Program-made: the position numbers and the translations under genes
The notes under the pieces: generated by a model
What the model was told of the DNA's origin: nothing
Database searches by the model: none
The model's input: only the letters and a program-made list of their open reading frames with translations
From: Planotetraspora kaengkrachanensis
GTDB taxonomy: Bacteria; Actinomycetota; Actinomycetes; Streptosporangiales; Streptosporangiaceae
Length of the DNA stretch: 64,000 nucleotides
Assembly (NCBI RefSeq): GCF_016862895.1
Contig: NZ_BONV01000011.1
Coordinates: 1-64,000, forward strand
Reading direction: 5' to 3'
In this document: positions 1 through 64,000 of the stretch, in pieces
Position numbering within the stretch: position 1 is the first letter of the stretch
Layout: each line of letters starts with the position of its first letter

Positions 1-1305
1 CTAGCGGAGGGTGAGGACCGGCTCCCACGATCCCGGTTTCTGCGTGTTCTTGCGGAAGGCCGCCAACTGGAGCGACTTCCTGCCGTCGACGCTCACCAGC
101 ACCAGCCCGTTGTTGAACTCGTTGCCGCACGTGCCCGCGCAGCCCAGCCCGATGAGATGGTCGTCGTCGGCCCAGGCCAGCAACTGGAGGACCTGCTGGC
201 TCCCGACGACCTTCCCGGTCGAGAGTTCGGTGACCGCGGTCGGCAGGCCCGCGGGGCCCGCGAGCAACCTGCCGTCCGGCGACACTCCGGCCTGCGACCC
301 CCTCGACAGAACGAGGGAGTCGGGGGAAGGGGGGTCGTGCGGCCTGCCGCCAAGGTCGTAGAAGAGCGCGGGACGCTCGGTGGAGACTCCCCACTCGTAC
401 ACCAGGCTGCCGTCCGTGCTCCATTGGAAGTCGCGCCGCGTGTTCCAGGGCGAGGACTCGGCCGCGCAGGGGTCGACGGCATGGAAATCACCCGCGTCCG
501 CGGCCGCCACGTCGATCACATAGAACCCGGTGCGGCTGGTGCCGATCATGTTCGGGATCGGCGGGTGGTCCTCCGATCCCGGCCCTTCGACGGGCGCCTC
601 TCCCCCGCTGCCCGGGGGGCACTCCGTGTGGGGTTCGGAATCCCCATCGGGATCGCGATCATAGGCCGTGGCGAGCAACCTCGTGCCGTCCGGCGACCAG
701 GCGATCCCGCCGACGGGACGGTCGACCGGGATCCAGGCCAGCACCTTGCGCGTCTCCATGTCCAAGACGCCGATCCTGCGCGCCGGAAGGGTCTTCTCCA
801 GCACGGCCGCGTACCGGAGCCCCGGCGCCACGTCGAGGTACGCCCAGGGGGTCTTCCGGTACGTCCGGGTGACCGGGTCGAGGAGGTACCACGTGCGGTC
901 GAAGGTCTCGCCGCCGTTGCCGGTCTTGTGCCGCCTGCCCGTCCAGTAGGCCGAGACGGCCACGCGACCGGCCGCGAGCATCTTCTGGGGCGGGGAGTTC
1001 CCCGTGTCCGTCAGGATGCCGCCCTCGGTGTCGACCCCGCTGGTCACCTTGGCGGGCGGCCGGTGTGCCGGAGCCAGGTGGATCACCTCGTGCCGTGCCG
1101 GCGTGGCGACGGGATCGTGCGGGCCGAACCTCGGGACGACCAGTGCGACCGAGGTGACGACGGCGGCCGTCGCCAGGGCGGCGATCACCGCCGTGCCGAG
1201 TCGCCTGTGGCTGCGCCGGCGGAGCGCCCGGTCGGCCAGGTCCGCGGGGACGTGCGCCTCGCGGGACCAGTCGTCCATGGTCTCCTTGAGGATTCGCGGC
1301 GTCAT
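1..1305 (-). CDS. membrane-anchored beta-propeller-like protein paired with sigma factor
   Basis: Protein of 434 aa. The first 36 or so residues are charged and probably cytoplasmic. A single membrane segment follows (about 37-57, rich in A/V/L), then a large outside domain with TolB/WD-like blades, for example the GIAWSPDGTRLLA stretch and the later SPDGRLLAG. The ATG overlaps the stop of the upstream sigma factor gene by four bases (ATGA), so the two are translationally coupled. That arrangement suggests a membrane partner, perhaps an anti-sigma-like or sensor protein, for the sigma factor, but no zinc-binding anti-sigma motif is visible. Several cysteines (CPPGSGG, LGCAGTCG) could form disulfides outside the cell. 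The stop codon is the first three bases of the window. Function is inferred from context only. Confidence 0.75.
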   Translation of the reverse strand: MTPRILKETMDDWSREAHVPADLADRALRRRSHRRLGTAVIAALATAAVVTSVALVVPRFGPHDPVATPARHEVIHLAPAHRPPAKVTSGVDTEGGILTDTGNSPPQKMLAAGRVAVSAYWTGRRHKTGNGGETFDRTWYLLDPVTRTYRKTPWAYLDVAPGLRYAAVLEKTLPARRIGVLDMETRKVLAWIPVDRPVGGIAWSPDGTRLLATAYDRDPDGDSEPHTECPPGSGGEAPVEGPGSEDHPPIPNMIGTSRTGFYVIDVAAADAGDFHAVDPCAAESSPWNTRRDFQWSTDGSLVYEWGVSTERPALFYDLGGRPHDPPSPDSLVLSRGSQAGVSPDGRLLAGPAGLPTAVTELSTGKVVGSQQVLQLLAWADDDHLIGLGCAGTCGNEFNNGLVLVSVDGRKSLQLAAFRKNTQKPGSWEPVLTLR

Positions 1306-1823
1306 GAGGTCACCTCGCTGACGGAGAGTCGGAAATCGGCGAGTTCCGGCGCGGTCACGCGCAGCCGGGCAAGCGCCCGGTGCGCCGTGCTGCGTACCGT
1401 GCCGACAGAGCACCCGAGAAGCCGCGCCACTGTCTCCTCGGGCAGGTCCTCGGCGTAGCGGAGGACGAGCACGGCCCTTTGCCTGGGCGTGAGCCGGGCG
1501 AGCGCGTGGCGCAGCACGAGCCGGAGCTCGGCCCTGCTGGTACCGTCGGCAGCCACCCCCTCGGGCAGGCTGGCCATCGGCGTCTCCCGCTGCCTCCAGG
1601 CCAGACGCCACCAGCTGATCTGCTGGCGGTACATGATCTGCTTGACGTACGCCTCTGGCTCGTCGATGCGCTGCCACTTCACGACCGCCTTCGCGAGGGC
1701 GGTCTGCACGAGATCCTCGGCGGTGTGCTGGTCGCCTCCGGTCAGCAGGAACGCCAGCCTCATCAGCGCGGGCGACCGCGCCGACACGAACTCGCGGAAT
1801 CGTCGTTCGTCTGCGGCGTCCAC
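1302..1823 (-). CDS. SigE-family RNA polymerase sigma factor (ECF type)
   Basis: Protein of 173 aa. It has a region 2 (FVSARSPALMRLAFLLTGG followed by HTAEDLVQTALAKA) and a region 4 helix-turn-helix (LTPRQRAVLVLRYAEDLPEE, then LLGCSVGTVRSTAHRAL). This is the layout of the small SigE-like extracytoplasmic-function sigma factors common in actinomycetes, which direct RNA polymerase to a small regulon. A GGAGG box sits five bases before the GTG at 1823, which decides the start; another in-frame GTG lies two codons upstream. It is coupled to the downstream membrane propeller gene by a 4-base overlap. The neighbouring plus-strand gene is divergent, so the 118-base gap between them holds the promoters. 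Confidence 0.9.
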   Translation of the reverse strand: MDAADERRFREFVSARSPALMRLAFLLTGGDQHTAEDLVQTALAKAVVKWQRIDEPEAYVKQIMYRQQISWWRLAWRQRETPMASLPEGVAADGTSRAELRLVLRHALARLTPRQRAVLVLRYAEDLPEETVARLLGCSVGTVRSTAHRALARLRVTAPELADFRLSVSEVTS

Positions 1824-1941
1824 AATCACCTCCAAGGAATACTGTCGGCTTCTAGACGCCTTGCGCACCCTCCCGCTATGCGTCCGAAGGACACGAAGTG
1901 ACATCAAGAGCGTTGCCGGCCGAATCGATCGGAAGAGACGA

Positions 1942-3159
1942 ATGACTGAGTGGACTCCCGACGCGCGGGAACTGGCGGACCTGGAGTTGCTGCTCTCCGG
2001 GGCGTTCGCGCCGCTGACCGGCTTCCTGACCTCGGCCGACGCGAACGCGGTGGCCGAGACCGGCAGGCTGTCCGACGGGACGCCCTGGCCGGACCCGATC
2101 ACGCTCGCCCTTCCCGACGACATCCCTCCCGGCGCCCGGGTGACACTCATGGATCCCGAAGGCGCGGCGGTGGCCACGCTGACCGTCGAGGAGCGGGACG
2201 GCCACCATGCGGCAGGCCCGGTGGCGGCCCTCGACGCGCCCGCCTTTGGCCCGTTCGCCCGGCTGCGCCGTACGCCCGACGAGGTCCGCAAGGACCTCCC
2301 CGACGGGGAGATCCTCGCCGTGACCATGCGGGGCCCTCTCGACTCCGCCGTCCTCGAGGATGTGGCGGCGACCGCCGAGGAACTGGAGGCCACCGTCCTG
2401 CTGATGCCGCTGGTGTTCGGCGAGAGCGGCCCCGCGCTGGTGCGCGCGGCGCTCAAGGCGTCGGAGCGGCTGCCCGGATCGACCGTGGTCGCCGTGCCGC
2501 TCGCGCCCCGCGAGGACACCGAGATCGACCTGGAGCTTCGTGAGCATGTGGCGCGCAACTACGGCGCGACCGAGCACTACGCCGGGCCTGCCCCCGTCGT
2601 CATCCCGGGGCCGCCGCACCGGCGGGGACTCGTCGTGTTCTTCACCGGCCTGTCCGGGTCGGGCAAGTCGACGGTCGCGCGCGGCCTTCGCGACGCCCTG
2701 CTCGAACGGGGCGGGCGCACGATCACCTATCTCGACGGTGACGTGGTACGGCGGCTGTTGTCCGCCGGGCTCACCTTCTCCCGGGAGGACCGCGACCTGA
2801 ACATCCGCCGCATCGGCTTCGTCGCCGCGGAGGTCGCCCGGCACGGCGGCCTGGCCATCTGCGCGCCGATCGCGCCCTACGCGGCCACCCGCGACGAGGT
2901 GCGGGACATGGTGGAGGAGGTGGGCGCCGACTTCCTGCTCGTCCACGTCGCGACGCCGCTGGAGGAGTGCGAGCGGCGCGACAGGAAGGGCCTGTATGCC
3001 AAGGCCCGCGCGGGGCTGATCCCCGAGTTCACGGGGATCTCCGATCCGTACGAGGAGCCGGACGACGCCGAGCTCGTGCTCGACACCACCGGGGTGACGG
3101 TCGAGCGTTCCGTGAACGCCGTGCTCAACCTGCTGACCTCGGGAGGCTGGATCCGCTGA
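1942..3159 (+). CDS. cysC: adenylylsulfate (APS) kinase with vestigial ATP-sulfurylase N-terminus
   Basis: Protein of 405 aa. The C-terminal half (about 230-405) is a complete APS kinase: P-loop GLSGSGKST, then LDGDVVRRLLSAGLTFS, the DLNIRRIGFVAAEVARHGG helix and the APIAPY stretch. It phosphorylates adenylylsulfate with ATP to give PAPS. The N-terminus (about 10-55, LELLLSGAFAPLTGF) matches the PUA-like start of ATP sulfurylases. The region after it is much shorter than a sulfurylase catalytic domain, and I find neither the Q-x-R-N-P nor the H-x-x-H nucleotide-binding motifs. Sulfurylase activity is therefore probably lost and supplied by CysDN at 14094-16392. It stands alone in its orientation beside an exopolysaccharide cluster with three sulfotransferases. 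The ATG at 1942 has a purine-rich GGAAGAGACGA upstream. Confidence 0.88.
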   Translation: MTEWTPDARELADLELLLSGAFAPLTGFLTSADANAVAETGRLSDGTPWPDPITLALPDDIPPGARVTLMDPEGAAVATLTVEERDGHHAAGPVAALDAPAFGPFARLRRTPDEVRKDLPDGEILAVTMRGPLDSAVLEDVAATAEELEATVLLMPLVFGESGPALVRAALKASERLPGSTVVAVPLAPREDTEIDLELREHVARNYGATEHYAGPAPVVIPGPPHRRGLVVFFTGLSGSGKSTVARGLRDALLERGGRTITYLDGDVVRRLLSAGLTFSREDRDLNIRRIGFVAAEVARHGGLAICAPIAPYAATRDEVRDMVEEVGADFLLVHVATPLEECERRDRKGLYAKARAGLIPEFTGISDPYEEPDDAELVLDTTGVTVERSVNAVLNLLTSGGWIR

Positions 3160-3165
3160 TCCGCG

Positions 3166-3200
3166 GCGTCCCCGCCCGCCGGTTCAGCGGGTGGGGACGC
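3166..3200. terminator. hairpin between convergent genes
   Basis: GCGTCCCC at 3166-3173 pairs with GGGGACGC at 3193-3200, and an inner CCCGC/GCGGG extends the stem. It lies where the APS kinase gene and the convergent GH26 gene meet, with the GH26 stop codon inside the hairpin. There is no T-run on either side, so its role as a terminator is an inference from position and stem strength. Confidence 0.5.
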
Positions 3201-4251
3201 GCGTGCCGGAGAACTGGGGCTCGCGTCCGAGCTCGGCGAACGCGCGGCCGCCGCCCGGAGTCGTGTCGAACCGGGTGTCGCCACGCGGCGCCACCGGCGA
3301 GTCGAAATACACCAGCGCCTTGATCTGCGGATAGTCGTCGATCTGCCGCGCGACGGACGCGAAGAAGTCACGCTTGAACCTGGGCGAGCCCGATCGCTCG
3401 AAGGCCCCCCATTCGGCGATCATGATCGGCTTGCCGGGGAAGCGCCCCTGCATCCACCGATAGAAGCCGGGCCAGTGGGGATAGTCCGGGCGGGTCTTGT
3501 TCACCATGCCGGCGAAGTCGTTCACCTGCGAGTCGGCGTAGGGGTCGATGGCGACCCAGTCGACCACGTCGTCGCCCGGGTAGAGCGACTCGAACCACGG
3601 CTTGGACGCCCAGTTGGGCGCACCCATGTAGGTCATCACCGTCACGGCGTTCTGGACGCCCCGGGCCCGGAGGCGGGAGACGACGTGCCGGTACATGGCC
3701 ACGTAGTCGGTGGCGGAGAACCCGTCGCCCGGGCGGACGTCGTCCTCGGGCTCATGGTGGATCGTCAGGAAGAAGCGGCCGGGGAAGGTCCGGGTGATGT
3801 AGTCCGCGAGCCGGTCGATGCGGTCGTCCACCTCGCCCCGGGCCACCTGCGCCCACGTGCGGTCAGGTGCCGGCTTCCAGTTGACGAGCAGCAACCGGGG
3901 GCCCCGTGCGACGGCGCGCTCCTGAGGCGTGGGGAACAGCTCCTCACCCCGGTGGTACACGTGCACGATGTCCGCCCGGCGGCCCATCCTCCGCTCGGCC
4001 GTCTGGACCGACTGCAACGGGCGCCTGCCGGAGAAGACGTCGGGCGCGATCCCCCACCACGCCCCGCACGTCGGGATCAGCTTCTCCGTCACCACGCAAC
4101 TGGCGACCCTCGGCGGCCTGTGCGTCTGCTCAAGGTACGTCCCGACCCCCCGTGACGTGCTGTTCGCGGCCGAGCAGCCCACCGCGCCCGTCCCCATCAG
4201 TACGGCCAGGCCGGTGAATGCGGCCAAGCCGGCGCCCCCAGTTCGTCGCAC
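3184..4251 (-). CDS. secreted GH26-type glycoside hydrolase, putative lipoprotein
   Basis: Protein of 355 aa. It begins with MRRTGG, a hydrophobic run and GAVGC at about residue 27, a loose lipobox. The catalytic features of family 26 (beta-mannanase-like) hydrolases are visible: IHHEPEDD at about 165-172 (acid/base Glu) and MIAEWGAFE at about 277-285 (nucleophile Glu), with DPYADS between. It would cleave a beta-linked polysaccharide outside the cell. The GTG at 4251 is preceded by GAGGGGGGAAGC; a longer in-frame reading from 4335 would add an N-terminus without signal-peptide character. It is divergent from the Wzz-like gene and next to the exopolysaccharide operon. A role in trimming or releasing that polymer is plausible but unproven, and the substrate is not known. 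Confidence 0.8.
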   Translation of the reverse strand: MRRTGGAGLAAFTGLAVLMGTGAVGCSAANSTSRGVGTYLEQTHRPPRVASCVVTEKLIPTCGAWWGIAPDVFSGRRPLQSVQTAERRMGRRADIVHVYHRGEELFPTPQERAVARGPRLLLVNWKPAPDRTWAQVARGEVDDRIDRLADYITRTFPGRFFLTIHHEPEDDVRPGDGFSATDYVAMYRHVVSRLRARGVQNAVTVMTYMGAPNWASKPWFESLYPGDDVVDWVAIDPYADSQVNDFAGMVNKTRPDYPHWPGFYRWMQGRFPGKPIMIAEWGAFERSGSPRFKRDFFASVARQIDDYPQIKALVYFDSPVAPRGDTRFDTTPGGGRAFAELGREPQFSGTRVPTR

Positions 4252-4472
4252 CGCTTCCCCCCTCGTGTGGTCCACATCCCCGCGGGGGTTCACCTTCCCA
4301 CCAAGAAGGGGAGCCTGGTGGGCCATTCTTACCAAGTCATCTGTCCAGAAATTTCCGAGAAAAGTAGGCCGCTATCCGGTCATTCCTGCGTTGAAAATCT
4401 TCAATAGTGGAGGGGGAAAACCTCTCACCGGCCTATAGTTCGACTCCGAGCGAGGGGCACGGAGAGTTGGAC

Positions 4473-5684
4473 ATGATTCTTTCACCGCACAGCAGAGACA
4501 TCGCGGAATACGGTTCCGTCCTGCGCAGGCGGTGGCAAGTCTTCCTGTCATGCCTGGCCACAGGGATGATCGGCGGTGCGGTTCTCCTGTTGGAGACGCC
4601 CGCCTCCTTCATGTCCACGGCCCAGGTCCAGGTCTTTCCCACGGGAATGCAGGAACAACTCAACCTGATAACCCCACGGCAGAGGGAACCCCTCAACCTC
4701 GACACCGAGTCGCAGATCGCACAATCCACCGTGGTCGCCTCCATAGCCGCACAGGGCCTGAATTATGCGGATCCTGAGGGCTTACGAGAAATGGTCGACG
4801 TCAACGTTCCGCCCAATTCGGCCATTCTTGCCATCTCATTCACCACCACCGATCCCGGATCGGCGGCGAAGGGCGCCCAGGCGTTCGCCGACGCGTATCT
4901 CCAAAATCGGTTCCGCTCGGCGATGGACGCACTCACGGCCGAGCAGAAGGTCATCGCGGCCAAACTGCGCCAGGTGAACGCCGATCTGGCGAAGGCGGCC
5001 GCCGCCGTATCCGTGCAGGCCCCCGGATCGGCCGCGCGGGCGGTCGCGGCGCACCGGCAGACGGTGCTGGCCCGCCAGGCGTCCAACCTCACGGTCAAGT
5101 ACGACGCCCTCAAGACCGTCGCGATCACTCCGGGCACCGTCATCAGCCCCGCCCGGCCGCCTGTCGAGCCGAGTGCCCCCAGCGCACCGATCCATCTCGG
5201 CAGCGGGCTCTTCCTGGGCCTGGTGTGCGGCGCGGGGGCGGCGTTCGCCCGGGACCGGCTCGACACCCGCCTGCGCCGGGCCGGCGACGTGGAACGGCTG
5301 ACCGGACTGCCCATGCTCGCCGAGACCACGGGGCGACCGGAGGCGGTGATCTCCCGCGAACTCGCGGCCATCGCGGTGACCGCGCTGGGCGACGGCCGCC
5401 ACACGCTGCTCCTCGACGACCTCGGAGACGAGGGCCGCGGCCGGTCCATGGCCGAAGGACTGCGCGCCGCGCTCGCACCGCTCGCGCCCATCTCCGTCGC
5501 GACCGAGCGCGGCACCGGACCGGGCGCGGCGATGCTCCTCGCCCCGCTGGGCTCGACCACGTCCGCCGACGTGGCCGAGGCCGTACGGCGACTGGCCCGA
5601 CAGGGCGTGCGCGTGCTGGGCGTGGTGGCCTTGCCGCCCAGGCCCGCCGCGCCGGTGCCCGACCAGGCGGAGCAGGTCACGTGA
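4473..5684 (+). CDS. Wzz/chain-length-determinant protein with degenerate BY-kinase-like tail
   Basis: Protein of 403 aa. It has a short cytoplasmic N-terminus (YGSVLRRRWQ), a first membrane segment (about 24-43), an outside region with a helical hairpin (about 150-215), a proline-rich patch (ARPPVEPSAPSAP) and a second membrane segment (about 240-258). This is the polysaccharide co-polymerase layout. The C-terminal 140 residues resemble the cytoplasmic tyrosine autokinase domain that follows Wzz in Wzc/CapAB systems, but the nucleotide loop reads GDEGRGRSMAEGL, lacking the usual lysine. It probably controls chain length without kinase activity. GGAGAG stands seven bases before the ATG at 4473, which fixes the start. 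It is the first gene of a six-gene coupled operon, and its stop overlaps the next GTG. Confidence 0.82.
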   Translation: MILSPHSRDIAEYGSVLRRRWQVFLSCLATGMIGGAVLLLETPASFMSTAQVQVFPTGMQEQLNLITPRQREPLNLDTESQIAQSTVVASIAAQGLNYADPEGLREMVDVNVPPNSAILAISFTTTDPGSAAKGAQAFADAYLQNRFRSAMDALTAEQKVIAAKLRQVNADLAKAAAAVSVQAPGSAARAVAAHRQTVLARQASNLTVKYDALKTVAITPGTVISPARPPVEPSAPSAPIHLGSGLFLGLVCGAGAAFARDRLDTRLRRAGDVERLTGLPMLAETTGRPEAVISRELAAIAVTALGDGRHTLLLDDLGDEGRGRSMAEGLRAALAPLAPISVATERGTGPGAAMLLAPLGSTTSADVAEAVRRLARQGVRVLGVVALPPRPAAPVPDQAEQVT

Positions 5685-6937
5685 GGCCGGCGGTGTGGCC
5701 GGTCGGCGCGCTGCTGATCGGCTATCCCGTCTGGTGGGCACTCGGACTCGGCGGCCTCGCGGTCATCGTGCTCGCCGTGCCGATGGCCGTGATCCTGTGG
5801 CGCAGGCGGCCGATCAGGGTGCCCAAGGGCTTCGGCCTGTGGCTGCTGCTGCTCGCCGGATACCTCATCAGCGCCGCCACCCTGGCCGAGACGCCCGACG
5901 GCACCTACGGCGACCTGTCCCCCGGCCGGGTCACCGGCTACCTCGTGCGCCTGGCCGTCTACGTCTCCCTGCTCGTCATGGTCGTCTACCTGGGCAACCT
6001 CTCCCTCGACGAGCTTCCCCAGCTCACCCTCGTGCGGATGCTGGGGGTGCTGTTCGTCACGACGGTCACCGGGGGCCTGCTGGGCGTGTTCGCCCCCGGC
6101 TTCCAGTTCACCTCGCCGCTCGAGACGGTCCTGCCGGGGTGGATCGCCGACAACTCGTTCGTGCGGAACCTGATCCATCCGACGGCGGCGCAGATCCAGC
6201 ACGTGCTCGGGCACAGCTCGCCCCGTCCGGAGGCGCCGTTCGAGTGGGCCAACGCCTGGGGCAGCAACGTGTCCGTCCTGGTCATCTGGTTCGTGGTCGG
6301 CTGGTGGGCGTACGGCGGGCCGTACCGGCGGGTGACGGCGGTGCTGCTGCTCGCGGCCGCCGCGGTGCCGATCGTCTACTCGCTGAACCGCGGCCTGTGG
6401 ATCGGGCTCGCCATCTCGGCCGTCTACCTCGCCCTGCGCGGCCGCCCGCTGCTCGTCGGGGCCGCGGCCGCCCTCGCGGGCGCGGCCTTCTTCCTGTCGC
6501 CGCTGAGCACGATCGTCGCCCAGCGCATCGACAGCCCGCACAGCAACGACATCCGGGCCTTCACCGTCTCCTCCACCGTGCGCGTGGCCGCCACGTCGCC
6601 GCTCATCGGGTACGGCAACACGCGCAACGCCTTCGGCAACCAGCGCACGGTGACGACGGGCAAGACGCAGTGGTGCGAGGAGTGCGGCCATCCTCCCCTG
6701 GGCAGCGACGGCCAGTTGTGGCTGCTGCTGATCAGCCAGGGCTTCGCCGGCGCCCTGTTGTACGTCGGCTTCTTCGCGGGCGCCGTCCGCCGGTTCTGGC
6801 ACGACCGCACGCCCATCGGGCAGGCGGGCACGCTCGTCATGATCCTCGTGCTGTTCTACATGTTCGTCTACGACGGCCTGATCAGCGCGCTGAGCCTGTA
6901 TCTGATCTCCTTCGCCCTCCTCTGGCGGAACGCATGA
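5681..6937 (+). CDS. O-antigen ligase/polymerase-like membrane protein (Wzy type)
   Basis: Protein of 418 aa that is almost entirely hydrophobic, with about ten membrane segments and a large loop around 140-200. The pattern of many segments plus a GNTRNAFGNQ-type periplasmic loop (about 308-317) fits the Wzy/O-antigen ligase superfamily, which polymerises lipid-linked repeat units at the outer face of the membrane. The GTG start overlaps the upstream Wzz-like stop (GTGA) and its own stop overlaps the next ATG (ATGA), so it is coupled on both sides. The family is diverse and ligase versus polymerase cannot be told from sequence. Operon position between Wzz and Wzx favours polymerase. Confidence 0.8.
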   Translation: MRPAVWPVGALLIGYPVWWALGLGGLAVIVLAVPMAVILWRRRPIRVPKGFGLWLLLLAGYLISAATLAETPDGTYGDLSPGRVTGYLVRLAVYVSLLVMVVYLGNLSLDELPQLTLVRMLGVLFVTTVTGGLLGVFAPGFQFTSPLETVLPGWIADNSFVRNLIHPTAAQIQHVLGHSSPRPEAPFEWANAWGSNVSVLVIWFVVGWWAYGGPYRRVTAVLLLAAAAVPIVYSLNRGLWIGLAISAVYLALRGRPLLVGAAAALAGAAFFLSPLSTIVAQRIDSPHSNDIRAFTVSSTVRVAATSPLIGYGNTRNAFGNQRTVTTGKTQWCEECGHPPLGSDGQLWLLLISQGFAGALLYVGFFAGAVRRFWHDRTPIGQAGTLVMILVLFYMFVYDGLISALSLYLISFALLWRNA

Positions 6938-7929
6938 GAGACACCACGACACGTCTGCGCTACCTCCACGAGGTGCTGGCCGAGCTGTATCCGCCGGGCA
7001 CCTCGAGGGGGTCCCGCACGCTGCTCCCGCACCGGCTGGTGCCCCGGAGGCTGGTCCCGCGCACCCGCTGGCACGCGGCCCTCGGCCGCGGCGTGCCCGT
7101 GTGGGACGGCCCGGACACGATCGAGACCCACCTCAGCCAGGTACTCGGCACGCGGATCCGGGCCGTCGTGCACGTACGGCCGGCCAGGCGGGCCAACCGC
7201 AAGCCCGTCCTGGAGGCGCACGGGGAGGGCGGGCTCATCGCGTTCGTGAAGATCGGCGACTCGGATCGGACCAGGGAACTCGTCCGCCACGAGGGCGAGG
7301 TCCTGCGGCTGCTGGCGGATCACCCCATGAAGGTGGTGGTGCCGCCGTCCGTCGTCCATCAGGGAACGTGGCGCGGGCTCGAGGTGCTCGTGGTCTCCGC
7401 GCTGCCCGTCACCGCGGCACCGGCGCCCCGCGGGCTCCGCGACGCGGCCGTGGCCGAGATCGCCTCGTTCGGCCGCCGGCGGATGGCCGCGGGATGCGAG
7501 CGGAGCGAGCCGGCCCGGCCGCGGGCGGTGCCCGCGCGGGCGGGCGGCACGCCCCCGCATGACCACTCCGGATGGGGGTGGCACGGCGACTTCGCGCCGT
7601 GGAACGTGTCCGCGGCCCCCGACGGGCGGCTGCTCGTCTGGGACTGGGAACGGTTCGCCACCGGCGTCCCCCTCGGGTTCGACGCCCTCCACTACTACTT
7701 CAACCGGGCGCTGCGCCGGATGCGCCCCGCCGTCGCGGCCCGCTCCTGTCTGGCGCAGGCCGGCCTGCTCCTGGAGCCGTTCGGCCTGTCCTCCGCGGAG
7801 GCACGCGGGACCGCCGCCCACTACCTGATCACCCTTGCCGATCGGCACCACCGGGACGGCCACGAGCCGCTCGGCCCGTCGTCCCTGTGGCTCAACCCCC
7901 TCGTCGATCATCTGGAGAGCCTGCTGTGA
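6934..7929 (+). CDS. phosphotransferase-fold protein (APH/choline kinase-like) in polysaccharide operon
   Basis: Protein of 331 aa. The C-terminal half has the signature of aminoglycoside-phosphotransferase/choline-kinase-fold enzymes: HGDFAPWNV (catalytic loop, about 216-224) followed by LLVWDWERF (the metal-binding Asp). An N-lobe beta-lysine is suggested by LIAFVKIGDS. It would transfer phosphate from ATP to a small acceptor. ATGA coupling with both neighbours places it inside the exopolysaccharide operon, so a sugar or sugar-lipid acceptor is more likely than an antibiotic. Residues 180-205 are a Pro/Arg/Ala-rich insertion. Its true substrate is unknown. Confidence 0.72.
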   Translation: MRDTTTRLRYLHEVLAELYPPGTSRGSRTLLPHRLVPRRLVPRTRWHAALGRGVPVWDGPDTIETHLSQVLGTRIRAVVHVRPARRANRKPVLEAHGEGGLIAFVKIGDSDRTRELVRHEGEVLRLLADHPMKVVVPPSVVHQGTWRGLEVLVVSALPVTAAPAPRGLRDAAVAEIASFGRRRMAAGCERSEPARPRAVPARAGGTPPHDHSGWGWHGDFAPWNVSAAPDGRLLVWDWERFATGVPLGFDALHYYFNRALRRMRPAVAARSCLAQAGLLLEPFGLSSAEARGTAAHYLITLADRHHRDGHEPLGPSSLWLNPLVDHLESLL

Positions 7930-8783
7930 GGTCCACGTTGAAGCGCTCGGCTCATGCCGTCTCCCTCACCACGGGCATGCTCACGACGCGCGCGCGGATG
8001 TTGCCCTCCTTCCTGATCGTCGGAGCGCAGCGGTGCGGCACCACCTCGCTCTACCGTGCGCTCTCCCGGCACCCGTTGATCGTCAAGCCGGTGCTGCGCA
8101 AGGGCGTGCACTACTTCGACGTGAGCTACGACCGCGACCTGTCGTGGTACCAGGCGCACTTCCCGCTCAAGGCCACCGGGCAGCGGCTCGAGCGCCGCCA
8201 CGGCCATCGCACCCAGGCCTTCGAGTCGTCGCCGTACTACCTCTTCCATCCGCTCGCGGCCGCCCGGATCTCCTGGAACCTCCCCGGCGTGAAGCTGATC
8301 GTGCTGGTCAGGGATCCGGTCGAGCGGGCCGCGTCGGCGCACGCGCACGAGCTCGCCCGGGGGTTCGAGGTCGAGCCGTCGTTCGAGCGCGCGCTGGACA
8401 TGGAGGACGCGCGGCTCGCAGGCGAAATCGCACGGCTGCGTGAGTCCCCCCACTACCTCAGCCACGCCCACCGGCACCACGCCTACGTCGCCCGCGGCAG
8501 GTACGCCGAGCAGCTGAACCGCCTGGAGCTGCTCGTCGGCCGCGACCGGCTGCTCGTACTTGACAGCGGCAGGTTCTTCCGCGAGCCGGAACCCGTCTAC
8601 GACCGCGTCCTGGAGTTCCTGGGGCTGCCGCGGCTGGGTGACCCGGTGTTCGAGGTGCACAACGCGCAACCGCGGACCTCAGAGATGCCCCTGTCGGTGC
8701 GCCGGCGGCTGAGCGCGCACTTCGGCCCCTGGGACGCCCTCCTCAAACAATGGCTCGGGACAGAGCCCTCGTGGCACCGATGA
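7926..8783 (+). CDS. PAPS-dependent sulfotransferase
   Basis: Protein of 285 aa. The 5'-phosphosulfate-binding loop IVGAQRCGTTSLYRAL is at about 31-46, and the 3'-phosphate-binding strand-helix LIVLVRDPVERAASAHAHEL at about 125-144. Both are hallmarks of the heparan/carbohydrate sulfotransferase family, which moves sulfate from PAPS to a sugar hydroxyl or amine. The LxxxVHYFD and FESSPYYLFHP stretches also fit that family. It is coupled at both ends by 4-base overlaps to the phosphotransferase-like gene and the flippase gene. This is the first of three sulfotransferases in the locus; the acceptor is presumably the lipid-linked repeat unit or the polymer. Confidence 0.88.
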   Translation: MRSTLKRSAHAVSLTTGMLTTRARMLPSFLIVGAQRCGTTSLYRALSRHPLIVKPVLRKGVHYFDVSYDRDLSWYQAHFPLKATGQRLERRHGHRTQAFESSPYYLFHPLAAARISWNLPGVKLIVLVRDPVERAASAHAHELARGFEVEPSFERALDMEDARLAGEIARLRESPHYLSHAHRHHAYVARGRYAEQLNRLELLVGRDRLLVLDSGRFFREPEPVYDRVLEFLGLPRLGDPVFEVHNAQPRTSEMPLSVRRRLSAHFGPWDALLKQWLGTEPSWHR

Positions 8784-10105
8784 GCGTCCTCGGAACACGT
8801 CTTCCCACCGGCCGTGTGGCGCGCGGCGGCATCGCCGGACTCGCCGCCGCGGGAGGCGGGGCCGCGAGCCAGTTCCTCATCGTGTTGCTCGTCACCCGAT
8901 CACTCGACCCCGGCGCGGCGGGGGCGTTCTTCACCGCGACGGCGTTGTGCCTCATGCTCGCCGGGATCCTGCGGCTCGACGCCGGCAACGGGCTGATCTA
9001 CGCGCTGGCGCGGCCACGGGACGAGCACACGGCCCGCGCGGTGGTGTGGGCGGCGCTCGCCCCCGTCGTGGCGTGCTCCGCACTCGCCGCGGTCACCGTC
9101 ACGATCCTCGATGCCGAACTGGCAGCGCTGACCGGCGTCCCCGACGCCGTCTGGCCGGTGCTGGCGGCGGCCCTGCCCGCCGTCGTGCTGGCGGACGTCC
9201 TGGTGGCGGCCACCCGAGGGCTCGGCTCGATGCGCCCGACGCTCCTGCTCGACGGCCTCGCCCGGCCGGCGAGCCAACTGCTCCTGGTCGCCGTGGGGGT
9301 CCTCACGGGTGCCTCCCTGCCGATGACGACGGCCGCGTGGGCCCTGTCGGCCGTCCCCGCCACCGTGCTGGCGGCGTGGTGGCTCGGCCGGCGCCTGCCG
9401 GGCCCGGCGGCTCTCCCGCTCACGTGGGATCGGGAGGCGACGGCGTCGTTCTGGCGATACACCGGCCCGCGGTCGGTCGCCTCGGCCATCCAGGCGGTGT
9501 TCCAGCGCCTCGACATCGTGATCGTCGCGGTGCTGGCCGGCCCGGCGCCCGCGGCCGTCTACACGGCGGCCACCCGATTCAAGGTCGTCGGGCAACTGGC
9601 CAACCAGGGGCTGACCCAGGCCGTGCAGCCCCACCTCGTCAGGGCGATCGCCGACGGCGACCTCGCACGGGCCCGGCGCCTCTACCAGACCACGACCATG
9701 TGGCTGGTCGTGCTCACCTGGCCGATCTGGCTCGGGTACGCGGCACTCGCGCCGTGGTTGCTGCCGCTGTTCGGCCCGTCCTACGCCGACGGCACGGCTA
9801 TCGCGCTGGTGCTCTCCGGGACCATGGTGGTCGCCACCGCCTGCGGCATGGTCGACGTCGTCCTCATCGCATCCGGGCATACGGCGGCGAGCCTGGCCAA
9901 CACCGGGTGCGCCGTGGCGGTGACCGTCGTGGCCGACGTGCTGCTGGTGCCGTCCCACGGCGCGCTCGGTGCCGCGCTCGGCTGGTCGGCGGGGGTGCTG
10001 GTGAAGAACGCGTTGCCGCTGGTACAGATCTCCCGGCGTTACGGTCTGCTGCCATTCGGCCGGCATTCCGCGGGAGCCCTGAGGTTGCGAAGGAGCGTCG
10101 CGTGA
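8780..10105 (+). CDS. oligosaccharide flippase (Wzx/MATE-like)
   Basis: Protein of 441 aa with about 12-14 hydrophobic segments and few charged residues, typical of the MOP superfamily polysaccharide exporters. The stretch FWRYTGPRSVASAIQAVFQ followed by LDIVIVAVLAGPAPAAVYTAA matches the middle of Wzx-type flippases. It would move undecaprenyl-diphosphate-linked repeat units across the membrane for polymerisation. ATG at 8780 overlaps the sulfotransferase stop; its own stop overlaps the next GTG. An ATG ten codons upstream, inside the preceding gene, is less likely. Confidence 0.85.
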   Translation: MSVLGTRLPTGRVARGGIAGLAAAGGGAASQFLIVLLVTRSLDPGAAGAFFTATALCLMLAGILRLDAGNGLIYALARPRDEHTARAVVWAALAPVVACSALAAVTVTILDAELAALTGVPDAVWPVLAAALPAVVLADVLVAATRGLGSMRPTLLLDGLARPASQLLLVAVGVLTGASLPMTTAAWALSAVPATVLAAWWLGRRLPGPAALPLTWDREATASFWRYTGPRSVASAIQAVFQRLDIVIVAVLAGPAPAAVYTAATRFKVVGQLANQGLTQAVQPHLVRAIADGDLARARRLYQTTTMWLVVLTWPIWLGYAALAPWLLPLFGPSYADGTAIALVLSGTMVVATACGMVDVVLIASGHTAASLANTGCAVAVTVVADVLLVPSHGALGAALGWSAGVLVKNALPLVQISRRYGLLPFGRHSAGALRLRRSVA

Positions 10106-11025
10106 CCGCGTCAGGGCCGCCTGTTCTGGTCACCGGCCTGCCGCGCAGCGGCACGAGCTGGGTGGGCAGGATGCTCGCGGCGAGCGGGGAACTGGTCTAT
10201 GTCAACGAGCCGCTCAACCCGCAGCGTCCTCCCGGCCGTTCCCCCGGCGTGCTGGCAGCGTCGGTGACCCACCGGTTCCAGTACATCTGCGACGACGACG
10301 AGATTCCCTGGCTCGACGCCTTCTCCGGGACGATCGCGCTCCGCTACCACTGGCTGGCCGAGATCCGCAGCAACAGGCGGCCCGGCGATCTGGCCCGGAT
10401 GGCCAAGTACGGCACAGCGTTCGGGATGGGCGCCCTGCGGGGCAGGCGGGCGCTGCTCGACGACCCCTTCGCGCTTCTGTCCGCGGAGTGGTTCGCCCGG
10501 CGGCTCGGCTGCCAGGTGATCATTCTGGTCCGCGATCCCGTGTCGTTCGTCGCGAGCTGGCAGCGGCTCGGCTGGACGGTCTCCGTCGACGAACTCCTGG
10601 GGCAGTCGCTGCTCCTGCGTGATCACCCCTGTGTCGAGGGGCTCCGCCCGCTGGCCGGCTCGGCGGACCGCATCGCCACGGCGGCCGCACTGTGGAAGAC
10701 GGCCCGCCAGGTGACCGAGTCGGTGTCCGCACGCTCGGCCGGCATCCGCGTGGTGGGCTTCGAACACCTGGCATCCGCTCCCCTGGACGGCTTCCGCGAC
10801 CTCTACGAGTGGTGCGGCCTGCCGTGGACCCGGCGCGCCGCCCGGCGCATCACCTCGGCCTGTACGGCACGGCGCTCCCGGTCGGGCGGCTTCGCCTGGA
10901 CGGGCCTGTCACGGACGGCCTTCCGCCCGATGGACTCCCGCGAGGCGCTCACGGCCTACCGCCGGCGCCTGTCCCCCGAAGAGATCGCCCGCGTCCAGTC
11001 CCTGACCTGCCTCCCCGCAACCTGA
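10102..11025 (+). CDS. sulfotransferase family protein
   Basis: Protein of 307 aa. The PAPS-binding loop TGLPRSGTSWVGRML is at about 10-24 and the second PAPS site IILVRDPVSFVASWQRLGW at about 141-159. VYVNEPLNP near the N-terminus and FEHLASAPLDGF further on fit bacterial carbohydrate or Stf0-like sulfotransferases. It is the last gene of the plus-strand operon, coupled to the flippase by GTGA. No strong terminator was seen after it; the next 320 bases hold a decayed helix-turn-helix gene and then the convergent cluster. Confidence 0.87.
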   Translation: MTASGPPVLVTGLPRSGTSWVGRMLAASGELVYVNEPLNPQRPPGRSPGVLAASVTHRFQYICDDDEIPWLDAFSGTIALRYHWLAEIRSNRRPGDLARMAKYGTAFGMGALRGRRALLDDPFALLSAEWFARRLGCQVIILVRDPVSFVASWQRLGWTVSVDELLGQSLLLRDHPCVEGLRPLAGSADRIATAAALWKTARQVTESVSARSAGIRVVGFEHLASAPLDGFRDLYEWCGLPWTRRAARRITSACTARRSRSGGFAWTGLSRTAFRPMDSREALTAYRRRLSPEEIARVQSLTCLPAT

Positions 11026-11064
11026 CCAGGTCAGGAGATGCGAGAAAACGCAATCAACACACAC

Positions 11065-11092
11065 CATGCTAGTTAGCATGTCAGTTAGCATG
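11065..11092. promoter_or_regulatory. operator-like CATGCTA/TAGCATG repeats
   Basis: CATGCTA and TAGCATG form a 7+7 inverted repeat around GT at 11065-11080. The ten-base AGTTAGCATG at 11071-11080 recurs exactly at 11083-11092, a 12-base period. It sits immediately upstream of a small helix-turn-helix reading frame, as an autoregulatory operator would. The same bases also read as a short ATG-initiated peptide (11066-11107) rich in V-S-M. Confidence 0.5.
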
Positions 11093-11327
11093 CTCGCGTC
11101 AGCGTAAGGAGGACTCCGAGGATCGGCGCCCGCAGATACTCGATGCTCTTGGCGAAGAGATTCTTTCGAGAGCTGAACTTGCCCGCCGAACAGGTCTGAC
11201 GGACCAGACAGTTCGGCGATGGCTATCCATCATGCGGGAAGAAGGCACGGTGGAGCTCATCGGCGATTCACCTCGAAGCAGTTCCGTGCGCTACCGCAGG
11301 GCCCGCCAAGGATCCCTGTTTCCCTGA
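11073..11327 (+). pseudogene. small winged-helix DNA-binding protein without a usable start
   Basis: The frame is open from 11073 to a TGA at 11325 and reads as a small DNA-binding protein: RPQILDALGEEILSRAELAR, then RTGLTDQTVRRWLSIMREEG, and a beta-wing-like tail ending in SLFP. The helix-turn-helix is convincing, but the frame has no ATG, GTG or TTG before the domain. A strong AAGGAGG at 11106-11112 lies inside it and is not followed by a start at a proper distance. An ATG at 11066 opens a different frame that stops at 11107, so one added base near 11092-11105 would join the two. It is probably a frameshifted gene, or an unusual start. The region from 11026 to the next gene at 11346 holds nothing else I recognise. 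Confidence 0.5.
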
Positions 11328-11345
11328 GAAAGATGTCTCCGGCGA

Positions 11346-12167
11346 TCAGGATCCACGCCGGAGCCGCCGCGACAGGCGTTTCAACAGGCAGACGGCGAGC
11401 AGGCGCAGCGCGAACGGCAGGTCGTCGACGAGGTAGCGCCGCGCCAGCCTGCCCGGCTCGCTCAGTAACCGGAACAGCCACTCCAGCCCGTGATCTCCCA
11501 TCCACGCGGGAGCCCGCCGTACGGCGCCGGCGGTGAAGGCGATCGCGGAGCCGCAGCCGACGAACCACGCCCCGGGCAGATCGGCCCGGACCGTGGCGAT
11601 CAGCCGATCCTGCTTGGGGAAGCCGAGCCCCACGAAGACCAGCCGCGGGGCGGCCGCGACGAGCCGCCTCCGCACCTCGGCGACGGCCTCCGGGCACGAT
11701 TCGAATCCGTACGGCGGGGCGTCGGTCCCGGCCACCACCAGCCCCGGATAGCGGTCGCACAACACGTCCCTGGCGGTCTGCGCCACCCCCGGCGGACCGC
11801 CGAGCAGGTAGATCGGCATGCCGCCGGCGGCGGCGGCTTCCGACAGCGACCAGATCAGGTCGGCTCCGGTGACCCTTTCCGGCAAAGGACGGCCGAGCAG
11901 CCGGGCGGCCCAGACCAGTGGCATGCCGTCCGCGACCGCCAGGTCGGCCCGGGTCACCAGGGCGCGCAGGTCGGCGTGCCGCGAGATCGCCCGGCAGATG
12001 TCCACATTGGGAGTGACGAGGTGGCCGCCCCTGCCGCGGCGGAGCGCCGCGACCACATGCTCCACCACCTGCGCCTCGGTCAGCGGATCGACCTTGACAC
12101 CGGCGACCGCAACCCGACCGTGGCGCCGGCGGGCCGGAGCCTGCGCCACCTCCGATCGTGTGGCCAT
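11346..12167 (-). CDS. WecB/TagA/CpsF-family glycosyltransferase
   Basis: Protein of 273 aa. Family motifs are visible in order: TPNVDICRAI (about 50-60), VADGMPLVWAARLLG, PERVTGADLIWSL, IYLLGGPPGVA, FVGLGFPKQDRLIA and GCGSAIAFTAGAVRRAPAWM. Members transfer N-acetylmannosamine or a related sugar onto a polyprenyl-linked acceptor, usually as the second sugar of a repeat unit. The ATG overlaps the upstream GT2 stop by one base (TGATG), so the two are coupled. It is the last gene of the minus-strand part of the exopolysaccharide locus. The Arg-rich C-terminus (LKRLSRRLRRG) probably docks it on the membrane. Confidence 0.88.
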   Translation of the reverse strand: MATRSEVAQAPARRRHGRVAVAGVKVDPLTEAQVVEHVVAALRRGRGGHLVTPNVDICRAISRHADLRALVTRADLAVADGMPLVWAARLLGRPLPERVTGADLIWSLSEAAAAGGMPIYLLGGPPGVAQTARDVLCDRYPGLVVAGTDAPPYGFESCPEAVAEVRRRLVAAAPRLVFVGLGFPKQDRLIATVRADLPGAWFVGCGSAIAFTAGAVRRAPAWMGDHGLEWLFRLLSEPGRLARRYLVDDLPFALRLLAVCLLKRLSRRLRRGS

Positions 12168-13084
12168 CAGATGCCGTGACCGCGGGCGTTGAGCAGGCTC
12201 AGCACGGCGCTCGCGGAGATCAGCCTCCCGGCGACCGCCAACGCGACGGCGGCGCGGGGTTCACTCCTGCGGGCCGCGAAGGCCCTGAGCGCCCAGCGGG
12301 CGGCCTCGCGGCGGTGACCGAGAGCCGCGTGCGAGAAGGCCAGCTGGCCGTAGATCCGGGCGGCGCCGCGCGCGTCGGCCGCCAGCTCGGGATGGCGGCC
12401 CAGCATCCAGTCGAGGCCCGCGATGCGGTCGGCCCACTTCGTGACGTACTGCGAGGCGCCCCAGCGCACCCGGACGAGGGGACGGTCGACGTGGACGATC
12501 GGATGCCGCCACGCCGCGCGCAGCGCGAGGTCCCAGTCCTCGTTCTGACCGCCGGGGGCGCTCTCGTCCACCCAGATGGAGCCCCGCCGGAACAGGAACG
12601 TGGACGAGTGGACCATCATCATCCGCGAGCGCGTCAGATGCTCGCGCGTCACCCTGTCGGTTCCGGCGAGGCGGGGGACGCGGCGCGAGCCGTACTCGAT
12701 CTCGATCGCACAGCTCGCGAAGTCGGCCTCCGGCTCCTCGGCCAGCGCGGCCGCCTGCGCGGCCAGCTTGCCGGGCAGCCAGAGGTCGTCGTCGTCGCAG
12801 AAGGCGACGAGTTCGGTCTCGAGGGCGGCGATTCCGGAGTTCCTTGCTCCGGGCAGCCCGGGCCGCTGGCGGTTCGGCAGGATCCGGACGCGGCCCCGAG
12901 GCGAGCCCATGATGCTCCCCAGTCGCCCGGCCACCTGCTCGACCGGCACGTCCGCCGCGTCGACGACCACGACGACCTGCAACGGGCGGCCGTAGGCCTG
13001 GTCCAGCACGCCGGCCACCGCGGCGGCGAGCGAGTCAGGCCGGTCTCCTCGGGTGGGGATCACCACTCCCACGGACGGGTTCAC
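12167..13084 (-). CDS. family 2 glycosyltransferase
   Basis: Protein of 305 aa with a GT-A fold. VGVVIPTRGDRPDSL opens it at about 5-19, LPGARNSGI is at about 81-89 and the metal-binding FCDDDDLW follows at about 100. NEDWDLALRA near residue 190 is the likely catalytic-base region. The last 60 residues are helical and Ala/Arg-rich. It adds one sugar from a nucleotide-sugar donor during repeat-unit assembly; donor and linkage cannot be read from sequence. The GTG at 13084 follows the stop of the sulfotransferase gene by only 14 bases, so both are probably on one transcript. Confidence 0.85.
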   Translation of the reverse strand: MNPSVGVVIPTRGDRPDSLAAAVAGVLDQAYGRPLQVVVVVDAADVPVEQVAGRLGSIMGSPRGRVRILPNRQRPGLPGARNSGIAALETELVAFCDDDDLWLPGKLAAQAAALAEEPEADFASCAIEIEYGSRRVPRLAGTDRVTREHLTRSRMMMVHSSTFLFRRGSIWVDESAPGGQNEDWDLALRAAWRHPIVHVDRPLVRVRWGASQYVTKWADRIAGLDWMLGRHPELAADARGAARIYGQLAFSHAALGHRREAARWALRAFAARRSEPRAAVALAVAGRLISASAVLSLLNARGHGI

Positions 13085-13098
13085 GTAACGAGCTCCGA

Positions 13099-14010
13099 TC
13101 AGTAGGCGAGGGGGTAGCCGTAGACGAGCAGCAGCGGCCAGGTCAGCGCGGTGACCAGCCAGCGCTGCCGGAACCGGAGTGCCGCGCGGCGGTCGTGGAA
13201 CTCGATGTGGCCCACGGCGAACCGCATGGGGTTGCCGGAGACCGTGTGCGCGACACCCAGCCGGGCCTGGCCGTCCTCGACGAAGCCGAGCGCCTCGGGG
13301 GAGTCGGGCAGCCGCAGGTCCGCGGCCAGCCGCGTCAGCGTCGTGACGGGGTCCTGCACGAGGTCCTCATAGTGGACGCGGACGACCTGGACGCCCTTCC
13401 ACCGCAGGACCTCGAAGGCCAGGTTCTGCGCGAGCCAGTGCATGGCCGTCCTGGCGGGCGCCCACCGCGCCATCGGCCGGCCGTCCTCGGGCCGCCGCAC
13501 CCTTCTGCGCCAGGACGCCGCGACCGCCCGCGGGTCGCGCACCACATGGACGACTCGTACGTCCATGGTCGCGGACAGGCAGAACGCCAGGGAGGCGTGC
13601 TTGCTGGAGTCGATGACGACGCGCGCCGCCGCGACCTCGGCCGCGGCGGCGTAGATCCGTGAGTACGCCGAGACGTACTCGGCGAGTTCGGCCTCCCGGG
13701 TCAGCAGCCCGACGGCGAAGACCGGGATGCGGCGGGTGCGGTCCACACGGGCGCGCAGCTCCTGCAGCATGACGGCCCGGCTCTCCCGCCAGAAGCCGAA
13801 CGCGCGGCCGCCGACCTTGGTCCAGAACGTGCACTGGGAGAACCGTGAGCCACAGCCGCAGGGCTCGTCGGCGCGGACGCCGCGGGCCCACAGATGGACG
13901 ACCTCTCCGAGCGGCGCCACGCCCGGAATCTCTCCGAGAAGGCGTTCGAGCAGGGTGGTGCCGCTACGGCCCAGCCCCCCCACGAAGATCACCGGCTGAG
14001 CGTCGGCCAC
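13099..14010 (-). CDS. sulfotransferase family protein
   Basis: Protein of 303 aa. The PAPS loop is VGGLGRSGTTLLERLLGEIP at about 10-29, a second motif reads VIDSSKHASLA at about 138, and the 3'-phosphate-binding VVRDPRAVAASWRRRV follows at about 159. A Cys-rich patch, CGCGSRFSQC at about 51-60, is a feature of one bacterial sulfotransferase subgroup. The gene sits directly downstream of cysN, with 84 bases between, and upstream of two glycosyltransferase genes. This links PAPS synthesis to polymer assembly in a single minus-strand run. The GTG at 14010 has GGTGGAGGGCTC upstream. Confidence 0.88.
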   Translation of the reverse strand: MADAQPVIFVGGLGRSGTTLLERLLGEIPGVAPLGEVVHLWARGVRADEPCGCGSRFSQCTFWTKVGGRAFGFWRESRAVMLQELRARVDRTRRIPVFAVGLLTREAELAEYVSAYSRIYAAAAEVAAARVVIDSSKHASLAFCLSATMDVRVVHVVRDPRAVAASWRRRVRRPEDGRPMARWAPARTAMHWLAQNLAFEVLRWKGVQVVRVHYEDLVQDPVTTLTRLAADLRLPDSPEALGFVEDGQARLGVAHTVSGNPMRFAVGHIEFHDRRAALRFRQRWLVTALTWPLLLVYGYPLAY

Positions 14011-14093
14011 GAGCCCTCCACCTAGTGGATGCGGAACGTGACGACACTAGCGCGGAGAGTAATCGAACGCCGGATGATCCCTAAAGGATCTAC

Positions 14094-15356
14094 TCAGTGC
14101 GCATCGACGATCATCCCTGCACCGACGGTGCTGTTGGTGGCCTCGTCGATCAGGATGAACCCGCCGGTTTGGCGGTTCCTGGCGTAGTCGTCCACGAACA
14201 GCGGCTGGGTGGTGCGCAGCGTCACCCGGCCGATCTCGTTGAGCCCGAGCGAGGTCGCCGACTCGTCGCGGTGGAGCGTGTTGACGTCCAGGCGGTACTG
14301 CAGGTCCCTGACCACGGTCCGCGCGGTCCTGGTGCTGTGCTTGAGAACGAGCTTGGAGCGCGACTGCAGCCGCACCCCGTCGGTCATCCACGCGACCATC
14401 GCGTCGATCTCCTGGGCCACCTGCGGCTGGTTGTGCGGGCGGCAGATCATGTCGCCACGCGAGATGTCGATGTCGTCCTCCAGCCGGAGCGTGACCGACA
14501 TCGGCGGGAAGGCCTCGTCGAGCGCGCCGTCGAACGTGTCGATCGACCTGATCCGCGTGGTGAGGCCCGACGGCAGGTGCATGACCTCGTCGCCCGGCTT
14601 GAGTACGCCCCCGGCCACCTGACCCGCGTAGCCGCGGTAGTCGTGCAGCGACTGGTTCGTCGCGTTGTGCGGGCGGATCACGTACTGCACAGGGAAACGC
14701 ACGTCGACGAGGTTGCGGTCGGAGGCGATGTGCACGTGCTCCAGGTGATGGAGCAGCGAGGTCCCCTCGTACCACGGCATGTTCTCCGAGCGGGAGACCA
14801 CGTTGTCCCCGTGCAGCGCGGAGATCGGGATGAACGTGAGGTCGCTGGCGTTCAGCTTCGACGCGAAGGCGGTGAACTCCTCGCGGATCTCCTCGAACCG
14901 GGCCTCGGAGTAGTCGACGAGGTCCATCTTGTTGACCGCGAGGACGAGGTGGGGCACCCGGAGCAGCGTCGTCAGGAACGCGTGCCGCCGCGACTGCTCC
15001 AGCACGCCCTTGCGGGCGTCGATCAGGATGATCGCCAGGTCGGCGGTCGAGGCGCCGGTGACCATGTTGCGGGTGTACTGAATATGCCCCGGGGTGTCGG
15101 CGATGATGAACTTCCGCCGCGGCGTCGCGAAGTAGCGGTAGGCGACGTCGATCGTGATGCCCTGCTCCCGCTCGGCCCTGAGCCCGTCGGTGAGCAGCGA
15201 CAGGTCGGTGTACTCCGTGCCCCGGTCGCGCGAGGTGCGCTCGACCGCTTCCAACTGATCTTCGAAGATCGCCTTGGAGTCGAACAGCAGCCGGCCGATC
15301 AGCGTCGACTTGCCGTCGTCCACGCTGCCCGCCGTCGCGAAACGAAGGATGTCCAT
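14094..15356 (-). CDS. cysN: sulfate adenylyltransferase subunit 1, GTPase CysN
   Basis: Protein of 420 aa. G-domain motifs are GSVDDGKSTLIGRLLFDSK (about 10-28), DTPGHIQYTRNM (about 91-102) and NKMDLVDYS (about 146), then EF-Tu-like beta-barrel domains to the C-terminus. CysN uses GTP hydrolysis to drive formation of adenylylsulfate by its partner CysD. The protein stops at the usual length for CysN without a fused APS kinase, which matches the separate APS kinase at 1942-3159. It lies 121 bases downstream of cysD in the same direction. Confidence 0.96.
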   Translation of the reverse strand: MDILRFATAGSVDDGKSTLIGRLLFDSKAIFEDQLEAVERTSRDRGTEYTDLSLLTDGLRAEREQGITIDVAYRYFATPRRKFIIADTPGHIQYTRNMVTGASTADLAIILIDARKGVLEQSRRHAFLTTLLRVPHLVLAVNKMDLVDYSEARFEEIREEFTAFASKLNASDLTFIPISALHGDNVVSRSENMPWYEGTSLLHHLEHVHIASDRNLVDVRFPVQYVIRPHNATNQSLHDYRGYAGQVAGGVLKPGDEVMHLPSGLTTRIRSIDTFDGALDEAFPPMSVTLRLEDDIDISRGDMICRPHNQPQVAQEIDAMVAWMTDGVRLQSRSKLVLKHSTRTARTVVRDLQYRLDVNTLHRDESATSLGLNEIGRVTLRTTQPLFVDDYARNRQTGGFILIDEATNSTVGAGMIVDAH

Positions 15357-15477
15357 TACTCGTGCTCCCCAAGGTTCGTACGGCTCGCAGCAGGAAGATC
15401 GGCGCGCGTCGGAAGCGGCCTTCGCGTCCGGCGGGGCCGGTCCTCCGTGACCCCGCCGCGGGAAGACAGGCCGGCCA

Positions 15478-16392
15478 TCAGAAGTAGCCTTCCTTCTTGC
15501 GATCTTCCATGGCGGCCTCGGACGCGCGGTCGTCGGCGCGGGTGGCGCCGCGCTCGGTGATCCTGGTCGCCGCCACCTCGTCGATGATCTGCTCGACGGT
15601 CGTGGCGGTCGAGGCCACCGCGCCGGTGCACGTCATGTCGCCGACCGTGCGGTAGCGGACCACCGCCTCGAAGATCGGCTCGTCCTCGCCCCGCTGGACC
15701 ACCTCGGCGTCGGCGAGCAGCATGCCGTCGCGCTCGAACACCTTGCGGGTGTGGGCGAAGTAGATCGAGGGGATTTCGATGCCCTCGCGCTGGATGTAGT
15801 GCCAGATGTCCAGCTCGGTCCAGTTGGACAGCGGGAACACGCGGATGTGCTCGCCCTTGCGGATCCGGGTGTTGTAGAGGTTCCACAGCTCGGGCCGCTG
15901 GTTCTTCGGGTCCCACTGGCCGAAGTCGTCGCGGAAGGAGAAGACGCGCTCCTTGGCCCTGGCCTTCTCCTCGTCCCGGCGGGCCCCGCCGAACACGGCG
16001 TCGTACTCGTGCTCCTCGATCGCGTCGAGCAGGGTCGTGGTCTGCAGGCGGTTGCGCGAGGCGCGCCGCCCGGTCTCCTCCATCACCCGTCCCGCGTCGA
16101 TGGACGCCTGGACCGAGGCCACGACCAGCCGTGCGTTCAGCTCGGCGACGCGGCGGTCCCTGAAGTCGATCACCTCGGGGAAGTTGTGCCCGGTGTCCAC
16201 GTGCATCAGCGGGAAGGGGATCGGCGCCGGCCAGAACGCCTTCTCCGCCACCCGCAGCATGACGATCGAGTCCTTGCCCCCGGAGAAGAGCAGACACGGG
16301 CGCTCGAACTCGGCCGCGACCTCGCGCATGACGTGGATCGCCTCGGCTTCGAGCACGTCGAGCTGTGACGTCGTGTAGTCACGCTGGAGCAT
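15478..16392 (-). CDS. cysD: sulfate adenylyltransferase subunit 2, CysD
   Basis: Protein of 304 aa, the normal length for CysD. The PP-loop FSGGKDSIVMLRVAEKAF is at about 36-53, followed by HVDTGHNFPEVIDFRD, GGARRDEEKARAKERV and the DELDIW-like TELDIWHYI. It makes adenylylsulfate from ATP and sulfate together with CysN. GGAGG eight bases before the ATG at 16392 fixes the start; a longer reading from 16473 would have no support. cysQ ends 19 bases upstream, so cysQ, cysD and cysN form one transcription unit with the priming sugar transferase. Confidence 0.96.
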   Translation of the reverse strand: MLQRDYTTSQLDVLEAEAIHVMREVAAEFERPCLLFSGGKDSIVMLRVAEKAFWPAPIPFPLMHVDTGHNFPEVIDFRDRRVAELNARLVVASVQASIDAGRVMEETGRRASRNRLQTTTLLDAIEEHEYDAVFGGARRDEEKARAKERVFSFRDDFGQWDPKNQRPELWNLYNTRIRKGEHIRVFPLSNWTELDIWHYIQREGIEIPSIYFAHTRKVFERDGMLLADAEVVQRGEDEPIFEAVVRYRTVGDMTCTGAVASTATTVEQIIDEVAATRITERGATRADDRASEAAMEDRKKEGYF

Positions 16393-16411
16393 TGGTGCTT
16401 CCTCCGGGAGA

Positions 16412-17173
16412 TTAGCGATGAAGGTCACGGATGCCGGCGAGCAACGTTGGCGCCAGATCCGGTAGGCAGACAAGGATATCCGGCAGTGAGGGGTCCGCCT
16501 GGTTGTATACGAGCGGCGAGCCGTCGATCCTGCTGGCGTGCGCGCCCGCGGCGAGCGCCACGGCGACCGGCGCCGCGGAGTCCCACTCGTACTGGCCGCC
16601 CGCGTGGACGTAGGCCTCGACCTCGCCGGTGAGGACGGCCGAGATCTTGGCCCCGGCGGAGCCGATCGGGACGAGGTCGGCGCCCGCGAGGACCGCGAGT
16701 TTCCGCACGAACTCAGGGGGTCGGGTGCGGCTGACCGCGATCCGGAATTCGTCGCCGGGCTCGGCGATCACGGGGGGAGCGGCCGTCGTGAGGGTCCTGC
16801 CCTGCGCCGGAAGCGCCACCGCCCCCGCCGTCAGCCCGCCCCTCTCCCACAGCGCCACGTGAACCGCCCAGTCGGACCGGCCCTCCTCGGAGAACTCACG
16901 GGTGCCGTCGAGCGGATCGATGATCCACACGCGGTCGGCCGTCAGGCGGCGCGGATCCATCCGCTCCTCGCGGGTGGCCTCCTCCGACAGCACGCTGTCG
17001 CTCGGCCTGAGCCGCTGCAGGGCCTCGGTGAGGAAACGGTGCGACGCCTGGTCGCCCGCGTCCTTCAACGCCCGCTGGTCGGCGAACCCCTGCTTGTCAC
17101 GGAGCGTGAGCAGCCGCTCCCCCGCCTCGGTGGCCAGATCCGCCGCGAGGGCGTGGTCGTCCCTAATCGTCAT
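16412..17173 (-). CDS. cysQ: 3'(2'),5'-bisphosphate nucleotidase CysQ
   Basis: Protein of 253 aa of the inositol-monophosphatase superfamily. The metal-binding motifs are SEEATREER at about 63, IIDPLDGTREFSE at about 84-96 and YEWDSAAPVAVALAAG near 200. CysQ removes the 3'-phosphate from PAP, the product-inhibitor left by sulfotransferases, and can also act on PAPS. Its ATG directly abuts the stop codon of the priming sugar transferase with no gap, and cysD follows after 19 bases. That placement argues for a role in supporting sulfotransferases and not only cysteine synthesis. Confidence 0.93.
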   Translation of the reverse strand: MTIRDDHALAADLATEAGERLLTLRDKQGFADQRALKDAGDQASHRFLTEALQRLRPSDSVLSEEATREERMDPRRLTADRVWIIDPLDGTREFSEEGRSDWAVHVALWERGGLTAGAVALPAQGRTLTTAAPPVIAEPGDEFRIAVSRTRPPEFVRKLAVLAGADLVPIGSAGAKISAVLTGEVEAYVHAGGQYEWDSAAPVAVALAAGAHASRIDGSPLVYNQADPSLPDILVCLPDLAPTLLAGIRDLHR

Positions 17174-18634
17174 TCAGTAAGCTCCCGCGCCGCCGGCGAC
17201 CGCTGACCAGGTCTTCCATAGGATCTGCAGATCCAGCATCAGCGACCAATTCTCGATATAACGCAGGTCCAACCGTACCGATTCCTCCCACGAAAGATCA
17301 GACCTGCCGTTGACCTGCCAGAGGCCGGTCATCCCGGGACGCACGACCAGGCGCCTGCGGACGTCGTCGCGGTAGCGGGCGACCTCCTCCGGCAGCGGCG
17401 GGCGTGGTCCCACCAGGGACATGTGACCCCGGAGCACATTGATCAACTGGGGCAGCTCGTCGAGCGAGTGCCGCCGCAGGCGGACCCCCATGCGGGTGAC
17501 CCGCGGATCCTGACGGATCTTGAACAGCAGTCCGTGGCCCTCGTTGACCAGCTCCACCCTGCGGGCCTCGGCGTCGTTCCGCATGGTCCGGAACTTCAGG
17601 ATCGTGAACTCCACACCGTCTTTCCCGATCCGCGTCTGCCGGAACAGCACCGGCCCGGGGCTCGACGCCCGTACGGCTATCGCGATGGCGAGCATCAGCG
17701 GAGCGAGCAGAATCAGGGCGACGCCCGCGACCAGCCGGTCGAAGGCCGTCTTGAGCAGCTGGCGCGCGCCGGCGAGCTCCGGATGCTCCACGTGGAGCAG
17801 GGGAAGCCCCGCCACGGGCCGGATCGTGGTGCGCGGCCCGGCGACCTCCATGAGGGCCGGGGCGACCACGAGGTCGGTGCGGGTCCGCTCCAGCCGCCAG
17901 GCCAGCCTCCGCAGCGCCGTGCCGTCGAGTTCGGGACAGGCGAGGACCGCCACGGTGTCCGCACCCATCTGCTGCACGACGAGGGGCACGTCGGTGAAGT
18001 CGCCCAGGACGGGGATCTCCTCGATCTCCCCGGACGACTCGGCGGGCAGGCACGCCGCGACGATCTCCATCCCGTGGTAGCGCTCGCGCCGGAACCTCGT
18101 GATCAGCTCCGCGATGCCCGCGTGGTGGCCCACCGCCACCACCCGGCGCATGCAGTCCTCGCCCCGGCGCCGGCGACCGTGCAGCCGGCGGCGTAGGCCG
18201 TACCGGGCGAGAAGGGTCAGGACGGTCATGAGCGGCAGCGCCACGACGACGTACCCGCGGGCGAGATCGGCCTTGGTCACGTAGGCCGTGATGGCGACCG
18301 CCGCGATGAGGATGAATCCGCACTGGGCGATCCGGCGGAACTCCTCGGAGCCCACACCGATCAGGCGGGGCTCGTAACCCCTGTCGAGACAGATCATGGC
18401 GGCCCACACGGGTGGAAGCGCACAACTCAACACCACATACGGCGCCACGTAAGGAGTAACCTCGCCGAACCTGAGCAGTACGGCGGCGACCCCGGACAGA
18501 AGGGCACACGTCATGTCGGACACAACCGCGTGTAACCGGTATCGGGTCGCCCAGCGTGGCGGCCGCGGGGTCGGATGCGCCGGCGCCACCCGCGCCCGGC
18601 CGGCGGCGACCACTGACACTTCGCCGTCCAGCAC
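17174..18634 (-). CDS. polyprenyl-phosphate sugar-1-phosphate transferase (priming glycosyltransferase)
   Basis: Protein of 486 aa. The N-terminal half holds four or so membrane segments and a Rossmann-like domain (CMRRVVAVGHHAGIAEL). The C-terminal catalytic part begins after a further hydrophobic segment: FRQTRIGKDGVEFTILKFRTM, LDELPQLINVLRGHMSLVGPRPP and WQVNGRSDLSWEES. This is the bacterial sugar transferase family, which starts repeat-unit synthesis by moving sugar-1-phosphate onto undecaprenyl phosphate. The GTG at 18634 has a GGAGGG box. It is first in a minus-strand run with cysQ, cysD, cysN, a sulfotransferase and two glycosyltransferases. The divergent gene upstream leaves about 100 bases for promoters. 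Confidence 0.93.
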   Translation of the reverse strand: MLDGEVSVVAAGRARVAPAHPTPRPPRWATRYRLHAVVSDMTCALLSGVAAVLLRFGEVTPYVAPYVVLSCALPPVWAAMICLDRGYEPRLIGVGSEEFRRIAQCGFILIAAVAITAYVTKADLARGYVVVALPLMTVLTLLARYGLRRRLHGRRRRGEDCMRRVVAVGHHAGIAELITRFRRERYHGMEIVAACLPAESSGEIEEIPVLGDFTDVPLVVQQMGADTVAVLACPELDGTALRRLAWRLERTRTDLVVAPALMEVAGPRTTIRPVAGLPLLHVEHPELAGARQLLKTAFDRLVAGVALILLAPLMLAIAIAVRASSPGPVLFRQTRIGKDGVEFTILKFRTMRNDAEARRVELVNEGHGLLFKIRQDPRVTRMGVRLRRHSLDELPQLINVLRGHMSLVGPRPPLPEEVARYRDDVRRRLVVRPGMTGLWQVNGRSDLSWEESVRLDLRYIENWSLMLDLQILWKTWSAVAGGAGAY

Positions 18635-18733
18635 GCACCCTCCACACTCATCACCCTGCGCCGTCGCGTAACGGCGTCGTCACTGACAGTGAGGAATGCT
18701 AGCGGTCATCCGGCGGGGCTTAGAGGAGAATTC

Positions 18734-19384
18734 GTGAAAGCCGAAACGTACATCTCTGTGGATATCGAGGCCGATGGCCCGATTCCCGGCCCCTATTCCA
18801 TGATCAGCTTCGGCATGACGGTCGCGGGGAGGATGGTCGGAAGGCGGTTCGAGAAGACCGACCCCGAGGCGACGACCTTCTACGCGGAGCTCCGGCCGAT
18901 CAGCGACGACTTCGTGGCCGAATCGCTCGCTGTCAGCGGACTCGACCGCGACGCGCTGGTCGCGGACGGCCGCGACCCCGCCGAGGCCATGGCCGACGCC
19001 GCGGACTGGATCCGGAAGGTGTGCGGCGCCGACCTCCCCGTGCTGGCGGCGTTCCCGCTGGCCTACGACTGGATGTGGCTGTACTGGTACTTCCTGCGTT
19101 TCACCGGGGAGAGCCCTTTCGGCCACTCCCGGTGCATCGACATCAAGACCCTCTACACGGCCAAGGCGGGCGTTCCCGTCGCCTGGTCGACCAAGCGGCA
19201 GATGCCGCGCGAGGTGCGGTCGGACCGCCGCCACACCCACAACGCGTTGGACGACGCCGTCGAGCAGGCCGAACTGTTCCAGAACCTGATGCGCTGGCAG
19301 GGATCAGCGGGGCGGCTTCACCGGGTTGAGGTCCCCCGCGTGGAACCGGTTCTGGGTGACCTCGACCCCGCTCGTGATCAGTGA
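18734..19384 (+). CDS. DEDDh 3'-5' exonuclease
   Basis: Protein of 216 aa. Exonuclease motif I is [14 protein letters not shown] at about 5-18; motif II lies in [17 protein letters not shown], and motif III is [19 protein letters not shown], giving the DEDDh set. Members trim 3' ends of DNA or RNA. GAGGAGAATTC precedes the GTG at 18734. The last 27 residues or so, after LMRWQG, are encoded opposite the 3' end of pth, an 81-base convergent overlap; the domain itself seems complete before that point. It is not part of the polysaccharide locus by orientation. Confidence 0.82.
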
Positions 19385-19924
19385 CTCCACCATGTCGGCG
19401 GCCCGGTCGACCAGGAACGGCAGATCCTTGCGCTCGGCCATGGCGAAGTCCTTCAGCACGTAGGCCGCCGGATCCATCCGTCCCGGCGGGCGGCCGATAC
19501 CGAACCGGATCCGCGGATAGTCCTTCGTGCCCAGCGACTTGGTGATCGACTTCAGGCCGTTGTGGCCGTTGTCGCCGCCGCCCAGCTTCGTGCGCAGCGC
19601 GCCGTACGGGATGTCGAGCTCGTCGTGGACGACGATCACGTTCGCGGGCGCGACCTTGTAGAAGTCGGCCAGCGCCTTCACCGGACCGCCCGACAGGTTC
19701 ATGTACGACAGCGGCTTGGCCAGCACGGCCCGAGCCCCGGCCGACCTGCCTTCGACGATCTCGGCACGCGACTTGTGGACCTTGAAACGGCCCCCCATCC
19801 GGGCGGCCAGCTCGTCGACCACCAGGAAACCCGCGTTGTGCCGGTTCCCGGCGTACTCAGGCCCGGGGTTGCCCAGGCCGACGACGAGCCACCGCTGGTC
19901 ACCGGGCTCGGCGATCCCAGACAT
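19304..19924 (-). CDS. pth: peptidyl-tRNA hydrolase
   Basis: Protein of 206 aa. Family motifs are [22 protein letters not shown] (catalytic His in the last part), [22 protein letters not shown] and [13 protein letters not shown]. It recycles peptidyl-tRNA released from stalled ribosomes. The start could be GTG at 19927 or ATG at 19924; GGAG six bases back suits the ATG better. It lies downstream of rplY with a strong hairpin between them. Its 3' end overlaps the convergent exonuclease gene. Confidence 0.96.
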
Positions 19925-19945
19925 CACGGTCTCCTCACATGAAGA

Positions 19946-19975
19946 AGTCCTCCACAGGAGGTCCTGTGGAGGACT
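19946..19975 (-). terminator. perfect 13-bp hairpin between rplY and pth
   Basis: AGTCCTCCACAGG and CCTGTGGAGGACT form a perfect 13-base-pair stem with an AGGT loop. Read in the direction of rplY it is followed by TTCTTC, a weak pyrimidine tract. It could be a terminator or attenuator lowering pth expression relative to rplY, or a processing site. It ends about 20 bases before the pth start. Confidence 0.65.
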
Positions 19976-19990
19976 GTCTCACAATCGGTG

Positions 19991-20608
19991 CTACTCGGCG
20001 GCCTCGGCCGGAGCGGCCTCAGCCTCTCCCGCGGCCTCCTCGGCGGCCTCGCCCGCCTCGGGCAGCTCGGCGGTCGGAGCCGCGATCACGTGCAGGACCA
20101 GCGCCTCGGGGTCGCCCACGAGCGTGGCGCCCTTCGGCAGCACGATCTCGCCGGCGTGGACGGCGAAGCCGACGTCCTTGCCGTCGACGTCGACCTCGAC
20201 ACCGGTCGGGATGTGCGTCGCCTCGGCCTCGACGGACAGCGCGACGAGCTGCTGGTCGAGGATGCCGCCGCCGATCACGTCGCCGGAGACGGTGACCGGG
20301 ATGTCGACGGTGACCTTCTCACCACGCTTGACCAGGAGCAGGTCGACGTGCTCGACGAAGCCCCTGATCGGGTCGCGCTGGACGCCCTTCGGCAGCGCGA
20401 TCTCGTCGACCCCGTCGCCCTTGACGTGGATGAGCACGTTGGCCTGACGCAGCGCGAGCAGCAGCTCGTGCCCCGGCAGGGTCAGGTGCCTGGGCTCGGT
20501 GCCGTGGCCGTACAGCACGGCGGGGACCTTGTCGCCCCGGCGGATCTTGCGGGCGGCGCCCTTGCCGAACTCCGTGCGGAGCTCAGCGGCGATTCGAACC
20601 TCGGCCAT
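19991..20608 (-). CDS. rplY: 50S ribosomal protein bL25 (Ctc/TL5 form)
   Basis: Protein of 205 aa. The N-terminal 5S-rRNA-binding domain starts VRIAAELRTEFGKGAARKIR and contains VPAVLYGHGTEPRHL. The C-terminal TL5 domain includes GVEVDVDGKDVGFAVHAGEI. The last 30 residues are Ala/Glu-rich. This is the long general-stress form of L25. AGGAGAT-like sequence stands before the ATG at 20608. The order prs, rplY, pth is conserved in many actinomycetes. Confidence 0.95.
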   Translation of the reverse strand: MAEVRIAAELRTEFGKGAARKIRRGDKVPAVLYGHGTEPRHLTLPGHELLLALRQANVLIHVKGDGVDEIALPKGVQRDPIRGFVEHVDLLLVKRGEKVTVDIPVTVSGDVIGGGILDQQLVALSVEAEATHIPTGVEVDVDGKDVGFAVHAGEIVLPKGATLVGDPEALVLHVIAAPTAELPEAGEAAEEAAGEAEAAPAEAAE

Positions 20609-20745
20609 GGCACATCTCCTAGGGATGTCTCGTGGATGGATGACCGCGCTCCCCCTGATCCGCCCTAGCGGTAGGCGTTACGAGCGCAGCCTGCACAGTC
20701 TAGCTGTGTTTTTTTGGCCTCGCCTCCGGCGAAGCGGCCGTCTGG

Positions 20746-21723
20746 CTAGCTGTCGCCTTCGAAGAGGCTGGTGACGGAGCCGTCCGTGAAGACCTCGGTG
20801 ATGGCGCGGGCGATCAGCGGGGCGATCGACATCACGGTCAGGCTGTCGAACCTCTTCTCCACCGGGATCGGCAGGGTGTTCGTCACGACCACCTCGGAGA
20901 TCCGCGAGTTCTTCAGGCGGTCCACCGCCGGGTCGGAGAACACCGCGTGCGTCGCCGCCACGATGACGTCGGTCGCCCCGTGCTCGTAGAGCGCGTCGGC
21001 CGCCTTGCAGATCGAGCCACCGGTGTCGATCATGTCGTCGATCAGCACGCAGGTCCGGCCCTGGACCTTGCCGACCACCTCGTGCACCTTCACCTGGTTG
21101 GCCACATCGAGGTCGCGGCGCTTGTGGATGAACGCCACCGGCGTGCCGAGCGAGTCGGACCAGCGCTCGGCCAGCCGTACGCGGCCGGTGTCGGGCGAGA
21201 CGATCGTCGTGGTCGCCGGGTCGAGTTTGCCCCGCAGGTAGTTGATCAGCACGGGCATCGCGAACAGGTGGTCCACCGGGCCGTCGAAGAAGCCCTGGAT
21301 CTGAGAGGTGTGCAGGTCGATCGACATCAGCCGGTCCGCGCCTGCCTGCTTGAACATGTCGGCCATCAGCCTGGCCGTGATCGGCTCTCGCCCGCGGCCC
21401 TTCTTGTCCTGCCGCGCATAGCCGTAGAAGGGCATGATGACCGTGATCCGCTTGGCCGAGGCGCGCTTGAGCGCGTCGACCATGATCAGCTGCTCCATGA
21501 TCCACTGATTGATCGGCGCGGTGTGACTCTGCATCACGAAGGCGTCGCAACCGCGGACGGACTCCAGGTAGCGCACGTAGATCTCGCCGTTCGCGAAGTC
21601 GCGCAGCGCCGTGGGCGTGATCTCGACCGCGAGGTTCGCGGCCACCTCGTCGGCCAACTCGGGGTGAGCGCGTCCGGAGAAGAACATGAGGTTCCGCTCA
21701 CCCATCGTCTTCTTGCCGCTCAT
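20746..21723 (-). CDS. prs: ribose-phosphate pyrophosphokinase
   Basis: Protein of 325 aa. It makes phosphoribosyl pyrophosphate from ribose 5-phosphate and ATP. Motifs: MFFSGRAHPELADEVA at the start, RYLESVRGCDAFVMQSH, MPFYGYARQDKKGRGREPI, DLHTSQIQGFFDGPVDHL and the PRPP loop VLIDDMIDTGGSI. GAGGAG precedes the ATG at 21723; the frame is open further upstream but that part has no family similarity. It lies between glmU and rplY in the same direction. Confidence 0.97.
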   Translation of the reverse strand: MSGKKTMGERNLMFFSGRAHPELADEVAANLAVEITPTALRDFANGEIYVRYLESVRGCDAFVMQSHTAPINQWIMEQLIMVDALKRASAKRITVIMPFYGYARQDKKGRGREPITARLMADMFKQAGADRLMSIDLHTSQIQGFFDGPVDHLFAMPVLINYLRGKLDPATTTIVSPDTGRVRLAERWSDSLGTPVAFIHKRRDLDVANQVKVHEVVGKVQGRTCVLIDDMIDTGGSICKAADALYEHGATDVIVAATHAVFSDPAVDRLKNSRISEVVVTNTLPIPVEKRFDSLTVMSIAPLIARAITEVFTDGSVTSLFEGDS

Positions 21724-21981
21724 GCCACACTCCTCGAATGCCGAGCCCCCCGGCCGGCCGTTCCGTAACGGGTCGCCTGGTCCCGCACACACGGCTCGAC
21801 GCCGTGCCGTCCTGTTCGCTCGCCCCGCTGAACCACGGTGTCCTCCTGGCCTGCCCCTGAGGGCGTTACGCGGTGAGACCGCGCCTTGTTCTCATTACCG
21901 TTGCCGTGCGGGTCCATGCCACAGGAGCGGCACGCCGTACAGCGGCGCCGCCGACCCGTGACATCAGACCCGTTCTCGCGA

Positions 21982-23442
21982 CTACTCCGCGCCCGTCTCC
22001 GGTTCCGCCTCGCCGCCCTCGGCCACGGCCTGCTCGGCCGCCTTGGCCGATGCCGTCCCCGGGCGGCGGCGGACCACCCACCCCTCGATGTTGCGCTGCT
22101 TGCTCCTGGCCACGGCCATCGCCCCCGGGGGGACGTCGCCCGTGATGACTGAGCCGGCGGCGGTGTAGGCGCCGTCGCCGATGCTCACCGGAGCGACCAG
22201 CATGTTGTCGCTGCCCACCCGCACGTGGTCCCCCACGAAGGTGCGGTGCTTGTTGATCCCGTCGTAGTTCACGAAGACGCAGGCCGCGCCGATGTTGGAG
22301 CCCGTCCCGATGGTGGCGTCGCCGACGTACGACAGGTGGGGGATCTTGGACCCCTCGCCGACGGACGAGTTCTTGGCCTCGACGAAGGTGCCGATCTTGC
22401 TCTTGCGTGCGAGGACCGTGCCCGGCCGCAGGTAGGCGTAGGGGCCGACCAACGCCTGCGGGCCGATCTCGGCCCGGTCGCAGACCGCGTAGCGCACCAC
22501 GGCGTCCGCGCCGACGACGGTGTCGGTCAGCGTCGTCGACGGTCCGACCTCGGCCCCCGACGCGATCCTCGTGGCACCGTGGAGCTGGGTCGCCGGGTGG
22601 ATCACCGCGTCGGCCTCGAGCCTGACCCCGGCGTCGATCCAGGTGCTCGCGGGATCGACGACGGTCACGCCGGCCCGCATGTGCGCGTGGAGGATCCGGT
22701 CGTTGAGCACCCGGCGGGCGAAGGCGAGCTGGACGCGGTCGTTCACGCCCTCCACCTCGACGTAGTCGGTCGCGACGTGCGCGCCCACCCGGTGCCCGTC
22801 CTCGCGGAGGATGGCGAGGACGTCGGTGAGGTACTCCTCGCCCTGTGCGTTGGCGGCGCCGACGCGCTTGACCCCGTCGGCGAGCAGGGCCCCGTCGAAC
22901 GCGTAGACCCCCGAGTTCATCTCGTGGATCGCCCGCTGCTCGGGGGTCGCGTCCTTCTCTTCGACGATCTCCAGGACGGTTCCGCTTTCGTCGCGGACGA
23001 TCCGTCCGTACCCGGTCGGGTCCGGGACCTCGGCGGTCAGCACCGTGACCGCGTTGCCGTCCGCCGCGTGCCTGTCCAGCAGCGCCGCGAGGGTCTGCGT
23101 GCGCAGCAGAGGCGTGTCGCCGTACGTGACCAGGACGGTGCCCCGGATGTCGCCGACCGCCTCGAGCGCGGTTCGCACGGCGTGGCCGGTGCCGTTCTGC
23201 TTGTCCTGGACGACCGGCCGCGCGTCTGGCGCCGTGCCGGCGAGGTGATTTTCCACCTGCTCTCGGGCGTGTCCGATGACCACGATCAACTGCTCGGGGT
23301 CGAGGCCGCGGGCTGCGGCGAGCATATGGTCCACGAGCGCGAGGCCGCAGATCTCGTGGAGGACTTTGGGGGTGTTCGACTTCATCCGAGAGCCCTCGCC
23401 GGCGGCGAGGACGATGACGGCAGCCGGACGCGGCACACTCAC
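21982..23442 (-). CDS. glmU: bifunctional GlcNAc-1-P uridylyltransferase / GlcN-1-P acetyltransferase
   Basis: Protein of 486 aa. The N-terminal pyrophosphorylase domain carries VIVLAAGEGSRMKSNTPKVLH and YGDTPLL. The C-terminal left-handed beta-helix acetyltransferase domain contains GPYAYLRPGTVL, IGTFVEAKNS and NYDGINKHRTFVGD. It makes UDP-GlcNAc, needed for peptidoglycan and perhaps for the exopolysaccharide. GAGGGAG nine bases before the GTG at 23442 supports this start; an in-frame GTG at 23466 would add eight residues. An acidic Ala/Glu tail extends beyond the usual end. Confidence 0.95.
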   Translation of the reverse strand: MSVPRPAAVIVLAAGEGSRMKSNTPKVLHEICGLALVDHMLAAARGLDPEQLIVVIGHAREQVENHLAGTAPDARPVVQDKQNGTGHAVRTALEAVGDIRGTVLVTYGDTPLLRTQTLAALLDRHAADGNAVTVLTAEVPDPTGYGRIVRDESGTVLEIVEEKDATPEQRAIHEMNSGVYAFDGALLADGVKRVGAANAQGEEYLTDVLAILREDGHRVGAHVATDYVEVEGVNDRVQLAFARRVLNDRILHAHMRAGVTVVDPASTWIDAGVRLEADAVIHPATQLHGATRIASGAEVGPSTTLTDTVVGADAVVRYAVCDRAEIGPQALVGPYAYLRPGTVLARKSKIGTFVEAKNSSVGEGSKIPHLSYVGDATIGTGSNIGAACVFVNYDGINKHRTFVGDHVRVGSDNMLVAPVSIGDGAYTAAGSVITGDVPPGAMAVARSKQRNIEGWVVRRRPGTASAKAAEQAVAEGGEAEPETGAE

Positions 23443-23605
23443 GGACTGAGGCTCCCTCGGCGTCACGATAGGGACGAGTCGGCTTCCGGATCACGGGCGG
23501 CCACCCACAGGGCACCGCACGGTCACCCGCTCGACAAGGTGAGCTTACCTGTCGGGCCTGCGCTCGAATCCAGCCCCACCCTCAATCGCCGGATCCTCAG
23601 TTGAG

Positions 23606-23677
23606 CTCCGGCGCCAGGACTCGAACCTGGACAACAGGGACCAAAACCCTGCGGGCTGCCAATTACCCAACGCCGGA
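23606..23677 (-). tRNA. tRNA-Gln (anticodon TTG)
   Basis: Read on the minus strand, TCCGGCG at the 5' end pairs with CGCCGGA at the 3' end as acceptor stem. CAGGG and CCCTG form the anticodon stem around TTTTGGT, giving anticodon TTG. CCAGG/CCTGG with TTCGAGT forms the T arm. CCA is not encoded. It lies upstream of glmU. Confidence 0.95.
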
Positions 23678-23987
23678 AAGGTGTGGCGAACGCCGGTGAT
23701 CCCGGCCGCAAGCCGCCTCCTACGATACCGATCCCCCCGGATCTGTGACGCCAAGACGCGGCTTCGTCGATCATCCGGATCCGGCCGTCGGCGTTCCGTC
23801 ATGAAGCGGTTACCAGGTCAGCGTTTTCGGGCAGACAACCTCATATCCACACCTCGACAGGTCCGAACCACGTGGCCGGGGAAAGCTCATAACAGATCGC
23901 ACACCGTTCCAGCAAGGCGTGGATTCGCCACCAGATGTACGTGGGAGCGTCACCTTCCACACATTCAGTCCCGGGAAATTCCTAACT
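23678..23987. other. intergenic stretch between tRNA-Gln and desaturase promoter
   Basis: About 310 bases without a gene I can support on either strand. The reading frames here are short and show no family motif. It must contain the tRNA-Gln promoter on the minus strand. Confidence 0.5.
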
Positions 23988-24014
23988 TACGATGGCGTAG
24001 GTTACGGTGGCGTA
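23988..24014. promoter_or_regulatory. twin TACG-N4-CGTA operators upstream of desaturase
   Basis: TACGATGGCGTA at 23988-23999 and TACGGTGGCGTA at 24003-24014 are each small inverted repeats (TACG/CGTA), spaced 15 bases start to start. They lie 33 bases before the desaturase ATG, and a TetR-family regulator is the next gene. Paired operators of this form are typical TetR targets. Binding by the neighbouring TetR is inferred. Confidence 0.6.
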
Positions 24015-24046
24015 GCCAGACATCTTCCCCACACGCGAGGTAGCCC

Positions 24047-24985
24047 ATGACCGTCCTGACGGAACGGCCCGGACCGCAGCCCAAGCCCGACTTCGAGCCC
24101 CAAGGCAAGTCCAGGGGCGACCTGATCATCTTCGGCGTCGTCGTCGGAGCGCCCATCCTCGCGGTCCTCGCCGCGGTGCCCTTCGCCTGGGGATGGGGTC
24201 TGGGCTGGACGGACGTGGCGATCGCCTTCGTCTTCTACACAGTGTCCGGTCTGGGAGTCACGGTCGGCTTCCATCGCTACTTCACGCACGGCTCCTTCAA
24301 GGCCAAGCGCCCCCTGAAGATCGCTCTGGCGGTCGCGGGCAGCCTCTCGCTCGAGATGTCGGTCCTCGACTGGGTCGCCGCCCACCGCAAGCACCACAAG
24401 TTCTCCGACAAGGAGGGCGACCCGCACTCGCCCTGGCGATTCGGCACCAGCTTCTGGGCCCTGTCCAAGGGGCTGCTCTGGGCGCACATGGGCTGGCTGT
24501 TCGAAGTGGAGCGGGTCAACCGGCAGAAGTACGCCCCGGACCTGGCCAAGGACCCGGACATCATGAAGCTGCACAAGTTGTTCCCCGCCCTCGCGCTGAC
24601 CTCGCTCCTGCTGCCCGGCGTGCTCGGCGGCCTGCTGACCTGGTCGTGGCAGGGCGTCCTGACCGCTCTGTTCTGGGGCACGATCGTCCGCATCGGCCTG
24701 CTGCACCACGTCACCTGGTCCATCAACTCGATCTGCCACGTGTTCGGCGACGAGGAGTTCGAGTCGCGGGACAAGTCCCGCCAGGTGTGGTGGCTCGCCA
24801 TCCCCTCCTTCGGCGAGTCCTGGCACAACCTGCACCACGCCGACCCGACCTGCGCCCGGCACGGCGCGCTCAAGGGCCAGATCGACCTGAGCGCCGGGAC
24901 GATCCGCCTGTTCGAGAAGGCCGGCTGGGCCCACGACGTGCGCTGGCCGACCCCTGAGCGACTGGCGGCGAAGCGTCTTGCCTGA
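24047..24985 (+). CDS. acyl-CoA/acyl-lipid delta-9 fatty acid desaturase
   Basis: Protein of 312 aa. All three histidine boxes of membrane di-iron desaturases are present: HRYFTHG at about 76-82, HRKHHKFSD at about 113-121 and HNLHHAD at about 260-266. There are four hydrophobic segments between them. It introduces a double bond into saturated acyl chains, controlling membrane fluidity. GAGGTAG precedes the ATG at 24047. Two TACG-N4-CGTA operators lie just upstream and a TetR regulator follows, suggesting repression tuned by acyl-CoA or lipid state. Confidence 0.93.
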   Translation: MTVLTERPGPQPKPDFEPQGKSRGDLIIFGVVVGAPILAVLAAVPFAWGWGLGWTDVAIAFVFYTVSGLGVTVGFHRYFTHGSFKAKRPLKIALAVAGSLSLEMSVLDWVAAHRKHHKFSDKEGDPHSPWRFGTSFWALSKGLLWAHMGWLFEVERVNRQKYAPDLAKDPDIMKLHKLFPALALTSLLLPGVLGGLLTWSWQGVLTALFWGTIVRIGLLHHVTWSINSICHVFGDEEFESRDKSRQVWWLAIPSFGESWHNLHHADPTCARHGALKGQIDLSAGTIRLFEKAGWAHDVRWPTPERLAAKRLA

Positions 24986-25211
24986 CGGTTCACATACCGA
25001 TGACAGGGCCGCCGCCGTCGACCTGGTGGCCCTGTCGTCTCCGCGTCACACCTCCGTCGACGACGACCCGCTGACGGCCGTCGCGTTACCCCTCACCAGG
25101 GCGACGCTGGTGGCCGTACGCGCACAGATCCCACCAGTGCCCCGCGAAGTGGCGCGGGCCGAACCCGCGAAAGCCGTACAGGGGAAGACGGCCGGCGGAC
25201 GCGGACAGGCC

Positions 25212-26315
25212 ATGATTGAAACCGTGAGCGACTCCTCCCGATCCCGCAAGCGCATGACTGGCGCGGAACGGCGCGAGCAACTGATCCAGATCGGCCGGAC
25301 CCTGTTCGCCGAGAAGGGCTTCGACGGCACGTCCGTCGAAGAGATCGCGGCGAGCGCGCAGGTCTCCAAGCCCGTGGTGTACGAGCACTTCGGCGGCAAG
25401 GAGGGCATCTACGCGGTCGTCATCGACCGCGAGATGCAGCGGCTGCTGAGCCTGGTCACCCAGGCGCTGGTGGCCTCGCACGCGCGAGTGAAGCTGGAAC
25501 GTGCCGCCCTCGCCCTCCTGCAGTACATCGAGGAGAGCAGCGAGGGTTTCCAGATCCTGGTCCGCGACTCGCACGCCGCCTCCGGCACCGGCACGTTCGC
25601 CAGCCTGATCAGCGACATCGCCGCCCAGGTCGAGAACGTGCTCGCCGACGAGTTCAGGGAGCGGGGATACGACCCCGGCCTGGCGCCGATGTACGCCCAG
25701 ATGCTGGTGGGGATGACCGCGCTGACCGGCCAGTGGTGGCTGGAGGAGCGCAGGCCCCCGCGCGAGGAGGTCGCCGCCCACCTGGTGAACCTCTCCTGGA
25801 ACGGTCTCACGGGCCTCGACCCGGCCCCCGGACTCACGTCCGCCTCGCGCGGCCTGGTGCTGACCCCGGCGACGGACGTACGGCCGCCGCCTGTGCGGAC
25901 CCCGTCCGAGCGCGAGCTCAAGGAGCAGGAGAAGGTCCGGCGCGAGCAGGACAAGGCCCGCGAGCGCGAGCTCAAGGAGCAGGAGAAGGCGCGCGAACGC
26001 GAGCAGAAGGAACAGGACAGGGCCCGCGAGCGCGAGCTCAAGGAGCAGGAGAGAGCCCGCGAGCGCGAGCAGAAGGAACAGGACAAGATCCGGCGCGAGC
26101 AGGACAAGGCCCGCGAGCGCGAGATCAAGGACCTGGAGAGAGCCCGCGAACGTGAGCAGAAGGAGCTCGAACGCGAGCTCAAGGAGCAGGAGAAGGCGCG
26201 CGAGCGCGAGCAGAAGGAACGGGACAGGCAGCGGGCGCAGTCCCAGGATTCCCACCCGCCGGGGCCGGAGAACACGGCGGGTCCGGCGGACACTGAGGCA
26301 GACAGGGTGCCCTGA
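25212..26315 (+). CDS. TetR-family regulator with long charged-helix tail
   Basis: Protein of 367 aa, against about 200 for a normal TetR. Residues 15-65 hold the DNA-binding domain (MTGAERREQLIQIGRTLFAE, then TSVEEIAASAQVSKPVVYEHF), followed by a ligand domain to about 215. From about 230 to 345 the chain is almost only E, R, K, Q, D, L and A in recurring blocks such as RERELKEQEKA and REREQKEQDR. This pattern predicts a stable single alpha-helix or coiled coil. Start choice is uncertain: ATG at 25212 has only a weak box, and the frame is open upstream to 24978. It probably regulates the desaturase gene before it. Confidence 0.8.
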   Translation: MIETVSDSSRSRKRMTGAERREQLIQIGRTLFAEKGFDGTSVEEIAASAQVSKPVVYEHFGGKEGIYAVVIDREMQRLLSLVTQALVASHARVKLERAALALLQYIEESSEGFQILVRDSHAASGTGTFASLISDIAAQVENVLADEFRERGYDPGLAPMYAQMLVGMTALTGQWWLEERRPPREEVAAHLVNLSWNGLTGLDPAPGLTSASRGLVLTPATDVRPPPVRTPSERELKEQEKVRREQDKARERELKEQEKAREREQKEQDRARERELKEQERAREREQKEQDKIRREQDKAREREIKDLERAREREQKELERELKEQEKAREREQKERDRQRAQSQDSHPPGPENTAGPADTEADRVP

Positions 26316-26322
26316 CGATTTC

Positions 26323-26355
26323 GTTGCGTCGTAGTTAACGTATCGTTCAAACAAT
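26323..26355 (+). promoter_or_regulatory. candidate PHO box (PhoP site) upstream of ppk
   Basis: Three consecutive 11-base units each start with GTT: GTTGCGTCGTA, GTTAACGTATC and GTTCAAACAAT. Streptomyces PhoP binds direct repeats of 11 bases with consensus GTTCACC, and ppk is a known PhoP target there. The third unit is the best match. The array ends 18 bases before the ppk ATG. Confidence 0.6.
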
Positions 26356-26373
26356 TAGGGCATATTTTGTCAT

Positions 26374-28476
26374 ATGTCCGCCGAATTCGCTTCCGTCCCT
26401 GAACCCGAGGATGTCACCCTGCCCGAGGACGCCCCGCTGCCCCAGGATCGGTTCCTCAACCGAGAGGAGAGCTGGCTCCAGTTCAACGAACGAGTGCTGG
26501 AGTTATCGGAGGACCCGTCCGTACCGCTGCTCGAACGCGTCAGGTTCCTCGCGATCTTCGCGAGCAATCTGGATGAGTTCTTCCGCGTCCGGGTGGCCGG
26601 CCTCAAGCGGCGAATGGCGACCGGCCTGCTCCTGCGGACCAAGAGCGGTCTGAAGCCCAGCGAGGAACTGGCCAGGATCGCCGCGATCGCCGACGACCTC
26701 GCCCGGCGGCACGCCGGCGTCTTCCACGACGTCGTGCTGCGCCAACTGGCCGCGGAGGGGATCGAGATCGTCCGCTGGGACGATCTCGGCCAGGAGGAGC
26801 GGACGGCGCTGCGGCAGCTGTTCTCGGCGCGGATCCGGCCGGTGCTCACACCGCTCGCGGTGGACCCCGCCCACCCCTTCCCTTACATCTCCGGCCTTTC
26901 TCTCAACCTCGCCGTGACCGTCCGCAACCCCATCAGCGGGAACACGGTCTTCGCCAGGGTGAAGGTGCCCTCGCAGCTGCCGCGGTTCGTCTCCGCGTCG
27001 CGGGACCGGTTCGTGCCGATGGAGGACGTCATCGCCGCCCACCTGGGCGAGCTCTTCAAGGGCATGGAGATCGTCCAGCACCACGCCTTCCGGGTGACCA
27101 GGAACGAGGACCTGGAGGTCGACGAGGACGTCACGGAGAACCTCATGCAGGCGCTGGAGCGTGAGCTCCGGCACCGGCGGTTCGGGCCGCCGGTGCGCCT
27201 GGAGGTCGAGGACACCATCACTCCCGAGGTGCTGGAACTGCTCGTCGACGAGCTCCGGGTGGCCGACCACGAGATCTACCGGCTGACCGGCCCGCTGGAC
27301 CTGACCGGCCTGCACGCCATCGCCGACCTCGACCGCAGCGAGCTGAAGTTCAACAGGTTCGTGCCTGCGGAGGCCGTGAGCGCCGAGGACGGCCTGTTCG
27401 CCACCCTGCGGGAGCGGGACATCCTGCTGCACCACCCGTACGACTCGTTCGCCACGAGCGTGCAGCGGTTCGTGGAGGAGGCGGCGGCCGACCCGGACGT
27501 CCTGGCGATCAAGCAGACCCTGTACCGGACCAGCGGCGACTCCCCCATCGTGGACGCCCTGATCGACGCGGCCGAGGCCGGCAAGCAGGTCGTCGTCGTC
27601 GTCGAGATCAAGGCCAGGTTCGACGAGCACGCGAACATCTCCTGGGCGCGCAAGCTGGAGAAGGCCGGCTGCCACGTCGTCTACGGCGTGCTCGGCCTGA
27701 AGACGCACTCCAAGCTGGCCCTCGTGGTCCGGCAGGAGGCGAACGGCGAGCTGCGGCGCTACTGCCACATCGGCACGGGGAACTACAACCCGAAGACGGC
27801 CAGGCAGTACGAGGACTTCGGCCTGCTGACGGCCGACCCCCAGGTGGGCGAGGACGTCACGGACCTGTTCATCCACCTCACCGGATACTCGATCCAGGAG
27901 GACTACCGCAGGCTTCTCGTCGCGCCCGACTCGCTCAGGCAGGGCCTGCTGTCCAGGATCGACGGTGAGATCGCACGGCACAGGAACGGCGAGCCCGCGC
28001 GGATCCGCATCAAGACCAACTCGATCGTCGACGAGCCGCTCATCGACGCGCTCTACCGGGCGTCCCGGGCCGGCGTGCCGGTCGACCTGTGGGTCCGCGG
28101 AATCTGCGCGCTCCGACCGGGTATCCCCGGCCTGTCGGAGACGATCCGGGTCAGAAGCATCCTGGGCCGGTTCCTCGAGCACTCGAGGGTGTACGAGTTC
28201 GGCGAGGGCGACCGGTCGGAGATCTGGATCGGGAGCGCCGACCTCATGCGCCGCAACCTGGACCGGCGGGTCGAGGCGCTGGTGCGGGTGACGAGCGGCC
28301 AGCAGCGCGAGTACCTGTCCGACCTCCTTGACCTCGCCATGAGCGACGCCACGACCGCCTGGTCCCTGAACTCGGACGGCAAGTGGCTGCGTCACAGCGG
28401 CGAGATCGATCTGCAGCACCATCTGATCGCGCGCAGGCGCTGGCGGGCCGTGGACGATTCGACCAGCCTGGACTGA
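26374..28476 (+). CDS. ppk: polyphosphate kinase 1
   Basis: Protein of 700 aa, the usual PPK1 length. [20 protein letters not shown] opens the N-terminal domain. Downstream come [17 protein letters not shown], the autophosphorylated His in [13 protein letters not shown] (about 465) and the second His in [12 protein letters not shown] (about 603). It polymerises ATP gamma-phosphate into polyphosphate reversibly. No Shine-Dalgarno box precedes the ATG at 26374; the AT-rich CATATTTTGTCAT just before it could be a -10 region giving a leaderless or very short leader. A candidate PHO box lies just upstream. A MutT1-like gene follows by nine bases. Confidence 0.96.
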
Positions 28477-28485
28477 GGGGTGGAC

Positions 28486-29391
28486 ATGTTCGAATCCGGG
28501 GTCAGATCCACCGGCGTGACCGACATGATCCGCGCGGCCGGAGCCGTGGTGTGGCGCGGCGACGAGGCCGACCCCGAGGTGGCCCTCGTCCACCGGCCGA
28601 AGTACGACGACTGGAGCTTTCCCAAGGGGAAGCTCAAGCCCGGCGAGCACGTGATCGTGGCGGCCCTGCGCGAGGTGCGGGAGGAGACCGGGCTCGACGT
28701 GGTGTTCGGCAGGCCCCTGCCGCCCAGCCACTACCTCAAGGACGGCCGTCTCAAGCGGGTGGACTACTGGGCGGCGCGGGTCGTGGGCGTCGCCGAGGAG
28801 TTCCCCTACGGCGACGAGGTGGACGAGGTCGTCTGGCTCCCGCTGGACGAGGCCCGGCGGCGGCTGACCTACGAGTGGGACGCGGGCCTCCTCAGGGCGC
28901 TGACCGCCCTGCCGCTCGCGACCGTGCCCCTGATCTTCGTACGGCACGGCCTGGCCGGGTCCCGGCAGGAGTGGAAGGGCGACGACGACCTCCGCCCGCT
29001 CGACGAGTCGGGGTGGGCGCAGTCGGCGGCCTTCACCGCGGTGCTCGGCGCCTACCGCCCGGCGGTCCTGGTCAGCTCGCCCAGCCTGCGGTGCGTCCAG
29101 ATGCTGAAGCCGTACGCGGACGACCTGGGGATGCGCGTGCGCGAGGACTTGACGCTGTCGGAGGACGGCTACGATCCGCGCGCCGCCGAGCGGCTGGTGG
29201 GCGAACTCGCCGCCTCGGGCGAGCCGGCCGTCGTGTGCAGCCACGGCAAGGTGCTGCCCGAGCTGCTGGCGATGTCGTGCCGGGACCGCCCGGACGGCGA
29301 CCCGGCCGAGGTCGAGCTCGACAAGGGGGCGTTCGCCGTGCTGAACCGGGCGGCCGGGCGGCTCGTGAGCGTCGAGCATCACCTCACGTGA
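28486..29391 (+). CDS. mutT1: MutT1-like Nudix hydrolase with histidine-phosphatase domain
   Basis: Protein of 301 aa with two domains. The N-terminal Nudix domain has PKGKLKPGEHVIVAALREV followed by REETG, the complete Nudix box. The C-terminal domain is a SixA/phosphoglycerate-mutase-like phosphatase with VRHGLAGS (catalytic RHG), LVSSPSLRCVQ and CSHGKV. Mycobacterial MutT1 has this architecture and acts on 8-oxo-dGTP and diadenosine polyphosphates. GAGGGG six bases before the ATG at 28486 supports this start over the GTG at 28480. It is nine bases after ppk, so the two are co-transcribed. Confidence 0.92.
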   Translation: MFESGVRSTGVTDMIRAAGAVVWRGDEADPEVALVHRPKYDDWSFPKGKLKPGEHVIVAALREVREETGLDVVFGRPLPPSHYLKDGRLKRVDYWAARVVGVAEEFPYGDEVDEVVWLPLDEARRRLTYEWDAGLLRALTALPLATVPLIFVRHGLAGSRQEWKGDDDLRPLDESGWAQSAAFTAVLGAYRPAVLVSSPSLRCVQMLKPYADDLGMRVREDLTLSEDGYDPRAAERLVGELAASGEPAVVCSHGKVLPELLAMSCRDRPDGDPAEVELDKGAFAVLNRAAGRLVSVEHHLT

Positions 29392-29409
29392 CGCCGGCGG
29401 TGGGCGGGG

Positions 29410-30864
29410 TCAGCCGACCTTCGCCCACACGTCCGGGAACTGCTCGTGGGCGAGATCGGCCTCCGCGTGTTCCAGGCCGACCAGGACTCCGTAGGTGAAG
29501 GTGTCCTCGCCCGCGCCGCGTGCGGCCTCGGCCTCGTCGGCCAGCACGCCCTGGGCCACCACGCCGTCCTGGTGCCTGCCCAGCACCTCCTGCACGGTCT
29601 CCGCGCGTTTGGCCAGGTCGGACAGCCCGACCGCCTCGGCGGTGTAGCGGGCCCGCTTGGCGGCCTTGCGGACGTCGTGCATGGCGATCTCGCGCTCGTC
29701 GGGGTCCTCCATGGCCTGTGCGGCCTTGTATGCGGCGCCGACGCGCTTCCAGTTCTTGTCCGCGATCTTCTCCAGGGCCTTGCCCGCGCCCGCGGCCGCG
29801 AGGTCGGTCAGCGGGGGCCTGGCGGCGAACTCCTCCAGGGCGTCGAGCAGCGCGAAGTACCGCTCGCCGCTGAGCGCCTCCCGGATCCTGCCGTAGGCCT
29901 CGTGCTCCTTCGCCAGCAGGTCGTCGCCCAGCCGCCGCCGTACGGGCCCCACGACCAGCGAGGGGTCGAGGGCGTCGAGGCGGGCGGCGAACCTGTCCCT
30001 GATGACCTCCAGGTCACGCGCCTCCCCCAGCACCTCGCCGAGCCACCTCAGCTCGTCCTGCAGCGCGGTGGTCTCGCCGAGGAGCGACTTGAAGGCCTTG
30101 AACGCGCTCCTCAGCCGCCGGCTGGCGACCCTCGCCTGGTGGACGGCGTCCTCCTCGGCCCGCCTGACCCGCGGGTCCTGGGCGGTGAGCGCCTTAACGT
30201 GGCCTCTCAGGTAGTCGACGACGACCGCGCCCGCCGATCCCGGGTCCAGCGCGGTCTCCCGCCTGACCGGGACGTCGCCGAGCAGGCGGGCCAGCTTGTT
30301 GCTCGCGCCCGCCGGGGTCGCCCCGGCCTTGAGCAGGCGTTTGCCGACACGCCTGAGCACGTCGCGGTCGCCGTCCTTCAGCTCGGCCTCGACCTCGCGC
30401 CATCGGACGACCCGCGGCTCGTCACCGAGGATCGTGCCCTTGACGCGGTCGTCAGCGACCTCCACGAGTTCCTGGCCCTCGGGGCCGAGGAGCCGCGTGA
30501 CGCCCCGCCGCGTCTCCAGCTGGGCGACGGGGGCCAGCGCCGAGCCCCTGGTGTAGGCGAGGACGAGCTCCGCGAGCTCCGGCGGCACGATCTTGGCGCT
30601 GCGCGTCAGCGGGACAGTGATCTCCTGCCTGGTGGAGCGCTTGGCCTTGGGCAGCTTGAGGTGCCAGCCCTCGTCGTCGCCGCCGCGACGGCGGCGCAGG
30701 GTGATCCCGCGTGCGGCGAGCCGCAGATCCGGGGTGTCGAAGTACAGCGCGACGAGACGATGGCTGAGAGGCTGTGACACCTCGGCGCAACCCTTGACAT
30801 CACTCAGATCCGGCAAGCCGAACTCGGATGGCACGTCGAACTTGTCTTCGATCTCGATCGTCAT
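29410..30864 (-). CDS. CYTH-CHAD domain protein, polyphosphate associated
   Basis: Protein of 484 aa. The N-terminal CYTH domain has the EIEDK signature (E-x-E-x-K) at about 3-7, with YFDTPDLRLAARGITLRRRRG. The C-terminal CHAD domain (about 205-480) has histidine-containing helices: VHQARVASRRLRSAFKAFKS and IAMHDVRKAAKRARYTAEAV. CHAD domains bind polyphosphate and CYTH domains act on triphosphates. It is convergent with ppk-mutT1, consistent with a polyphosphate role. AGGGG five bases before the ATG at 30864 sets the start; a GTG two codons earlier is possible. Confidence 0.92.
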   Translation of the reverse strand: MTIEIEDKFDVPSEFGLPDLSDVKGCAEVSQPLSHRLVALYFDTPDLRLAARGITLRRRRGGDDEGWHLKLPKAKRSTRQEITVPLTRSAKIVPPELAELVLAYTRGSALAPVAQLETRRGVTRLLGPEGQELVEVADDRVKGTILGDEPRVVRWREVEAELKDGDRDVLRRVGKRLLKAGATPAGASNKLARLLGDVPVRRETALDPGSAGAVVVDYLRGHVKALTAQDPRVRRAEEDAVHQARVASRRLRSAFKAFKSLLGETTALQDELRWLGEVLGEARDLEVIRDRFAARLDALDPSLVVGPVRRRLGDDLLAKEHEAYGRIREALSGERYFALLDALEEFAARPPLTDLAAAGAGKALEKIADKNWKRVGAAYKAAQAMEDPDEREIAMHDVRKAAKRARYTAEAVGLSDLAKRAETVQEVLGRHQDGVVAQGVLADEAEAARGAGEDTFTYGVLVGLEHAEADLAHEQFPDVWAKVG

Positions 30865-30934
30865 GATCACCCCTAGCATCGGGACCCTATTTGACGCGAT
30901 ATTTCCACCCTAAATGGAATATATGCTTTTGCGG

Positions 30935-31693
30935 CTATTTATGGGCGACCACGAAGATTCTTCGGAACGGGAAGGCCGTGCCGTACGGCTCGCGCGGGTA
31001 GGCCTCGCGGAGGCGCCTCCCGCACTCGGCGAGGAAGACCTCCTGCTCCTCGGGGGACAGACGGTCGAGGACCGGCCGCATGGCCGTGCCCCTGACCCAG
31101 GTGAGCACCGCGTCCTCGCCCTGAAGCACGTGGACGTAGGTCGCCTCCCACGCGTCGACCGCGCAGCCGAGCGCGCTGAGCCTGCGGAGGTACTCGACCG
31201 GCTCCGCGACGGGCGCCTCCCGGGCCAGGTCGCCCAGCCGGTCCCGCCATTCCGTACGGCACAGCTCCCGGATGATCGTGTGGCTCGGCGAGCCGAAGTT
31301 GCCGGGGACCTGGAAGGCCAGCCAGCCGCCCTCCGCCAGATCTCCGGCCCAGCGCCCGAGCAGATCGAGATGTCCTGGCACCCACTGGAGCACGGCGTTC
31401 GAGACGAGCACGTCGACGGGACGATCGGGCCGCCAGTCGCGGACGTCCGCCACCTCGAACGTGGGGCCGGGCGGCGCGCCCTCGATCATCGCGGGCGAGG
31501 AGTCCACCCCGTGCACCCGCGCCGCCGGCCAGCGGCGGCACAGCGACGCGGTCAACTCTCCGCTGCCGCAGCCCAGGTCGACGACGTATCCGGGCTGGTC
31601 CGCGCCCACACGCGCGACCAGGTCGAAGAACGGACGCGAACGCTCACCGGCATAGGCTCGGTAGGCGGCCGGGTCCCATATATCGTGATCCAT
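30935..31693 (-). CDS. tam: trans-aconitate 2-methyltransferase
   Basis: Protein of 252 aa. SAM-dependent methyltransferase with motif I VVDLGCGSGELTASL at about 37-51, VHGVDSSPAMIEGA, and the Tam-type sequences WDPAAYRAYAGERSRPFFDL at the N-terminus and VLQWVPGHLDLLGRWA. It methylates trans-aconitate, a spontaneous by-product that inhibits aconitase. GGGGAGG precedes the ATG at 31693. It is divergent from a MarR-family gene with two palindromic operators between, the arrangement described for tam/tamR in Streptomyces. Confidence 0.9.
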   Translation of the reverse strand: MDHDIWDPAAYRAYAGERSRPFFDLVARVGADQPGYVVDLGCGSGELTASLCRRWPAARVHGVDSSPAMIEGAPPGPTFEVADVRDWRPDRPVDVLVSNAVLQWVPGHLDLLGRWAGDLAEGGWLAFQVPGNFGSPSHTIIRELCRTEWRDRLGDLAREAPVAEPVEYLRRLSALGCAVDAWEATYVHVLQGEDAVLTWVRGTAMRPVLDRLSPEEQEVFLAECGRRLREAYPREPYGTAFPFRRIFVVAHK

Positions 31694-31713
31694 CAACGAT
31701 CCTCCCCGAGGTT

Positions 31714-31731
31714 TATCTTGACATCAAGATA
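31714..31731. promoter_or_regulatory. perfect TamR-type operator
   Basis: TATCTTGA and TCAAGATA form a perfect 8+8 inverted repeat around CA, in the shared promoter region of tam and the MarR-family gene. This form fits the winged-helix MarR dimer. Confidence 0.75.
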
Positions 31732-31748
31732 AGCGATATCGCGGAAGA

Positions 31749-31766
31749 TATCTCGACGTCAAGAAA
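31749..31766. promoter_or_regulatory. second, imperfect TamR-type operator
   Basis: TATCTCGA-CG-TCAAGAAA resembles the perfect operator 35 bases away with two mismatches to symmetry. It lies 14 bases before the MarR-family ATG and probably mediates autoregulation. Confidence 0.6.
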
Positions 31767-31780
31767 GCTAGACTCTGCGC

Positions 31781-32305
31781 ATGACCTTCTCGAGGCCCGT
31801 CGAGGACGAGGTGGACCGTCTGGTCGCCGCCTGGCAGCAGGAGCGGCCCGACCTGGACGTCGCACCGCTTGAGGTGCTGAGCCGGGTCTCCCGGCTGAGC
31901 AAGCATCTCGAGCGCGAGCGGCGTGCCGCCTTCGCCGACCAGGGCGTCGAGTCGTGGGAGTTCGACGTCCTCACGGCGCTTCGCCGTTCTGGCGAGCCGT
32001 ACGAACTGAGCCCCGGCGCGCTGCTGCGGGCCACGCTGGTCACCTCCGGCACGATGACCAACCGGATCGACCGGCTGGCGGCCTCCGGCCTCGTGGTGCG
32101 GCGCCCCGACCCCGAGGACCGGCGCGGCGTGCTGGTGCGCCTGACCCCCGCCGGGCTCGAGCGGGTGGACGCCGCCTTCGCCGACCTGCTCCGCCGCGAA
32201 CGGGAACTTCTGGCGGGGCTGGACGAGCGGGAGCAGCACGTCCTCGCCGGACTCCTGCGCACGCTGCTCGTGCCGTTCGACGCCTCAGGGGACGCGGCCC
32301 ACTAG
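31781..32305 (+). CDS. tamR: MarR-family regulator, probable TamR
   Basis: Protein of 174 aa. The winged helix spans about 65-125, with ESWEFDVLTALRRSGEPYEL, LVTSGTMTNRIDRLAASGLV (recognition helix) and RRPDPEDRRGVLVRLT (wing). It is divergent from tam with two palindromic sites between. In Streptomyces, TamR responds to trans-aconitate and related citrate-cycle acids and controls tam and aconitase; the assignment here rests on that gene pairing. The ATG at 31781 lacks a clear ribosome-binding box. A 266-base AT-rich gap follows before the carbonic anhydrase gene and shows no further gene. Confidence 0.85.
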   Translation: MTFSRPVEDEVDRLVAAWQQERPDLDVAPLEVLSRVSRLSKHLERERRAAFADQGVESWEFDVLTALRRSGEPYELSPGALLRATLVTSGTMTNRIDRLAASGLVVRRPDPEDRRGVLVRLTPAGLERVDAAFADLLRRERELLAGLDEREQHVLAGLLRTLLVPFDASGDAAH

Positions 32306-32571
32306 TCTCGCGGCTCTTTCTCTCGCCTTCTCGCTGTGCCCGGCGTTCAGTGCCGCGTCAGCGCTTCATTGGAATAGTGCGACTTATCGCCGTTTTTTCC
32401 GAAACACACAAGACCCAATTTACAGAATCACGCTGTGATTGATGACACATTGGTGTCAAGCGGTTGGCAATCTATAAAGGTTGAAATGCCACGCATATCC
32501 CCCCGGATGCGAGCAAAGAGGCTCTATGCCCTGCGCCCATTCGGTGCCGACCACTGAGGGGTCCCCCGCGC

Positions 32572-33366
32572 ATGCTTCCTCGTTTCGCCGTTTTGTCGAC
32601 GGCCGCCGTCATCGGCTTCGCCCCGTTCGCCGTCCCCGTTCACGGCACGTCGCACCAGCCGCCGTGCGGCCGCGCCGGGACCGGCACGGCCGTCCAGTCG
32701 CCCGTGGAGATCGACCGTTCGGCCGTCTGCCGGCGCGCCACCCCGAAGCTCGTCATCCACTATCCGTCCAGCGTCGACGGCAAGATCGTCTTCCAGGACA
32801 AGGCTCCCATTGGAGGCAGGCCGAGCGAGCACGACGACATCAGATTCGTCATCGGCGGCGAGGGCGCCCGGCCGTACATCACTCTCGGCGGTGAGCGATA
32901 CGACCTGGCAAACGTGCACTTCCACGGCCACGCCGAGCACAGATTCGCAGGTGAGCCGTTCGCCCCCGTGGAGGCCCACTTCGTGCACGAGAAGGCCGCG
33001 GGCGGGCGGGGTTATGCCGTGCTCTCCGTCCTGCTCGACCGGAGAGGCGACGGCCGGACATCCGAACACGACCGCCTCTTCACGTCGCCCCCGGCTTTAG
33101 GAACATCCCGCAATATCCGAAATATCCACCTTCGCGAACTTCTGCCTGCCGAGCGGACGACCTATCGGTACACGGGGTCGCTCACCACACCCGACGAGGA
33201 GGGGACCTACTTCCAGCCGGTGAAGTGGATCGTCTTCGGCCAGCGGGCGAAGGCCGGGCGCAAGGGCCTCCAGACGTTCAGGTCGTTATGGCCCGCCGGC
33301 GAAGGCAACGCCCGAGAACTCCAGCCCAACACGCCACCCCCCACCATCTACCGCTCCCCCGCATGA
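32572..33366 (+). CDS. secreted alpha-type carbonic anhydrase
   Basis: Protein of 264 aa. A signal peptide covers about 1-25 (FAVLSTAAVIGFAPFAVPVHG). The alpha-carbonic anhydrase zinc site is visible as VHFHGHAEHRF (two His ligands, about 119-129) and VEAHFVHEK (third His region). QSPVEIDRSAV matches the family's N-terminal QSPI/VxI. It would interconvert CO2 and bicarbonate outside the membrane. GAGGGG stands about ten bases before the ATG at 32572. The bases upstream are unusually AT-rich for this genome, consistent with a promoter region. Confidence 0.9.
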   Translation: MLPRFAVLSTAAVIGFAPFAVPVHGTSHQPPCGRAGTGTAVQSPVEIDRSAVCRRATPKLVIHYPSSVDGKIVFQDKAPIGGRPSEHDDIRFVIGGEGARPYITLGGERYDLANVHFHGHAEHRFAGEPFAPVEAHFVHEKAAGGRGYAVLSVLLDRRGDGRTSEHDRLFTSPPALGTSRNIRNIHLRELLPAERTTYRYTGSLTTPDEEGTYFQPVKWIVFGQRAKAGRKGLQTFRSLWPAGEGNARELQPNTPPPTIYRSPA

Positions 33367-33408
33367 CCCCGCCCCCTCGGTGTGGCCCCCGCGCCGGCGC
33401 CCTCCCGC

Positions 33409-33526
33409 GTGATCATGCACAACTTCGTGATCACGCCTCCCGACCTGCGCCGACCTCATCCGTGATCATGCGCAGATTCGCGACCATGCCGGCTGACCTG
33501 GAGAGACGCCGTTCGTGATCTGGCAC
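33409..33526 (+). repeat. three 12-base cores at exact 53-base spacing (copy 1)
   Basis: GTGATCATGCAC at 33409, GTGATCATGCGC at 33462 and GTGATCTGGCAC at 33515 are spaced exactly 53 bases apart. The 41-base linkers share a loose pattern, for instance TTCG near the start and ACCTG in the middle. The region lies between the convergent carbonic anhydrase and ABC-F genes. The same period and cores recur at 44596-45049. Confidence 0.85.
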
Positions 33527-33609
33527 GCCGTACGTGATCCGGCACGCCGCACGTAATCTGGCACGCCGCACGTAATCTGGCACGCCGCACGTGATCCGGC
33601 ACGCCGCAC
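33515..33609 (+). repeat. five tandem copies of a 19-base unit
   Basis: Units of 19 bases (GTRATCYGGCACGCCGYAC) start at 33515, 33534, 33553, 33572 and 33591. The third and fourth are identical. The first unit begins with the third core of the 53-base array, so the short tandem looks like a slippage expansion of that element. Confidence 0.93.
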
Positions 33610-33651
33610 GGAAGGGTCCGGCCACCGATCAGGCGGCCGGACCTGCGAACG

Positions 33652-35460
33652 TCAGGAGGCGGAATCGAGCCGTTCGGCCAGTTCCATCCACTCGAGCTCG
33701 ACCGAGTCCTTCTGCGCCCCGACCTCGCGGAGCTCGGCGTCGAGCTTGCCGAGCAGTTCGAAGTCGCTGGCGGCCGCGGCCATCTCGGCGTGCAGCTTCG
33801 TCTCCCGCTCGCCCAGCTTGTCGAGCTGCCGCTCCAGCCGGCTCAGTTCCTTCTGGAGCTCCCGCAGCTCCTTGGCGGACAGGCCCGCGGGAACCGCGGC
33901 CGGGGCGGCCGCGGGGACCTCCGGAGCGGCAGTCGCCGAGGCCGCGCGGGCGGACAGCGCCGTTCCGGACGCCCGGCGTTCCAGGTATTCGTCCACGCCG
34001 CCCGGCAACATCGACAGCCTGCCGTCGCCGAGCAGCGCCACGCAGCGGTCGGCGACCCGCTCCAGGAAGTACCGGTCGTGGCTCACCACGACCAGCGTGC
34101 CGGGCCAGGCGTCGAGCAGATCCTCCAGCTCGGTCAGCGTCTCGATGTCGAGATCGTTGGTCGGCTCGTCGAGGAGCAGCACGTTGGGCTCATCCATGAT
34201 CAGCCGGAGCAGCTGGAGCCGCCGACGCTCGCCACCCGACAGGTCGCCGACGACCTTCCACTGGGCCTCGCCCTTGAACCCGAGGATCTCGAGCAGCTGG
34301 GACGCCGACCACTCCTTCTTGCCGACCGTGACGTACTTGCGGATCTCTTCCACCGTCTCGAGCACGCGCCGCCGGGGATCGAGCTCGGCCAGCTCCTGCG
34401 AAAGGTGGGCGAGGCGCACGGTCTTGCCCTCGACGACCTTGCCGGAATCGGGCGCGATCACCCCGGAGAGCAGGCGTAACACCGACGACTTCCCAGAGCC
34501 GTTGACCCCGATCAGGCCGATGCGGTCACCGGGACCGAACTGCCAGGTGCAGTGGTCGAGCACGAGCGGGCCCGCGCCGGGGCCGCCCGCGTGAACCGTC
34601 ACGTCCTCGAGGTCGTAGACGGTCTTGCCCAGCCGCGCGGAGGCGAACTTCAGCAGTTCGACGGTCTCCCTCGCCGGCGGCACGTCCGCGATCAGCGCCT
34701 CAGCGGCGTTGATGCGGAACTTGGGCTTGGAGGTCCGGGCCGGCGGACCGCGCCGCAGCCACGCGATCTCCTTGCGCATGAGGTTCTGCCTGCGATCCTC
34801 GGCTGCCTGGGCGATCCGGGCCCGTTCGGCCTTGGCCAGGACGTAGGCGGCGTAACCGCCCTCGTACCGCTCGACCGCCCCGTCCACGACCTCCCAGGTC
34901 CGGGTCGCCACCGCGTCGAGGAACCACCGGTCGTGCGTGACCACCAGGAGCGCCGACTTGCGCTGCGACAGATGGCCGGCGAGCCAGGCGATGGCCTCGA
35001 TGTCGAGGTGGTTGGTCGGCTCGTCGAGAATGATCAGATCGTGTTCGCCGATGAGCAGCCTGGCCAGGGCCGTACGGCGTCGCTCGCCGCCGGACAGCGC
35101 GGCCGCCGTGGCGGACAGGTCGATGTCGCCGAGCAGGTTGGCGAGGATCTCCCGGATCGCCGGGTCTCCGGCCCACTCGTGCTCCGCCCTGTCCGCGAGG
35201 ACCAGGCTCTCCACAGTGGCCGCCGGATCCAGGTCGTCACGCTGCGACAGACCGCCCACGCGCAGACCGCGATTGTGGGTCACCCGTCCGCTGTCGGGCT
35301 TCAGCTCTCCGGCGATGATCGAGACCAGCGTGGTCTTGCCACCGCCGTTGCGGCCGACGACACCGATCCGGTCGCCCTGCTCGATGCCGAGGGAGACGCC
35401 GGAAAGCAGGGGCTTGGGCCCGAAGGCTTGGGAGACGGACTCGAGATTGACCAGGTTCAT
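33652..35460 (-). CDS. ABC-F family ATPase (ribosome-associated type)
   Basis: Protein of 602 aa with two ABC domains and no membrane segment. The first Walker A is GRNGGGKTTLVSI and its signature LSGGERRRTALARLL; the second Walker A is GVNGSGKSSVLRLL, with LSGGERRRLQLLRLI and LLLDEPTNDLDIETL. A charged linker and a C-terminal coiled coil (ELRELQKELSRLERQLDKLG) fit the Uup/EttA-like class, which acts on ribosomes. It ends a minus-strand run after ispE, with 12 bases between them. Confidence 0.93.
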   Translation of the reverse strand: MNLVNLESVSQAFGPKPLLSGVSLGIEQGDRIGVVGRNGGGKTTLVSIIAGELKPDSGRVTHNRGLRVGGLSQRDDLDPAATVESLVLADRAEHEWAGDPAIREILANLLGDIDLSATAAALSGGERRRTALARLLIGEHDLIILDEPTNHLDIEAIAWLAGHLSQRKSALLVVTHDRWFLDAVATRTWEVVDGAVERYEGGYAAYVLAKAERARIAQAAEDRRQNLMRKEIAWLRRGPPARTSKPKFRINAAEALIADVPPARETVELLKFASARLGKTVYDLEDVTVHAGGPGAGPLVLDHCTWQFGPGDRIGLIGVNGSGKSSVLRLLSGVIAPDSGKVVEGKTVRLAHLSQELAELDPRRRVLETVEEIRKYVTVGKKEWSASQLLEILGFKGEAQWKVVGDLSGGERRRLQLLRLIMDEPNVLLLDEPTNDLDIETLTELEDLLDAWPGTLVVVSHDRYFLERVADRCVALLGDGRLSMLPGGVDEYLERRASGTALSARAASATAAPEVPAAAPAAVPAGLSAKELRELQKELSRLERQLDKLGERETKLHAEMAAAASDFELLGKLDAELREVGAQKDSVELEWMELAERLDSAS

Positions 35461-35472
35461 CGCCCGTAAAGC

Positions 35473-36390
35473 CTATCCGGCGGCGACGGCTCCCGGAACG
35501 GGCCCTGACGCCGTCACGACGGACCTGCAGACCCCGGCGCCCGTGAGCGCGAGCGCCACCTCGGCGGCGTGCGCGGCGGAGTCGACCAGGAAGGCGCACG
35601 TGGGCCCGGAGCCGGACACGATCGCGCCGAGCGCGCCCGCGTCACGACCCGCGTCGAGCGTCCGTCCGAGGGAGGGCCGCAGCGCGAGCGCGGCGGGCTG
35701 CAGGTCGTTGACCAGGGCCAGGCCGAGCGCCTTCGCGTCGCCGTCGCGGAGCGCCGCCATGAGCGGCTCGCTGGCGATCGGCCAGGCGACCTCCTCGCCC
35801 GCCGCCTCGCGCAGCCGGTCGCACTCGCCGTACACCTTCGGCGTGGACAGCCCGCCGTCCGCGAGGGCGAAGACCCAGTGGAAGGTGCCGCCCGTCTCAA
35901 CCGGCGTGAGCAGTTCGCCCTTGCCCCTGCCGACCGCCGTGCCGCCGAGAAGGGCGAACGGGACGTCGCTGCCGAGGTCGGCACCGATCTCCATGAGTTC
36001 CTCGAGCGGCAGCCCGAGGCCCCACAGCTCGTTGCAGGCCACCAGGGCCGCCGCGGCGTCCGCGCTGCCCCCGGCCATCCCGCCCGCCACCGGGATCGTC
36101 TTGCGGATCAGCAGGTCGGCGCCGCACGCGCGGCCCGCCCGTGCCGCGAGGGCACGCGCCGCCCGCACCGCCAGGTTGTCCTCGCCCGTCGGCACGTTGT
36201 CGGCCGACTCGCCCTCGACCCTCACGGTCAGCGCCCCCGCCGACGTGGACGGCTCGGCAGCCGTGAGTTCGTCGAACAGCGACACCGCGTGGAAGACGTT
36301 CACCAGATCGTGGAAGCCGTCATCCCGGAGGGGGCCCACGGCCAGCTGAAGGTTGACCTTGGCGGGCACCCGGACGGTGATCTCACTCAT
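35473..36390 (-). CDS. ispE: 4-diphosphocytidyl-2-C-methyl-D-erythritol kinase
   Basis: Protein of 305 aa of the GHMP kinase family. It starts VRVPAKVNLQLAVGPLRDDG and has the ATP loop PVAGGMAGGSADAAAAL at about 104-120 and GSDVPFALLGGTAVGRGKGE. It phosphorylates CDP-methylerythritol in the non-mevalonate isoprenoid pathway, which also supplies undecaprenyl carriers. In most actinomycetes it directly follows rsmA; here a kinase/FG-GAP gene pair in the opposite direction lies between the two. Confidence 0.95.
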   Translation of the reverse strand: MSEITVRVPAKVNLQLAVGPLRDDGFHDLVNVFHAVSLFDELTAAEPSTSAGALTVRVEGESADNVPTGEDNLAVRAARALAARAGRACGADLLIRKTIPVAGGMAGGSADAAAALVACNELWGLGLPLEELMEIGADLGSDVPFALLGGTAVGRGKGELLTPVETGGTFHWVFALADGGLSTPKVYGECDRLREAAGEEVAWPIASEPLMAALRDGDAKALGLALVNDLQPAALALRPSLGRTLDAGRDAGALGAIVSGSGPTCAFLVDSAAHAAEVALALTGAGVCRSVVTASGPVPGAVAAG

Positions 36391-36571
36391 CGCCCGCTCA
36401 CCGCTTCCCCGACTCGTCCTGTCATCTCGGCCACGGGATCCGAGCCTAACGTGGCCTGGACCTGCGGCCGGCCAATGGATCCTCCTGAATGAGGGCGAAA
36501 GGTTTACAGCGAAACGGTACGGTTTGACTGATCCCCCCGGTCAATGGAGCACACCGATAGACGGCCCCAGC

Positions 36572-37966
36572 GTGACGAGCGCGCCTCTGTCCCCGAGCGA
36601 CCCGGCTGCCATCGGCGGCTACACGCTGCTCGGGCGGCTCGGCACGGGCGGGATGGGCACGGTATACCTCGGCTCCGGGGACGACGAGCGGCTCGTGGCC
36701 GTGAAGGTCGTCCGGCGGGAGTACTCGGAGGACCCCGACTTCACCGCGCGGTTCCACTCGGAGGTCGAGCACGCTCAGGCGGTGGCCTCCTTCTGCACCG
36801 CAGAGGTCATCGGACACGGCGAGGCCGCGGACGGCCGGCCGTACATGGTCACCGAGTACATCCCGGGCACACCGCTCGACCGGCAGATCTCGACGTACGG
36901 CAGGCTCGAGCCGACGACCCTGCACGGGGTCGCGTTCGGGGTCGCTGCGGCGCTGACCGCGATCCACTCGGCCGGTCTGGTGCACCGGGACCTGAAACCC
37001 GCCAACGTCATCCTGTCGATGTCGGGACCCCGGGTCATCGACTTCGGCGTCGCCCGGGCCGTGGACGCGACCCACGGGCACACCAAGACGGGCGAGGTGG
37101 TCGGGACCCCCGGCTGGTGGGCGCCCGAGCATCTCCAGGCGCACCCGGTGGGGCCGCCGGCCGACGTGTTCACGTGGGGCTGCCTGGTGGCGTACGCGGG
37201 AACGGGCCGCCATCCCTTCGGCGAGGGCCCTCCCATGGTCCTCGCCCATCGCATCCTGGAGACCGAGCCCGACCTCACCGGCCTGCCCGAGAGTCTCGCC
37301 CACCTCGTGCGCCGGGCGCTGAACCGCTGGCCGAGGAACCGGCCGACCGCGCAGGAACTGCTGCTCGCGCTTCTCGGCGGGCAGACGGAGGAGCAGACGA
37401 CCGAGGCGATCGACGAACTGTGGGAGCCGCCGCGGAATCTCCTGCCCGTTACCGCTCCCGAGACGGTGCCGCAGCCCCGCCGGAGAAGCTGGACAAGCCG
37501 GCGGAGACCGCCCCTGGCCGTGCTCCTGGCCGCGGGCCTCGTGGCGGTCGTCGCCGCCGGTCTGCTCATCGGGCTGCGCGCCGGGAGTCGGGGTGAGGTG
37601 GCGGCCCCCGCCTCGAACGCCCGGGCGAGCGACATCGGCCGGCGGTTCGAGATCGGGGACGTCCAACTCGTCGTCCAGCGCCCCTCCTGCCGTGGCACGG
37701 CGGGGTCGGGGCAGACCTGCCTCGTCGAATGGGTCCTGCTCAACACGGGCTCCAACAAGATCGACCTGTCCGGGCCGCTCGACCTCGTCGACGACGAGGG
37801 GATCACGCGTGCCGCCGTGCGAGCGGTCAAGGACTCCCCCGCCTCCATCCAGCCCGGGGACATGCTCACCCTGTCCACGGAGTACACGCTCCCCGCGGAC
37901 CGCAGGGCCGTACGGCTCGTCGGCCCGGTGATCACGGGAGGCGGCGACATCGAGGTGCACCTGTGA
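36572..37966 (+). CDS. transmembrane Ser/Thr protein kinase (copy 1)
   Basis: Protein of 464 aa. Kinase domain at about 15-275: [12 protein letters not shown] (P-loop), VAVKVVRRE (Lys), [11 protein letters not shown] (about 138), DFGVARAVD and GTPGWWAPE. A Pro/Arg linker leads to one membrane segment (about 313-336). An outside domain of some 115 residues follows, with two Cys and an immunoglobulin-like pattern (DIGRRFEIGDVQLVVQ). The frame is open upstream of 36572; the GTG there is chosen because it precedes the domain closely, but its ribosome box is weak. Its stop overlaps the GTG of the FG-GAP gene, so the two are coupled. The pair is duplicated at 40581-43699. Confidence 0.87.
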   Translation: MTSAPLSPSDPAAIGGYTLLGRLGTGGMGTVYLGSGDDERLVAVKVVRREYSEDPDFTARFHSEVEHAQAVASFCTAEVIGHGEAADGRPYMVTEYIPGTPLDRQISTYGRLEPTTLHGVAFGVAAALTAIHSAGLVHRDLKPANVILSMSGPRVIDFGVARAVDATHGHTKTGEVVGTPGWWAPEHLQAHPVGPPADVFTWGCLVAYAGTGRHPFGEGPPMVLAHRILETEPDLTGLPESLAHLVRRALNRWPRNRPTAQELLLALLGGQTEEQTTEAIDELWEPPRNLLPVTAPETVPQPRRRSWTSRRRPPLAVLLAAGLVAVVAAGLLIGLRAGSRGEVAAPASNARASDIGRRFEIGDVQLVVQRPSCRGTAGSGQTCLVEWVLLNTGSNKIDLSGPLDLVDDEGITRAAVRAVKDSPASIQPGDMLTLSTEYTLPADRRAVRLVGPVITGGGDIEVHL

Positions 37967-39552
37967 CCGCCACGCGAAAGGGACGCCTGGTCCTCACCGC
38001 GATCGCACTCGCCTGCGTCGCCGCCATGTCCCCCTCCCCGCCGCCGACGCCGCCCGATCCCACGCCGGAGATCACGCCGACGATCACTCCTGAGCCGACC
38101 CCGAGCGTCTCGGTCGAGCCCACCCCGACCCCGACGCTCGTCGTCCCCTCGCCGGGATCCCCTCCGCGGCCGCCGCGGCAGGGCACTCCTCGTCCGCCCG
38201 CGCCTCCCCGGTCGGACAGGTGCCCGAACGCGGGTGAGTTCGACTTCGACGGGGACGGCCAGGACGACGCCGTGGTGGGCGACCCGTTCGCCGGCTTCGG
38301 GTCGGCGCCCGGCGGACGGCTCTTCCTCCTACGGGGCAGGGCCGGCGCCCCCCTCGACCCGGCCGTACAGGCCATGGACGCGAGCACACCCGGCTGGATC
38401 GCCCGGCCCGGGCACATCGACGGCGACCGGTGCATGGACCTGGTCGTCGCCAACCCCTTCGCGGACGGCAGGCGCGGCCGGGCGACGGTGCACGGCTCCG
38501 GCATCGCCTACGTCTACTGGGGCGGGCCCGACTTCGGCCGCGTCGCCACCCGCCTGGAACTGAAGCCGCCCGTGGCGCGCTCCTCCGCGCGTTTCGGCTG
38601 GTCCGTGGCCGTTCGGGATGGGTTTGTCGCGATCGGCGCACCCTACGAGGACGCCGACGACATCATCGACTCCGGTGCCGTGTACCTCTTCGACCTCAAG
38701 GATCGCAAGCCGGGCGAACCTCAGCGGATCACGCAGGACTCGCCCGGCGTCCCCGGCATCGGCCAGCCTGGCGACATGTTCGGCTGGGCGGTGACCCTGG
38801 GCAGGCTCGGCGGCTCCCCCGGGGCTCCCGATCTGGCGGTGGGCGTGCCGTTCGAGGACAACGAGGATTCCGGCCAGACGGACACGGGCGGCCTCACCGT
38901 GGTCTACGACGTGTCGTCGCATCCGTCGCGCTACCGCGGCGGCAAATGGGATCTCCCGTCCGTCACCGACGAAATCCCCCCGAACTCGGGCGACGACTTC
39001 GGCTACTCCCTGCGGTACGGCAAGGACGGCGACCAGGGCTATCTGGCGGTCGGGGCGCCCAGGGCCGATCCGGAGGGCGTAAGGGACGCCGGGGTCGTCG
39101 TGCTCTTCGAGGTGACCGAGACAGGTCCGCGCTACCTGCGGACACTGCGCCAGGGGCTCGACATCGTGGGCGACAGCCCCGACCAGGACGACAGGTTCGG
39201 CTGGTCGGTCGCCATCAGCGGCCCCTACGTCCTCGTCGGCGCCCCCGGCGAGAGCGGGCCGACCACCCCGCAGAGCGGAGCGGTTAACGTCGTGCCGCTC
39301 GGGAACGGCTCCGCCGGGCTGATGACCACGCTGGACGATCCTCAGCCGTACGACCACTTCGGATGGAGCGTGAGCGCGTTCGGGGACGGCAGGTTCCTGA
39401 TCGGCGCCCCCGATCGGGGAGCCACGGGCACGGTCACCGTTGTGACCACGGCCACCGCCGCGAGCGGCCGCAACCTCCGCGAGCTCTCACCTGAGCAGGC
39501 GGGCCCGGCGGGCACGCAATACCTGGACTTCGGCTCCGCGGTGGCGGGCTAG
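37963..39552 (+). CDS. secreted FG-GAP beta-propeller protein (copy 1)
   Basis: Protein of 529 aa. A short signal segment is followed by a Pro/Thr-rich spacer (about 25-85), then repeats of the integrin-alpha FG-GAP type: FDFDGDGQDDAVVGDPFAG, ARFGWSVAVRDGFVAIGAPY, DMFGWAVTLG, DDFGYSLRYG, DRFGWSVAISG and DHFGWSVSAFG. The calcium loop D-x-D-G-D-x-x-D is clear in the first. The chain ends YLDFGSAVAG, the first strand of another repeat that would pair with the N-terminal half-repeat to close the ring. Coupled to the upstream kinase, it may be the kinase's outside ligand or partner. Confidence 0.85.
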   Translation: MTATRKGRLVLTAIALACVAAMSPSPPPTPPDPTPEITPTITPEPTPSVSVEPTPTPTLVVPSPGSPPRPPRQGTPRPPAPPRSDRCPNAGEFDFDGDGQDDAVVGDPFAGFGSAPGGRLFLLRGRAGAPLDPAVQAMDASTPGWIARPGHIDGDRCMDLVVANPFADGRRGRATVHGSGIAYVYWGGPDFGRVATRLELKPPVARSSARFGWSVAVRDGFVAIGAPYEDADDIIDSGAVYLFDLKDRKPGEPQRITQDSPGVPGIGQPGDMFGWAVTLGRLGGSPGAPDLAVGVPFEDNEDSGQTDTGGLTVVYDVSSHPSRYRGGKWDLPSVTDEIPPNSGDDFGYSLRYGKDGDQGYLAVGAPRADPEGVRDAGVVVLFEVTETGPRYLRTLRQGLDIVGDSPDQDDRFGWSVAISGPYVLVGAPGESGPTTPQSGAVNVVPLGNGSAGLMTTLDDPQPYDHFGWSVSAFGDGRFLIGAPDRGATGTVTVVTTATAASGRNLRELSPEQAGPAGTQYLDFGSAVAG

Positions 39553-39576
39553 CCGATCCGGTCCGTCCCGGGCCCG

Positions 39577-39600
39577 GTCTCGGCTTACGTCTCGGCTTAC
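39577..39600. repeat. 12-base tandem duplication at the rsmA stop
   Basis: GTCTCGGCTTAC occurs twice in tandem, and the following GTCTCG continues the pattern. The rsmA stop codon (minus strand) is within the second copy, so the duplication repeats the stop. Confidence 0.8.
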
Positions 39601-40451
39601 GTCTCGAGAGGGGGCCGGTGCTCGGCGATGCGCGCGAAGTCCTCGATGCCGAGTTGCTCGCCTCTCGCCTGCGGGTCGACCCCCGCCTTGACGAGGGCCT
39701 CCTCGGCGGCCGCCGCCGTACCCGCCCACCCCGCGAGGGCGGCGCGGAGCGTCTTGCGGCGCTGGGCGAAGGCGGCGTCGACGGCCGCGAAGACCTCTCG
39801 GCGCGGCGCCGACGTCTCCGGAGGGTCCCTGCGGACGAGCGAGACCAGGCCGGAGTCGACGTTCGGCGCCGGCCAGAAGACGTTGCGGCCCACCGGTCCT
39901 GCCCTGCGGACGTCGGCGTACCACGCGGCCTTGAGCGACGGGATGCCGTAGATCTTCGATCCCGGGGAGGCCGCGAGCCGGTCGGCGACCTCCGACTGGA
40001 CCATGACCAGTCCCCGGCTAAGCGACGGCAGCACCTCCAGAAGGTGCAGCAGAACCGGGACGGACACGTTGTACGGCAGGTTGGCCACGAGCGCGGTCGG
40101 CTCCGCCCCGAGATCGGCGGGCCGTGCCCGGAGGGCGTCGGCGTGCACGACCGTCAGCCGGTCGGCGTGCTCGGGGGCGTGCTCGGCCACCGTCAGCGGC
40201 AGTTGCTCCGCGAGCACCGGGTCGATCTCCACCGCGACGACCCGCGCGACCTCGGGAAGCAGCGCCAGCGTCAAGGAGCCGAGGCCCGGGCCGACTTCGA
40301 TGACCACGTCGTCAGAGGCGACCTCGGCCGTCCGGACGATCCTGCGCACCGTGCCGCCGTCGATGACGAAGTTCTGCCCGAGCTTCTTCGTCGGCCTGAT
40401 GTTCAGCTTCTTCGCCAGCGTGCGTACCTCAACCGGACCGAGCAGGCTCAT
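39597..40451 (-). CDS. rsmA: 16S rRNA (adenine1518/1519-N6) dimethyltransferase
   Basis: Protein of 284 aa. [21 protein letters not shown] (first half), motif [19 protein letters not shown] and the catalytic [16 protein letters not shown] are all present. It dimethylates two adjacent adenines near the 3' end of 16S rRNA. The ATG at 40451 aligns with family starts ([10 protein letters not shown]); a GGAGGG just before it is closer than usual, and an ATG six codons upstream exists. It sits alone on the minus strand between two plus-strand kinase/FG-GAP pairs. Confidence 0.95.
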
Positions 40452-40580
40452 CCCTCCAGTGTGGTGCATGCGCACAGGTCGATTGGCCAGGCGGATGATC
40501 ACGCAGGAACTTGCCCCGATGGGGCAATCCGCCCCGCCTTCGGCGTCGAACCCGCCATATACCGAAAGGGGCGGACAGAC

Positions 40581-42269
40581 GTGGACGACGTACTCACGGT
40601 CAAGATCGACAGAAACCGGTCCCCGCGACCCCCCGGCGCCGAGCCGCTCCGACCGGGCGATCCACCGGTCATCGGCCCCTACCGGCTGCTGGGCAGGCTC
40701 GGCGAGGGAGGGATGGGAACCGTCTACCTCGCCCTGGCCCCCACGGGCCGGATGGTCGCGGTGAAGGTGGTCAAGGCCGAGTTCACGCAGGACGAGAGCT
40801 TCGCCGCCAGGTTCCACGCGGAAGTGGACAACGCCCGCAAGGTGGCCTCGTTCTGCACGGCCCAGGTGCTGGACAACGGCGACGCCGAGGACGGCCGGCC
40901 GTACATGGTCACCGAGTACATCGCCGGGGTGCCGCTGTCGCGGCAGATCGCCATGTACGGCCCGCTGGAGCCGGGGGCGCTCACCGGGGTCGCGCTCGGC
41001 GTGACGGCGGCGCTGGCCGCCATCCACGTGGCGGGACTCGTCCACCGCGACCTCAAGCCCGCGAACGTGATCCTGTCCATCTCGGGACCACGGGTGATCG
41101 ACTTCGGGATCTCCCGTGCCCTCGACGCCACGCACGGCTTCACGCGGGCGGGCGAACTTCTCGGAAGCCCCGGTTGGTGGGCTCCCGAGCAGGTCCGCGG
41201 CGACGAGGTGACCCAGGCGTCGGACGTCTTCGCATGGGGCTGCCTGGTCGCCTATGCGGGGAGCGGCCGCCGTCCCTACGGCGACGGCGACGCGCTGGCC
41301 CTGGTAGCCCGCGCGCTCAACAGCCGTCCTGACCTGGGATCTCTGCCCGCCCCGCTCGACGAGCTCACCCGTCGCGCCACCCACCCGGATCCCTCTCGCC
41401 GGCCCAGCGCGCAGGACCTGCTCATCGCGCTCGTCGGCGGGGTCGCGAGCGCCCCGGCGCATCCGATCTCCGCCGGCGTCGTGGCGCCTGCCGCAGAAGC
41501 ATTCGCCGTGGACTCGCCACCCACGCGGGCTCTGGCGACCGACGATCTGGCCACGGAGGCGCTGGCGGGCGTCTGGGAGCCTCCGGCCGGTGTCACGCAG
41601 ATCCTCGGCCTGCCCTCCGCTGACCCGGCGCCTGCCGACGCGGAGCCGGCCAAGGCAGGGCTTGCCGGGGGCGCCGGGGCGTCCCCCGTAGCCGGCGCGC
41701 CGTCCCCCGATGCGGAACACGGTGATGCCGTGCGGCGCACCAAGCGGATCCGCGTGCTGGCCGTCGCCGCGTCGGCCGTGATCGCGCTGACCCTCGCCCT
41801 TGGCGCGCTGATCACACTGTCCGGCAGCACGACGCGGGGTACGGAAGCGGCCGCCGACACCGTCACGCCCTCTCCCGCGAGCACGGCCGCGGTGGCGAAG
41901 GCGCCCGCCGCCGACTCGGACGTCGGCAGGCGACTGCTGCTCGCGGGATCCGACACGCAACTCCTCGTGCCGCAGCAACCGCGCTGCGGGCTGACCACCT
42001 ACGAGGACATCACCAGCGCTCGCGGCGGCCTGTGCCTCGTCCGCTGGACGATGGTGAACCTGGGCGGCGATCTGGCGCCGATCGGCACCACGCCCCCGCG
42101 CCTCGTCGACGACGCGGGCGGCGAGTATCCCGCAGACGAGGCCTCGACGCTCCCGCCCACGGCCCTCGTGCCGGGCGGCAAGGTCGACGGAGTCCTGATC
42201 TTCGATCTCCCGTCCCGCCGTACGCCCGTGAAACTGGTCCTCGCCGACGATCTGGAGGTGCGGCTATGA
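40581..42269 (+). CDS. transmembrane Ser/Thr protein kinase (copy 2)
   Basis: Protein of 562 aa. The kinase domain at about 30-295 has [32 protein letters not shown] (about 155) and [14 protein letters not shown] long Ala/Pro-rich linker (about 300-385) precedes the membrane segment (about 391-415). The outside domain again starts with [17 protein letters not shown] and contains two Cys. It is clearly paralogous to the kinase at 36572; identities run along the catalytic core and the start of the outside domain. GTG at 40581 has AAAGGGG about ten bases upstream. ATGA coupling joins it to the FG-GAP gene after it. Confidence 0.88.
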
Positions 42270-43699
42270 GGCTCCTGCGCACAGTCCCCGCGGCCCTGAT
42301 CCTGCTCACCGGGTTGATCATCCCTGGTACGGCTTTCGCCAAGGACGGCTGCTCGTCGGCCGGCGCGGCCGACTTCAACGGCGACGGGCTCGACGACGCC
42401 GTCGTGGCGGACCCGTTCGCCGACGTCCAGGGCAAGGAGGGTGCGGGAGTCGTCCACGTCCTGCTCGGCGGTGGACGGTCCGGCGTCCTGGTGCTCCAGA
42501 GTCCCGACGCCGCCTCCGGCGACGGCTTCGGATGGTCCGTACGGACCGCCCACGTCGACGGCGACCGATGCCTGGACGTGGTGGTCGGCGCGCCGTACAG
42601 CGACGGGGAGGGCAGCAAGGACGCCGGAATGGCCTATGTGTTCCACGGCACGCAGAGCGGCCTGCCCAAGGTCACGCGGCTCCTCCCAGAAAGGCAGCCG
42701 AACGCCCACTTCGGCTGGTCGCTCGCGGCGGCCGAATCGCCTACGGGCGGCGCGCTCGTCGCCGTCGGAGAGCCCCATGCCGACAGCGACGGTGTGAGCG
42801 ATTCTGGCGCGGTCCACCTGTTCGAGGTGGGCGACACCGCGAAGGCATCGGCGATCATCACGCAGGAATCCGAGGGAGTGCCAGGCAACGGCGAGATCGG
42901 CGACATGTACGGCTGGGCTCTCGCCCTCGGCCACATCGGCGGCCGGCCCGGCGACCTCGACCTGGCCGTCGGAGTGCCGTTCGAGAACGACGACGGCTCC
43001 GGCAAGCAGGTGGCCTCGGGGCGGGCGGACGCCGGCGCGGTCGGAGTCGTCTTCGACGTGCAGACCGCGCGAGGCCGCTACTCCGGCACGGCTTTGGGTC
43101 TCCAGGGGGACCAGCGCTCGAACGGCCGGTTCGGCTATGCCCTGGACTACGCCGAGTGGCGGGGCGACGGCTTTCTCGCGGCGAGCGCGCCGCGTGCCGC
43201 TGGGGGCTCGGGAATCGTGGAGCTGTTCGTCAGGAAGGGCGCGGGAGAGGTGTCGCCGCTGGAGACCGTCCAGGCGGAATCCGGCGACCTCGGCGGCTGG
43301 AGCCTCGCCTTCTGGAACCCCAAGGACTCCCTGTCTCTGGCGATCGGCTCCCGGATGACGTCCGTACGCGATCCCGGGACGTCAGGTGTGCTGCGACCCC
43401 TTCTCTCGTCCGGCTCCGTGCCCCTCGCGAACGCCGGCGCGTACGTGCACGTCGGTGCGTTCATGCACGACGGCACGTCCGTCAGCGACATCGGGGGCAG
43501 GAGCGCGTTCGAGCCGGGCGCGGGCCTGCTCGTGGGCCTGCCGGACGCGGGGCCGGCCGGGTCCGTCGCCGTCCTCGGCGCAGACGCCTCGGTGTCTGGC
43601 GGCCCAGGACAGATCAACGAAGACGCCCCGGCGTATCGCGGCCCAGGGCGGATCGACGGAGGCGCCTCCGCCGACTTCGGCGCGGCCGTCGCCGGCTGA
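42266..43699 (+). CDS. secreted FG-GAP beta-propeller protein (copy 2)
   Basis: Protein of 477 aa. A clean signal peptide ends near residue 25 (IIPGTAFA-KDG). FG-GAP repeats follow: ADFNGDGLDDAVVADPFAD, DGFGWSVRTAHVDGD, AHFGWSLAAAE, DMYGWALALG, GRFGYALDYAE and others, with D-x-N-G-D-x-x-D calcium loops. It ends ASADFGAAVAG, matching the closing segment of copy 1. Unlike copy 1 it has no Pro/Thr-rich spacer. It is coupled to the kinase at 40581. The next gene, tatD, is convergent and only two bases away. Confidence 0.86.
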   Translation: MRLLRTVPAALILLTGLIIPGTAFAKDGCSSAGAADFNGDGLDDAVVADPFADVQGKEGAGVVHVLLGGGRSGVLVLQSPDAASGDGFGWSVRTAHVDGDRCLDVVVGAPYSDGEGSKDAGMAYVFHGTQSGLPKVTRLLPERQPNAHFGWSLAAAESPTGGALVAVGEPHADSDGVSDSGAVHLFEVGDTAKASAIITQESEGVPGNGEIGDMYGWALALGHIGGRPGDLDLAVGVPFENDDGSGKQVASGRADAGAVGVVFDVQTARGRYSGTALGLQGDQRSNGRFGYALDYAEWRGDGFLAASAPRAAGGSGIVELFVRKGAGEVSPLETVQAESGDLGGWSLAFWNPKDSLSLAIGSRMTSVRDPGTSGVLRPLLSSGSVPLANAGAYVHVGAFMHDGTSVSDIGGRSAFEPGAGLLVGLPDAGPAGSVAVLGADASVSGGPGQINEDAPAYRGPGRIDGGASADFGAAVAG

Positions 43700-43700
43700 G

Positions 43701-44555
43701 TCACCAGGCGCCGAACGCGGCCTCGCCGTTGGCGCTGATGGCGGCGGCCAGGTCACGGACGTCCGCGCCCTTGACCTCGGCCAGGCAGCGGAGGGTCAGC
43801 GGGATGAGGTAGGGGGCGTTCGGCTTGCCCCGGTGAGGCACGGGCGGCAGGTAGGGGGCGTCGGTCTCGACCAGCATGAGCTCAAGGGGCGCGACGCCAG
43901 CCGCCTCCCGCAGGTATCCGGCGTTCTTGTAGGTCACCGGCCCGGAGAAGGACATGAAGTATCCGGCGTCCGAGCAGCGCTTGGCCAGCTCGGCGTCCCC
44001 CGAGAAGCTATGAAAAATCACGACATCAGGAGCGCCTTCTTCGGCGAGAACCCGGAGAACATCGTCATGAGCTTCGCGATCATGGATGACCAGAGCCTTG
44101 CCCGTCCGCTTGGCGATCTCGATGTGCGCGCGGAAGCTCGCCTGCTGCTCGTCGCGGGAGGCCCAGTCGCGGAAGTAGTCGAGACCGGTCTCCCCCACCG
44201 CCCGGACGTGCGGGAGGCGCGCCAGCTCCTCGATCTCACCGAGGACCTCAGGGGTGGACGCGTGGGCCTCGTTGGGGTGGATCGCCACGCCCGCGTAGAC
44301 GTCGTCGTGATCCGCCGCCGTCGCGGCGTTCCAGTGGGAGGACCGCAGGTCGTACCCGACCGTCACAAGCCTGGTGACACCCACGGACCTGGCCTGTTCG
44401 AGGATCGCCCTGACGGAGGCGCCGACTGTCTGAGCCGCCTGGGCCACCGGGTCACCCGAGGACGCCTGCCTCTCGCCGACCATGATGTCGAGATGGCAGT
44501 GGCTGTCGAACACCTCACCCGGCAGGCCTTCGGGCACCGGCGGAATCCCATTCAC
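43701..44555 (-). CDS. tatD: TatD-family metal-dependent deoxyribonuclease
   Basis: Protein of 284 aa. Metal-binding motifs of the TatD TIM barrel are VFDSHCHLDIM (H-x-H, about 16-26), AVGETGLDYFRDWA, VIHDREAHDDVLRVL, IFHSFSGDAEL and VETDAPYLPPVPHRG. It trims DNA 3' ends and is involved in DNA turnover or quality control. The GTG at 44555 is chosen because the nearby ATG is out of frame. In mycobacteria, rpfB lies between tatD and rsmA; here the kinase/FG-GAP copy 2 occupies that position. Confidence 0.92.
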   Translation of the reverse strand: MNGIPPVPEGLPGEVFDSHCHLDIMVGERQASSGDPVAQAAQTVGASVRAILEQARSVGVTRLVTVGYDLRSSHWNAATAADHDDVYAGVAIHPNEAHASTPEVLGEIEELARLPHVRAVGETGLDYFRDWASRDEQQASFRAHIEIAKRTGKALVIHDREAHDDVLRVLAEEGAPDVVIFHSFSGDAELAKRCSDAGYFMSFSGPVTYKNAGYLREAAGVAPLELMLVETDAPYLPPVPHRGKPNAPYLIPLTLRCLAEVKGADVRDLAAAISANGEAAFGAW

Positions 44556-44595
44556 GCCCCCAAACCCTACCCGCCCCCCTCAGCAAACCTTTCGC

Positions 44596-45049
44596 GTGAT
44601 CATGCACAGGCTCGGCGAAGTGCGGCCCGACCAGCCCCAACCCCGTCCGTGATCATGCACACATTCGGAGAAACGTGCGCCCACCTGGACCGCTTCACTT
44701 CGTGATCATGCACTCTTTCGCGGATCGGTAGCCCGATCAGCGGCGACATGGTTCGTGACCATGCAGTCCCGAGTGCCAGATCACGAACAATGTTTCCGCT
44801 GGTCACCGCGCACGTCGACGAGTCCGTGCATGATCACGAAATGAATCCGCGCAGGTCAGACCGGCCGTACGCGAACCCGCGCATGATCACGGACGGGGTT
44901 GGGGCTGGTCAGGTCACACCCTGCCGAACCTGTGCATGATCACACACAAGGCTGGGGCTGGTCAGGCCTGCCACGCCCGAGTCCGTGCATGATCACACAC
45001 AAGGTTGGGGCTGGTCGGGCTTGCCATGCGCGAGTCTGTGCATGATCAC
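44596..45049. repeat. palindromic array of ten 12-base cores at exact 53-base period (copy 2)
   Basis: Four cores GTGATCATGCAC-like start at 44596, 44649, 44702 and 44755. Six cores in the opposite orientation (GTGCATGATCAC-like) start at 44773, 44826, 44879, 44932, 44985 and 45038. Every step within an arm is 53 bases. The arms mirror each other about 44769.5, so 44596-44943 is one large imperfect palindrome, and linkers also match in mirror order: 44608-44648 reversed is nearly the same as 44891-44931 over its first 20 bases. The period is not a multiple of three and no convincing gene lies here. The 504-base gap between tatD and metG is mostly this element. Confidence 0.92.
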
Positions 45050-45059
45050 GAGAGGGGGG

Positions 45060-46841
45060 TCAGGACTCCAGGCGGGACAGTTCTTCGTCGACGACCTTGT
45101 TGTCGAGCTTGGCGAACAGCGGCGTCGGCGGAGCCAGGGGCACCCCGGCCTTGATCGGACGGTGCTCCCACTTGGCCGCCCCGTCGTATTCACCCGTGAT
45201 GACCGGGTACGACGGGCCGCCGTCCTCGTCGACCTCGCGGATCTCCGGCATGCCGGACCACACGCCCTCGCCTCCGAGCATCTCGAAGATCTTGTTCGAC
45301 GAGGTGGGGACGAACGGGGTGAGCAGGGTCTTGACGTCGTCCACGATCTGCAGGGCCACGTGCAGGATCGACCCCTGTCGTCCAGGATCGTCCTTGATCT
45401 TCCACGGCTCCTGCTCGGCGAGGTACTTGTTCGCCTCGCGCACCACGTCGAACGCCTCGGTGACGGCGTTCTTGAACCGCGACCGCTGGAGCTCTCCCCC
45501 GACGGCCGTGAAAGCCGTACGGGACCTTTCCAGCAGTGCGCGGTCGGCGTCGGTCAGGTGGACGGCCTCCGGGATCGCGCCGAAGTTCCTGGCGGCCATG
45601 GAGATCGACCGGTTGACCAGGTTGCCCCAGGCGGCGACCAGTTCGCCGTTGTTGCGGTTGACGAACTCCGACCAGGTGAAGTCGGTGTCCTGGTTCTCCG
45701 GACCGGCGACGGCGATGTAGTAGCGCAGGGCGTCAGCCGAGTAACGCTCGAGGAAGTCGCGGACGTAGATCACGACCTGGCGCGACGAGGAGAACTTCCG
45801 GCCCTCCATGGTCAGGAACTCGCTCGAGACCACCTCGGACGGCAGGGCGAGCTTCCCGAGCGGTCCCGGCGTGCCGCCCCTGGCGCCCTGGCCGTTGTAG
45901 CCGAGGAGCATCGCCGGCCAGATCTCCGAGTGGAAGACGATGTTGTCCTTGCCCATGAAGTAGTAGCCCCGAGCGTCGGGGTTCTGCCACCACTGCCGCC
46001 AGGCGTCCGGGTCTCCGCTGCGCCGCGCCCACTCGATGGACGCCGACAGGTAGCCGATGACCGCGTCGAACCACACGTAGAGCCGCTTGTCCGAACGGTC
46101 GCTCCAGCCGTCCAGCGGGATGGGGACGCCCCAGTCGAGGTCGCGGGTGATCGCCCGCGGCTGGAGGTCGCCGAGCAGGTTGAGCGAGAACTTCAGCACG
46201 TTGGGCCGCCACTCGCCCTGCTTGGACTGCAGGTAGGTGCCCAGCGCGTCGGCGAAGGCCGGCAGGTCCAGCATGAAGTGCTCGGTCTCGACGAACGCCG
46301 GCGTCTCGCCGTTGATCCGCGACCGCGGGTTGATCAGGTCGATCGGGTCGAGCTGGTTGCCGCAGTTGTCGCACTGGTCGCCGCGGGCGCCGTCGTAGCC
46401 GCAGATCGGGCAGGTGCCCTCGATGTACCGGTCCGGCAGGGTACGGCCGGTCGACGGGGAGACCGCCCCCATCGTGGTCTTGGGGAAGATGTAGCCGTTC
46501 TTGTGGAGACCCAGGAAGATCTCCTGCGCCACGGCGTAGTGGTTCTTCGTCGTGGTCCGGGTGAACAGGTCGTAGGACAGGCCCAGCGCGGTGAGGTCCT
46601 CCGCGATGACGCGGTTGTACCGGTCGGCGAGCTGGCGGGCGGTGACGCCCTCGTTGTCGGCCTGCACCTGGATCGGCGTGCCGTGCTCGTCGGTGCCGGA
46701 GACCATCAGCACCTTGTTGCCCGCCATCCGCTGGTAGCGGCTGAAAACGTCGGAGGGCACCCCGAAGCCGGAGACGTGCCCGATGTGACGAGGACCGTTG
46801 GCGTACGGCCAGGCGACGGCGGTCAAGATGTGCTGGGACAT
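45060..46841 (-). CDS. metG: methionyl-tRNA synthetase
   Basis: Protein of 593 aa. Class I signature HIGH at about 19-22 in [18 protein letters not shown]. Four zinc-binding cysteines are in [18 protein letters not shown]. The second signature reads KFSSS (in [12 protein letters not shown]), a variant of KMSKS. FFDAVIGY-type core appears as [13 protein letters not shown]. It charges tRNA-Met with methionine. The ATG at 46841 is the start of similarity; the frame is open further upstream without support. The palindromic repeat array lies just after its stop. Confidence 0.95.
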
Positions 46842-46946
46842 GCCCACAAGCCTAGAGCCCTCCCGGCGCGGCCTCACACCGGTTTCCCCGACCATCGGCC
46901 GCAGACCCTCGTACAGCACGGCCCTCAAGCCGCGGCGCGTAGCCTC

Positions 46947-46992
46947 CGTACGGCGTGGCCTCGGACCGTACCCCCGCGTACGGCGTGGCCTC
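46947..46992. repeat. 16-base direct repeat
   Basis: CGTACGGCGTGGCCTC occurs at 46947-46962 and again at 46977-46992, 30 bases apart, the second copy reaching into the end of the downstream glycosyltransferase gene. Confidence 0.8.
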
Positions 46993-48211
46993 AGGCCTCG
47001 GCGTGCGTGCGGCTGAGGGCCTCGGCGGCCTCCTCCGCGGCGGACGCGGCGATGTCGGTCGGCGTCTCGCGGGACCGGCGGATGCCGAGGATACTGATGA
47101 ACAGCGACGCGAAGATCGTCTGGAAGCTCATGATGAACGCGGTCGCGGACGGCACCACCAGGCGCAGCGACTCCGCCGGGATCAGCTCGCCGAAGCCGCG
47201 GCCGCCCCAGTGCACCAGGGACGCCACCAGGCCGCCGAGACCGGCGATGGCCAGCAGGCCGCCGGCGAGCAGGCCCTTCTCCAGCGTGACGATGTCGACG
47301 AGCTTCCTGATCCGCCGGTCCTCCGGCAGGAAGCCCTCCTCCGCGGCGTACACCTTTGTGAACAGCGCGAACAGGACTGCCTGGAACCCGATCACGACGA
47401 TCGCCGACGCGCCGACCAGGGTGTCGACGTCGAAGGCCAGGTTGCCGATGCGGACCGGGCCGAAGGTCAGCGCGGCGCCGGCGAGCAGGCCGAGGGTCAT
47501 CAGCGCGAGCCCCGGGATGAAGAACAGCCAGCGGGGGCTGTACAGCAGCAGGAAGCGCAGGTGGCGCCAGCCGTCACGCCAGGACCGCAGGTGCGGGGGG
47601 CGGGAGCGGCCGTCGGGCGACAGCGTGGTCGGGACCTCGCGGACGTCGAGGCCCTGGAGCGTGGACTTGACGACGACCTCGGAGGCGAACTCCATGCCGC
47701 CGGTCTGCAGGCCCAGCCGCAGGATCGAGTCGCGGCGGAAGCCCCGCAGGCCGCAGTGGAAGTCGCCGATGGCGCTCGGGAAGAACAGCCGCCCGACGAA
47801 CGACAACACCGGGTTGCCCAGGTACCGGTGGAGCGGGGGCATCGCGCCCGGCGCGATGCCGCCCTTGAACCGGTTGCCCATGACGAGCTCCGCGCCGTCA
47901 CGCAGCTGCTCGACGAACGGCATCAGGTTCGTGAAGTCGTAGGAGTCGTCGGCGTCGCCCATGATGACGTACTTGCCGCGGGCGGCCCGGATTCCGCCCA
48001 TGAGGGCGTTGCCGTAGCCCTTCTCCGCAATGTGCACCACGCGGGCCCCGGCATCCCGCGCGAGCTGCTGCGATCCGTCGGTGCTGCCGTTGTCGGCGAT
48101 CACCACCTCGCCGTCTATCCCATGCTCACGCATGCAGGCCACGGCCTTGCGAACGCATGTCTCGACGGTCTCGGCCTCGTTGAGGCACGGCATGACGACG
48201 GTCAGCTCCAC
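46991..48211 (-). CDS. GtrB/dolichyl-phosphate-glycosyltransferase-like GT2 with membrane tail
   Basis: Protein of 406 aa. The N-terminal GT-A domain has [37 protein letters not shown] and [20 protein letters not shown] (D-x-D). From about 240 the chain has four membrane segments. This is the layout of enzymes that make polyprenyl-phosphate-linked sugars for extracytoplasmic glycosyltransferases. AAGGAG seven bases before the GTG at 48211 sets the start. It is divergent from a multi-pass GT-C-type protein at 48307, a likely user of the lipid-linked sugar. Confidence 0.9.
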
Positions 48212-48306
48212 GTCGCAACTCCTTGCATATGACGGCAGGACACCATGATGCCCGCTTCCCTCAGGTGCCCGAGTCAAGTCCACAAAAGGGCTGGCATTCT
48301 GTAACC

Positions 48307-49998
48307 ATGGTCGCGGTCGCGGAACCACCGGTTGTGGACGCCTCCCCAGTCACCCGATGGGGGCGTCTTCTCGCTTTTCTGCGCCGACACAGGATATTCG
48401 CCGTCGCGGTCGGTCTGGCGGCACTGCTGCGGATCATCACGATGCTGGGCTTCGGCCCGGCCATGTGGTTCAACGACTCCTACGACTACATCTCGGTGGC
48501 CCTGCGCCCCCGGCCGCATCCGATCCGCCCGGACGGCTACGGGTTCTGGCTCCTGATCCTGCGCCCGCTGCACAGCCTGGCGCTGGTCGCGTTCACCCAG
48601 CACCTGATGGGAATCGCAGCAGGTGTACTGATCTATGCCCTTCTGACCAAGAAATTTGGCATCCCAGGCTGGGGGGCGACGCTCGCCGCGGCGCCGATCC
48701 TGTTCGACGCCTACCAGATCCAGCTCGAGCAGCTGGTCATGTCGGACGCGATGTTCATCCTGCTCGTCGTCGGCGTGATCACGCTGGTCCTGTGGCACCG
48801 GACGATGCCGTGGCGGGTGGGCGCGGTCGTCGGGGTCCTGCTGGCGTTGACGGCCCTGACGCGGAGCATCGGGCTGCCGATCCTCGCTCTGGTCGTCGTC
48901 TATCTGCTGATCAAGCGAACCGGCTGGAAGCCCATCGTCGCCATGATCATCGCCTGCGCCCTGCCCGTCGGGGCGTACATGGGCTGGTTCAAGGCCGTGA
49001 ACGGCCAGTTCGCGATGACCAACAGCGACGGAGTGATCCTTTACATGAGGACCTCGCTGTTCGCGGACTGCCACGAGATGAACCTGGACAAGCGCAAGGA
49101 GCTCGAGCTCGTCCTCCTGTGCATCAACACCCCGCGCGACAAGCGGGAGCCGTCCGCCCAGGCGTATCTGTGGTGGGACAACGAGAACCAGTTGCACGTC
49201 TTCGGCTCGGGCATGAAGTTCACCCCGGAGATCAACGCGAACGCGAGCACCTTCGCGAAGAAGGCGATCCTCTCCCAGCCGGGCGACTATCTCGCGGCCG
49301 TGGCCAAGGACTTCTTCCGCGCGTTCCGCTGGGACCGGCCGCAGTTCCCCGACTACAAGACCTACATGCTGTACGAGTTCAGGAACTCGTTCACCCGGGA
49401 GCTCCCGAAGTGGAGCTCCTACCACAGCACGACCGACAAGGACGCGGAGGCCTACGAGAACGGCCCGGCGGCGACGCGCGTCGTCGCGCCCTGGTCCGAC
49501 ATCATGATCGGCTACCAGAAGGTCGTGCGGCTCCCCGGACTCGTGCTCGGGCTGCTCCTGCTCGTCGGCCTGTACGGCGTGGCCGTGCGATGGCGTCAGC
49601 TCGGCGGGGCCGTCCTGCTGCCCTGGCTCGGCGGGGTCGGCCTGGTCCTGGCCCCGGCCGCGACGGCCGAGTTCGACTACCGCTACCTTCTGCCCGCCGC
49701 GCCGCTGGCCTGCATGGCCGCCGCCATCACCATCGCGGGGCTGCGCGAACGCCGGCGACCGGGCGCGACCGACCCCTCGGAGCCGCAACCCGCCGACCCC
49801 CGGCCCTCAGAGCCGCGACCCGCCGACCCCCGGCCCTCCGACCCGCAAGCCGTCGATCAACAGCACCACGATCAGCGGCCCGCCGGGTCACGACCCGCCG
49901 AACTACAGCACCGCGATCAGCGGCCCGGCAGCGAGGCCGCAGAAGCCACAGAAGTGACACAAGCGACAGAAACGGCGGACGCCGCAGAGCGCCCCTGA
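48307..49998 (+). CDS. multi-pass GT-C-type glycosyltransferase with Pro-rich tail
   Basis: Protein of 563 aa with ten or so membrane segments. An aspartate-containing first outside loop, MWFNDSYDYISVAL at about 55-68, is the place of the catalytic acid in GT-C enzymes. A large outside region at about 235-400 precedes further membrane segments. The last 85 residues are hydrophilic and repetitive, built from RPADPRPSDP-like and QRPAGSRPAEL-like blocks. It would transfer a sugar from a polyprenyl-phosphate donor outside the cell. ATG at 48307 lacks a close ribosome box. It is divergent from the GtrB-like GT2, its probable donor-making partner. Confidence 0.78.
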   Translation: MVAVAEPPVVDASPVTRWGRLLAFLRRHRIFAVAVGLAALLRIITMLGFGPAMWFNDSYDYISVALRPRPHPIRPDGYGFWLLILRPLHSLALVAFTQHLMGIAAGVLIYALLTKKFGIPGWGATLAAAPILFDAYQIQLEQLVMSDAMFILLVVGVITLVLWHRTMPWRVGAVVGVLLALTALTRSIGLPILALVVVYLLIKRTGWKPIVAMIIACALPVGAYMGWFKAVNGQFAMTNSDGVILYMRTSLFADCHEMNLDKRKELELVLLCINTPRDKREPSAQAYLWWDNENQLHVFGSGMKFTPEINANASTFAKKAILSQPGDYLAAVAKDFFRAFRWDRPQFPDYKTYMLYEFRNSFTRELPKWSSYHSTTDKDAEAYENGPAATRVVAPWSDIMIGYQKVVRLPGLVLGLLLLVGLYGVAVRWRQLGGAVLLPWLGGVGLVLAPAATAEFDYRYLLPAAPLACMAAAITIAGLRERRRPGATDPSEPQPADPRPSEPRPADPRPSDPQAVDQQHHDQRPAGSRPAELQHRDQRPGSEAAEATEVTQATETADAAERP

Positions 49999-50015
49999 GC
50001 GCACGGGCTCCGCGC

Positions 50016-50837
50016 TCAGGAGCCGTGGACCGCGTTGTAGAGCTCCCGCTTGGGGATTCCCGCCGACTTCGCGACGTCGACGATCGCCTGCTTGCGCGGC
50101 ACCCCGGTCTCCTCGAGCCTGGCCACCTCTCCGACCAGGTCGTCCATCGCCGGCGGTGCCTCCTCCGCCGGCCGCCCCGCGACCACCACGGTGATCTCGC
50201 CCCTGACCTCGCCGGCCGCCCACTCGGCCAGTTCGGCGAGCGGGCCCCGCCGTACCTCCTCGTAGGTCTTGGTGAGCTCGCGGCAGACGGCGGCCCGCCG
50301 CTCGGGGCCGAACGCCTCCGCCATGGCCTCCAGGGCCGCCCCCAGGCGGTGGGGGGCCTCGAAGAAGACCATCGTGCGCTCCTCACCGGCGAGGGCCGCC
50401 AGCCGTCGCGCCCGTTCGCCGGGCTTGCGCGGCGGGAACCCCTCGAAGCAGAAGCGGTCGCTGGGCAGGCCGGAAACGGCCAGCGCGGTCGTGACGGCCG
50501 AAGGGCCGGGAAGGGCGGTCACCTGCACTCCGGCCTCGACCGCGAGGCTCGTGAGGCGGTATCCGGGGTCGGAGACGCCCGGCATGCCCGCGTCCGTGAT
50601 CACGACGACGGTCTGCCCCGCGAGCAGGGCCTCCAGCAGTTCCTTCGCCCGGCCGGTCTCGTTGGCGTCGTAATAGGACACGACCCTGCCGGCGACGGTC
50701 ACCTCCAGGTCGGCGGCGAGCCGCCGGAACCTGCGCGTGTCCTCCGCCGCGATCACGTCGGCCTCCGCGAGCGCCTCGCGGAGTCTGGGCGAAGCGTCCC
50801 CCAATCGACCGATCGGCGCTCCCGCGAGAATAAGCAC
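50016..50837 (-). CDS. rsmI: 16S rRNA (cytidine1402-2'-O)-methyltransferase
   Basis: Protein of 273 aa of the tetrapyrrole-methylase-like SAM family. LILAGAPIGRLGDASPRLRE opens it; AAEDTRRFRRLAADL, TDAGMPGVSDPGYRL, ALPGPSAVTTALAVSGLPSD and FFEAPHRLG are the RsmI motifs, with RGEITVVVAG near the end. It methylates the ribose of C1402 in 16S rRNA. The GTG at 50837 is divergent from the O-mannosyltransferase gene with 107 bases between, a pairing kept in many actinomycetes. Confidence 0.94.
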   Translation of the reverse strand: MLILAGAPIGRLGDASPRLREALAEADVIAAEDTRRFRRLAADLEVTVAGRVVSYYDANETGRAKELLEALLAGQTVVVITDAGMPGVSDPGYRLTSLAVEAGVQVTALPGPSAVTTALAVSGLPSDRFCFEGFPPRKPGERARRLAALAGEERTMVFFEAPHRLGAALEAMAEAFGPERRAAVCRELTKTYEEVRRGPLAELAEWAAGEVRGEITVVVAGRPAEEAPPAMDDLVGEVARLEETGVPRKQAIVDVAKSAGIPKRELYNAVHGS

Positions 50838-50944
50838 CCGCTCAGCCTATGACTTCCTGAAACGTTCACACGCGAACGGCCAGATGTTCCCAATCAGCGC
50901 GTACGCCATGTTCCGCGCCCACCCTCACCAGTACTCTGTCGCAG

Positions 50945-52555
50945 GTGGCCGTAACCGACTTCCCATACCAGGCGTTCGAGGAGCCGGACCAGGGGCCGAG
51001 TACGGCTTCGCAGGTCTCGCTGCGCGATCGGCTGGTGCCGCCCATGCCCGGGAGCGTGTGGTGGGGCTGGATCGGCCCGATCGTCGTCGCCGTGTTCGGC
51101 GCGGTCCTCCGGTTCACCCGGCTCGGGACCCCGCACTCGGTCGTCTTCGACGAGACGTACTACGCGAAGGACGCGTGGGCGATCGCCAAGTACGGCGTCG
51201 AACGGCAGTTCGTCGACGGTGCGGACAAGCTGATGCTGTCCGGCGACACCGACATCTTCAAGACGTGCCAGGCGGTGGAGCAGTGCGCCAACTACGTGGT
51301 GCACCCGCCGCTCGGCAAGTGGCTCATCGGCCTGGGCGAGCTGATCTTCGGCCTCGACCCGTTCGGCTGGCGTTTCGCCACGGCCCTCATCGGGTCGCTG
51401 TCCATCCTGATCCTCGCCAGGGTGGCGCGGCGCATGACGCGCTCGACCCTGCTGGGCTGCCTCGCCGGCTTCCTGCTGTCCCTGGACGGCCTGCACTTCG
51501 TATTGTCCCGTACGGCACTGCTGGACATCTTCGTGATGTTCTGGGTGCTGACCGGGTTCGCCTGCCTGGTGGTCGACCGTGACCGCATGCGGGAACGCCT
51601 GGCCGTCTGGTACGAATCACGAGAAGACGGCGAGGAGTTCGGCCCGCGCCTCGGCCTTCGTCCCTGGCGGCTGGCCGCCGGGCTCTGCCTGGGCGCGGCG
51701 CTGGCCAGCAAGTGGACCGCGGTCTTCTTCATCATCGGCTTCCTGCTGCTGACGATCTTCTGGGACTTCGGCGCGCGGCGGGCCGTCGGACTTCGCCGGC
51801 CCTATGCCGGGTCGTTCGTCAGGGACGTTCCACTGGCCGCGGGCTGGATGGCCGTGGTGCCCGGCCTGGTCTACATCCTGTCCTTCACCGGCTGGTTCGT
51901 GTCCGACAAGGGCTACGGGCGCGACTGGGCGGAGGCCACCTCCGGCGGCAACCCGTTCTATTTCGTGTACAAGTCCCTGGTCTCGTGGTTCACCTACCAG
52001 TCGCAGGTGCTGGGCTTCCACAAGGGCCTGGACGCCACCCACCCGTACCAGTCGCAGCCCTGGCAGTGGCCGCTCCTGCTGCGACCGGTCGCGTTCTTCT
52101 ACGAGTCGCCGACGAACTGCGGGGCGTCGTCGTGTTCCTGGGCCGTGCTCGGGACGGGGACGCCGGTGATCTGGTTCGGCGCCGTGGCGGCCCTCATCGC
52201 GATGATCGCCTGGTACGTGTCGACCCGTGACTGGCGCGCGGGCGCGGTGCTGCTGGCCTACGCGGCCGGTTGGCTGCCGTGGTTCTACTTCGCCATCTTC
52301 AACCACCGGACGATGTTCCTGTTCTACGCCCTGCCGATGGTTCCGTTCATGGTCCTGGCCATCGTCCTGGCCTGCGGGCTCATGATCGGCCGGGGGGACG
52401 CCAGGCCTGCGCGGCGGGTGGTCGGAACGGTGTTCGCGGGTGGGTTCGTCCTGCTCGCCCTGGTCAACTTCTGGTGGCTCTACCCCATCCTTTCGGCCCA
52501 GATCGTGCCATATGACGTATGGCACGCACGAATGCTCTTCCCGTCGTGGATCTGA
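50945..52555 (+). CDS. pmt: polyprenol-phosphate-mannose:protein O-mannosyltransferase
   Basis: Protein of 536 aa of the GT39/PMT family. The first outside loop has the catalytic DE pair in VVFDETYYAKDAWAIAKYG (about 65-83). Later come HPPLGKWLIGLGE (about 119) and LLGCLAGFLLSLDGLHFVLS. About eleven membrane segments are spread over the chain. It transfers mannose from polyprenyl-phosphate-mannose to Ser/Thr of secreted proteins, usually during Sec export. The Pro/Thr-rich stretch of the FG-GAP protein at 37963 is the kind of sequence such enzymes modify. The start GTG at 50945 has a poor ribosome box. Confidence 0.92.
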   Translation: MAVTDFPYQAFEEPDQGPSTASQVSLRDRLVPPMPGSVWWGWIGPIVVAVFGAVLRFTRLGTPHSVVFDETYYAKDAWAIAKYGVERQFVDGADKLMLSGDTDIFKTCQAVEQCANYVVHPPLGKWLIGLGELIFGLDPFGWRFATALIGSLSILILARVARRMTRSTLLGCLAGFLLSLDGLHFVLSRTALLDIFVMFWVLTGFACLVVDRDRMRERLAVWYESREDGEEFGPRLGLRPWRLAAGLCLGAALASKWTAVFFIIGFLLLTIFWDFGARRAVGLRRPYAGSFVRDVPLAAGWMAVVPGLVYILSFTGWFVSDKGYGRDWAEATSGGNPFYFVYKSLVSWFTYQSQVLGFHKGLDATHPYQSQPWQWPLLLRPVAFFYESPTNCGASSCSWAVLGTGTPVIWFGAVAALIAMIAWYVSTRDWRAGAVLLAYAAGWLPWFYFAIFNHRTMFLFYALPMVPFMVLAIVLACGLMIGRGDARPARRVVGTVFAGGFVLLALVNFWWLYPILSAQIVPYDVWHARMLFPSWI

Positions 52556-52640
52556 CCTTCCGTATCGTTGGTCGCAGGGGTGGTCACCAGTGAGGCATGG
52601 TCGTCGTCAACGATGGGTCGCATACGGCAGACTTCGAGTC

Positions 52641-53939
52641 ATGCCCGCACCTGACGTGGCCGCTCTCCTCGCGGAACTGGAGCGCGCCGAGCCGGACACC
52701 GCCGACGCGGCACGGGTGGCCGTCGAATGGCTGACCGGCGGCGAAGCGCTGGAGACCATCAGCCAGCTCGATGTGTGCGAGTTCCTCTGGTACACGTTGC
52801 CGATCAAGGTCTCAGGTGACCGGCCGACCATCGCCCGGGCGCTCGGCGAGCTCCTCCGCCTCGGCGGACTGGGCCGGTACGCCGCGTTGTGCGACTCCCC
52901 TGTGACGGCTGAAATCCTGCGGGTCTACGCCCGGGACGGCGAGGAGGCCGGCGCCGCCGCCTACCACCAGGCGCTGGAGGAGACGGGGGTCCTGCCGCCC
53001 AACGTCGCGGAGCTGTCCTGGAGCTCGATCATGGGGCCGGAGGAGCTGGGCGCCCACCTCGCCTGCGCCGCCGCGCTGGAGCTGGCCATCGTGTCGGGCG
53101 ACCCGGTCGACCGCGGAACGCTGACCACCCGCTGGCTGACCTCTCCCCGCTCCGAGCTGGGCGGCGACTGCTGGCTGCACCGCGTCCACGGGGAGCGGCT
53201 CAACCGCTGGGTCCTCGGGCGCGGCAGCGCCCGCCGCGAGTTGGCCCAGCCCTTCGAGGTGCGGCTGCACGCCCCCGTGGCGGCGCCGTCCGGGACGTGC
53301 TTCGAGCCGCTCCGCTGGCTGCTGGCCCTCGCCGTGAACGGCGTGCCGCTGACGGAGAGGTCCAACCTCACCCGGGCGCTCGTCCTCGACGCCGTCGACC
53401 GTTTCGGCTGGGACGCCATGTCCACGCGGTCGGTGCGGAGCGAGGCCGACGTCCCCGCGCTGACCACGCTCAAGGAGATCGCCGTCCACGAGCTCGGGGC
53501 GCTGAGCCGTACGGGCCGGCGGCTCGAGCTGACACCCGTGGGACGCGCGCTGCTCGACGACCCGGTGGCGCTGTGGACGGAGGCGGCCCCCACGCTGCTG
53601 CTCCCGGCCCGGGGCGAGCACGACTTCGAGGTCTCCATCCGCGAGTCGGCTCTGATGCTGCTCGTGGACAACGGGCCGCTGCCCTACCGCGAGCTGAGCG
53701 AGCGCGTCGCCGACGTCGTCAACGGCGAGGGATGGCGCACGGCCGAAGGCGGCCAGGTCGCGCCGCCCGACCTGGCGGCGCCGCTCGGCGAGCTCCAGCG
53801 CCGTCTCGACGCCCTCGCCCTGCGCGCCGACTGCTCGTGGGACGCACCGTGGCGGCTGACCGGGGCGGGACGGTCCGCCGCGCTGGCCGCCCTGCGCGCC
53901 CGCGCCCTGCGGCCCCGCCAGTACGCCGGGATGGGCTGA
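52641..53939 (+). CDS. hypothetical protein, unrecognised family
   Basis: Protein of 432 aa with no signal peptide and no membrane segment. It is rich in Ala, Leu, Arg and Glu and looks mainly helical. The N-terminal third reads as a bundle (VAALLAELERAEPDTADAAR, then GELLRLGGLGRYAALCDS). The C-terminal part contains stretches resembling winged-helix segments, such as SALMLLVDNGPLPYRELSER. I recognise no catalytic motif. The ATG at 52641 begins the part with coherent composition. The gene stands alone, downstream of pmt and upstream of the RGYD-repeat gene, with no coupling to either. Confidence 0.7.
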   Translation: MPAPDVAALLAELERAEPDTADAARVAVEWLTGGEALETISQLDVCEFLWYTLPIKVSGDRPTIARALGELLRLGGLGRYAALCDSPVTAEILRVYARDGEEAGAAAYHQALEETGVLPPNVAELSWSSIMGPEELGAHLACAAALELAIVSGDPVDRGTLTTRWLTSPRSELGGDCWLHRVHGERLNRWVLGRGSARRELAQPFEVRLHAPVAAPSGTCFEPLRWLLALAVNGVPLTERSNLTRALVLDAVDRFGWDAMSTRSVRSEADVPALTTLKEIAVHELGALSRTGRRLELTPVGRALLDDPVALWTEAAPTLLLPARGEHDFEVSIRESALMLLVDNGPLPYRELSERVADVVNGEGWRTAEGGQVAPPDLAAPLGELQRRLDALALRADCSWDAPWRLTGAGRSAALAALRARALRPRQYAGMG

Positions 53940-54082
53940 ACCATCACCGAAAGATCCAAAACCGTACAATCCGATCATTTCGCAAACGTCGATGCGACGG
54001 GTGTGGAACCATCGTGCTCGCACCGCGCGAGCGGGATGAGAGTCGTCATCGCCCCTATGGCGGAGAGATGGGCCGGTCATCT

Positions 54083-54532
54083 ATGAGTGAGCGATTCGAC
54101 GTGGTCCTGCGGGGTTATGACCGGAAGCAGGTGGACGCGTTCTTCGAGCGTCTCGACGCTGACGCGGTCACCGCCGAAGAAGTGCGCAGGCCGCCGTTCC
54201 GGGTGGCGATGGTGGGCTACGACCGGCACCAGGTGTGGGACGCCGTCGAGGACCGTGTCGCGGCCCCGGCCGACGAACTCGGAGGGCACGTCGTGCATCC
54301 CGTGTCGTCCTCGTCCGACGAGACCTACGGCAAGGAGTTCGACCTGGTCCTGCGGGGCTACGACCGCCACCAGGTCAATGTGGTCCTCTCGCGGGTCGAG
54401 GCGGGCACCATCACCGCCGAAGAGTTGCGCCAGACCTCGTTCAAGGTCGCGATGCGGGGTTACGACCGGCACCAGGTGTGGGACGCCGTCAAGAACTTGG
54501 CCGACAAGCTCGACACGCGAACGGAGCAGTAG
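54083..54532 (+). CDS. small protein with four DivIVA-like RGYDxxQV motifs
   Basis: Protein of 149 aa. It consists of two homologous halves, each with two copies of the motif F-x-V-x-x-x-GYDRxQV: VVLRGYDRKQVDAFF, VAMVGYDRHQVWDAV, LVLRGYDRHQVNVVL and VAMRGYDRHQVWDAV. The motif resembles the N-terminal membrane-targeting segment of DivIVA/Wag31 proteins, but no long coiled coil follows. Each half also holds TAEEVRRPPF or TAEELRQTSF between its two copies. The start is uncertain: ATG at 54083 fits the first repeat, and an in-frame ATG at 54068 has GGAG very close. No function is known to me; binding curved membrane or a cell-pole protein is a guess. Confidence 0.72.
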   Translation: MSERFDVVLRGYDRKQVDAFFERLDADAVTAEEVRRPPFRVAMVGYDRHQVWDAVEDRVAAPADELGGHVVHPVSSSSDETYGKEFDLVLRGYDRHQVNVVLSRVEAGTITAEELRQTSFKVAMRGYDRHQVWDAVKNLADKLDTRTEQ

Positions 54533-54597
54533 GCCCGTCCGCCGGGCTCACTGCTCGTGATCATCGATCACCGCGGTCGCGTGGGAGAAGACTTCTC

Positions 54598-55644
54598 ATG
54601 AGCGTCGTCGCCCGTGCCCGCAGGCCGTACGAGGAACTCAGCCGCATCGGGCGGATGCGCCGGATGCGGCGACTGGCGGAGGTCGCGGTCGGCGCCTACC
54701 CCGTCGAGACCACGCGGATCACCCCGCTGACGCGCGGCTTCAACACGACCTTCCGGGTCGACACCGCCGACGGCGGACGGCACGTCCTCCGGATCCAGCG
54801 CACCGGCGGTCCTTCGCCCGAGATGGTCCGCTCCGAGATGACGTGGCTCGCGGCGCTGCGCCGGGACACCGGCCTCGTGGTACCGGAGCCGGTGCCCACC
54901 CGCGACGGCGATCTGCTGACCGTCGCGGAAGCCGAAGGCGTCCCCGGGACGCGAAGCTGTGTGCTGTACCGATGGGTCAACGGCAGGTTCGCCGACGACA
55001 GGCTGACTCCGGCGCATCTCGAGCGGGTGGGCGCGCTCATGGCGCGCCTGCAGTCGCACGGAGCCGAATTCGCCGCACCCGAGGGGTTCCATCGCGGCGC
55101 GGTCGATCACGTCACCTCGTTCGGGCGCACCCAGGACGACGGACTGTCACCCGAGGTGGCCGCGCGCGCCGCGGCCCTCGTCGACGACGTGCATTCATCC
55201 GGCGGCGGGCCGATCGTCCAGGCGGTGATCGAGCGGGCCCGGACGGCCCGCGACTCGCTCGGCAGGGATCCTGCGGTGTTCGGGCTGATCCACGCCGATC
55301 TCCACCAGGAGAACTACCTGTTCCACCGCGGCGAGGCCCGGGCCATCGACTTCGACGACTGCGGCTACGGGCCGTACGTCTACGACCTCGCGGTGACGCT
55401 CAGCGAGCTGAAGCGCAGGCCCGACTATCCGGACCTGCGCTCCGCCCTGCTGTACGGCTACCGCGGGGTCCGTCCGCTGCCCGCGTCGCACGAGCGGCTC
55501 ATCGACGTCTTCATCGCGCTGCGGGCGGTGCAACTGATGATGTGGACGGTCGAGCACCGAGATCAGCCGATGTTCCGCGAGGCGTGGGCCACGTCGGCGA
55601 CCCGGACACTGGACTGGTTGAGATCCTTCCTGGACGGCGCCTGA
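54598..55644 (+). CDS. phosphotransferase family protein (APH/SrkA-like)
   Basis: Protein of 348 aa with the aminoglycoside/choline-kinase fold. A beta-strand lysine-equivalent region is HVLRIQRTGG. The catalytic loop is LIHADLHQENYLFHRGE (about 230-246), followed by AIDFDDCGYGPYVYDLA with the metal-binding Asp. The Arg-rich start (SRIGRMRRMRRLAEVA) and the VDVFIALRAVQLM-like end fit the SrkA/YihE or homoserine-kinase-like subgroup. It phosphorylates a small molecule or a protein; no substrate can be named. GGGAGAAG precedes the ATG at 54598. Confidence 0.82.
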   Translation: MSVVARARRPYEELSRIGRMRRMRRLAEVAVGAYPVETTRITPLTRGFNTTFRVDTADGGRHVLRIQRTGGPSPEMVRSEMTWLAALRRDTGLVVPEPVPTRDGDLLTVAEAEGVPGTRSCVLYRWVNGRFADDRLTPAHLERVGALMARLQSHGAEFAAPEGFHRGAVDHVTSFGRTQDDGLSPEVAARAAALVDDVHSSGGGPIVQAVIERARTARDSLGRDPAVFGLIHADLHQENYLFHRGEARAIDFDDCGYGPYVYDLAVTLSELKRRPDYPDLRSALLYGYRGVRPLPASHERLIDVFIALRAVQLMMWTVEHRDQPMFREAWATSATRTLDWLRSFLDGA

Positions 55645-55652
55645 GCCGTCCT

Positions 55653-56531
55653 TCAGACCTTCTGTCTCGTACGGCGAGCCGCCACGAACGACGCGAGCAC
55701 GAGCAGGGTGAGCAGGCCCCAGTAGGCGAAGCCCTTTCTGCCGTGCATGGCCAGGTTCTCGCCCAGGTACGTCAGGCCGGGGATCAGATAGAGGGCCGCG
55801 GCGAGCGCCCACCTGGCATCCCTGACCGCGATCGTCGCCCAGACCACGGCTCCGAGCACCAGCACCTCGACGCCCGCGCGGAAGAGCATCCACGGCAACA
55901 TCTCGTCGTAGGAGTGGAAGACGAACTGGAGCCCCCAGCAGAGCGCCGGAATCAGGAGCCACGCCCACGATCGAGCGGGAAGACCCTTTCCTGGCCGCAC
56001 CGCGAGCACGGCCAGGCCGGCGACGATCACCCAGAAGGGCATCATGTTCGACACCTCGCCGTAGCCGGGACCGAAGTCGGCCACCTGCCACGTGTCGCCA
56101 TGCAGGACCAGGAAACGGCTCGCATCGAGTGCGGCGATCAGGGCAAGGGGAAGTGCCAGCCGCGCCCATCCACGGATGATCGCCACCATCAGCACGATCG
56201 CGCCGAGGGTCCAGATCGGCCGGACGACATACCCCGGGTCCGCCCAGACGTCGATTTTCATCGCGAATGTGGTCGTCGCGACGGCGAGTACGCCCAACTG
56301 GAGCCCGTCCGCCCACCAGGGCGCCCCCGCGGCCCTGGCGTTCCTGGCATGGGCGGCGAAACCGCCGGCGATCAGTGCGAAGGCCTCCCTGAGCGAGGGA
56401 CGCCGCGCCTCAGGGCCTGATGCCGCCATCAGCGTGCTGACGAGCTCCTCGCCGTGCCACTCGCGATAGACCTTGGGATACGCCCTGAGCAGGCTCCGGT
56501 AGCGCCGTTCCAGCGCACTCGCGGCGCTCAT
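55653..56531 (-). CDS. multi-pass membrane protein paired with PadR regulator
   Basis: Protein of 292 aa. The N-terminal 60 residues are soluble (SALERRYRSLLRAYPKVYRE), a start often seen in membrane proteins encoded next to PadR genes. About seven or eight hydrophobic segments follow, and the C-terminus is basic (ARRTRQKV). ATGA coupling with the upstream PadR gene makes them one operon. In such pairs the regulator usually responds to envelope or antibiotic stress and the membrane protein is the target. No transport motif is visible. Confidence 0.8.
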   Translation of the reverse strand: MSAASALERRYRSLLRAYPKVYREWHGEELVSTLMAASGPEARRPSLREAFALIAGGFAAHARNARAAGAPWWADGLQLGVLAVATTTFAMKIDVWADPGYVVRPIWTLGAIVLMVAIIRGWARLALPLALIAALDASRFLVLHGDTWQVADFGPGYGEVSNMMPFWVIVAGLAVLAVRPGKGLPARSWAWLLIPALCWGLQFVFHSYDEMLPWMLFRAGVEVLVLGAVVWATIAVRDARWALAAALYLIPGLTYLGENLAMHGRKGFAYWGLLTLLVLASFVAARRTRQKV

Positions 56532-56848
56532 GCGCCCACCACCGAGATCTGGCCCGTGACGACCCTGGCGGCCTGCTGCAGGCGCACCGCCTCCTGGCGG
56601 ACGGCGACGACGCCGTCGTCGGTGATCCGGTAGTAACGTCGCGGCCGTCCGTCGACGACCTCTTCCCTGTCCACCACCACCAGGCCAGCCTCAGCGAGCC
56701 GGTCGAGCGCGCCGTACAGGGTTCCGACGGCGAGCTTCACCCGCCCGGCGGACTGTTCGCCGGCGCGTTTGATGATCCCGTAGCCGTGAAGCGGAGCTTC
56801 GAGAAGTGCGGCGAGTATGAAGTACGTCGCCTCCGTCATCTTGGTCAT
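56528..56848 (-). CDS. PadR-family transcriptional regulator
   Basis: Protein of 106 aa. The PadR winged helix is complete: TEATYFILAALLEAPLHGYG, then IIKRAGEQSAGRVKLAVGTL and YGALDRLAEAGLVVVDREE, ending in RRYYRITDDGVVAVRQEAVR. A 31-base perfect palindrome begins only six bases upstream of the ATG at 56848, so it probably represses itself and its coupled membrane protein. No ribosome box is visible before 56848 or the next ATG at 56839; with the operator so close, a very short or absent leader is likely. Confidence 0.9.
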   Translation of the reverse strand: MTKMTEATYFILAALLEAPLHGYGIIKRAGEQSAGRVKLAVGTLYGALDRLAEAGLVVVDREEVVDGRPRRYYRITDDGVVAVRQEAVRLQQAARVVTGQISVVGA

Positions 56849-56853
56849 ACAGG

Positions 56854-56884
56854 GGACCATATATCGGGTCCCGATATATGGTCC
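56854..56884. promoter_or_regulatory. 31-base perfect palindrome, PadR operator
   Basis: GGACCATATATCGGG and CCCGATATATGGTCC are exact reverse complements around one T. It overlaps the expected promoter of the PadR gene and lies about 80 bases from the divergent amidohydrolase ATG, so it could control both. Confidence 0.85.
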
Positions 56885-56963
56885 ACCGGTTTGCGCGGAA
56901 TGCCACCGGATCCCCACCCCCGGCGGCGGACGGCCTCGGCCGCCCTCGTTAACGTGTGGCGCT

Positions 56964-57905
56964 ATGACGGAGCCGATCAGACGGGTGGTCCCGCTCCCGG
57001 ACGGTCAGACCGGCGACACCCCGGCGGACGACGTGACGCCCGTGACGGGATTCTGGCGGGCCCTCGGCCTGCCCGGCCTGATCGACGTGCACACCCACTT
57101 CATGCCGGAGCGCGTGCTCGCCAAGGTGTGGGCCTACTTCGACGCCGCTGGACCCCTGGTCGGCCGCGAGTGGCCGATCACCTACCGGCTCGCGGAGGAG
57201 GACCGGGTCGAGCGCCTCCGCGCCTACGGCCTGCGGGCGTTCACCTCGATGCTCTATCCCCACAAGCCCGACATGGCGGCGTGGCTGAACTCCTGGGCCG
57301 CCGACTTCGCCGCCCGCACTCCCGGCTGCCTGCACACCGCGACGTTCTTCCCCGAACCGGACGCCACGCAGTACGTGACGCGTGCCGTCGAGTCGGGCGC
57401 CCGCGTATTCAAAGCACATCTCCAGGTGGGCGCCTACGACCCGAACGACCCGCTTCTCGACGACGTCTGGGGGCTGCTCGAGGACGCGGGCATACCGGTC
57501 GTGACGCACTGCGGGTCCGGCCCGGCCCCCGGTCCGCACACCGGCCCGGGCCCGATAGCCGCCCTGCTCACCCGGCACCCCCGCCTGCGGCTGGTCATCG
57601 CCCACATGGGCACCCCCGAATACGCCGAGTTCCTCGCCCTGGCCGTACGGCACCCGCGGGTCCACCTGGACACGACGATGGCCTTCACGCGTTTCACCGA
57701 GGAGACCGCGCCGTTCCCCCGTGAGGCGGTTCCCCTCCTGCTGGACCTCCAGGACCGCATCCTGCTCGGCACCGACTTCCCCAACATCCCCTATCCGTAC
57801 GGCGAGGCCCTCCAGGCGCTGGCCGACCTGGAACTCGGGGACGACTGGCTGCGCGACGTCTGCCACGACAACGCCGCCAGGCTTTTCACGATCGAACGAC
57901 CCTGA
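56964..57905 (+). CDS. amidohydrolase-family (PF04909-type) metal-dependent hydrolase
   Basis: Protein of 313 aa with a TIM-barrel amidohydrolase pattern: IDVHTHFMPERVLAK (H-x-H, about 38), VFKAHLQVGAYDPNDP, PVVTHCGSGPAPGP, LVIAHMGTPEYAEF and ILLGTDFPNIPYPYGE. This is the amidohydrolase-2 group, which includes decarboxylases and hydrolases of small carboxylates or amides. Substrate unknown. It is divergent from the PadR gene with the palindromic operator between them. The ATG at 56964 is the first start before the conserved domain. Confidence 0.85.
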   Translation: MTEPIRRVVPLPDGQTGDTPADDVTPVTGFWRALGLPGLIDVHTHFMPERVLAKVWAYFDAAGPLVGREWPITYRLAEEDRVERLRAYGLRAFTSMLYPHKPDMAAWLNSWAADFAARTPGCLHTATFFPEPDATQYVTRAVESGARVFKAHLQVGAYDPNDPLLDDVWGLLEDAGIPVVTHCGSGPAPGPHTGPGPIAALLTRHPRLRLVIAHMGTPEYAEFLALAVRHPRVHLDTTMAFTRFTEETAPFPREAVPLLLDLQDRILLGTDFPNIPYPYGEALQALADLELGDDWLRDVCHDNAARLFTIERP

Positions 57906-57963
57906 CCGAAGAGGTTTCGCCCTCGAGACTCCGTGCCGCCCCCCGAGATTCCTGGAGCCCAGC

Positions 57964-58560
57964 ATGACGGTCACCGCCGACGACCTGGACACGGCGATCT
58001 CCCATGTAGTCGCCGCGCTCGGCCCGGCCACCGGCGACGACTGGTCCGTGCCCGCGGGCACGCTGGACTGGGACTGCCGGCGGACGGCCGAGCACATCGG
58101 CGACTGCCTGATGTCCTACGCCGGTCAGCTCGTGACGCGGCCGGCCGGCAGGTATGTGCGTTTCGAAGCCACCGCCGACGAGGACGCCTCCGCCGCCGAG
58201 GTGCTGGAGTTCGCCGAGACCGGGGCGCGCATCCTGATCGCCGCGGTGCTCACGGCCTCACCGGATGCGCGGGCGTACCACCCCACCGGGATGGCCGACC
58301 CCGAGGGATTCGCCGCCATGGGCTGCGTCGAGGCGCTGCTCCATGGCCAGGACATCGCACATGGTCTCGGCGTCACGTACGAACCGCCACTCGACGTGTG
58401 CGCACGCGTGCTCGCCCGGATGTTCCCGCAGGCGGCGGTCGATCTCGAGGGCGTCGACCCCTGGCGGGCGCTGCTGTTTTCTACGGGACGCATCGAGTTG
58501 CCGGGCCGTCCTCGTCTGGAGCAGTGGCGCTGGCGTGGCGCCCCATTGAGCGAGCAATGA
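57964..58560 (+). CDS. DinB/mycothiol-dependent enzyme-like protein
   Basis: Protein of 198 aa of the maleylpyruvate-isomerase N-terminal/DinB-like four-helix type. The metal-binding histidines are suggested by RRTAEHIGDCLMSYAGQL (about 40-57) and ALLHGQDIAHGLGV (about 123-136). Members use mycothiol or a divalent metal in isomerisation or transfer reactions. GGAG eight bases before the ATG at 57964 supports the start. The amidohydrolase ends 58 bases upstream and may be on the same transcript. Confidence 0.72.
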   Translation: MTVTADDLDTAISHVVAALGPATGDDWSVPAGTLDWDCRRTAEHIGDCLMSYAGQLVTRPAGRYVRFEATADEDASAAEVLEFAETGARILIAAVLTASPDARAYHPTGMADPEGFAAMGCVEALLHGQDIAHGLGVTYEPPLDVCARVLARMFPQAAVDLEGVDPWRALLFSTGRIELPGRPRLEQWRWRGAPLSEQ

Positions 58561-58790
58561 ACCGCTTCCGGCGATCTCTCCTCGCAGGCCGGTCCACGTG
58601 AGGCCGGCGAGATCGGATTCTCCGCGAGGCGTTCTCCGGTGCGAACAGGTCGAAGGACCTACAGCGATCTGCATGTGAAGATCAGGCGGCTGAAAGCACG
58701 CTGCAATCGGCCCGGCCTATCACTGGTGATGGAAGCCCCCTTCGACACGGCGCCCCAGCGGGCAGTGTCACCATCACATGGGAGATCTCG

Positions 58791-59432
58791 ATGAACCGCA
58801 CCGTCCGCCTGCTCGGAGTCGCCGCCACCGCCGGTGCCGTCGCCTTCGGCGTCCCGGCTCTGAGCACTCCTGCGAACGCGTCGACCCCGGCCCCGCCCCG
58901 GTGCGACATCGCGGCAGACTACTACGACAGGGCCCCCGCTCCCGGCACTGGTCCGTTGGCCGCGTTCTTCAACATGAGGATCGACGACGCGGTGCAGTGC
59001 CTCATCAACGAAGAGCGCGCCAAGGCCGGGTTACCCGCGCTCACGCGGAACCATGTTCTGTCCGGCGCGGCCCTTTCACACGCTCGCGCCGCCGTGAACC
59101 AGAAGTGGTGGGGGCCGGGCGCCGACTCGCACACCAACCCGCTTACCGGCTCAACGCCCGCCAGTCGCATCACGGACGCGAAATACTGCCCGAAGCCGAT
59201 CTCGTGGGCTTGGGCCGAGACCACCTACACCGGCTGGGGCGGTCAGGGCACCCCGAGGGCCGCCGTCCACTGGTGGGTGTACGTCAGCACGGCCGGTCAC
59301 CGCGAGATCATCCTCAGTCCGTCGCTGACCGAGATGGGCGTGCAGGGTGAAGCCGGGGCGGCGGACGCGGCCGGCAAGGGCGCGAGCGGCGGGGGAACCT
59401 ACGTCGTGGACTTCGGGCGCTGTCAGCAATAG
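58791..59432 (+). CDS. secreted CAP-domain (SCP/PR-1-like) protein
   Basis: Protein of 213 aa. A signal peptide of about 30 residues ends in ANA-STP. The CAP fold is indicated by CLINEERAKAGLPALTRN, LSGAALSHARAAVNQKWWG, the ISWAWAETTYTG strand and AGHREIILSPSLTEMGVQ. Cysteines at the ends of the domain may pair. Bacterial CAP proteins are secreted and their function is mostly unknown. GGGAGATCTCG precedes the ATG at 58791. A strong hairpin lies 66 bases after its stop. Confidence 0.9.
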   Translation: MNRTVRLLGVAATAGAVAFGVPALSTPANASTPAPPRCDIAADYYDRAPAPGTGPLAAFFNMRIDDAVQCLINEERAKAGLPALTRNHVLSGAALSHARAAVNQKWWGPGADSHTNPLTGSTPASRITDAKYCPKPISWAWAETTYTGWGGQGTPRAAVHWWVYVSTAGHREIILSPSLTEMGVQGEAGAADAAGKGASGGGTYVVDFGRCQQ

Positions 59433-59497
59433 CACGGACGGCCGGCGGAGTCGAAGCCGCGGCCATCGCCGAACCACCGTCGCCAGGAGACCGGAAG

Positions 59498-59524
59498 GGC
59501 CGGCCCCGCTGAACGGGACCGGCC
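59498..59524 (+). terminator. strong GC hairpin after the CAP-domain gene
   Basis: GGCCGGCCCCG and CGGGACCGGCC pair with a single mismatch around CTGAA. No U-tract follows, as is common in high-GC actinomycetes. The rest of the 329-base gap to the next gene (59762) shows no coding signal I can support. Confidence 0.55.
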
Positions 59525-59761
59525 TCTGACGTGGAGTCGGACGCGAGTTGGCGACGTAGGCGAGGTCCCGAATCTCCACGCCGGCGTCGAAATGATCGAC
59601 CCTGCTTACGGCCGCGGCACATCTGACCTGGGAAGTCGGCACGCCAGTTTGCGTTCTTGTGGCCGGCAGGTTGCCGGGTCTCCGCCGAGCGAAGGCGCGA
59701 AGCGCGTCCGCCCGAGGGAAACCCGATTCAGGATTCCGGGAACGGCTGGTTGGATGGGCGG

Positions 59762-60535
59762 ATGGAATCCTCCCGGCTTCTGAGCTGCCTCAAGAACGAC
59801 TTCGCCCTACTGCGCTCGGCCGTCGTCGGCGCCGATCCGTCGGCCCGCGTGCCCTCCTGCCCCGACTGGTCCGTGGGCGACCTCGCGGACCACGTGGCGA
59901 AGGTCTATCTGCACAAGGCCGAGTGCATCCGGCTCGGAGCGTTTCCCGACGAGTGGCCCCCCGGCGTGCTCGACGCCGATCCCGTCGTCTCCCTGGACAG
60001 AACCTACGAGGCCCTGATCGGGCAGTTCTCCGCGCACTCTCCCGCCGATCCCGCGGCCACCTGGCACGAGCCCGACCAGACCGTAGGCTTCTGGATCCGC
60101 CGCATGGCTCAGGAGACGGTGATCCATCGCGTCGACGCCGAGCTCGCGGCAGGGCTTCCGGTCTCCCCGATTCCCGACGATCTCGCCTTCGACGGGATCG
60201 ACGAGGTGCTGAAGCTCTTCCTCGGCTACGGGAGCACCCGCTGGCTGGACGACTTCGGCACGCTGCTCGACGCGCCGGACGAGCGGCCGATCGCCGTGTC
60301 CATGAGTCACCACGCCTGGACGCTCACGGCTGTGGGGGGCCGCGGCGCGCAGCCCGGACACGTGGACGTGAAGGACTCGGCCACCGGCTTCGACGGAGAG
60401 GCCCTGGTGAGCGGTGACGCGGTCCCGCTCCTGCTGTGGCTCTGGAACCGGGGCGACGACGCGTCCGTGCGCGTATCCGGTGACCGCGACCTGCTGAAGC
60501 AGTTCGACGCCCTGCGGATCGCCGCGACGCAGTGA
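59762..60535 (+). CDS. maleylpyruvate isomerase family mycothiol-dependent enzyme
   Basis: Protein of 257 aa. The N-terminal MDMPI domain contains the classic VPSCPDWSVGDLADHVAKVY (first His ligand, about 43) and AQETVIHRVDAELAAG (second His, about 121). The C-terminal part is a small alpha/beta domain with AVPLLLWLWNRGD-like ending, typical of the two-domain family. The reaction is not known for this subgroup. The ATG at 59762 follows GGATGGGCGG; the open frame upstream has no similarity. Confidence 0.87.
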   Translation: MESSRLLSCLKNDFALLRSAVVGADPSARVPSCPDWSVGDLADHVAKVYLHKAECIRLGAFPDEWPPGVLDADPVVSLDRTYEALIGQFSAHSPADPAATWHEPDQTVGFWIRRMAQETVIHRVDAELAAGLPVSPIPDDLAFDGIDEVLKLFLGYGSTRWLDDFGTLLDAPDERPIAVSMSHHAWTLTAVGGRGAQPGHVDVKDSATGFDGEALVSGDAVPLLLWLWNRGDDASVRVSGDRDLLKQFDALRIAATQ

Positions 60536-60652
60536 ATCGCCAGGTCACATGAGCGGCGGGGCCGGACAGGCCCGCCGGTCTTCGTCGTCTGCCTATACCT
60601 GCTGGGCAACGGCGTCCTCTTCCTGATCTTCTCGGCCCTGCCGACGCGGGCA

Positions 60653-61276
60653 TCACGCCTCCCGAATGCTGACGGCGGCGCGGCGGCTGCGAGGAGTCTC
60701 GATTTCGTCGACGAGCGCGATCGCGAAGTCCGCATAGGTGATCCGGCTGGCCGGGTCTCCGTGCTCAGCGATCCGGTATCGGCCGGTGCGCGCGCCGTCA
60801 TGGTTGAAGTCGCCCGCCGGCGCGACATATGCCCAGTCAAGGTCGCAGGACCGAAGGGCGTCGAGTCCCGCCGCGTGACCGAGGTAGAAGGCGCGGTATT
60901 CGTTCGGATAGCCGGGCTCGTCCATCAGGGGAACGCCCGACGGCCCCGGCATGATGGACGCCAGGCCGGCCGCGACCAGGCGCCGCACACCCGCCTTCCC
61001 CAGACCGGTGGCCAGGGCACGCACCGACATGGTGAAGAAGTCGTGCGGCGGCACGGACAGGTCGACGGCAGCAGTGATGACGGCGTCATGCCCTGCGGCC
61101 GCGTGCTCGATGCTCACTTCGTCCGTGACGTCGCCCTGTACCACCCGGACGCCGGGCAGGTCGCTGTGGCCTGCGGGATCGCGCACCACAGAGGTGACCT
61201 GGTGGCCACGCCGGTGCGCCTCGGCGACGGCCTGCCGACCTGCGCGGCCACCCGCGCCGAAGACCACGATGTTCAT
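60653..61276 (-). CDS. NAD(P)-binding oxidoreductase (atypical SDR)
   Basis: Protein of 207 aa. The Rossmann start MNIVVFGAGGRAGRQAVAEA has the GxxGxxG loop, followed by VTSVVRDPAG and VVQGDVTD, the NmrA/atypical short-chain dehydrogenase pattern. The C-terminal part (YVAPAGDFNHDG, ITYADFAIALVDEIE) matches small NAD(P)H-binding proteins. AAAGGTGG stands before the ATG at 61276. It is divergent from an HxlR regulator with 102 bases between, the usual arrangement for a redox- or electrophile-responsive pair. Confidence 0.88.
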   Translation of the reverse strand: MNIVVFGAGGRAGRQAVAEAHRRGHQVTSVVRDPAGHSDLPGVRVVQGDVTDEVSIEHAAAGHDAVITAAVDLSVPPHDFFTMSVRALATGLGKAGVRRLVAAGLASIMPGPSGVPLMDEPGYPNEYRAFYLGHAAGLDALRSCDLDWAYVAPAGDFNHDGARTGRYRIAEHGDPASRITYADFAIALVDEIETPRSRRAAVSIREA

Positions 61277-61378
61277 GATTGGCCACCTTTCACCAGGGCC
61301 GGAGTCCGAATGCTCGGGCACTTCGCGGACGCTATCGGTGGCTGCGGTTACCACAGGGATACCGGCTATCGTGAGGCC

Positions 61379-61765
61379 ATGAGGGAGCCCCTGTCCGCCG
61401 ACATGTTCGACGAATTGTGTCCCTCCTCGCTCAATCCGATTCGATTCGGCGACAAATGGGCGGCGCTCATCATCCGCTGCCTCGAATACGGTCCGCGCCG
61501 ATTCTCCGAGCTGCGTGTGCCGCTGAGCCGGGTCACTCCCAAGGTCCTCACCCAGTCGCTGCGGTCGCTCGAACGCGACGGCCTGGTCAGGCGCACCGTC
61601 TACGCGCAGGCCACCCCGCATGTCGAGTACGAGTTGACTTCACTCGGCCGCAGCATGCTCGAACCGATGGCGGTCGCCTGCGCTTGGGCAGAGGAACATT
61701 GGGACGAACTGCTCGAGGCACGTGAGTCGTACGGCAACGGCGCCCACCTCGACCGCACCGGCTGA
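61379..61765 (+). CDS. HxlR-family transcriptional regulator
   Basis: Protein of 128 aa. Winged helix: NPIRFGDKWAALIIRCLEYG, PRRFSELRVPLSRVTPKVLT and SLRSLERDGLVRRTVYAQ, then VEYELTSLGRSMLEPM. There is one Cys just before the helix (ELCPSS, about 14) and one in RCLEYG, positions at which some HxlR/QorR proteins sense quinones or aldehydes. It probably controls the divergent oxidoreductase gene. GAGG lies close to the ATG at 61379. Confidence 0.9.
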   Translation: MREPLSADMFDELCPSSLNPIRFGDKWAALIIRCLEYGPRRFSELRVPLSRVTPKVLTQSLRSLERDGLVRRTVYAQATPHVEYELTSLGRSMLEPMAVACAWAEEHWDELLEARESYGNGAHLDRTG

Positions 61766-61972
61766 CGGGCAGCGCGGCTGCGTGATCACCTCACCTTCGC
61801 TTCGATGGCCAAGCCTTGGAGGCCGTCGCAGGCCCCGAGGAATCGTCGAACGTGGCCCTGCCGAGTTCGATGGAACCCTCGACAGCTGTAGCTGTTGAGA
61901 TGGGCGACCAGCGACGTGAGTAGTAGTTTTAGACCTATCCATATCCGACATAGAGGCAGATATGGTGCACAC

Positions 61973-62905
61973 ATGGCCAGGCAAACGCTCCTCGGTGAGT
62001 TTCTTCGCGCCCGGCGGGCCGTCACCACTCCTGCCCAGGTCGGGCTGCTGGACGTCGGAGTACGCCGGACACCCGGGCTGCGGCGCGACGAGGTGGCGAC
62101 GCTGGCCAGCGTCAGCACCGACTACTACACCCGCCTCGAGCAGGGGCGCGAACGCCGCCCGTCCGATCAGGTGCTCGGCGCCCTGGCGGGTGTGTTCGCC
62201 CTCGGTCCGGACGCCACGGCGCACCTTTACGCGTTGGCGCGCGCGGACGCGCGGACCGACACACAGGCCGGCACAGGGACCGGCACGGCCGATTCACAGG
62301 CCGACCAGTGGCCGCACATTCCGGCAGGCACCCTGACAGCCGACGCCATGACGCAGGTCAGCCTGCCCCTGCTCCGGCTGATGCGCGGCTGGTCCGACAC
62401 GCCCGCCCTCGTGATCAACCGATGCCGGGACCTGCTGGCCATCAACCCGCGGGCCCAGGCCTTCTACCGGCAAGGACTGCACACCGACCTGAAGGTGGGC
62501 GACAACCTGCTGCGCGCGCTCTTCCTCAATCCCGCCGCGCGGGAGTTCTACTGCGACTGGGCGCCCACCGCACGCAAGAAGGTCGCGCACGTTCGAGCCG
62601 GCGTCGGCAGCGATCTCAACGACCCCCACGTGAGCGAACTGGTGGACGAACTGTGCGACCAGAGCGGCGAGTTCCGCCGTCTGTGGGCGCGGTACGACGT
62701 GGAGGCCGAAAGCAGCCCCCGCATCAGGAGCTTCCGCCACGACCTCGTCGGGGAACTCGCGCTCAACTGCGACATGTTCGCCGTCGTCGGCGCCCCCGGC
62801 CAGCAACTGATCACCTTCCAGGCCGCCCCAGGCAGCCCTTCCGCGGACGCGCTGGCCGAACTCTGCCGGGGATCCGGCGAACCCGATCCGGCCCTGCATT
62901 CGTGA
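61973..62905 (+). CDS. XRE-family regulator with MmyB-type ligand domain
   Basis: Protein of 310 aa. The N-terminal helix-turn-helix is LLGEFLRARRAVTTPAQVGL, GLRRDEVATLASVSTDYYTR and LEQGRERRPSDQVLGALAGV. A Gly/Thr-rich hinge (about 85-105) leads to the MmyB-like PAS/ligand domain with LINRCRDLLAINPRAQAFY-like and VAHVRAGVGSDLNDP segments. Such regulators are abundant in actinomycetes and often control a nearby oxidoreductase, possibly responding to fatty acids. The neighbouring SDR is about 700 bases away. ATG at 61973 is the first start before the domain. Confidence 0.92.
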   Translation: MARQTLLGEFLRARRAVTTPAQVGLLDVGVRRTPGLRRDEVATLASVSTDYYTRLEQGRERRPSDQVLGALAGVFALGPDATAHLYALARADARTDTQAGTGTGTADSQADQWPHIPAGTLTADAMTQVSLPLLRLMRGWSDTPALVINRCRDLLAINPRAQAFYRQGLHTDLKVGDNLLRALFLNPAAREFYCDWAPTARKKVAHVRAGVGSDLNDPHVSELVDELCDQSGEFRRLWARYDVEAESSPRIRSFRHDLVGELALNCDMFAVVGAPGQQLITFQAAPGSPSADALAELCRGSGEPDPALHS

Positions 62906-62942
62906 CAGGCCTTTTCGTTTGCCGTCGTGTTGCAGGGCCTCA

Positions 62943-62956
62943 ATATCGGCCGATAT
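62943..62956. promoter_or_regulatory. 14-base perfect palindrome upstream of lipoprotein gene
   Basis: ATATCGGCCGATAT reads the same on both strands. It lies between the XRE regulator stop and the lipoprotein gene start at 63085, where a promoter is expected. No binding protein can be named. Confidence 0.4.
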
Positions 62957-63084
62957 CGCATTTCATTGCTCCACAAGGCCGCGTGGCGGTGTGACTTCAC
63001 AACGCGCACCTTCCGATTTCTTCCGGTTCGGGCGTGCGCGGTGCTTACGTTATTGAGGGCAGGGCCGGACCACAGGGAGAAGCA

Positions 63085-63717
63085 ATGCGCACAGCGGGAA
63101 CACGGATGCTGGCCTGCGCGATGCTGATCGCGACCGCGCTGGCATGCGGCCAGGAACGACCGGTCCCGCAGGCGACCGTCACCGCGCCCGCGCAGGATCG
63201 CGCACCCACGCCGAACCCGTCACCACAGGGCGACGACGAACCGCGTAAGAGCAACATCGAGGGATCGGATCCCCGGTGGTTCGAGGGAGAAGTAAGCCTC
63301 GCGGACGGTCGCCGGGTGGCGATGCACTACCGGCTGGGTGAAGGGCTCTTCGAGCAGCACTACAACCCGAAATCCGGGAAATGGACGACGCCACGCCTGA
63401 TCTACGGCACGAAGACCGACGCCTGTCAGAGCATCAAGCTCCAGGCCAGGGGTGACACGGTCACGGCGATCGCGAACTTCGGCCGCTACTGCGCGGACGG
63501 CGAGCCGCCGACGGAGTCCATCGCCGCGGTGGGCCTGGGGGGCCTACGCAAATGGGATCACCATCTCACCAGGAGCTTCGACGGCTGGGAGCACGCCGAA
63601 ATAACCGATGACGGCAGGAAGGCCACCTTCGTCAGCAGGTCCACAGTGGTCGAGAGCACGCTCGTCTGGACCTCCACCGGCGGCTTCACCAACCCCGTGT
63701 TCAAGTATTCCGACTGA
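63085..63717 (+). CDS. putative lipoprotein, unknown function
   Basis: Protein of 210 aa. The signal peptide is followed by a lipobox-like ATALAC at about residue 18. Then comes a Pro/Gln-rich linker (PQATVTAPAQDRAPTPNPSP) and a beta-rich domain with WFEGEVSLADGRRVAMHY and FEQHYNPKSGKWTTPR. Two Cys later in the chain (DACQS, RYCAD) may form a disulfide. AGGGAGAAGCA precedes the ATG at 63085. I do not recognise the family; surface anchoring is the only supported statement. Confidence 0.8.
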   Translation: MRTAGTRMLACAMLIATALACGQERPVPQATVTAPAQDRAPTPNPSPQGDDEPRKSNIEGSDPRWFEGEVSLADGRRVAMHYRLGEGLFEQHYNPKSGKWTTPRLIYGTKTDACQSIKLQARGDTVTAIANFGRYCADGEPPTESIAAVGLGGLRKWDHHLTRSFDGWEHAEITDDGRKATFVSRSTVVESTLVWTSTGGFTNPVFKYSD

Positions 63718-63738
63718 GCCCCGCCCTACCGGTCGAAG

Positions 63739-64000
63739 CTAGCCCGACCCCCGTTGCCGAGACAGCGCCTCAACGGTTCGCGGCCACCATTCGGGGTGAT
63801 CTCGAATGAGACCGGCAAGGGCAGGGCTGTTCGCGACCATCTCGCAGCAGTAGGCGATCCAGTCGTCGTGGGATTCGCTCTTGGCGATGAGCCGGCTGGT
63901 GATGAGGTTGCCCTCCATGGCGTCGGCGAACATTTCAGCGACAGCCAGAACACGGGCTCGGCGAGATTCCCGTCCCGGGCAGGGCTTCCCGTCGTAGAAG
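63739..64000 (-). CDS. partial hypothetical protein, N-terminus beyond window
   Basis: The frame is open from the right edge (64000) to a TAG at 63739, giving the last 86 residues of a longer protein. It reads RARVLAVAEMFADAMEGNLI, then a Trp/Cys-containing helix (DDWIAYCCEMVANSPAL) and HPEWWPRTVEAL. The pattern of helices with W and acidic residues recalls the DUF6082-type proteins found in actinomycetes, but that is only a resemblance from memory. The start is not visible. Confidence 0.6.
   Translation of the reverse strand, partial: FYDGKPCPGRESRRARVLAVAEMFADAMEGNLITSRLIAKSESHDDWIAYCCEMVANSPALAGLIRDHPEWWPRTVEALSRQRGSG

Follow-up and report, generated by a model that had tools for sequence, protein, structure and literature searches.

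Passages in PMC8205485 and PMC13390465 describe sulfated polysaccharides as almost exclusive to cyanobacteria among bacteria, and an excerpt of the former reports measured sulfate in synechan. Exceptions to this near-exclusivity are the sulfated capsules of marine Vibrio, with demonstrated sulfation of the polymer of Vibrio sp. KMM 8419 (PMC11641403), and, according to an excerpt of PMC11766843, the sulfated capsule of marine Cobetia. The closest described system is the wps-1 cluster of Actinoplanes missouriensis, whose genes were disrupted in a 2026 study; the remark of a sequence-only reading of our locus, that it knew of no characterised system of this kind in the group, is thus outdated (PMC13390465). 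The authors conclude that all wps-1 genes but one are required for normal sporangia, and loss of either sulfotransferase, of the kinase or of the adjacent APS kinase impairs sporangia or spore release; by their own account, sulfate in the product is chemically unproven (PMC13390465). An excerpt of PMC12691653 mentions neither GH26 nor wps nor sulfate.

Here we describe a locus of Planotetraspora (Streptosporangiaceae) at positions 1942-18634 of an analysed stretch of 64,000 nucleotides, referred to as the window (Table 1). Set against the published description of wps-1, it has the same parts in similar order. We suggest, with a probability of about 0.72 judged from sequence, that it directs the synthesis of a sulfated surface polysaccharide by a Wzx/Wzy-dependent route.

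Table 1. Genes of the Planotetraspora locus, with window coordinates and main profile evidence.
Gene or product	Coordinates	Strand	Evidence
apsK (APS kinase, PAPS formation; N-terminal PUA_2 domain)	1942..3159	+	PF01583 1.6e-56, PF14306 4.5e-18
GH26-type glycoside hydrolase, likely exported lipoprotein	3184..4326	-	PF02156 20.5 bits, cut-off 20.2
Wzz-like polysaccharide co-polymerase	4473..5684	+	PF02706 E 0.0019, under cut-off
Wzy-like polymerase	5681..6937	+	Wzy_C in aligned relatives
Kinase-like protein (APH / choline-kinase type)	6934..7929	+	Alignment, PF01636 in some relatives
ST1, sulfotransferase	7926..8783	+	PF00685 8.4e-11
Wzx-like flippase	8780..10105	+	PF13440 2.6e-8, above cut-off
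ST2, sulfotransferase	10102..11025	+	PF13469 1.5e-11
GT26 (WecG/TagA/CpsF) glycosyltransferase	11346..12167	-	PF03808 1.8e-56
GT2 glycosyltransferase	12167..13084	-	PF00535 6.9e-17
ST3, sulfotransferase	13099..14010	-	PF13469 8.2e-18
CysN, ATP sulfurylase large subunit	14094..15356	-	TIGR02034 579.7 bits, above cut-off
CysD, ATP sulfurylase small subunit	15478..16392	-	TIGR02039 456 bits, above cut-off
CysQ-like 3'(2'),5'-bisphosphate nucleotidase (PAP recycling)	16412..17173	-	PF00459 5.3e-33
Priming polyprenyl-phosphate sugar-1-phosphate transferase	17174..18634	-	PF02397 1.3e-68; TIGR03025 above cut-off

All genes named by the sequence-only reading were recovered with Pfam and NCBIfam profiles and alignments of relatives, but its list of parts missed two, the GH26-type lipoprotein and the kinase-like protein. 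It had also described the genes as tightly coupled runs. Gene starts were our pick among candidate starts, and overlaps depend on them; with the starts chosen, neighbours overlap by few bases throughout wzz-wzy-kinase-st1-wzx-st2 and in the gt26-gt2 pair. apsK does not adjoin the plus-strand run; the minus-strand GH26 gene separates them. Three of the eight PF00685 places of the genome fall within 16.7 kb, for which random placement gives about 6e-4; since gene order is also kept in relatives, the clustering goes beyond chance. A WhiG/FliA-type -10 octamer has no match upstream of wzz (between 4326 and 4473) or of the priming gene (between 18634 and 18737), and 43 matches across the window against 26 expected. 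A search for sigma-70 promoters found none.

The set required for a Wzx/Wzy pathway is encoded together: priming transferase, flippase, polymerase and co-polymerase. Wzz and Wzy were assigned by weak profile scores combined with position and relatives. Wzz matches TIGR03017 and TIGR01006 under cut-off and has hydrophobic segments at 22-40 and 240-258. For Wzy, a simple scan gives 8 hydrophobic segments; the window copy has no Pfam match, Wzy_C is matched by 22 of 30 aligned Wzy sequences (best 4.5e-9, E up to 1), and its profile found no match among solved structures. The GH26-type protein matches Endoglucanase H in PDB (1.1e-13) and has no NCBIfam match; across 101 aligned sequences E192 is invariant, and 97% of them keep E305. 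We take these two to be the catalytic Glu pair, and the lipobox was judged by eye. In the kinase-like protein K106, HGD 217-219, N224 and D237 are invariant among 25 sequences, 7 of which match PF01636, the window copy not being one of them. It also matches choline kinase (E 0.006), and its structure model has a pLDDT of 86.9.

PAPS-dependent sulfotransferases (PF00685/PF13469) carry a 5' P-loop and a 3' phosphate motif. As the sequence-only reading held, both are retained in all three sulfotransferases: the 5' and 3' motif residues of ST1 are invariant (30 aligned sequences), as is the P-loop motif of ST2 (17), and the motif residues of ST3 are conserved (23). No transmembrane segments are predicted in any of them. 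The relatives of ST1 are heparan sulfate 3-O- and N-sulfotransferases (3-OST 4.2e-31, NDST 2e-24), and ST1-type genes thus represent bacterial relatives of heparan sulfotransferases. We rejected a specific assignment of ST1 as heparan sulfate 3-O-sulfotransferase, because its profile aligns Gly to the catalytic Glu of 3-OST; it is filed as sulfotransferase only.

The proposed combination of a Wzx/Wzy-type locus with PAPS-type sulfotransferases is borne out, and relatives keep it as a unit. All eight genes of the left half keep order and strands in 62 of the 62 full-length named loci holding them, and gt26-gt2-st3-cysN does so in 46 of 46. Wzy is present in 141 of 200 family genomes drawn, a lower bound for the system, since 5 of the 11 fetched Wzy-less genomes (L194-L197, L199) keep ST1, ST3 or both. 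More distant Wzy matches lie at 65 places. In the 40 such family loci that were fetched, gene order is variable; ST1 and the kinase occur in all 40 and wzx in 39, GT26 in 4 and ST2 in none. Outside the family, 23 genomes have Wzy at E<=1e-60, and in all 23 an ST1-type sulfotransferase is encoded no more than 10 kb away. The distance correlation among the eight genes, taken from the 30 loci in which every one of them is a full reading frame, agrees with co-inheritance; we do not lean on it, because species relatedness alone would give the same.

In the locus of Sinosporangium siamense (L101), which was left out of the 62 because it has no ST2 match, a kinase-st1-wzx block precedes wzz-wzy. No Wzy match was obtained in family f17, by our guess the one to which Actinoplanes belongs. 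The ST1-like genes of f17 were considered as the same system and rejected: eight stretches with an ST1 match (L168-L175, two read by eye) hold none of the other locus genes. Within f17, 8 genomes of genus g129 were searched for apsK; the stretches from five of them contain no glycan core, and in three genomes of this genus apsK stands beside cysQ, with a priming-transferase match and neither wzy nor ST1.

The sequence-only reading counted a full set of PAPS supply and recycling genes in the locus; by our results, the cys genes among them are not dedicated to it. The genome holds a single CysD match and no match to Sat-type sulfurylase (PF01747), and a dedicated second cys set was therefore rejected. 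Further, in 6 of the 11 fetched Wzy-less family genomes cysNDQ adjoins pth in a stretch that contains no match to a sulfotransferase, and neither cysN nor cysD lies within the stretch in any of the 12 loci fetched outside the family. Judged from these matches, cysNDQ is therefore probably shared with sulfur assimilation. The same findings favor a narrower possibility, to which we give somewhat less than even odds: the glycan genes, sulfotransferases and apsK would form the system, with cysNDQ merely a fixed housekeeping neighbour of pth-glmU serving sulfur assimilation. Against it, CysD lies within 31 kb of Wzy in 93 of 93 family genomes with both on one contig (on opposite strands in 89, mostly convergent), an ST3-like match (32-35% identity) likewise turns up in the stretch around each of the three fetched second copies of CysD (L204-L206), and the sulfotransferases need CysQ and a supply of APS.

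CysQ scores 108 bits with TIGR01331 (cut-off 228.8), and the APS kinase is above cut-off with TIGR00455. Besides apsK the genome holds no full-length match to APS kinase, the second match being a 49-residue piece (E 8.9e-4). The enzyme is no proof of a sulfated-polymer pathway, since all 22 genomes tested, some of them Wzy-less, have an APS kinase, and sulfotransferases at five places elsewhere in the genome could use PAPS. CysH passes the cut-offs of the general models NF002537 and TIGR00434 but, at 233.2 bits, stays below the 235.3 required by the APS-reductase model. It fits this model far better than the PAPS-reductase model (172 bits, cut-off 254.2), and for this reason the role of ApsK is probably sulfation.

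From the observed gene content, motifs and conservation we infer the following steps of sulfated polysaccharide synthesis. The priming transferase would place sugar-phosphate onto undecaprenyl phosphate, and GT26 and GT2 would lengthen the lipid-linked unit. CysDN would form APS, in a supply probably shared with assimilation, and ApsK would convert it to PAPS. With no predicted transmembrane segments, the three sulfotransferases would sulfate the lipid-linked unit in the cytoplasm, while CysQ would remove the by-product PAP; the kinase-like protein is a candidate for phosphorylating this unit or one of its precursors. Wzx would then flip the unit and Wzy with Wzz polymerise it, and outside the cell the GH26 lipoprotein may trim or release the polymer.

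As to biological role, analogy with wps-1 of Actinoplanes suggests that the product is probably part of the spore or aerial-hypha envelope. The locus also occurs in genera that bear spore chains or pairs and not sporangia; of the 80 named loci, for example, 25 are from Nonomuraea and 9 from Microbispora. This speaks for a cell-wall-anchored secondary polymer or a capsule of vegetative hyphae in place of a spore or sporangium matrix, which we nevertheless regard as rather unlikely, given that wps-1 mutants showed normal growth, their defects lying in the formation of sporangia or the release of spores (PMC13390465). That the sulfotransferases act on small molecules or lipids, as coincidental neighbours of an unsulfated polysaccharide pathway, is very improbable: among solved structures ST3 is indeed closest to polyketide-synthase and tyrosyl-protein sulfotransferases, but ST1 is of heparan-sulfate type, its gene overlaps those of the kinase and Wzx, and it lies near Wzy in all 23 of the genomes outside the family noted above.

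If a sulfated polymer is made, a wider and rather speculative view is that in Streptosporangiaceae the only sulfate-activation operon of the genome was absorbed into a locus, spread across the family, for an envelope polymer that is sulfated and perhaps phosphorylated as well; one supply would then serve assimilation and the hyphal or spore envelope. The wzy-kinase-sulfotransferase core is found again in several further actinomycete families, and for this reason sulfated polysaccharides would be common in actinomycetes and not a cyanobacterial speciality. Sulfated envelope glycans would be common among soil actinomycetes, the producers of antibiotics, and st1, apsK, wzy and the kinase gene are named genes through which the idea is directly testable.

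Compared with known systems, the locus shares different features with each. Like the capsule locus of Vibrio sp. KMM 8419, it holds genes for cysC-type APS kinase, cysN and cysD together with sulfotransferases among polysaccharide genes; the Vibrio system differs in ABC-transporter export and a Gram-negative host, and its cys genes are second copies, whereas those of Planotetraspora are the only copy found (PMC11641403). In the excerpted description of the xss (synechan) cluster of Synechocystis PCC 6803, Wzx, Wzy, a co-polymerase and two sulfotransferases stand together as here, but xss has eight glycosyltransferases and its own regulators, is plasmid-borne, and is listed there without PAPS-supply genes, a kinase-like protein or GH26 (PMC8205485). 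The likeness to wps-1 with AMIS_7390, by published description, extends over GT2, GT26, GH26, Wzx, heparan-type sulfotransferase, kinase-like protein, Wzy, Wzz and an adjacent APS kinase-family gene (PMC13390465). The Planotetraspora locus lacks the methyltransferase and DUF4262 gene and adds a third sulfotransferase, the priming transferase and cysNDQ. Broken solely by its GH26 gene between apsK and wzz, the order apsK-wzz-wzy-kinase-st1-wzx mirrors the published Wzx-ST-kinase-Wzy-Wzz-APS kinase of wps-1 (PMC13390465).

The locus is a real, conserved system and its product is most likely a sulfated polysaccharide. The window covers bases 1-64000 of the 124-kb contig 11 in a genome of 8.77 Mb. 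Profile searches bore out every gene named by the sequence-only reading, which had nevertheless overlooked two: a GH26-type lipoprotein gene and a gene for a kinase-like protein. Given the chosen start codons, the genes from wzz through st2 overlap end to start, and so do gt2 and gt26.

Features in and beside the locus, with their positions in the window
Feature	Position	Strand	Remark
SigE-family sigma factor gene	1302-1901	-	adjoins apsK on its left
APS kinase gene (apsK)	1942-3159		N-terminal PUA_2 domain kept
GH26-type lipoprotein gene	between apsK and wzz	-	
Kinase-like protein gene	between wzy and st1		
Short inverted repeat	11065-11080		terminator-like; junction of the convergent runs
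HTH-like open stretch (by eye)	11073-11327	+	between the convergent runs

A SigE-family match also stands beside apsK in several named relatives. The HTH-like stretch is missing a usual start codon ahead of its HTH-like part, and relatives carry unrelated genes at this junction. Terminator-like inverted repeats number 5 in the region, against 3.8 expected by chance.

Several assignments score weakly. The window Wzy has no Pfam match itself, and Wzy_C matches occur in 22 of the 30 sequences aligned with it. Wzz falls below the Pfam cut-off, and CysQ reaches 108 bits versus 228.8 for the strict CysQ model. The GH26 score is barely above its Pfam cut-off (20.5 versus 20.2); the protein matches Endoglucanase H structures at 1e-13 (phmmer), and the glutamates expected of GH26 are kept in aligned sequences. 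The window copy of the kinase-like protein is without any Pfam match; among 25 aligned sequences, 7 match APH and the catalytic residues are invariant. Its confident structural model (pLDDT 86.9), with a strand-rich first part and a helical second part, can be read as a kinase fold.

The PAPS-binding motifs reported earlier hold: alignments of the three sulfotransferases ST1, ST2 and ST3 (30, 17 and 23 sequences, respectively) show both P-loop and 3' phosphate motif conserved. The best solved-structure match of ST1 is the bacterial sulfotransferase 3rnl (2.7e-38), followed by heparan sulfate 3-O- and N-sulfotransferases. Because a simple scan found no hydrophobic segment in any of the three, sulfation should take place in the cytoplasm, ahead of flipping. 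Elsewhere in the genome there are five more Sulfotransfer_1 places, on contigs C3, C10 (two), C21 and C30. Two loci from another actinomycete family (f17; L168 and L170) hold a lone ST1-like sulfotransferase adjoining a hydrolase-like gene (by eye), the other locus genes being absent from the fetched stretches.

Comparison of neighbourhoods among relatives, which had been proposed as a check, supports the locus as a unit. Wzy relatives at 88-97% identity belong to four named Planotetraspora species, which places the host in this genus, likely as the fifth of its five listed named species or as an unnamed one. Of 80 named loci, 65 with about 10 kb on either side were counted and 15 shorter ones left out. 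GH26, wzz, wzy, kinase and st1 are each present in 65/65, and apsK, wzx and st2 each in 64/65; gt26 is found in 57, gt2 and st3 in 56 and cysN in 46, these right-half counts being affected by flanks that sometimes stop short. Order and strand are identical in all 62 named loci holding the eight left-half genes, and for gt26-gt2-st3-cysN in 46/46 holding these. The wzz-wzy-kinase-st1-wzx run is visible in 73/80; its order is the same in 72 of these and differs in L101 only. In Microbispora, unrelated genes (one folD-like by eye) part the two halves.

A sample of 200 genomes of the GTDB family contains 141 with Wzy; in 83 of the 141 its identity is >=67%. Forty of 65 further, distant Wzy places (33-55% identity) were fetched as stretches of <=20 kb, so low counts of outer genes are lower bounds: kinase and ST1 40/40, wzz and wzx 39, gt2 38, GH26 35, st3 at least 24, cysN at least 20, apsK at least 9, gt26 at least 4 and st2 0. 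Thus wzz-wzy-kinase-ST1-wzx-GT2 is the old core, while ST2 and GT26, rare or absent here, seem to belong to the closer group. Among 394 genomes drawn across the class, 42 that lie outside the family have Wzy matches. ST1 lies within 10 kb in 23/23 of those with E<=1e-60 versus 5/19 with weaker matches; of 12 such loci fetched, 11 hold the kinase and none cysN or cysD.

Sulfate activation appears to be shared. The genome has a single CysD match and yielded none for a Sat-type ATP sulfurylase. All 141 Wzy-bearing family genomes have CysD, 126 with one match and 15 with two or three (at a loose cut-off that counts pieces). In 111 genomes covered, CysD and Wzy share a contig in 93, always within 31 kb and on opposite strands in 89; in 18 they lie on different contigs. 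Wzy-less genomes speak against cysNDQ as a dedicated set: cysNDQ with pth is kept in 11/11 whose CysD region was fetched, and in six (L198, L200-L203, L207) the fetched stretch has no sulfotransferase, Wzx or Wzy match. Two of the six, L202 and L207, keep the priming transferase and show nucleotide-sugar-like genes (by eye), so more glycan genes may lie beyond the stretch. Three family genomes (L204, L205, L206) have a second CysD copy, each with an ST3-like match (32-35%) in its stretch.

Assimilatory sulfite reductase and CysH lie on another contig, without cysDN. CysH exceeds the cut-offs of general CysH models. Against the APS-reductase model it reaches 233.2, with 235.3 as cut-off; against the PAPS-reductase model it reaches 172, with 254.2 as cut-off. 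It contains the cysteine pairs that are the signature of APS reductases; PAPS would therefore serve the sulfotransferases only. Since APS kinase occurs in 22/22 family genomes tested, Wzy-less ones included, and the genome has five further Sulfotransfer_1 places, ApsK marks sulfation generally rather than this pathway alone. Its PUA_2 domain is kept, no Sat catalytic domain was detected in it, and 8 of the 22 genomes have a Sat match alongside APS kinase in an equally long frame; ApsK thus looks like a decayed Sat-ApsK fusion.

Many carriers form spore chains or pairs, not sporangia, so a general role in the spore or hyphal envelope fits better than a sporangium-only one. Titles and abstract openings among the matches listed do not describe the locus in Streptosporangiaceae, and words beginning sulf or exopolysaccharide are absent from the available part of a genomics paper on Planotetraspora (PMC11431748). 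By its part list, the locus is the Streptosporangiaceae counterpart of wps-1 of Actinoplanes missouriensis, which, in the available text, comprises GT2, a sulfotransferase, GT26, DUF4262, GH26, a methyltransferase, Wzx, a heparan-type sulfotransferase, a kinase-like protein, Wzy and Wzz and is adjoined by a gene of the sulfate adenylyltransferase/APS-kinase family (PMC13390465). By the published gene numbering, the series Wzx, sulfotransferase, kinase, Wzy, Wzz, APS kinase is common to both loci, GH26 excepted. Deleting any one wps-1 gene other than the DUF4262 gene led to less spore release or misshapen sporangia, and loss of the APS-kinase gene had like effects; the sulfated polymer is the authors' prediction (PMC13390465). 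Sulfation is reported as demonstrated for the polymers of the synechan cluster (PMC8205485) and of a Vibrio capsule locus, which has cysN, cysD and cysC inside it (PMC11641403). The kind of system is already known; what is new is how widely it occurs and its shared use of the only sulfate-activation genes detected in the genome.
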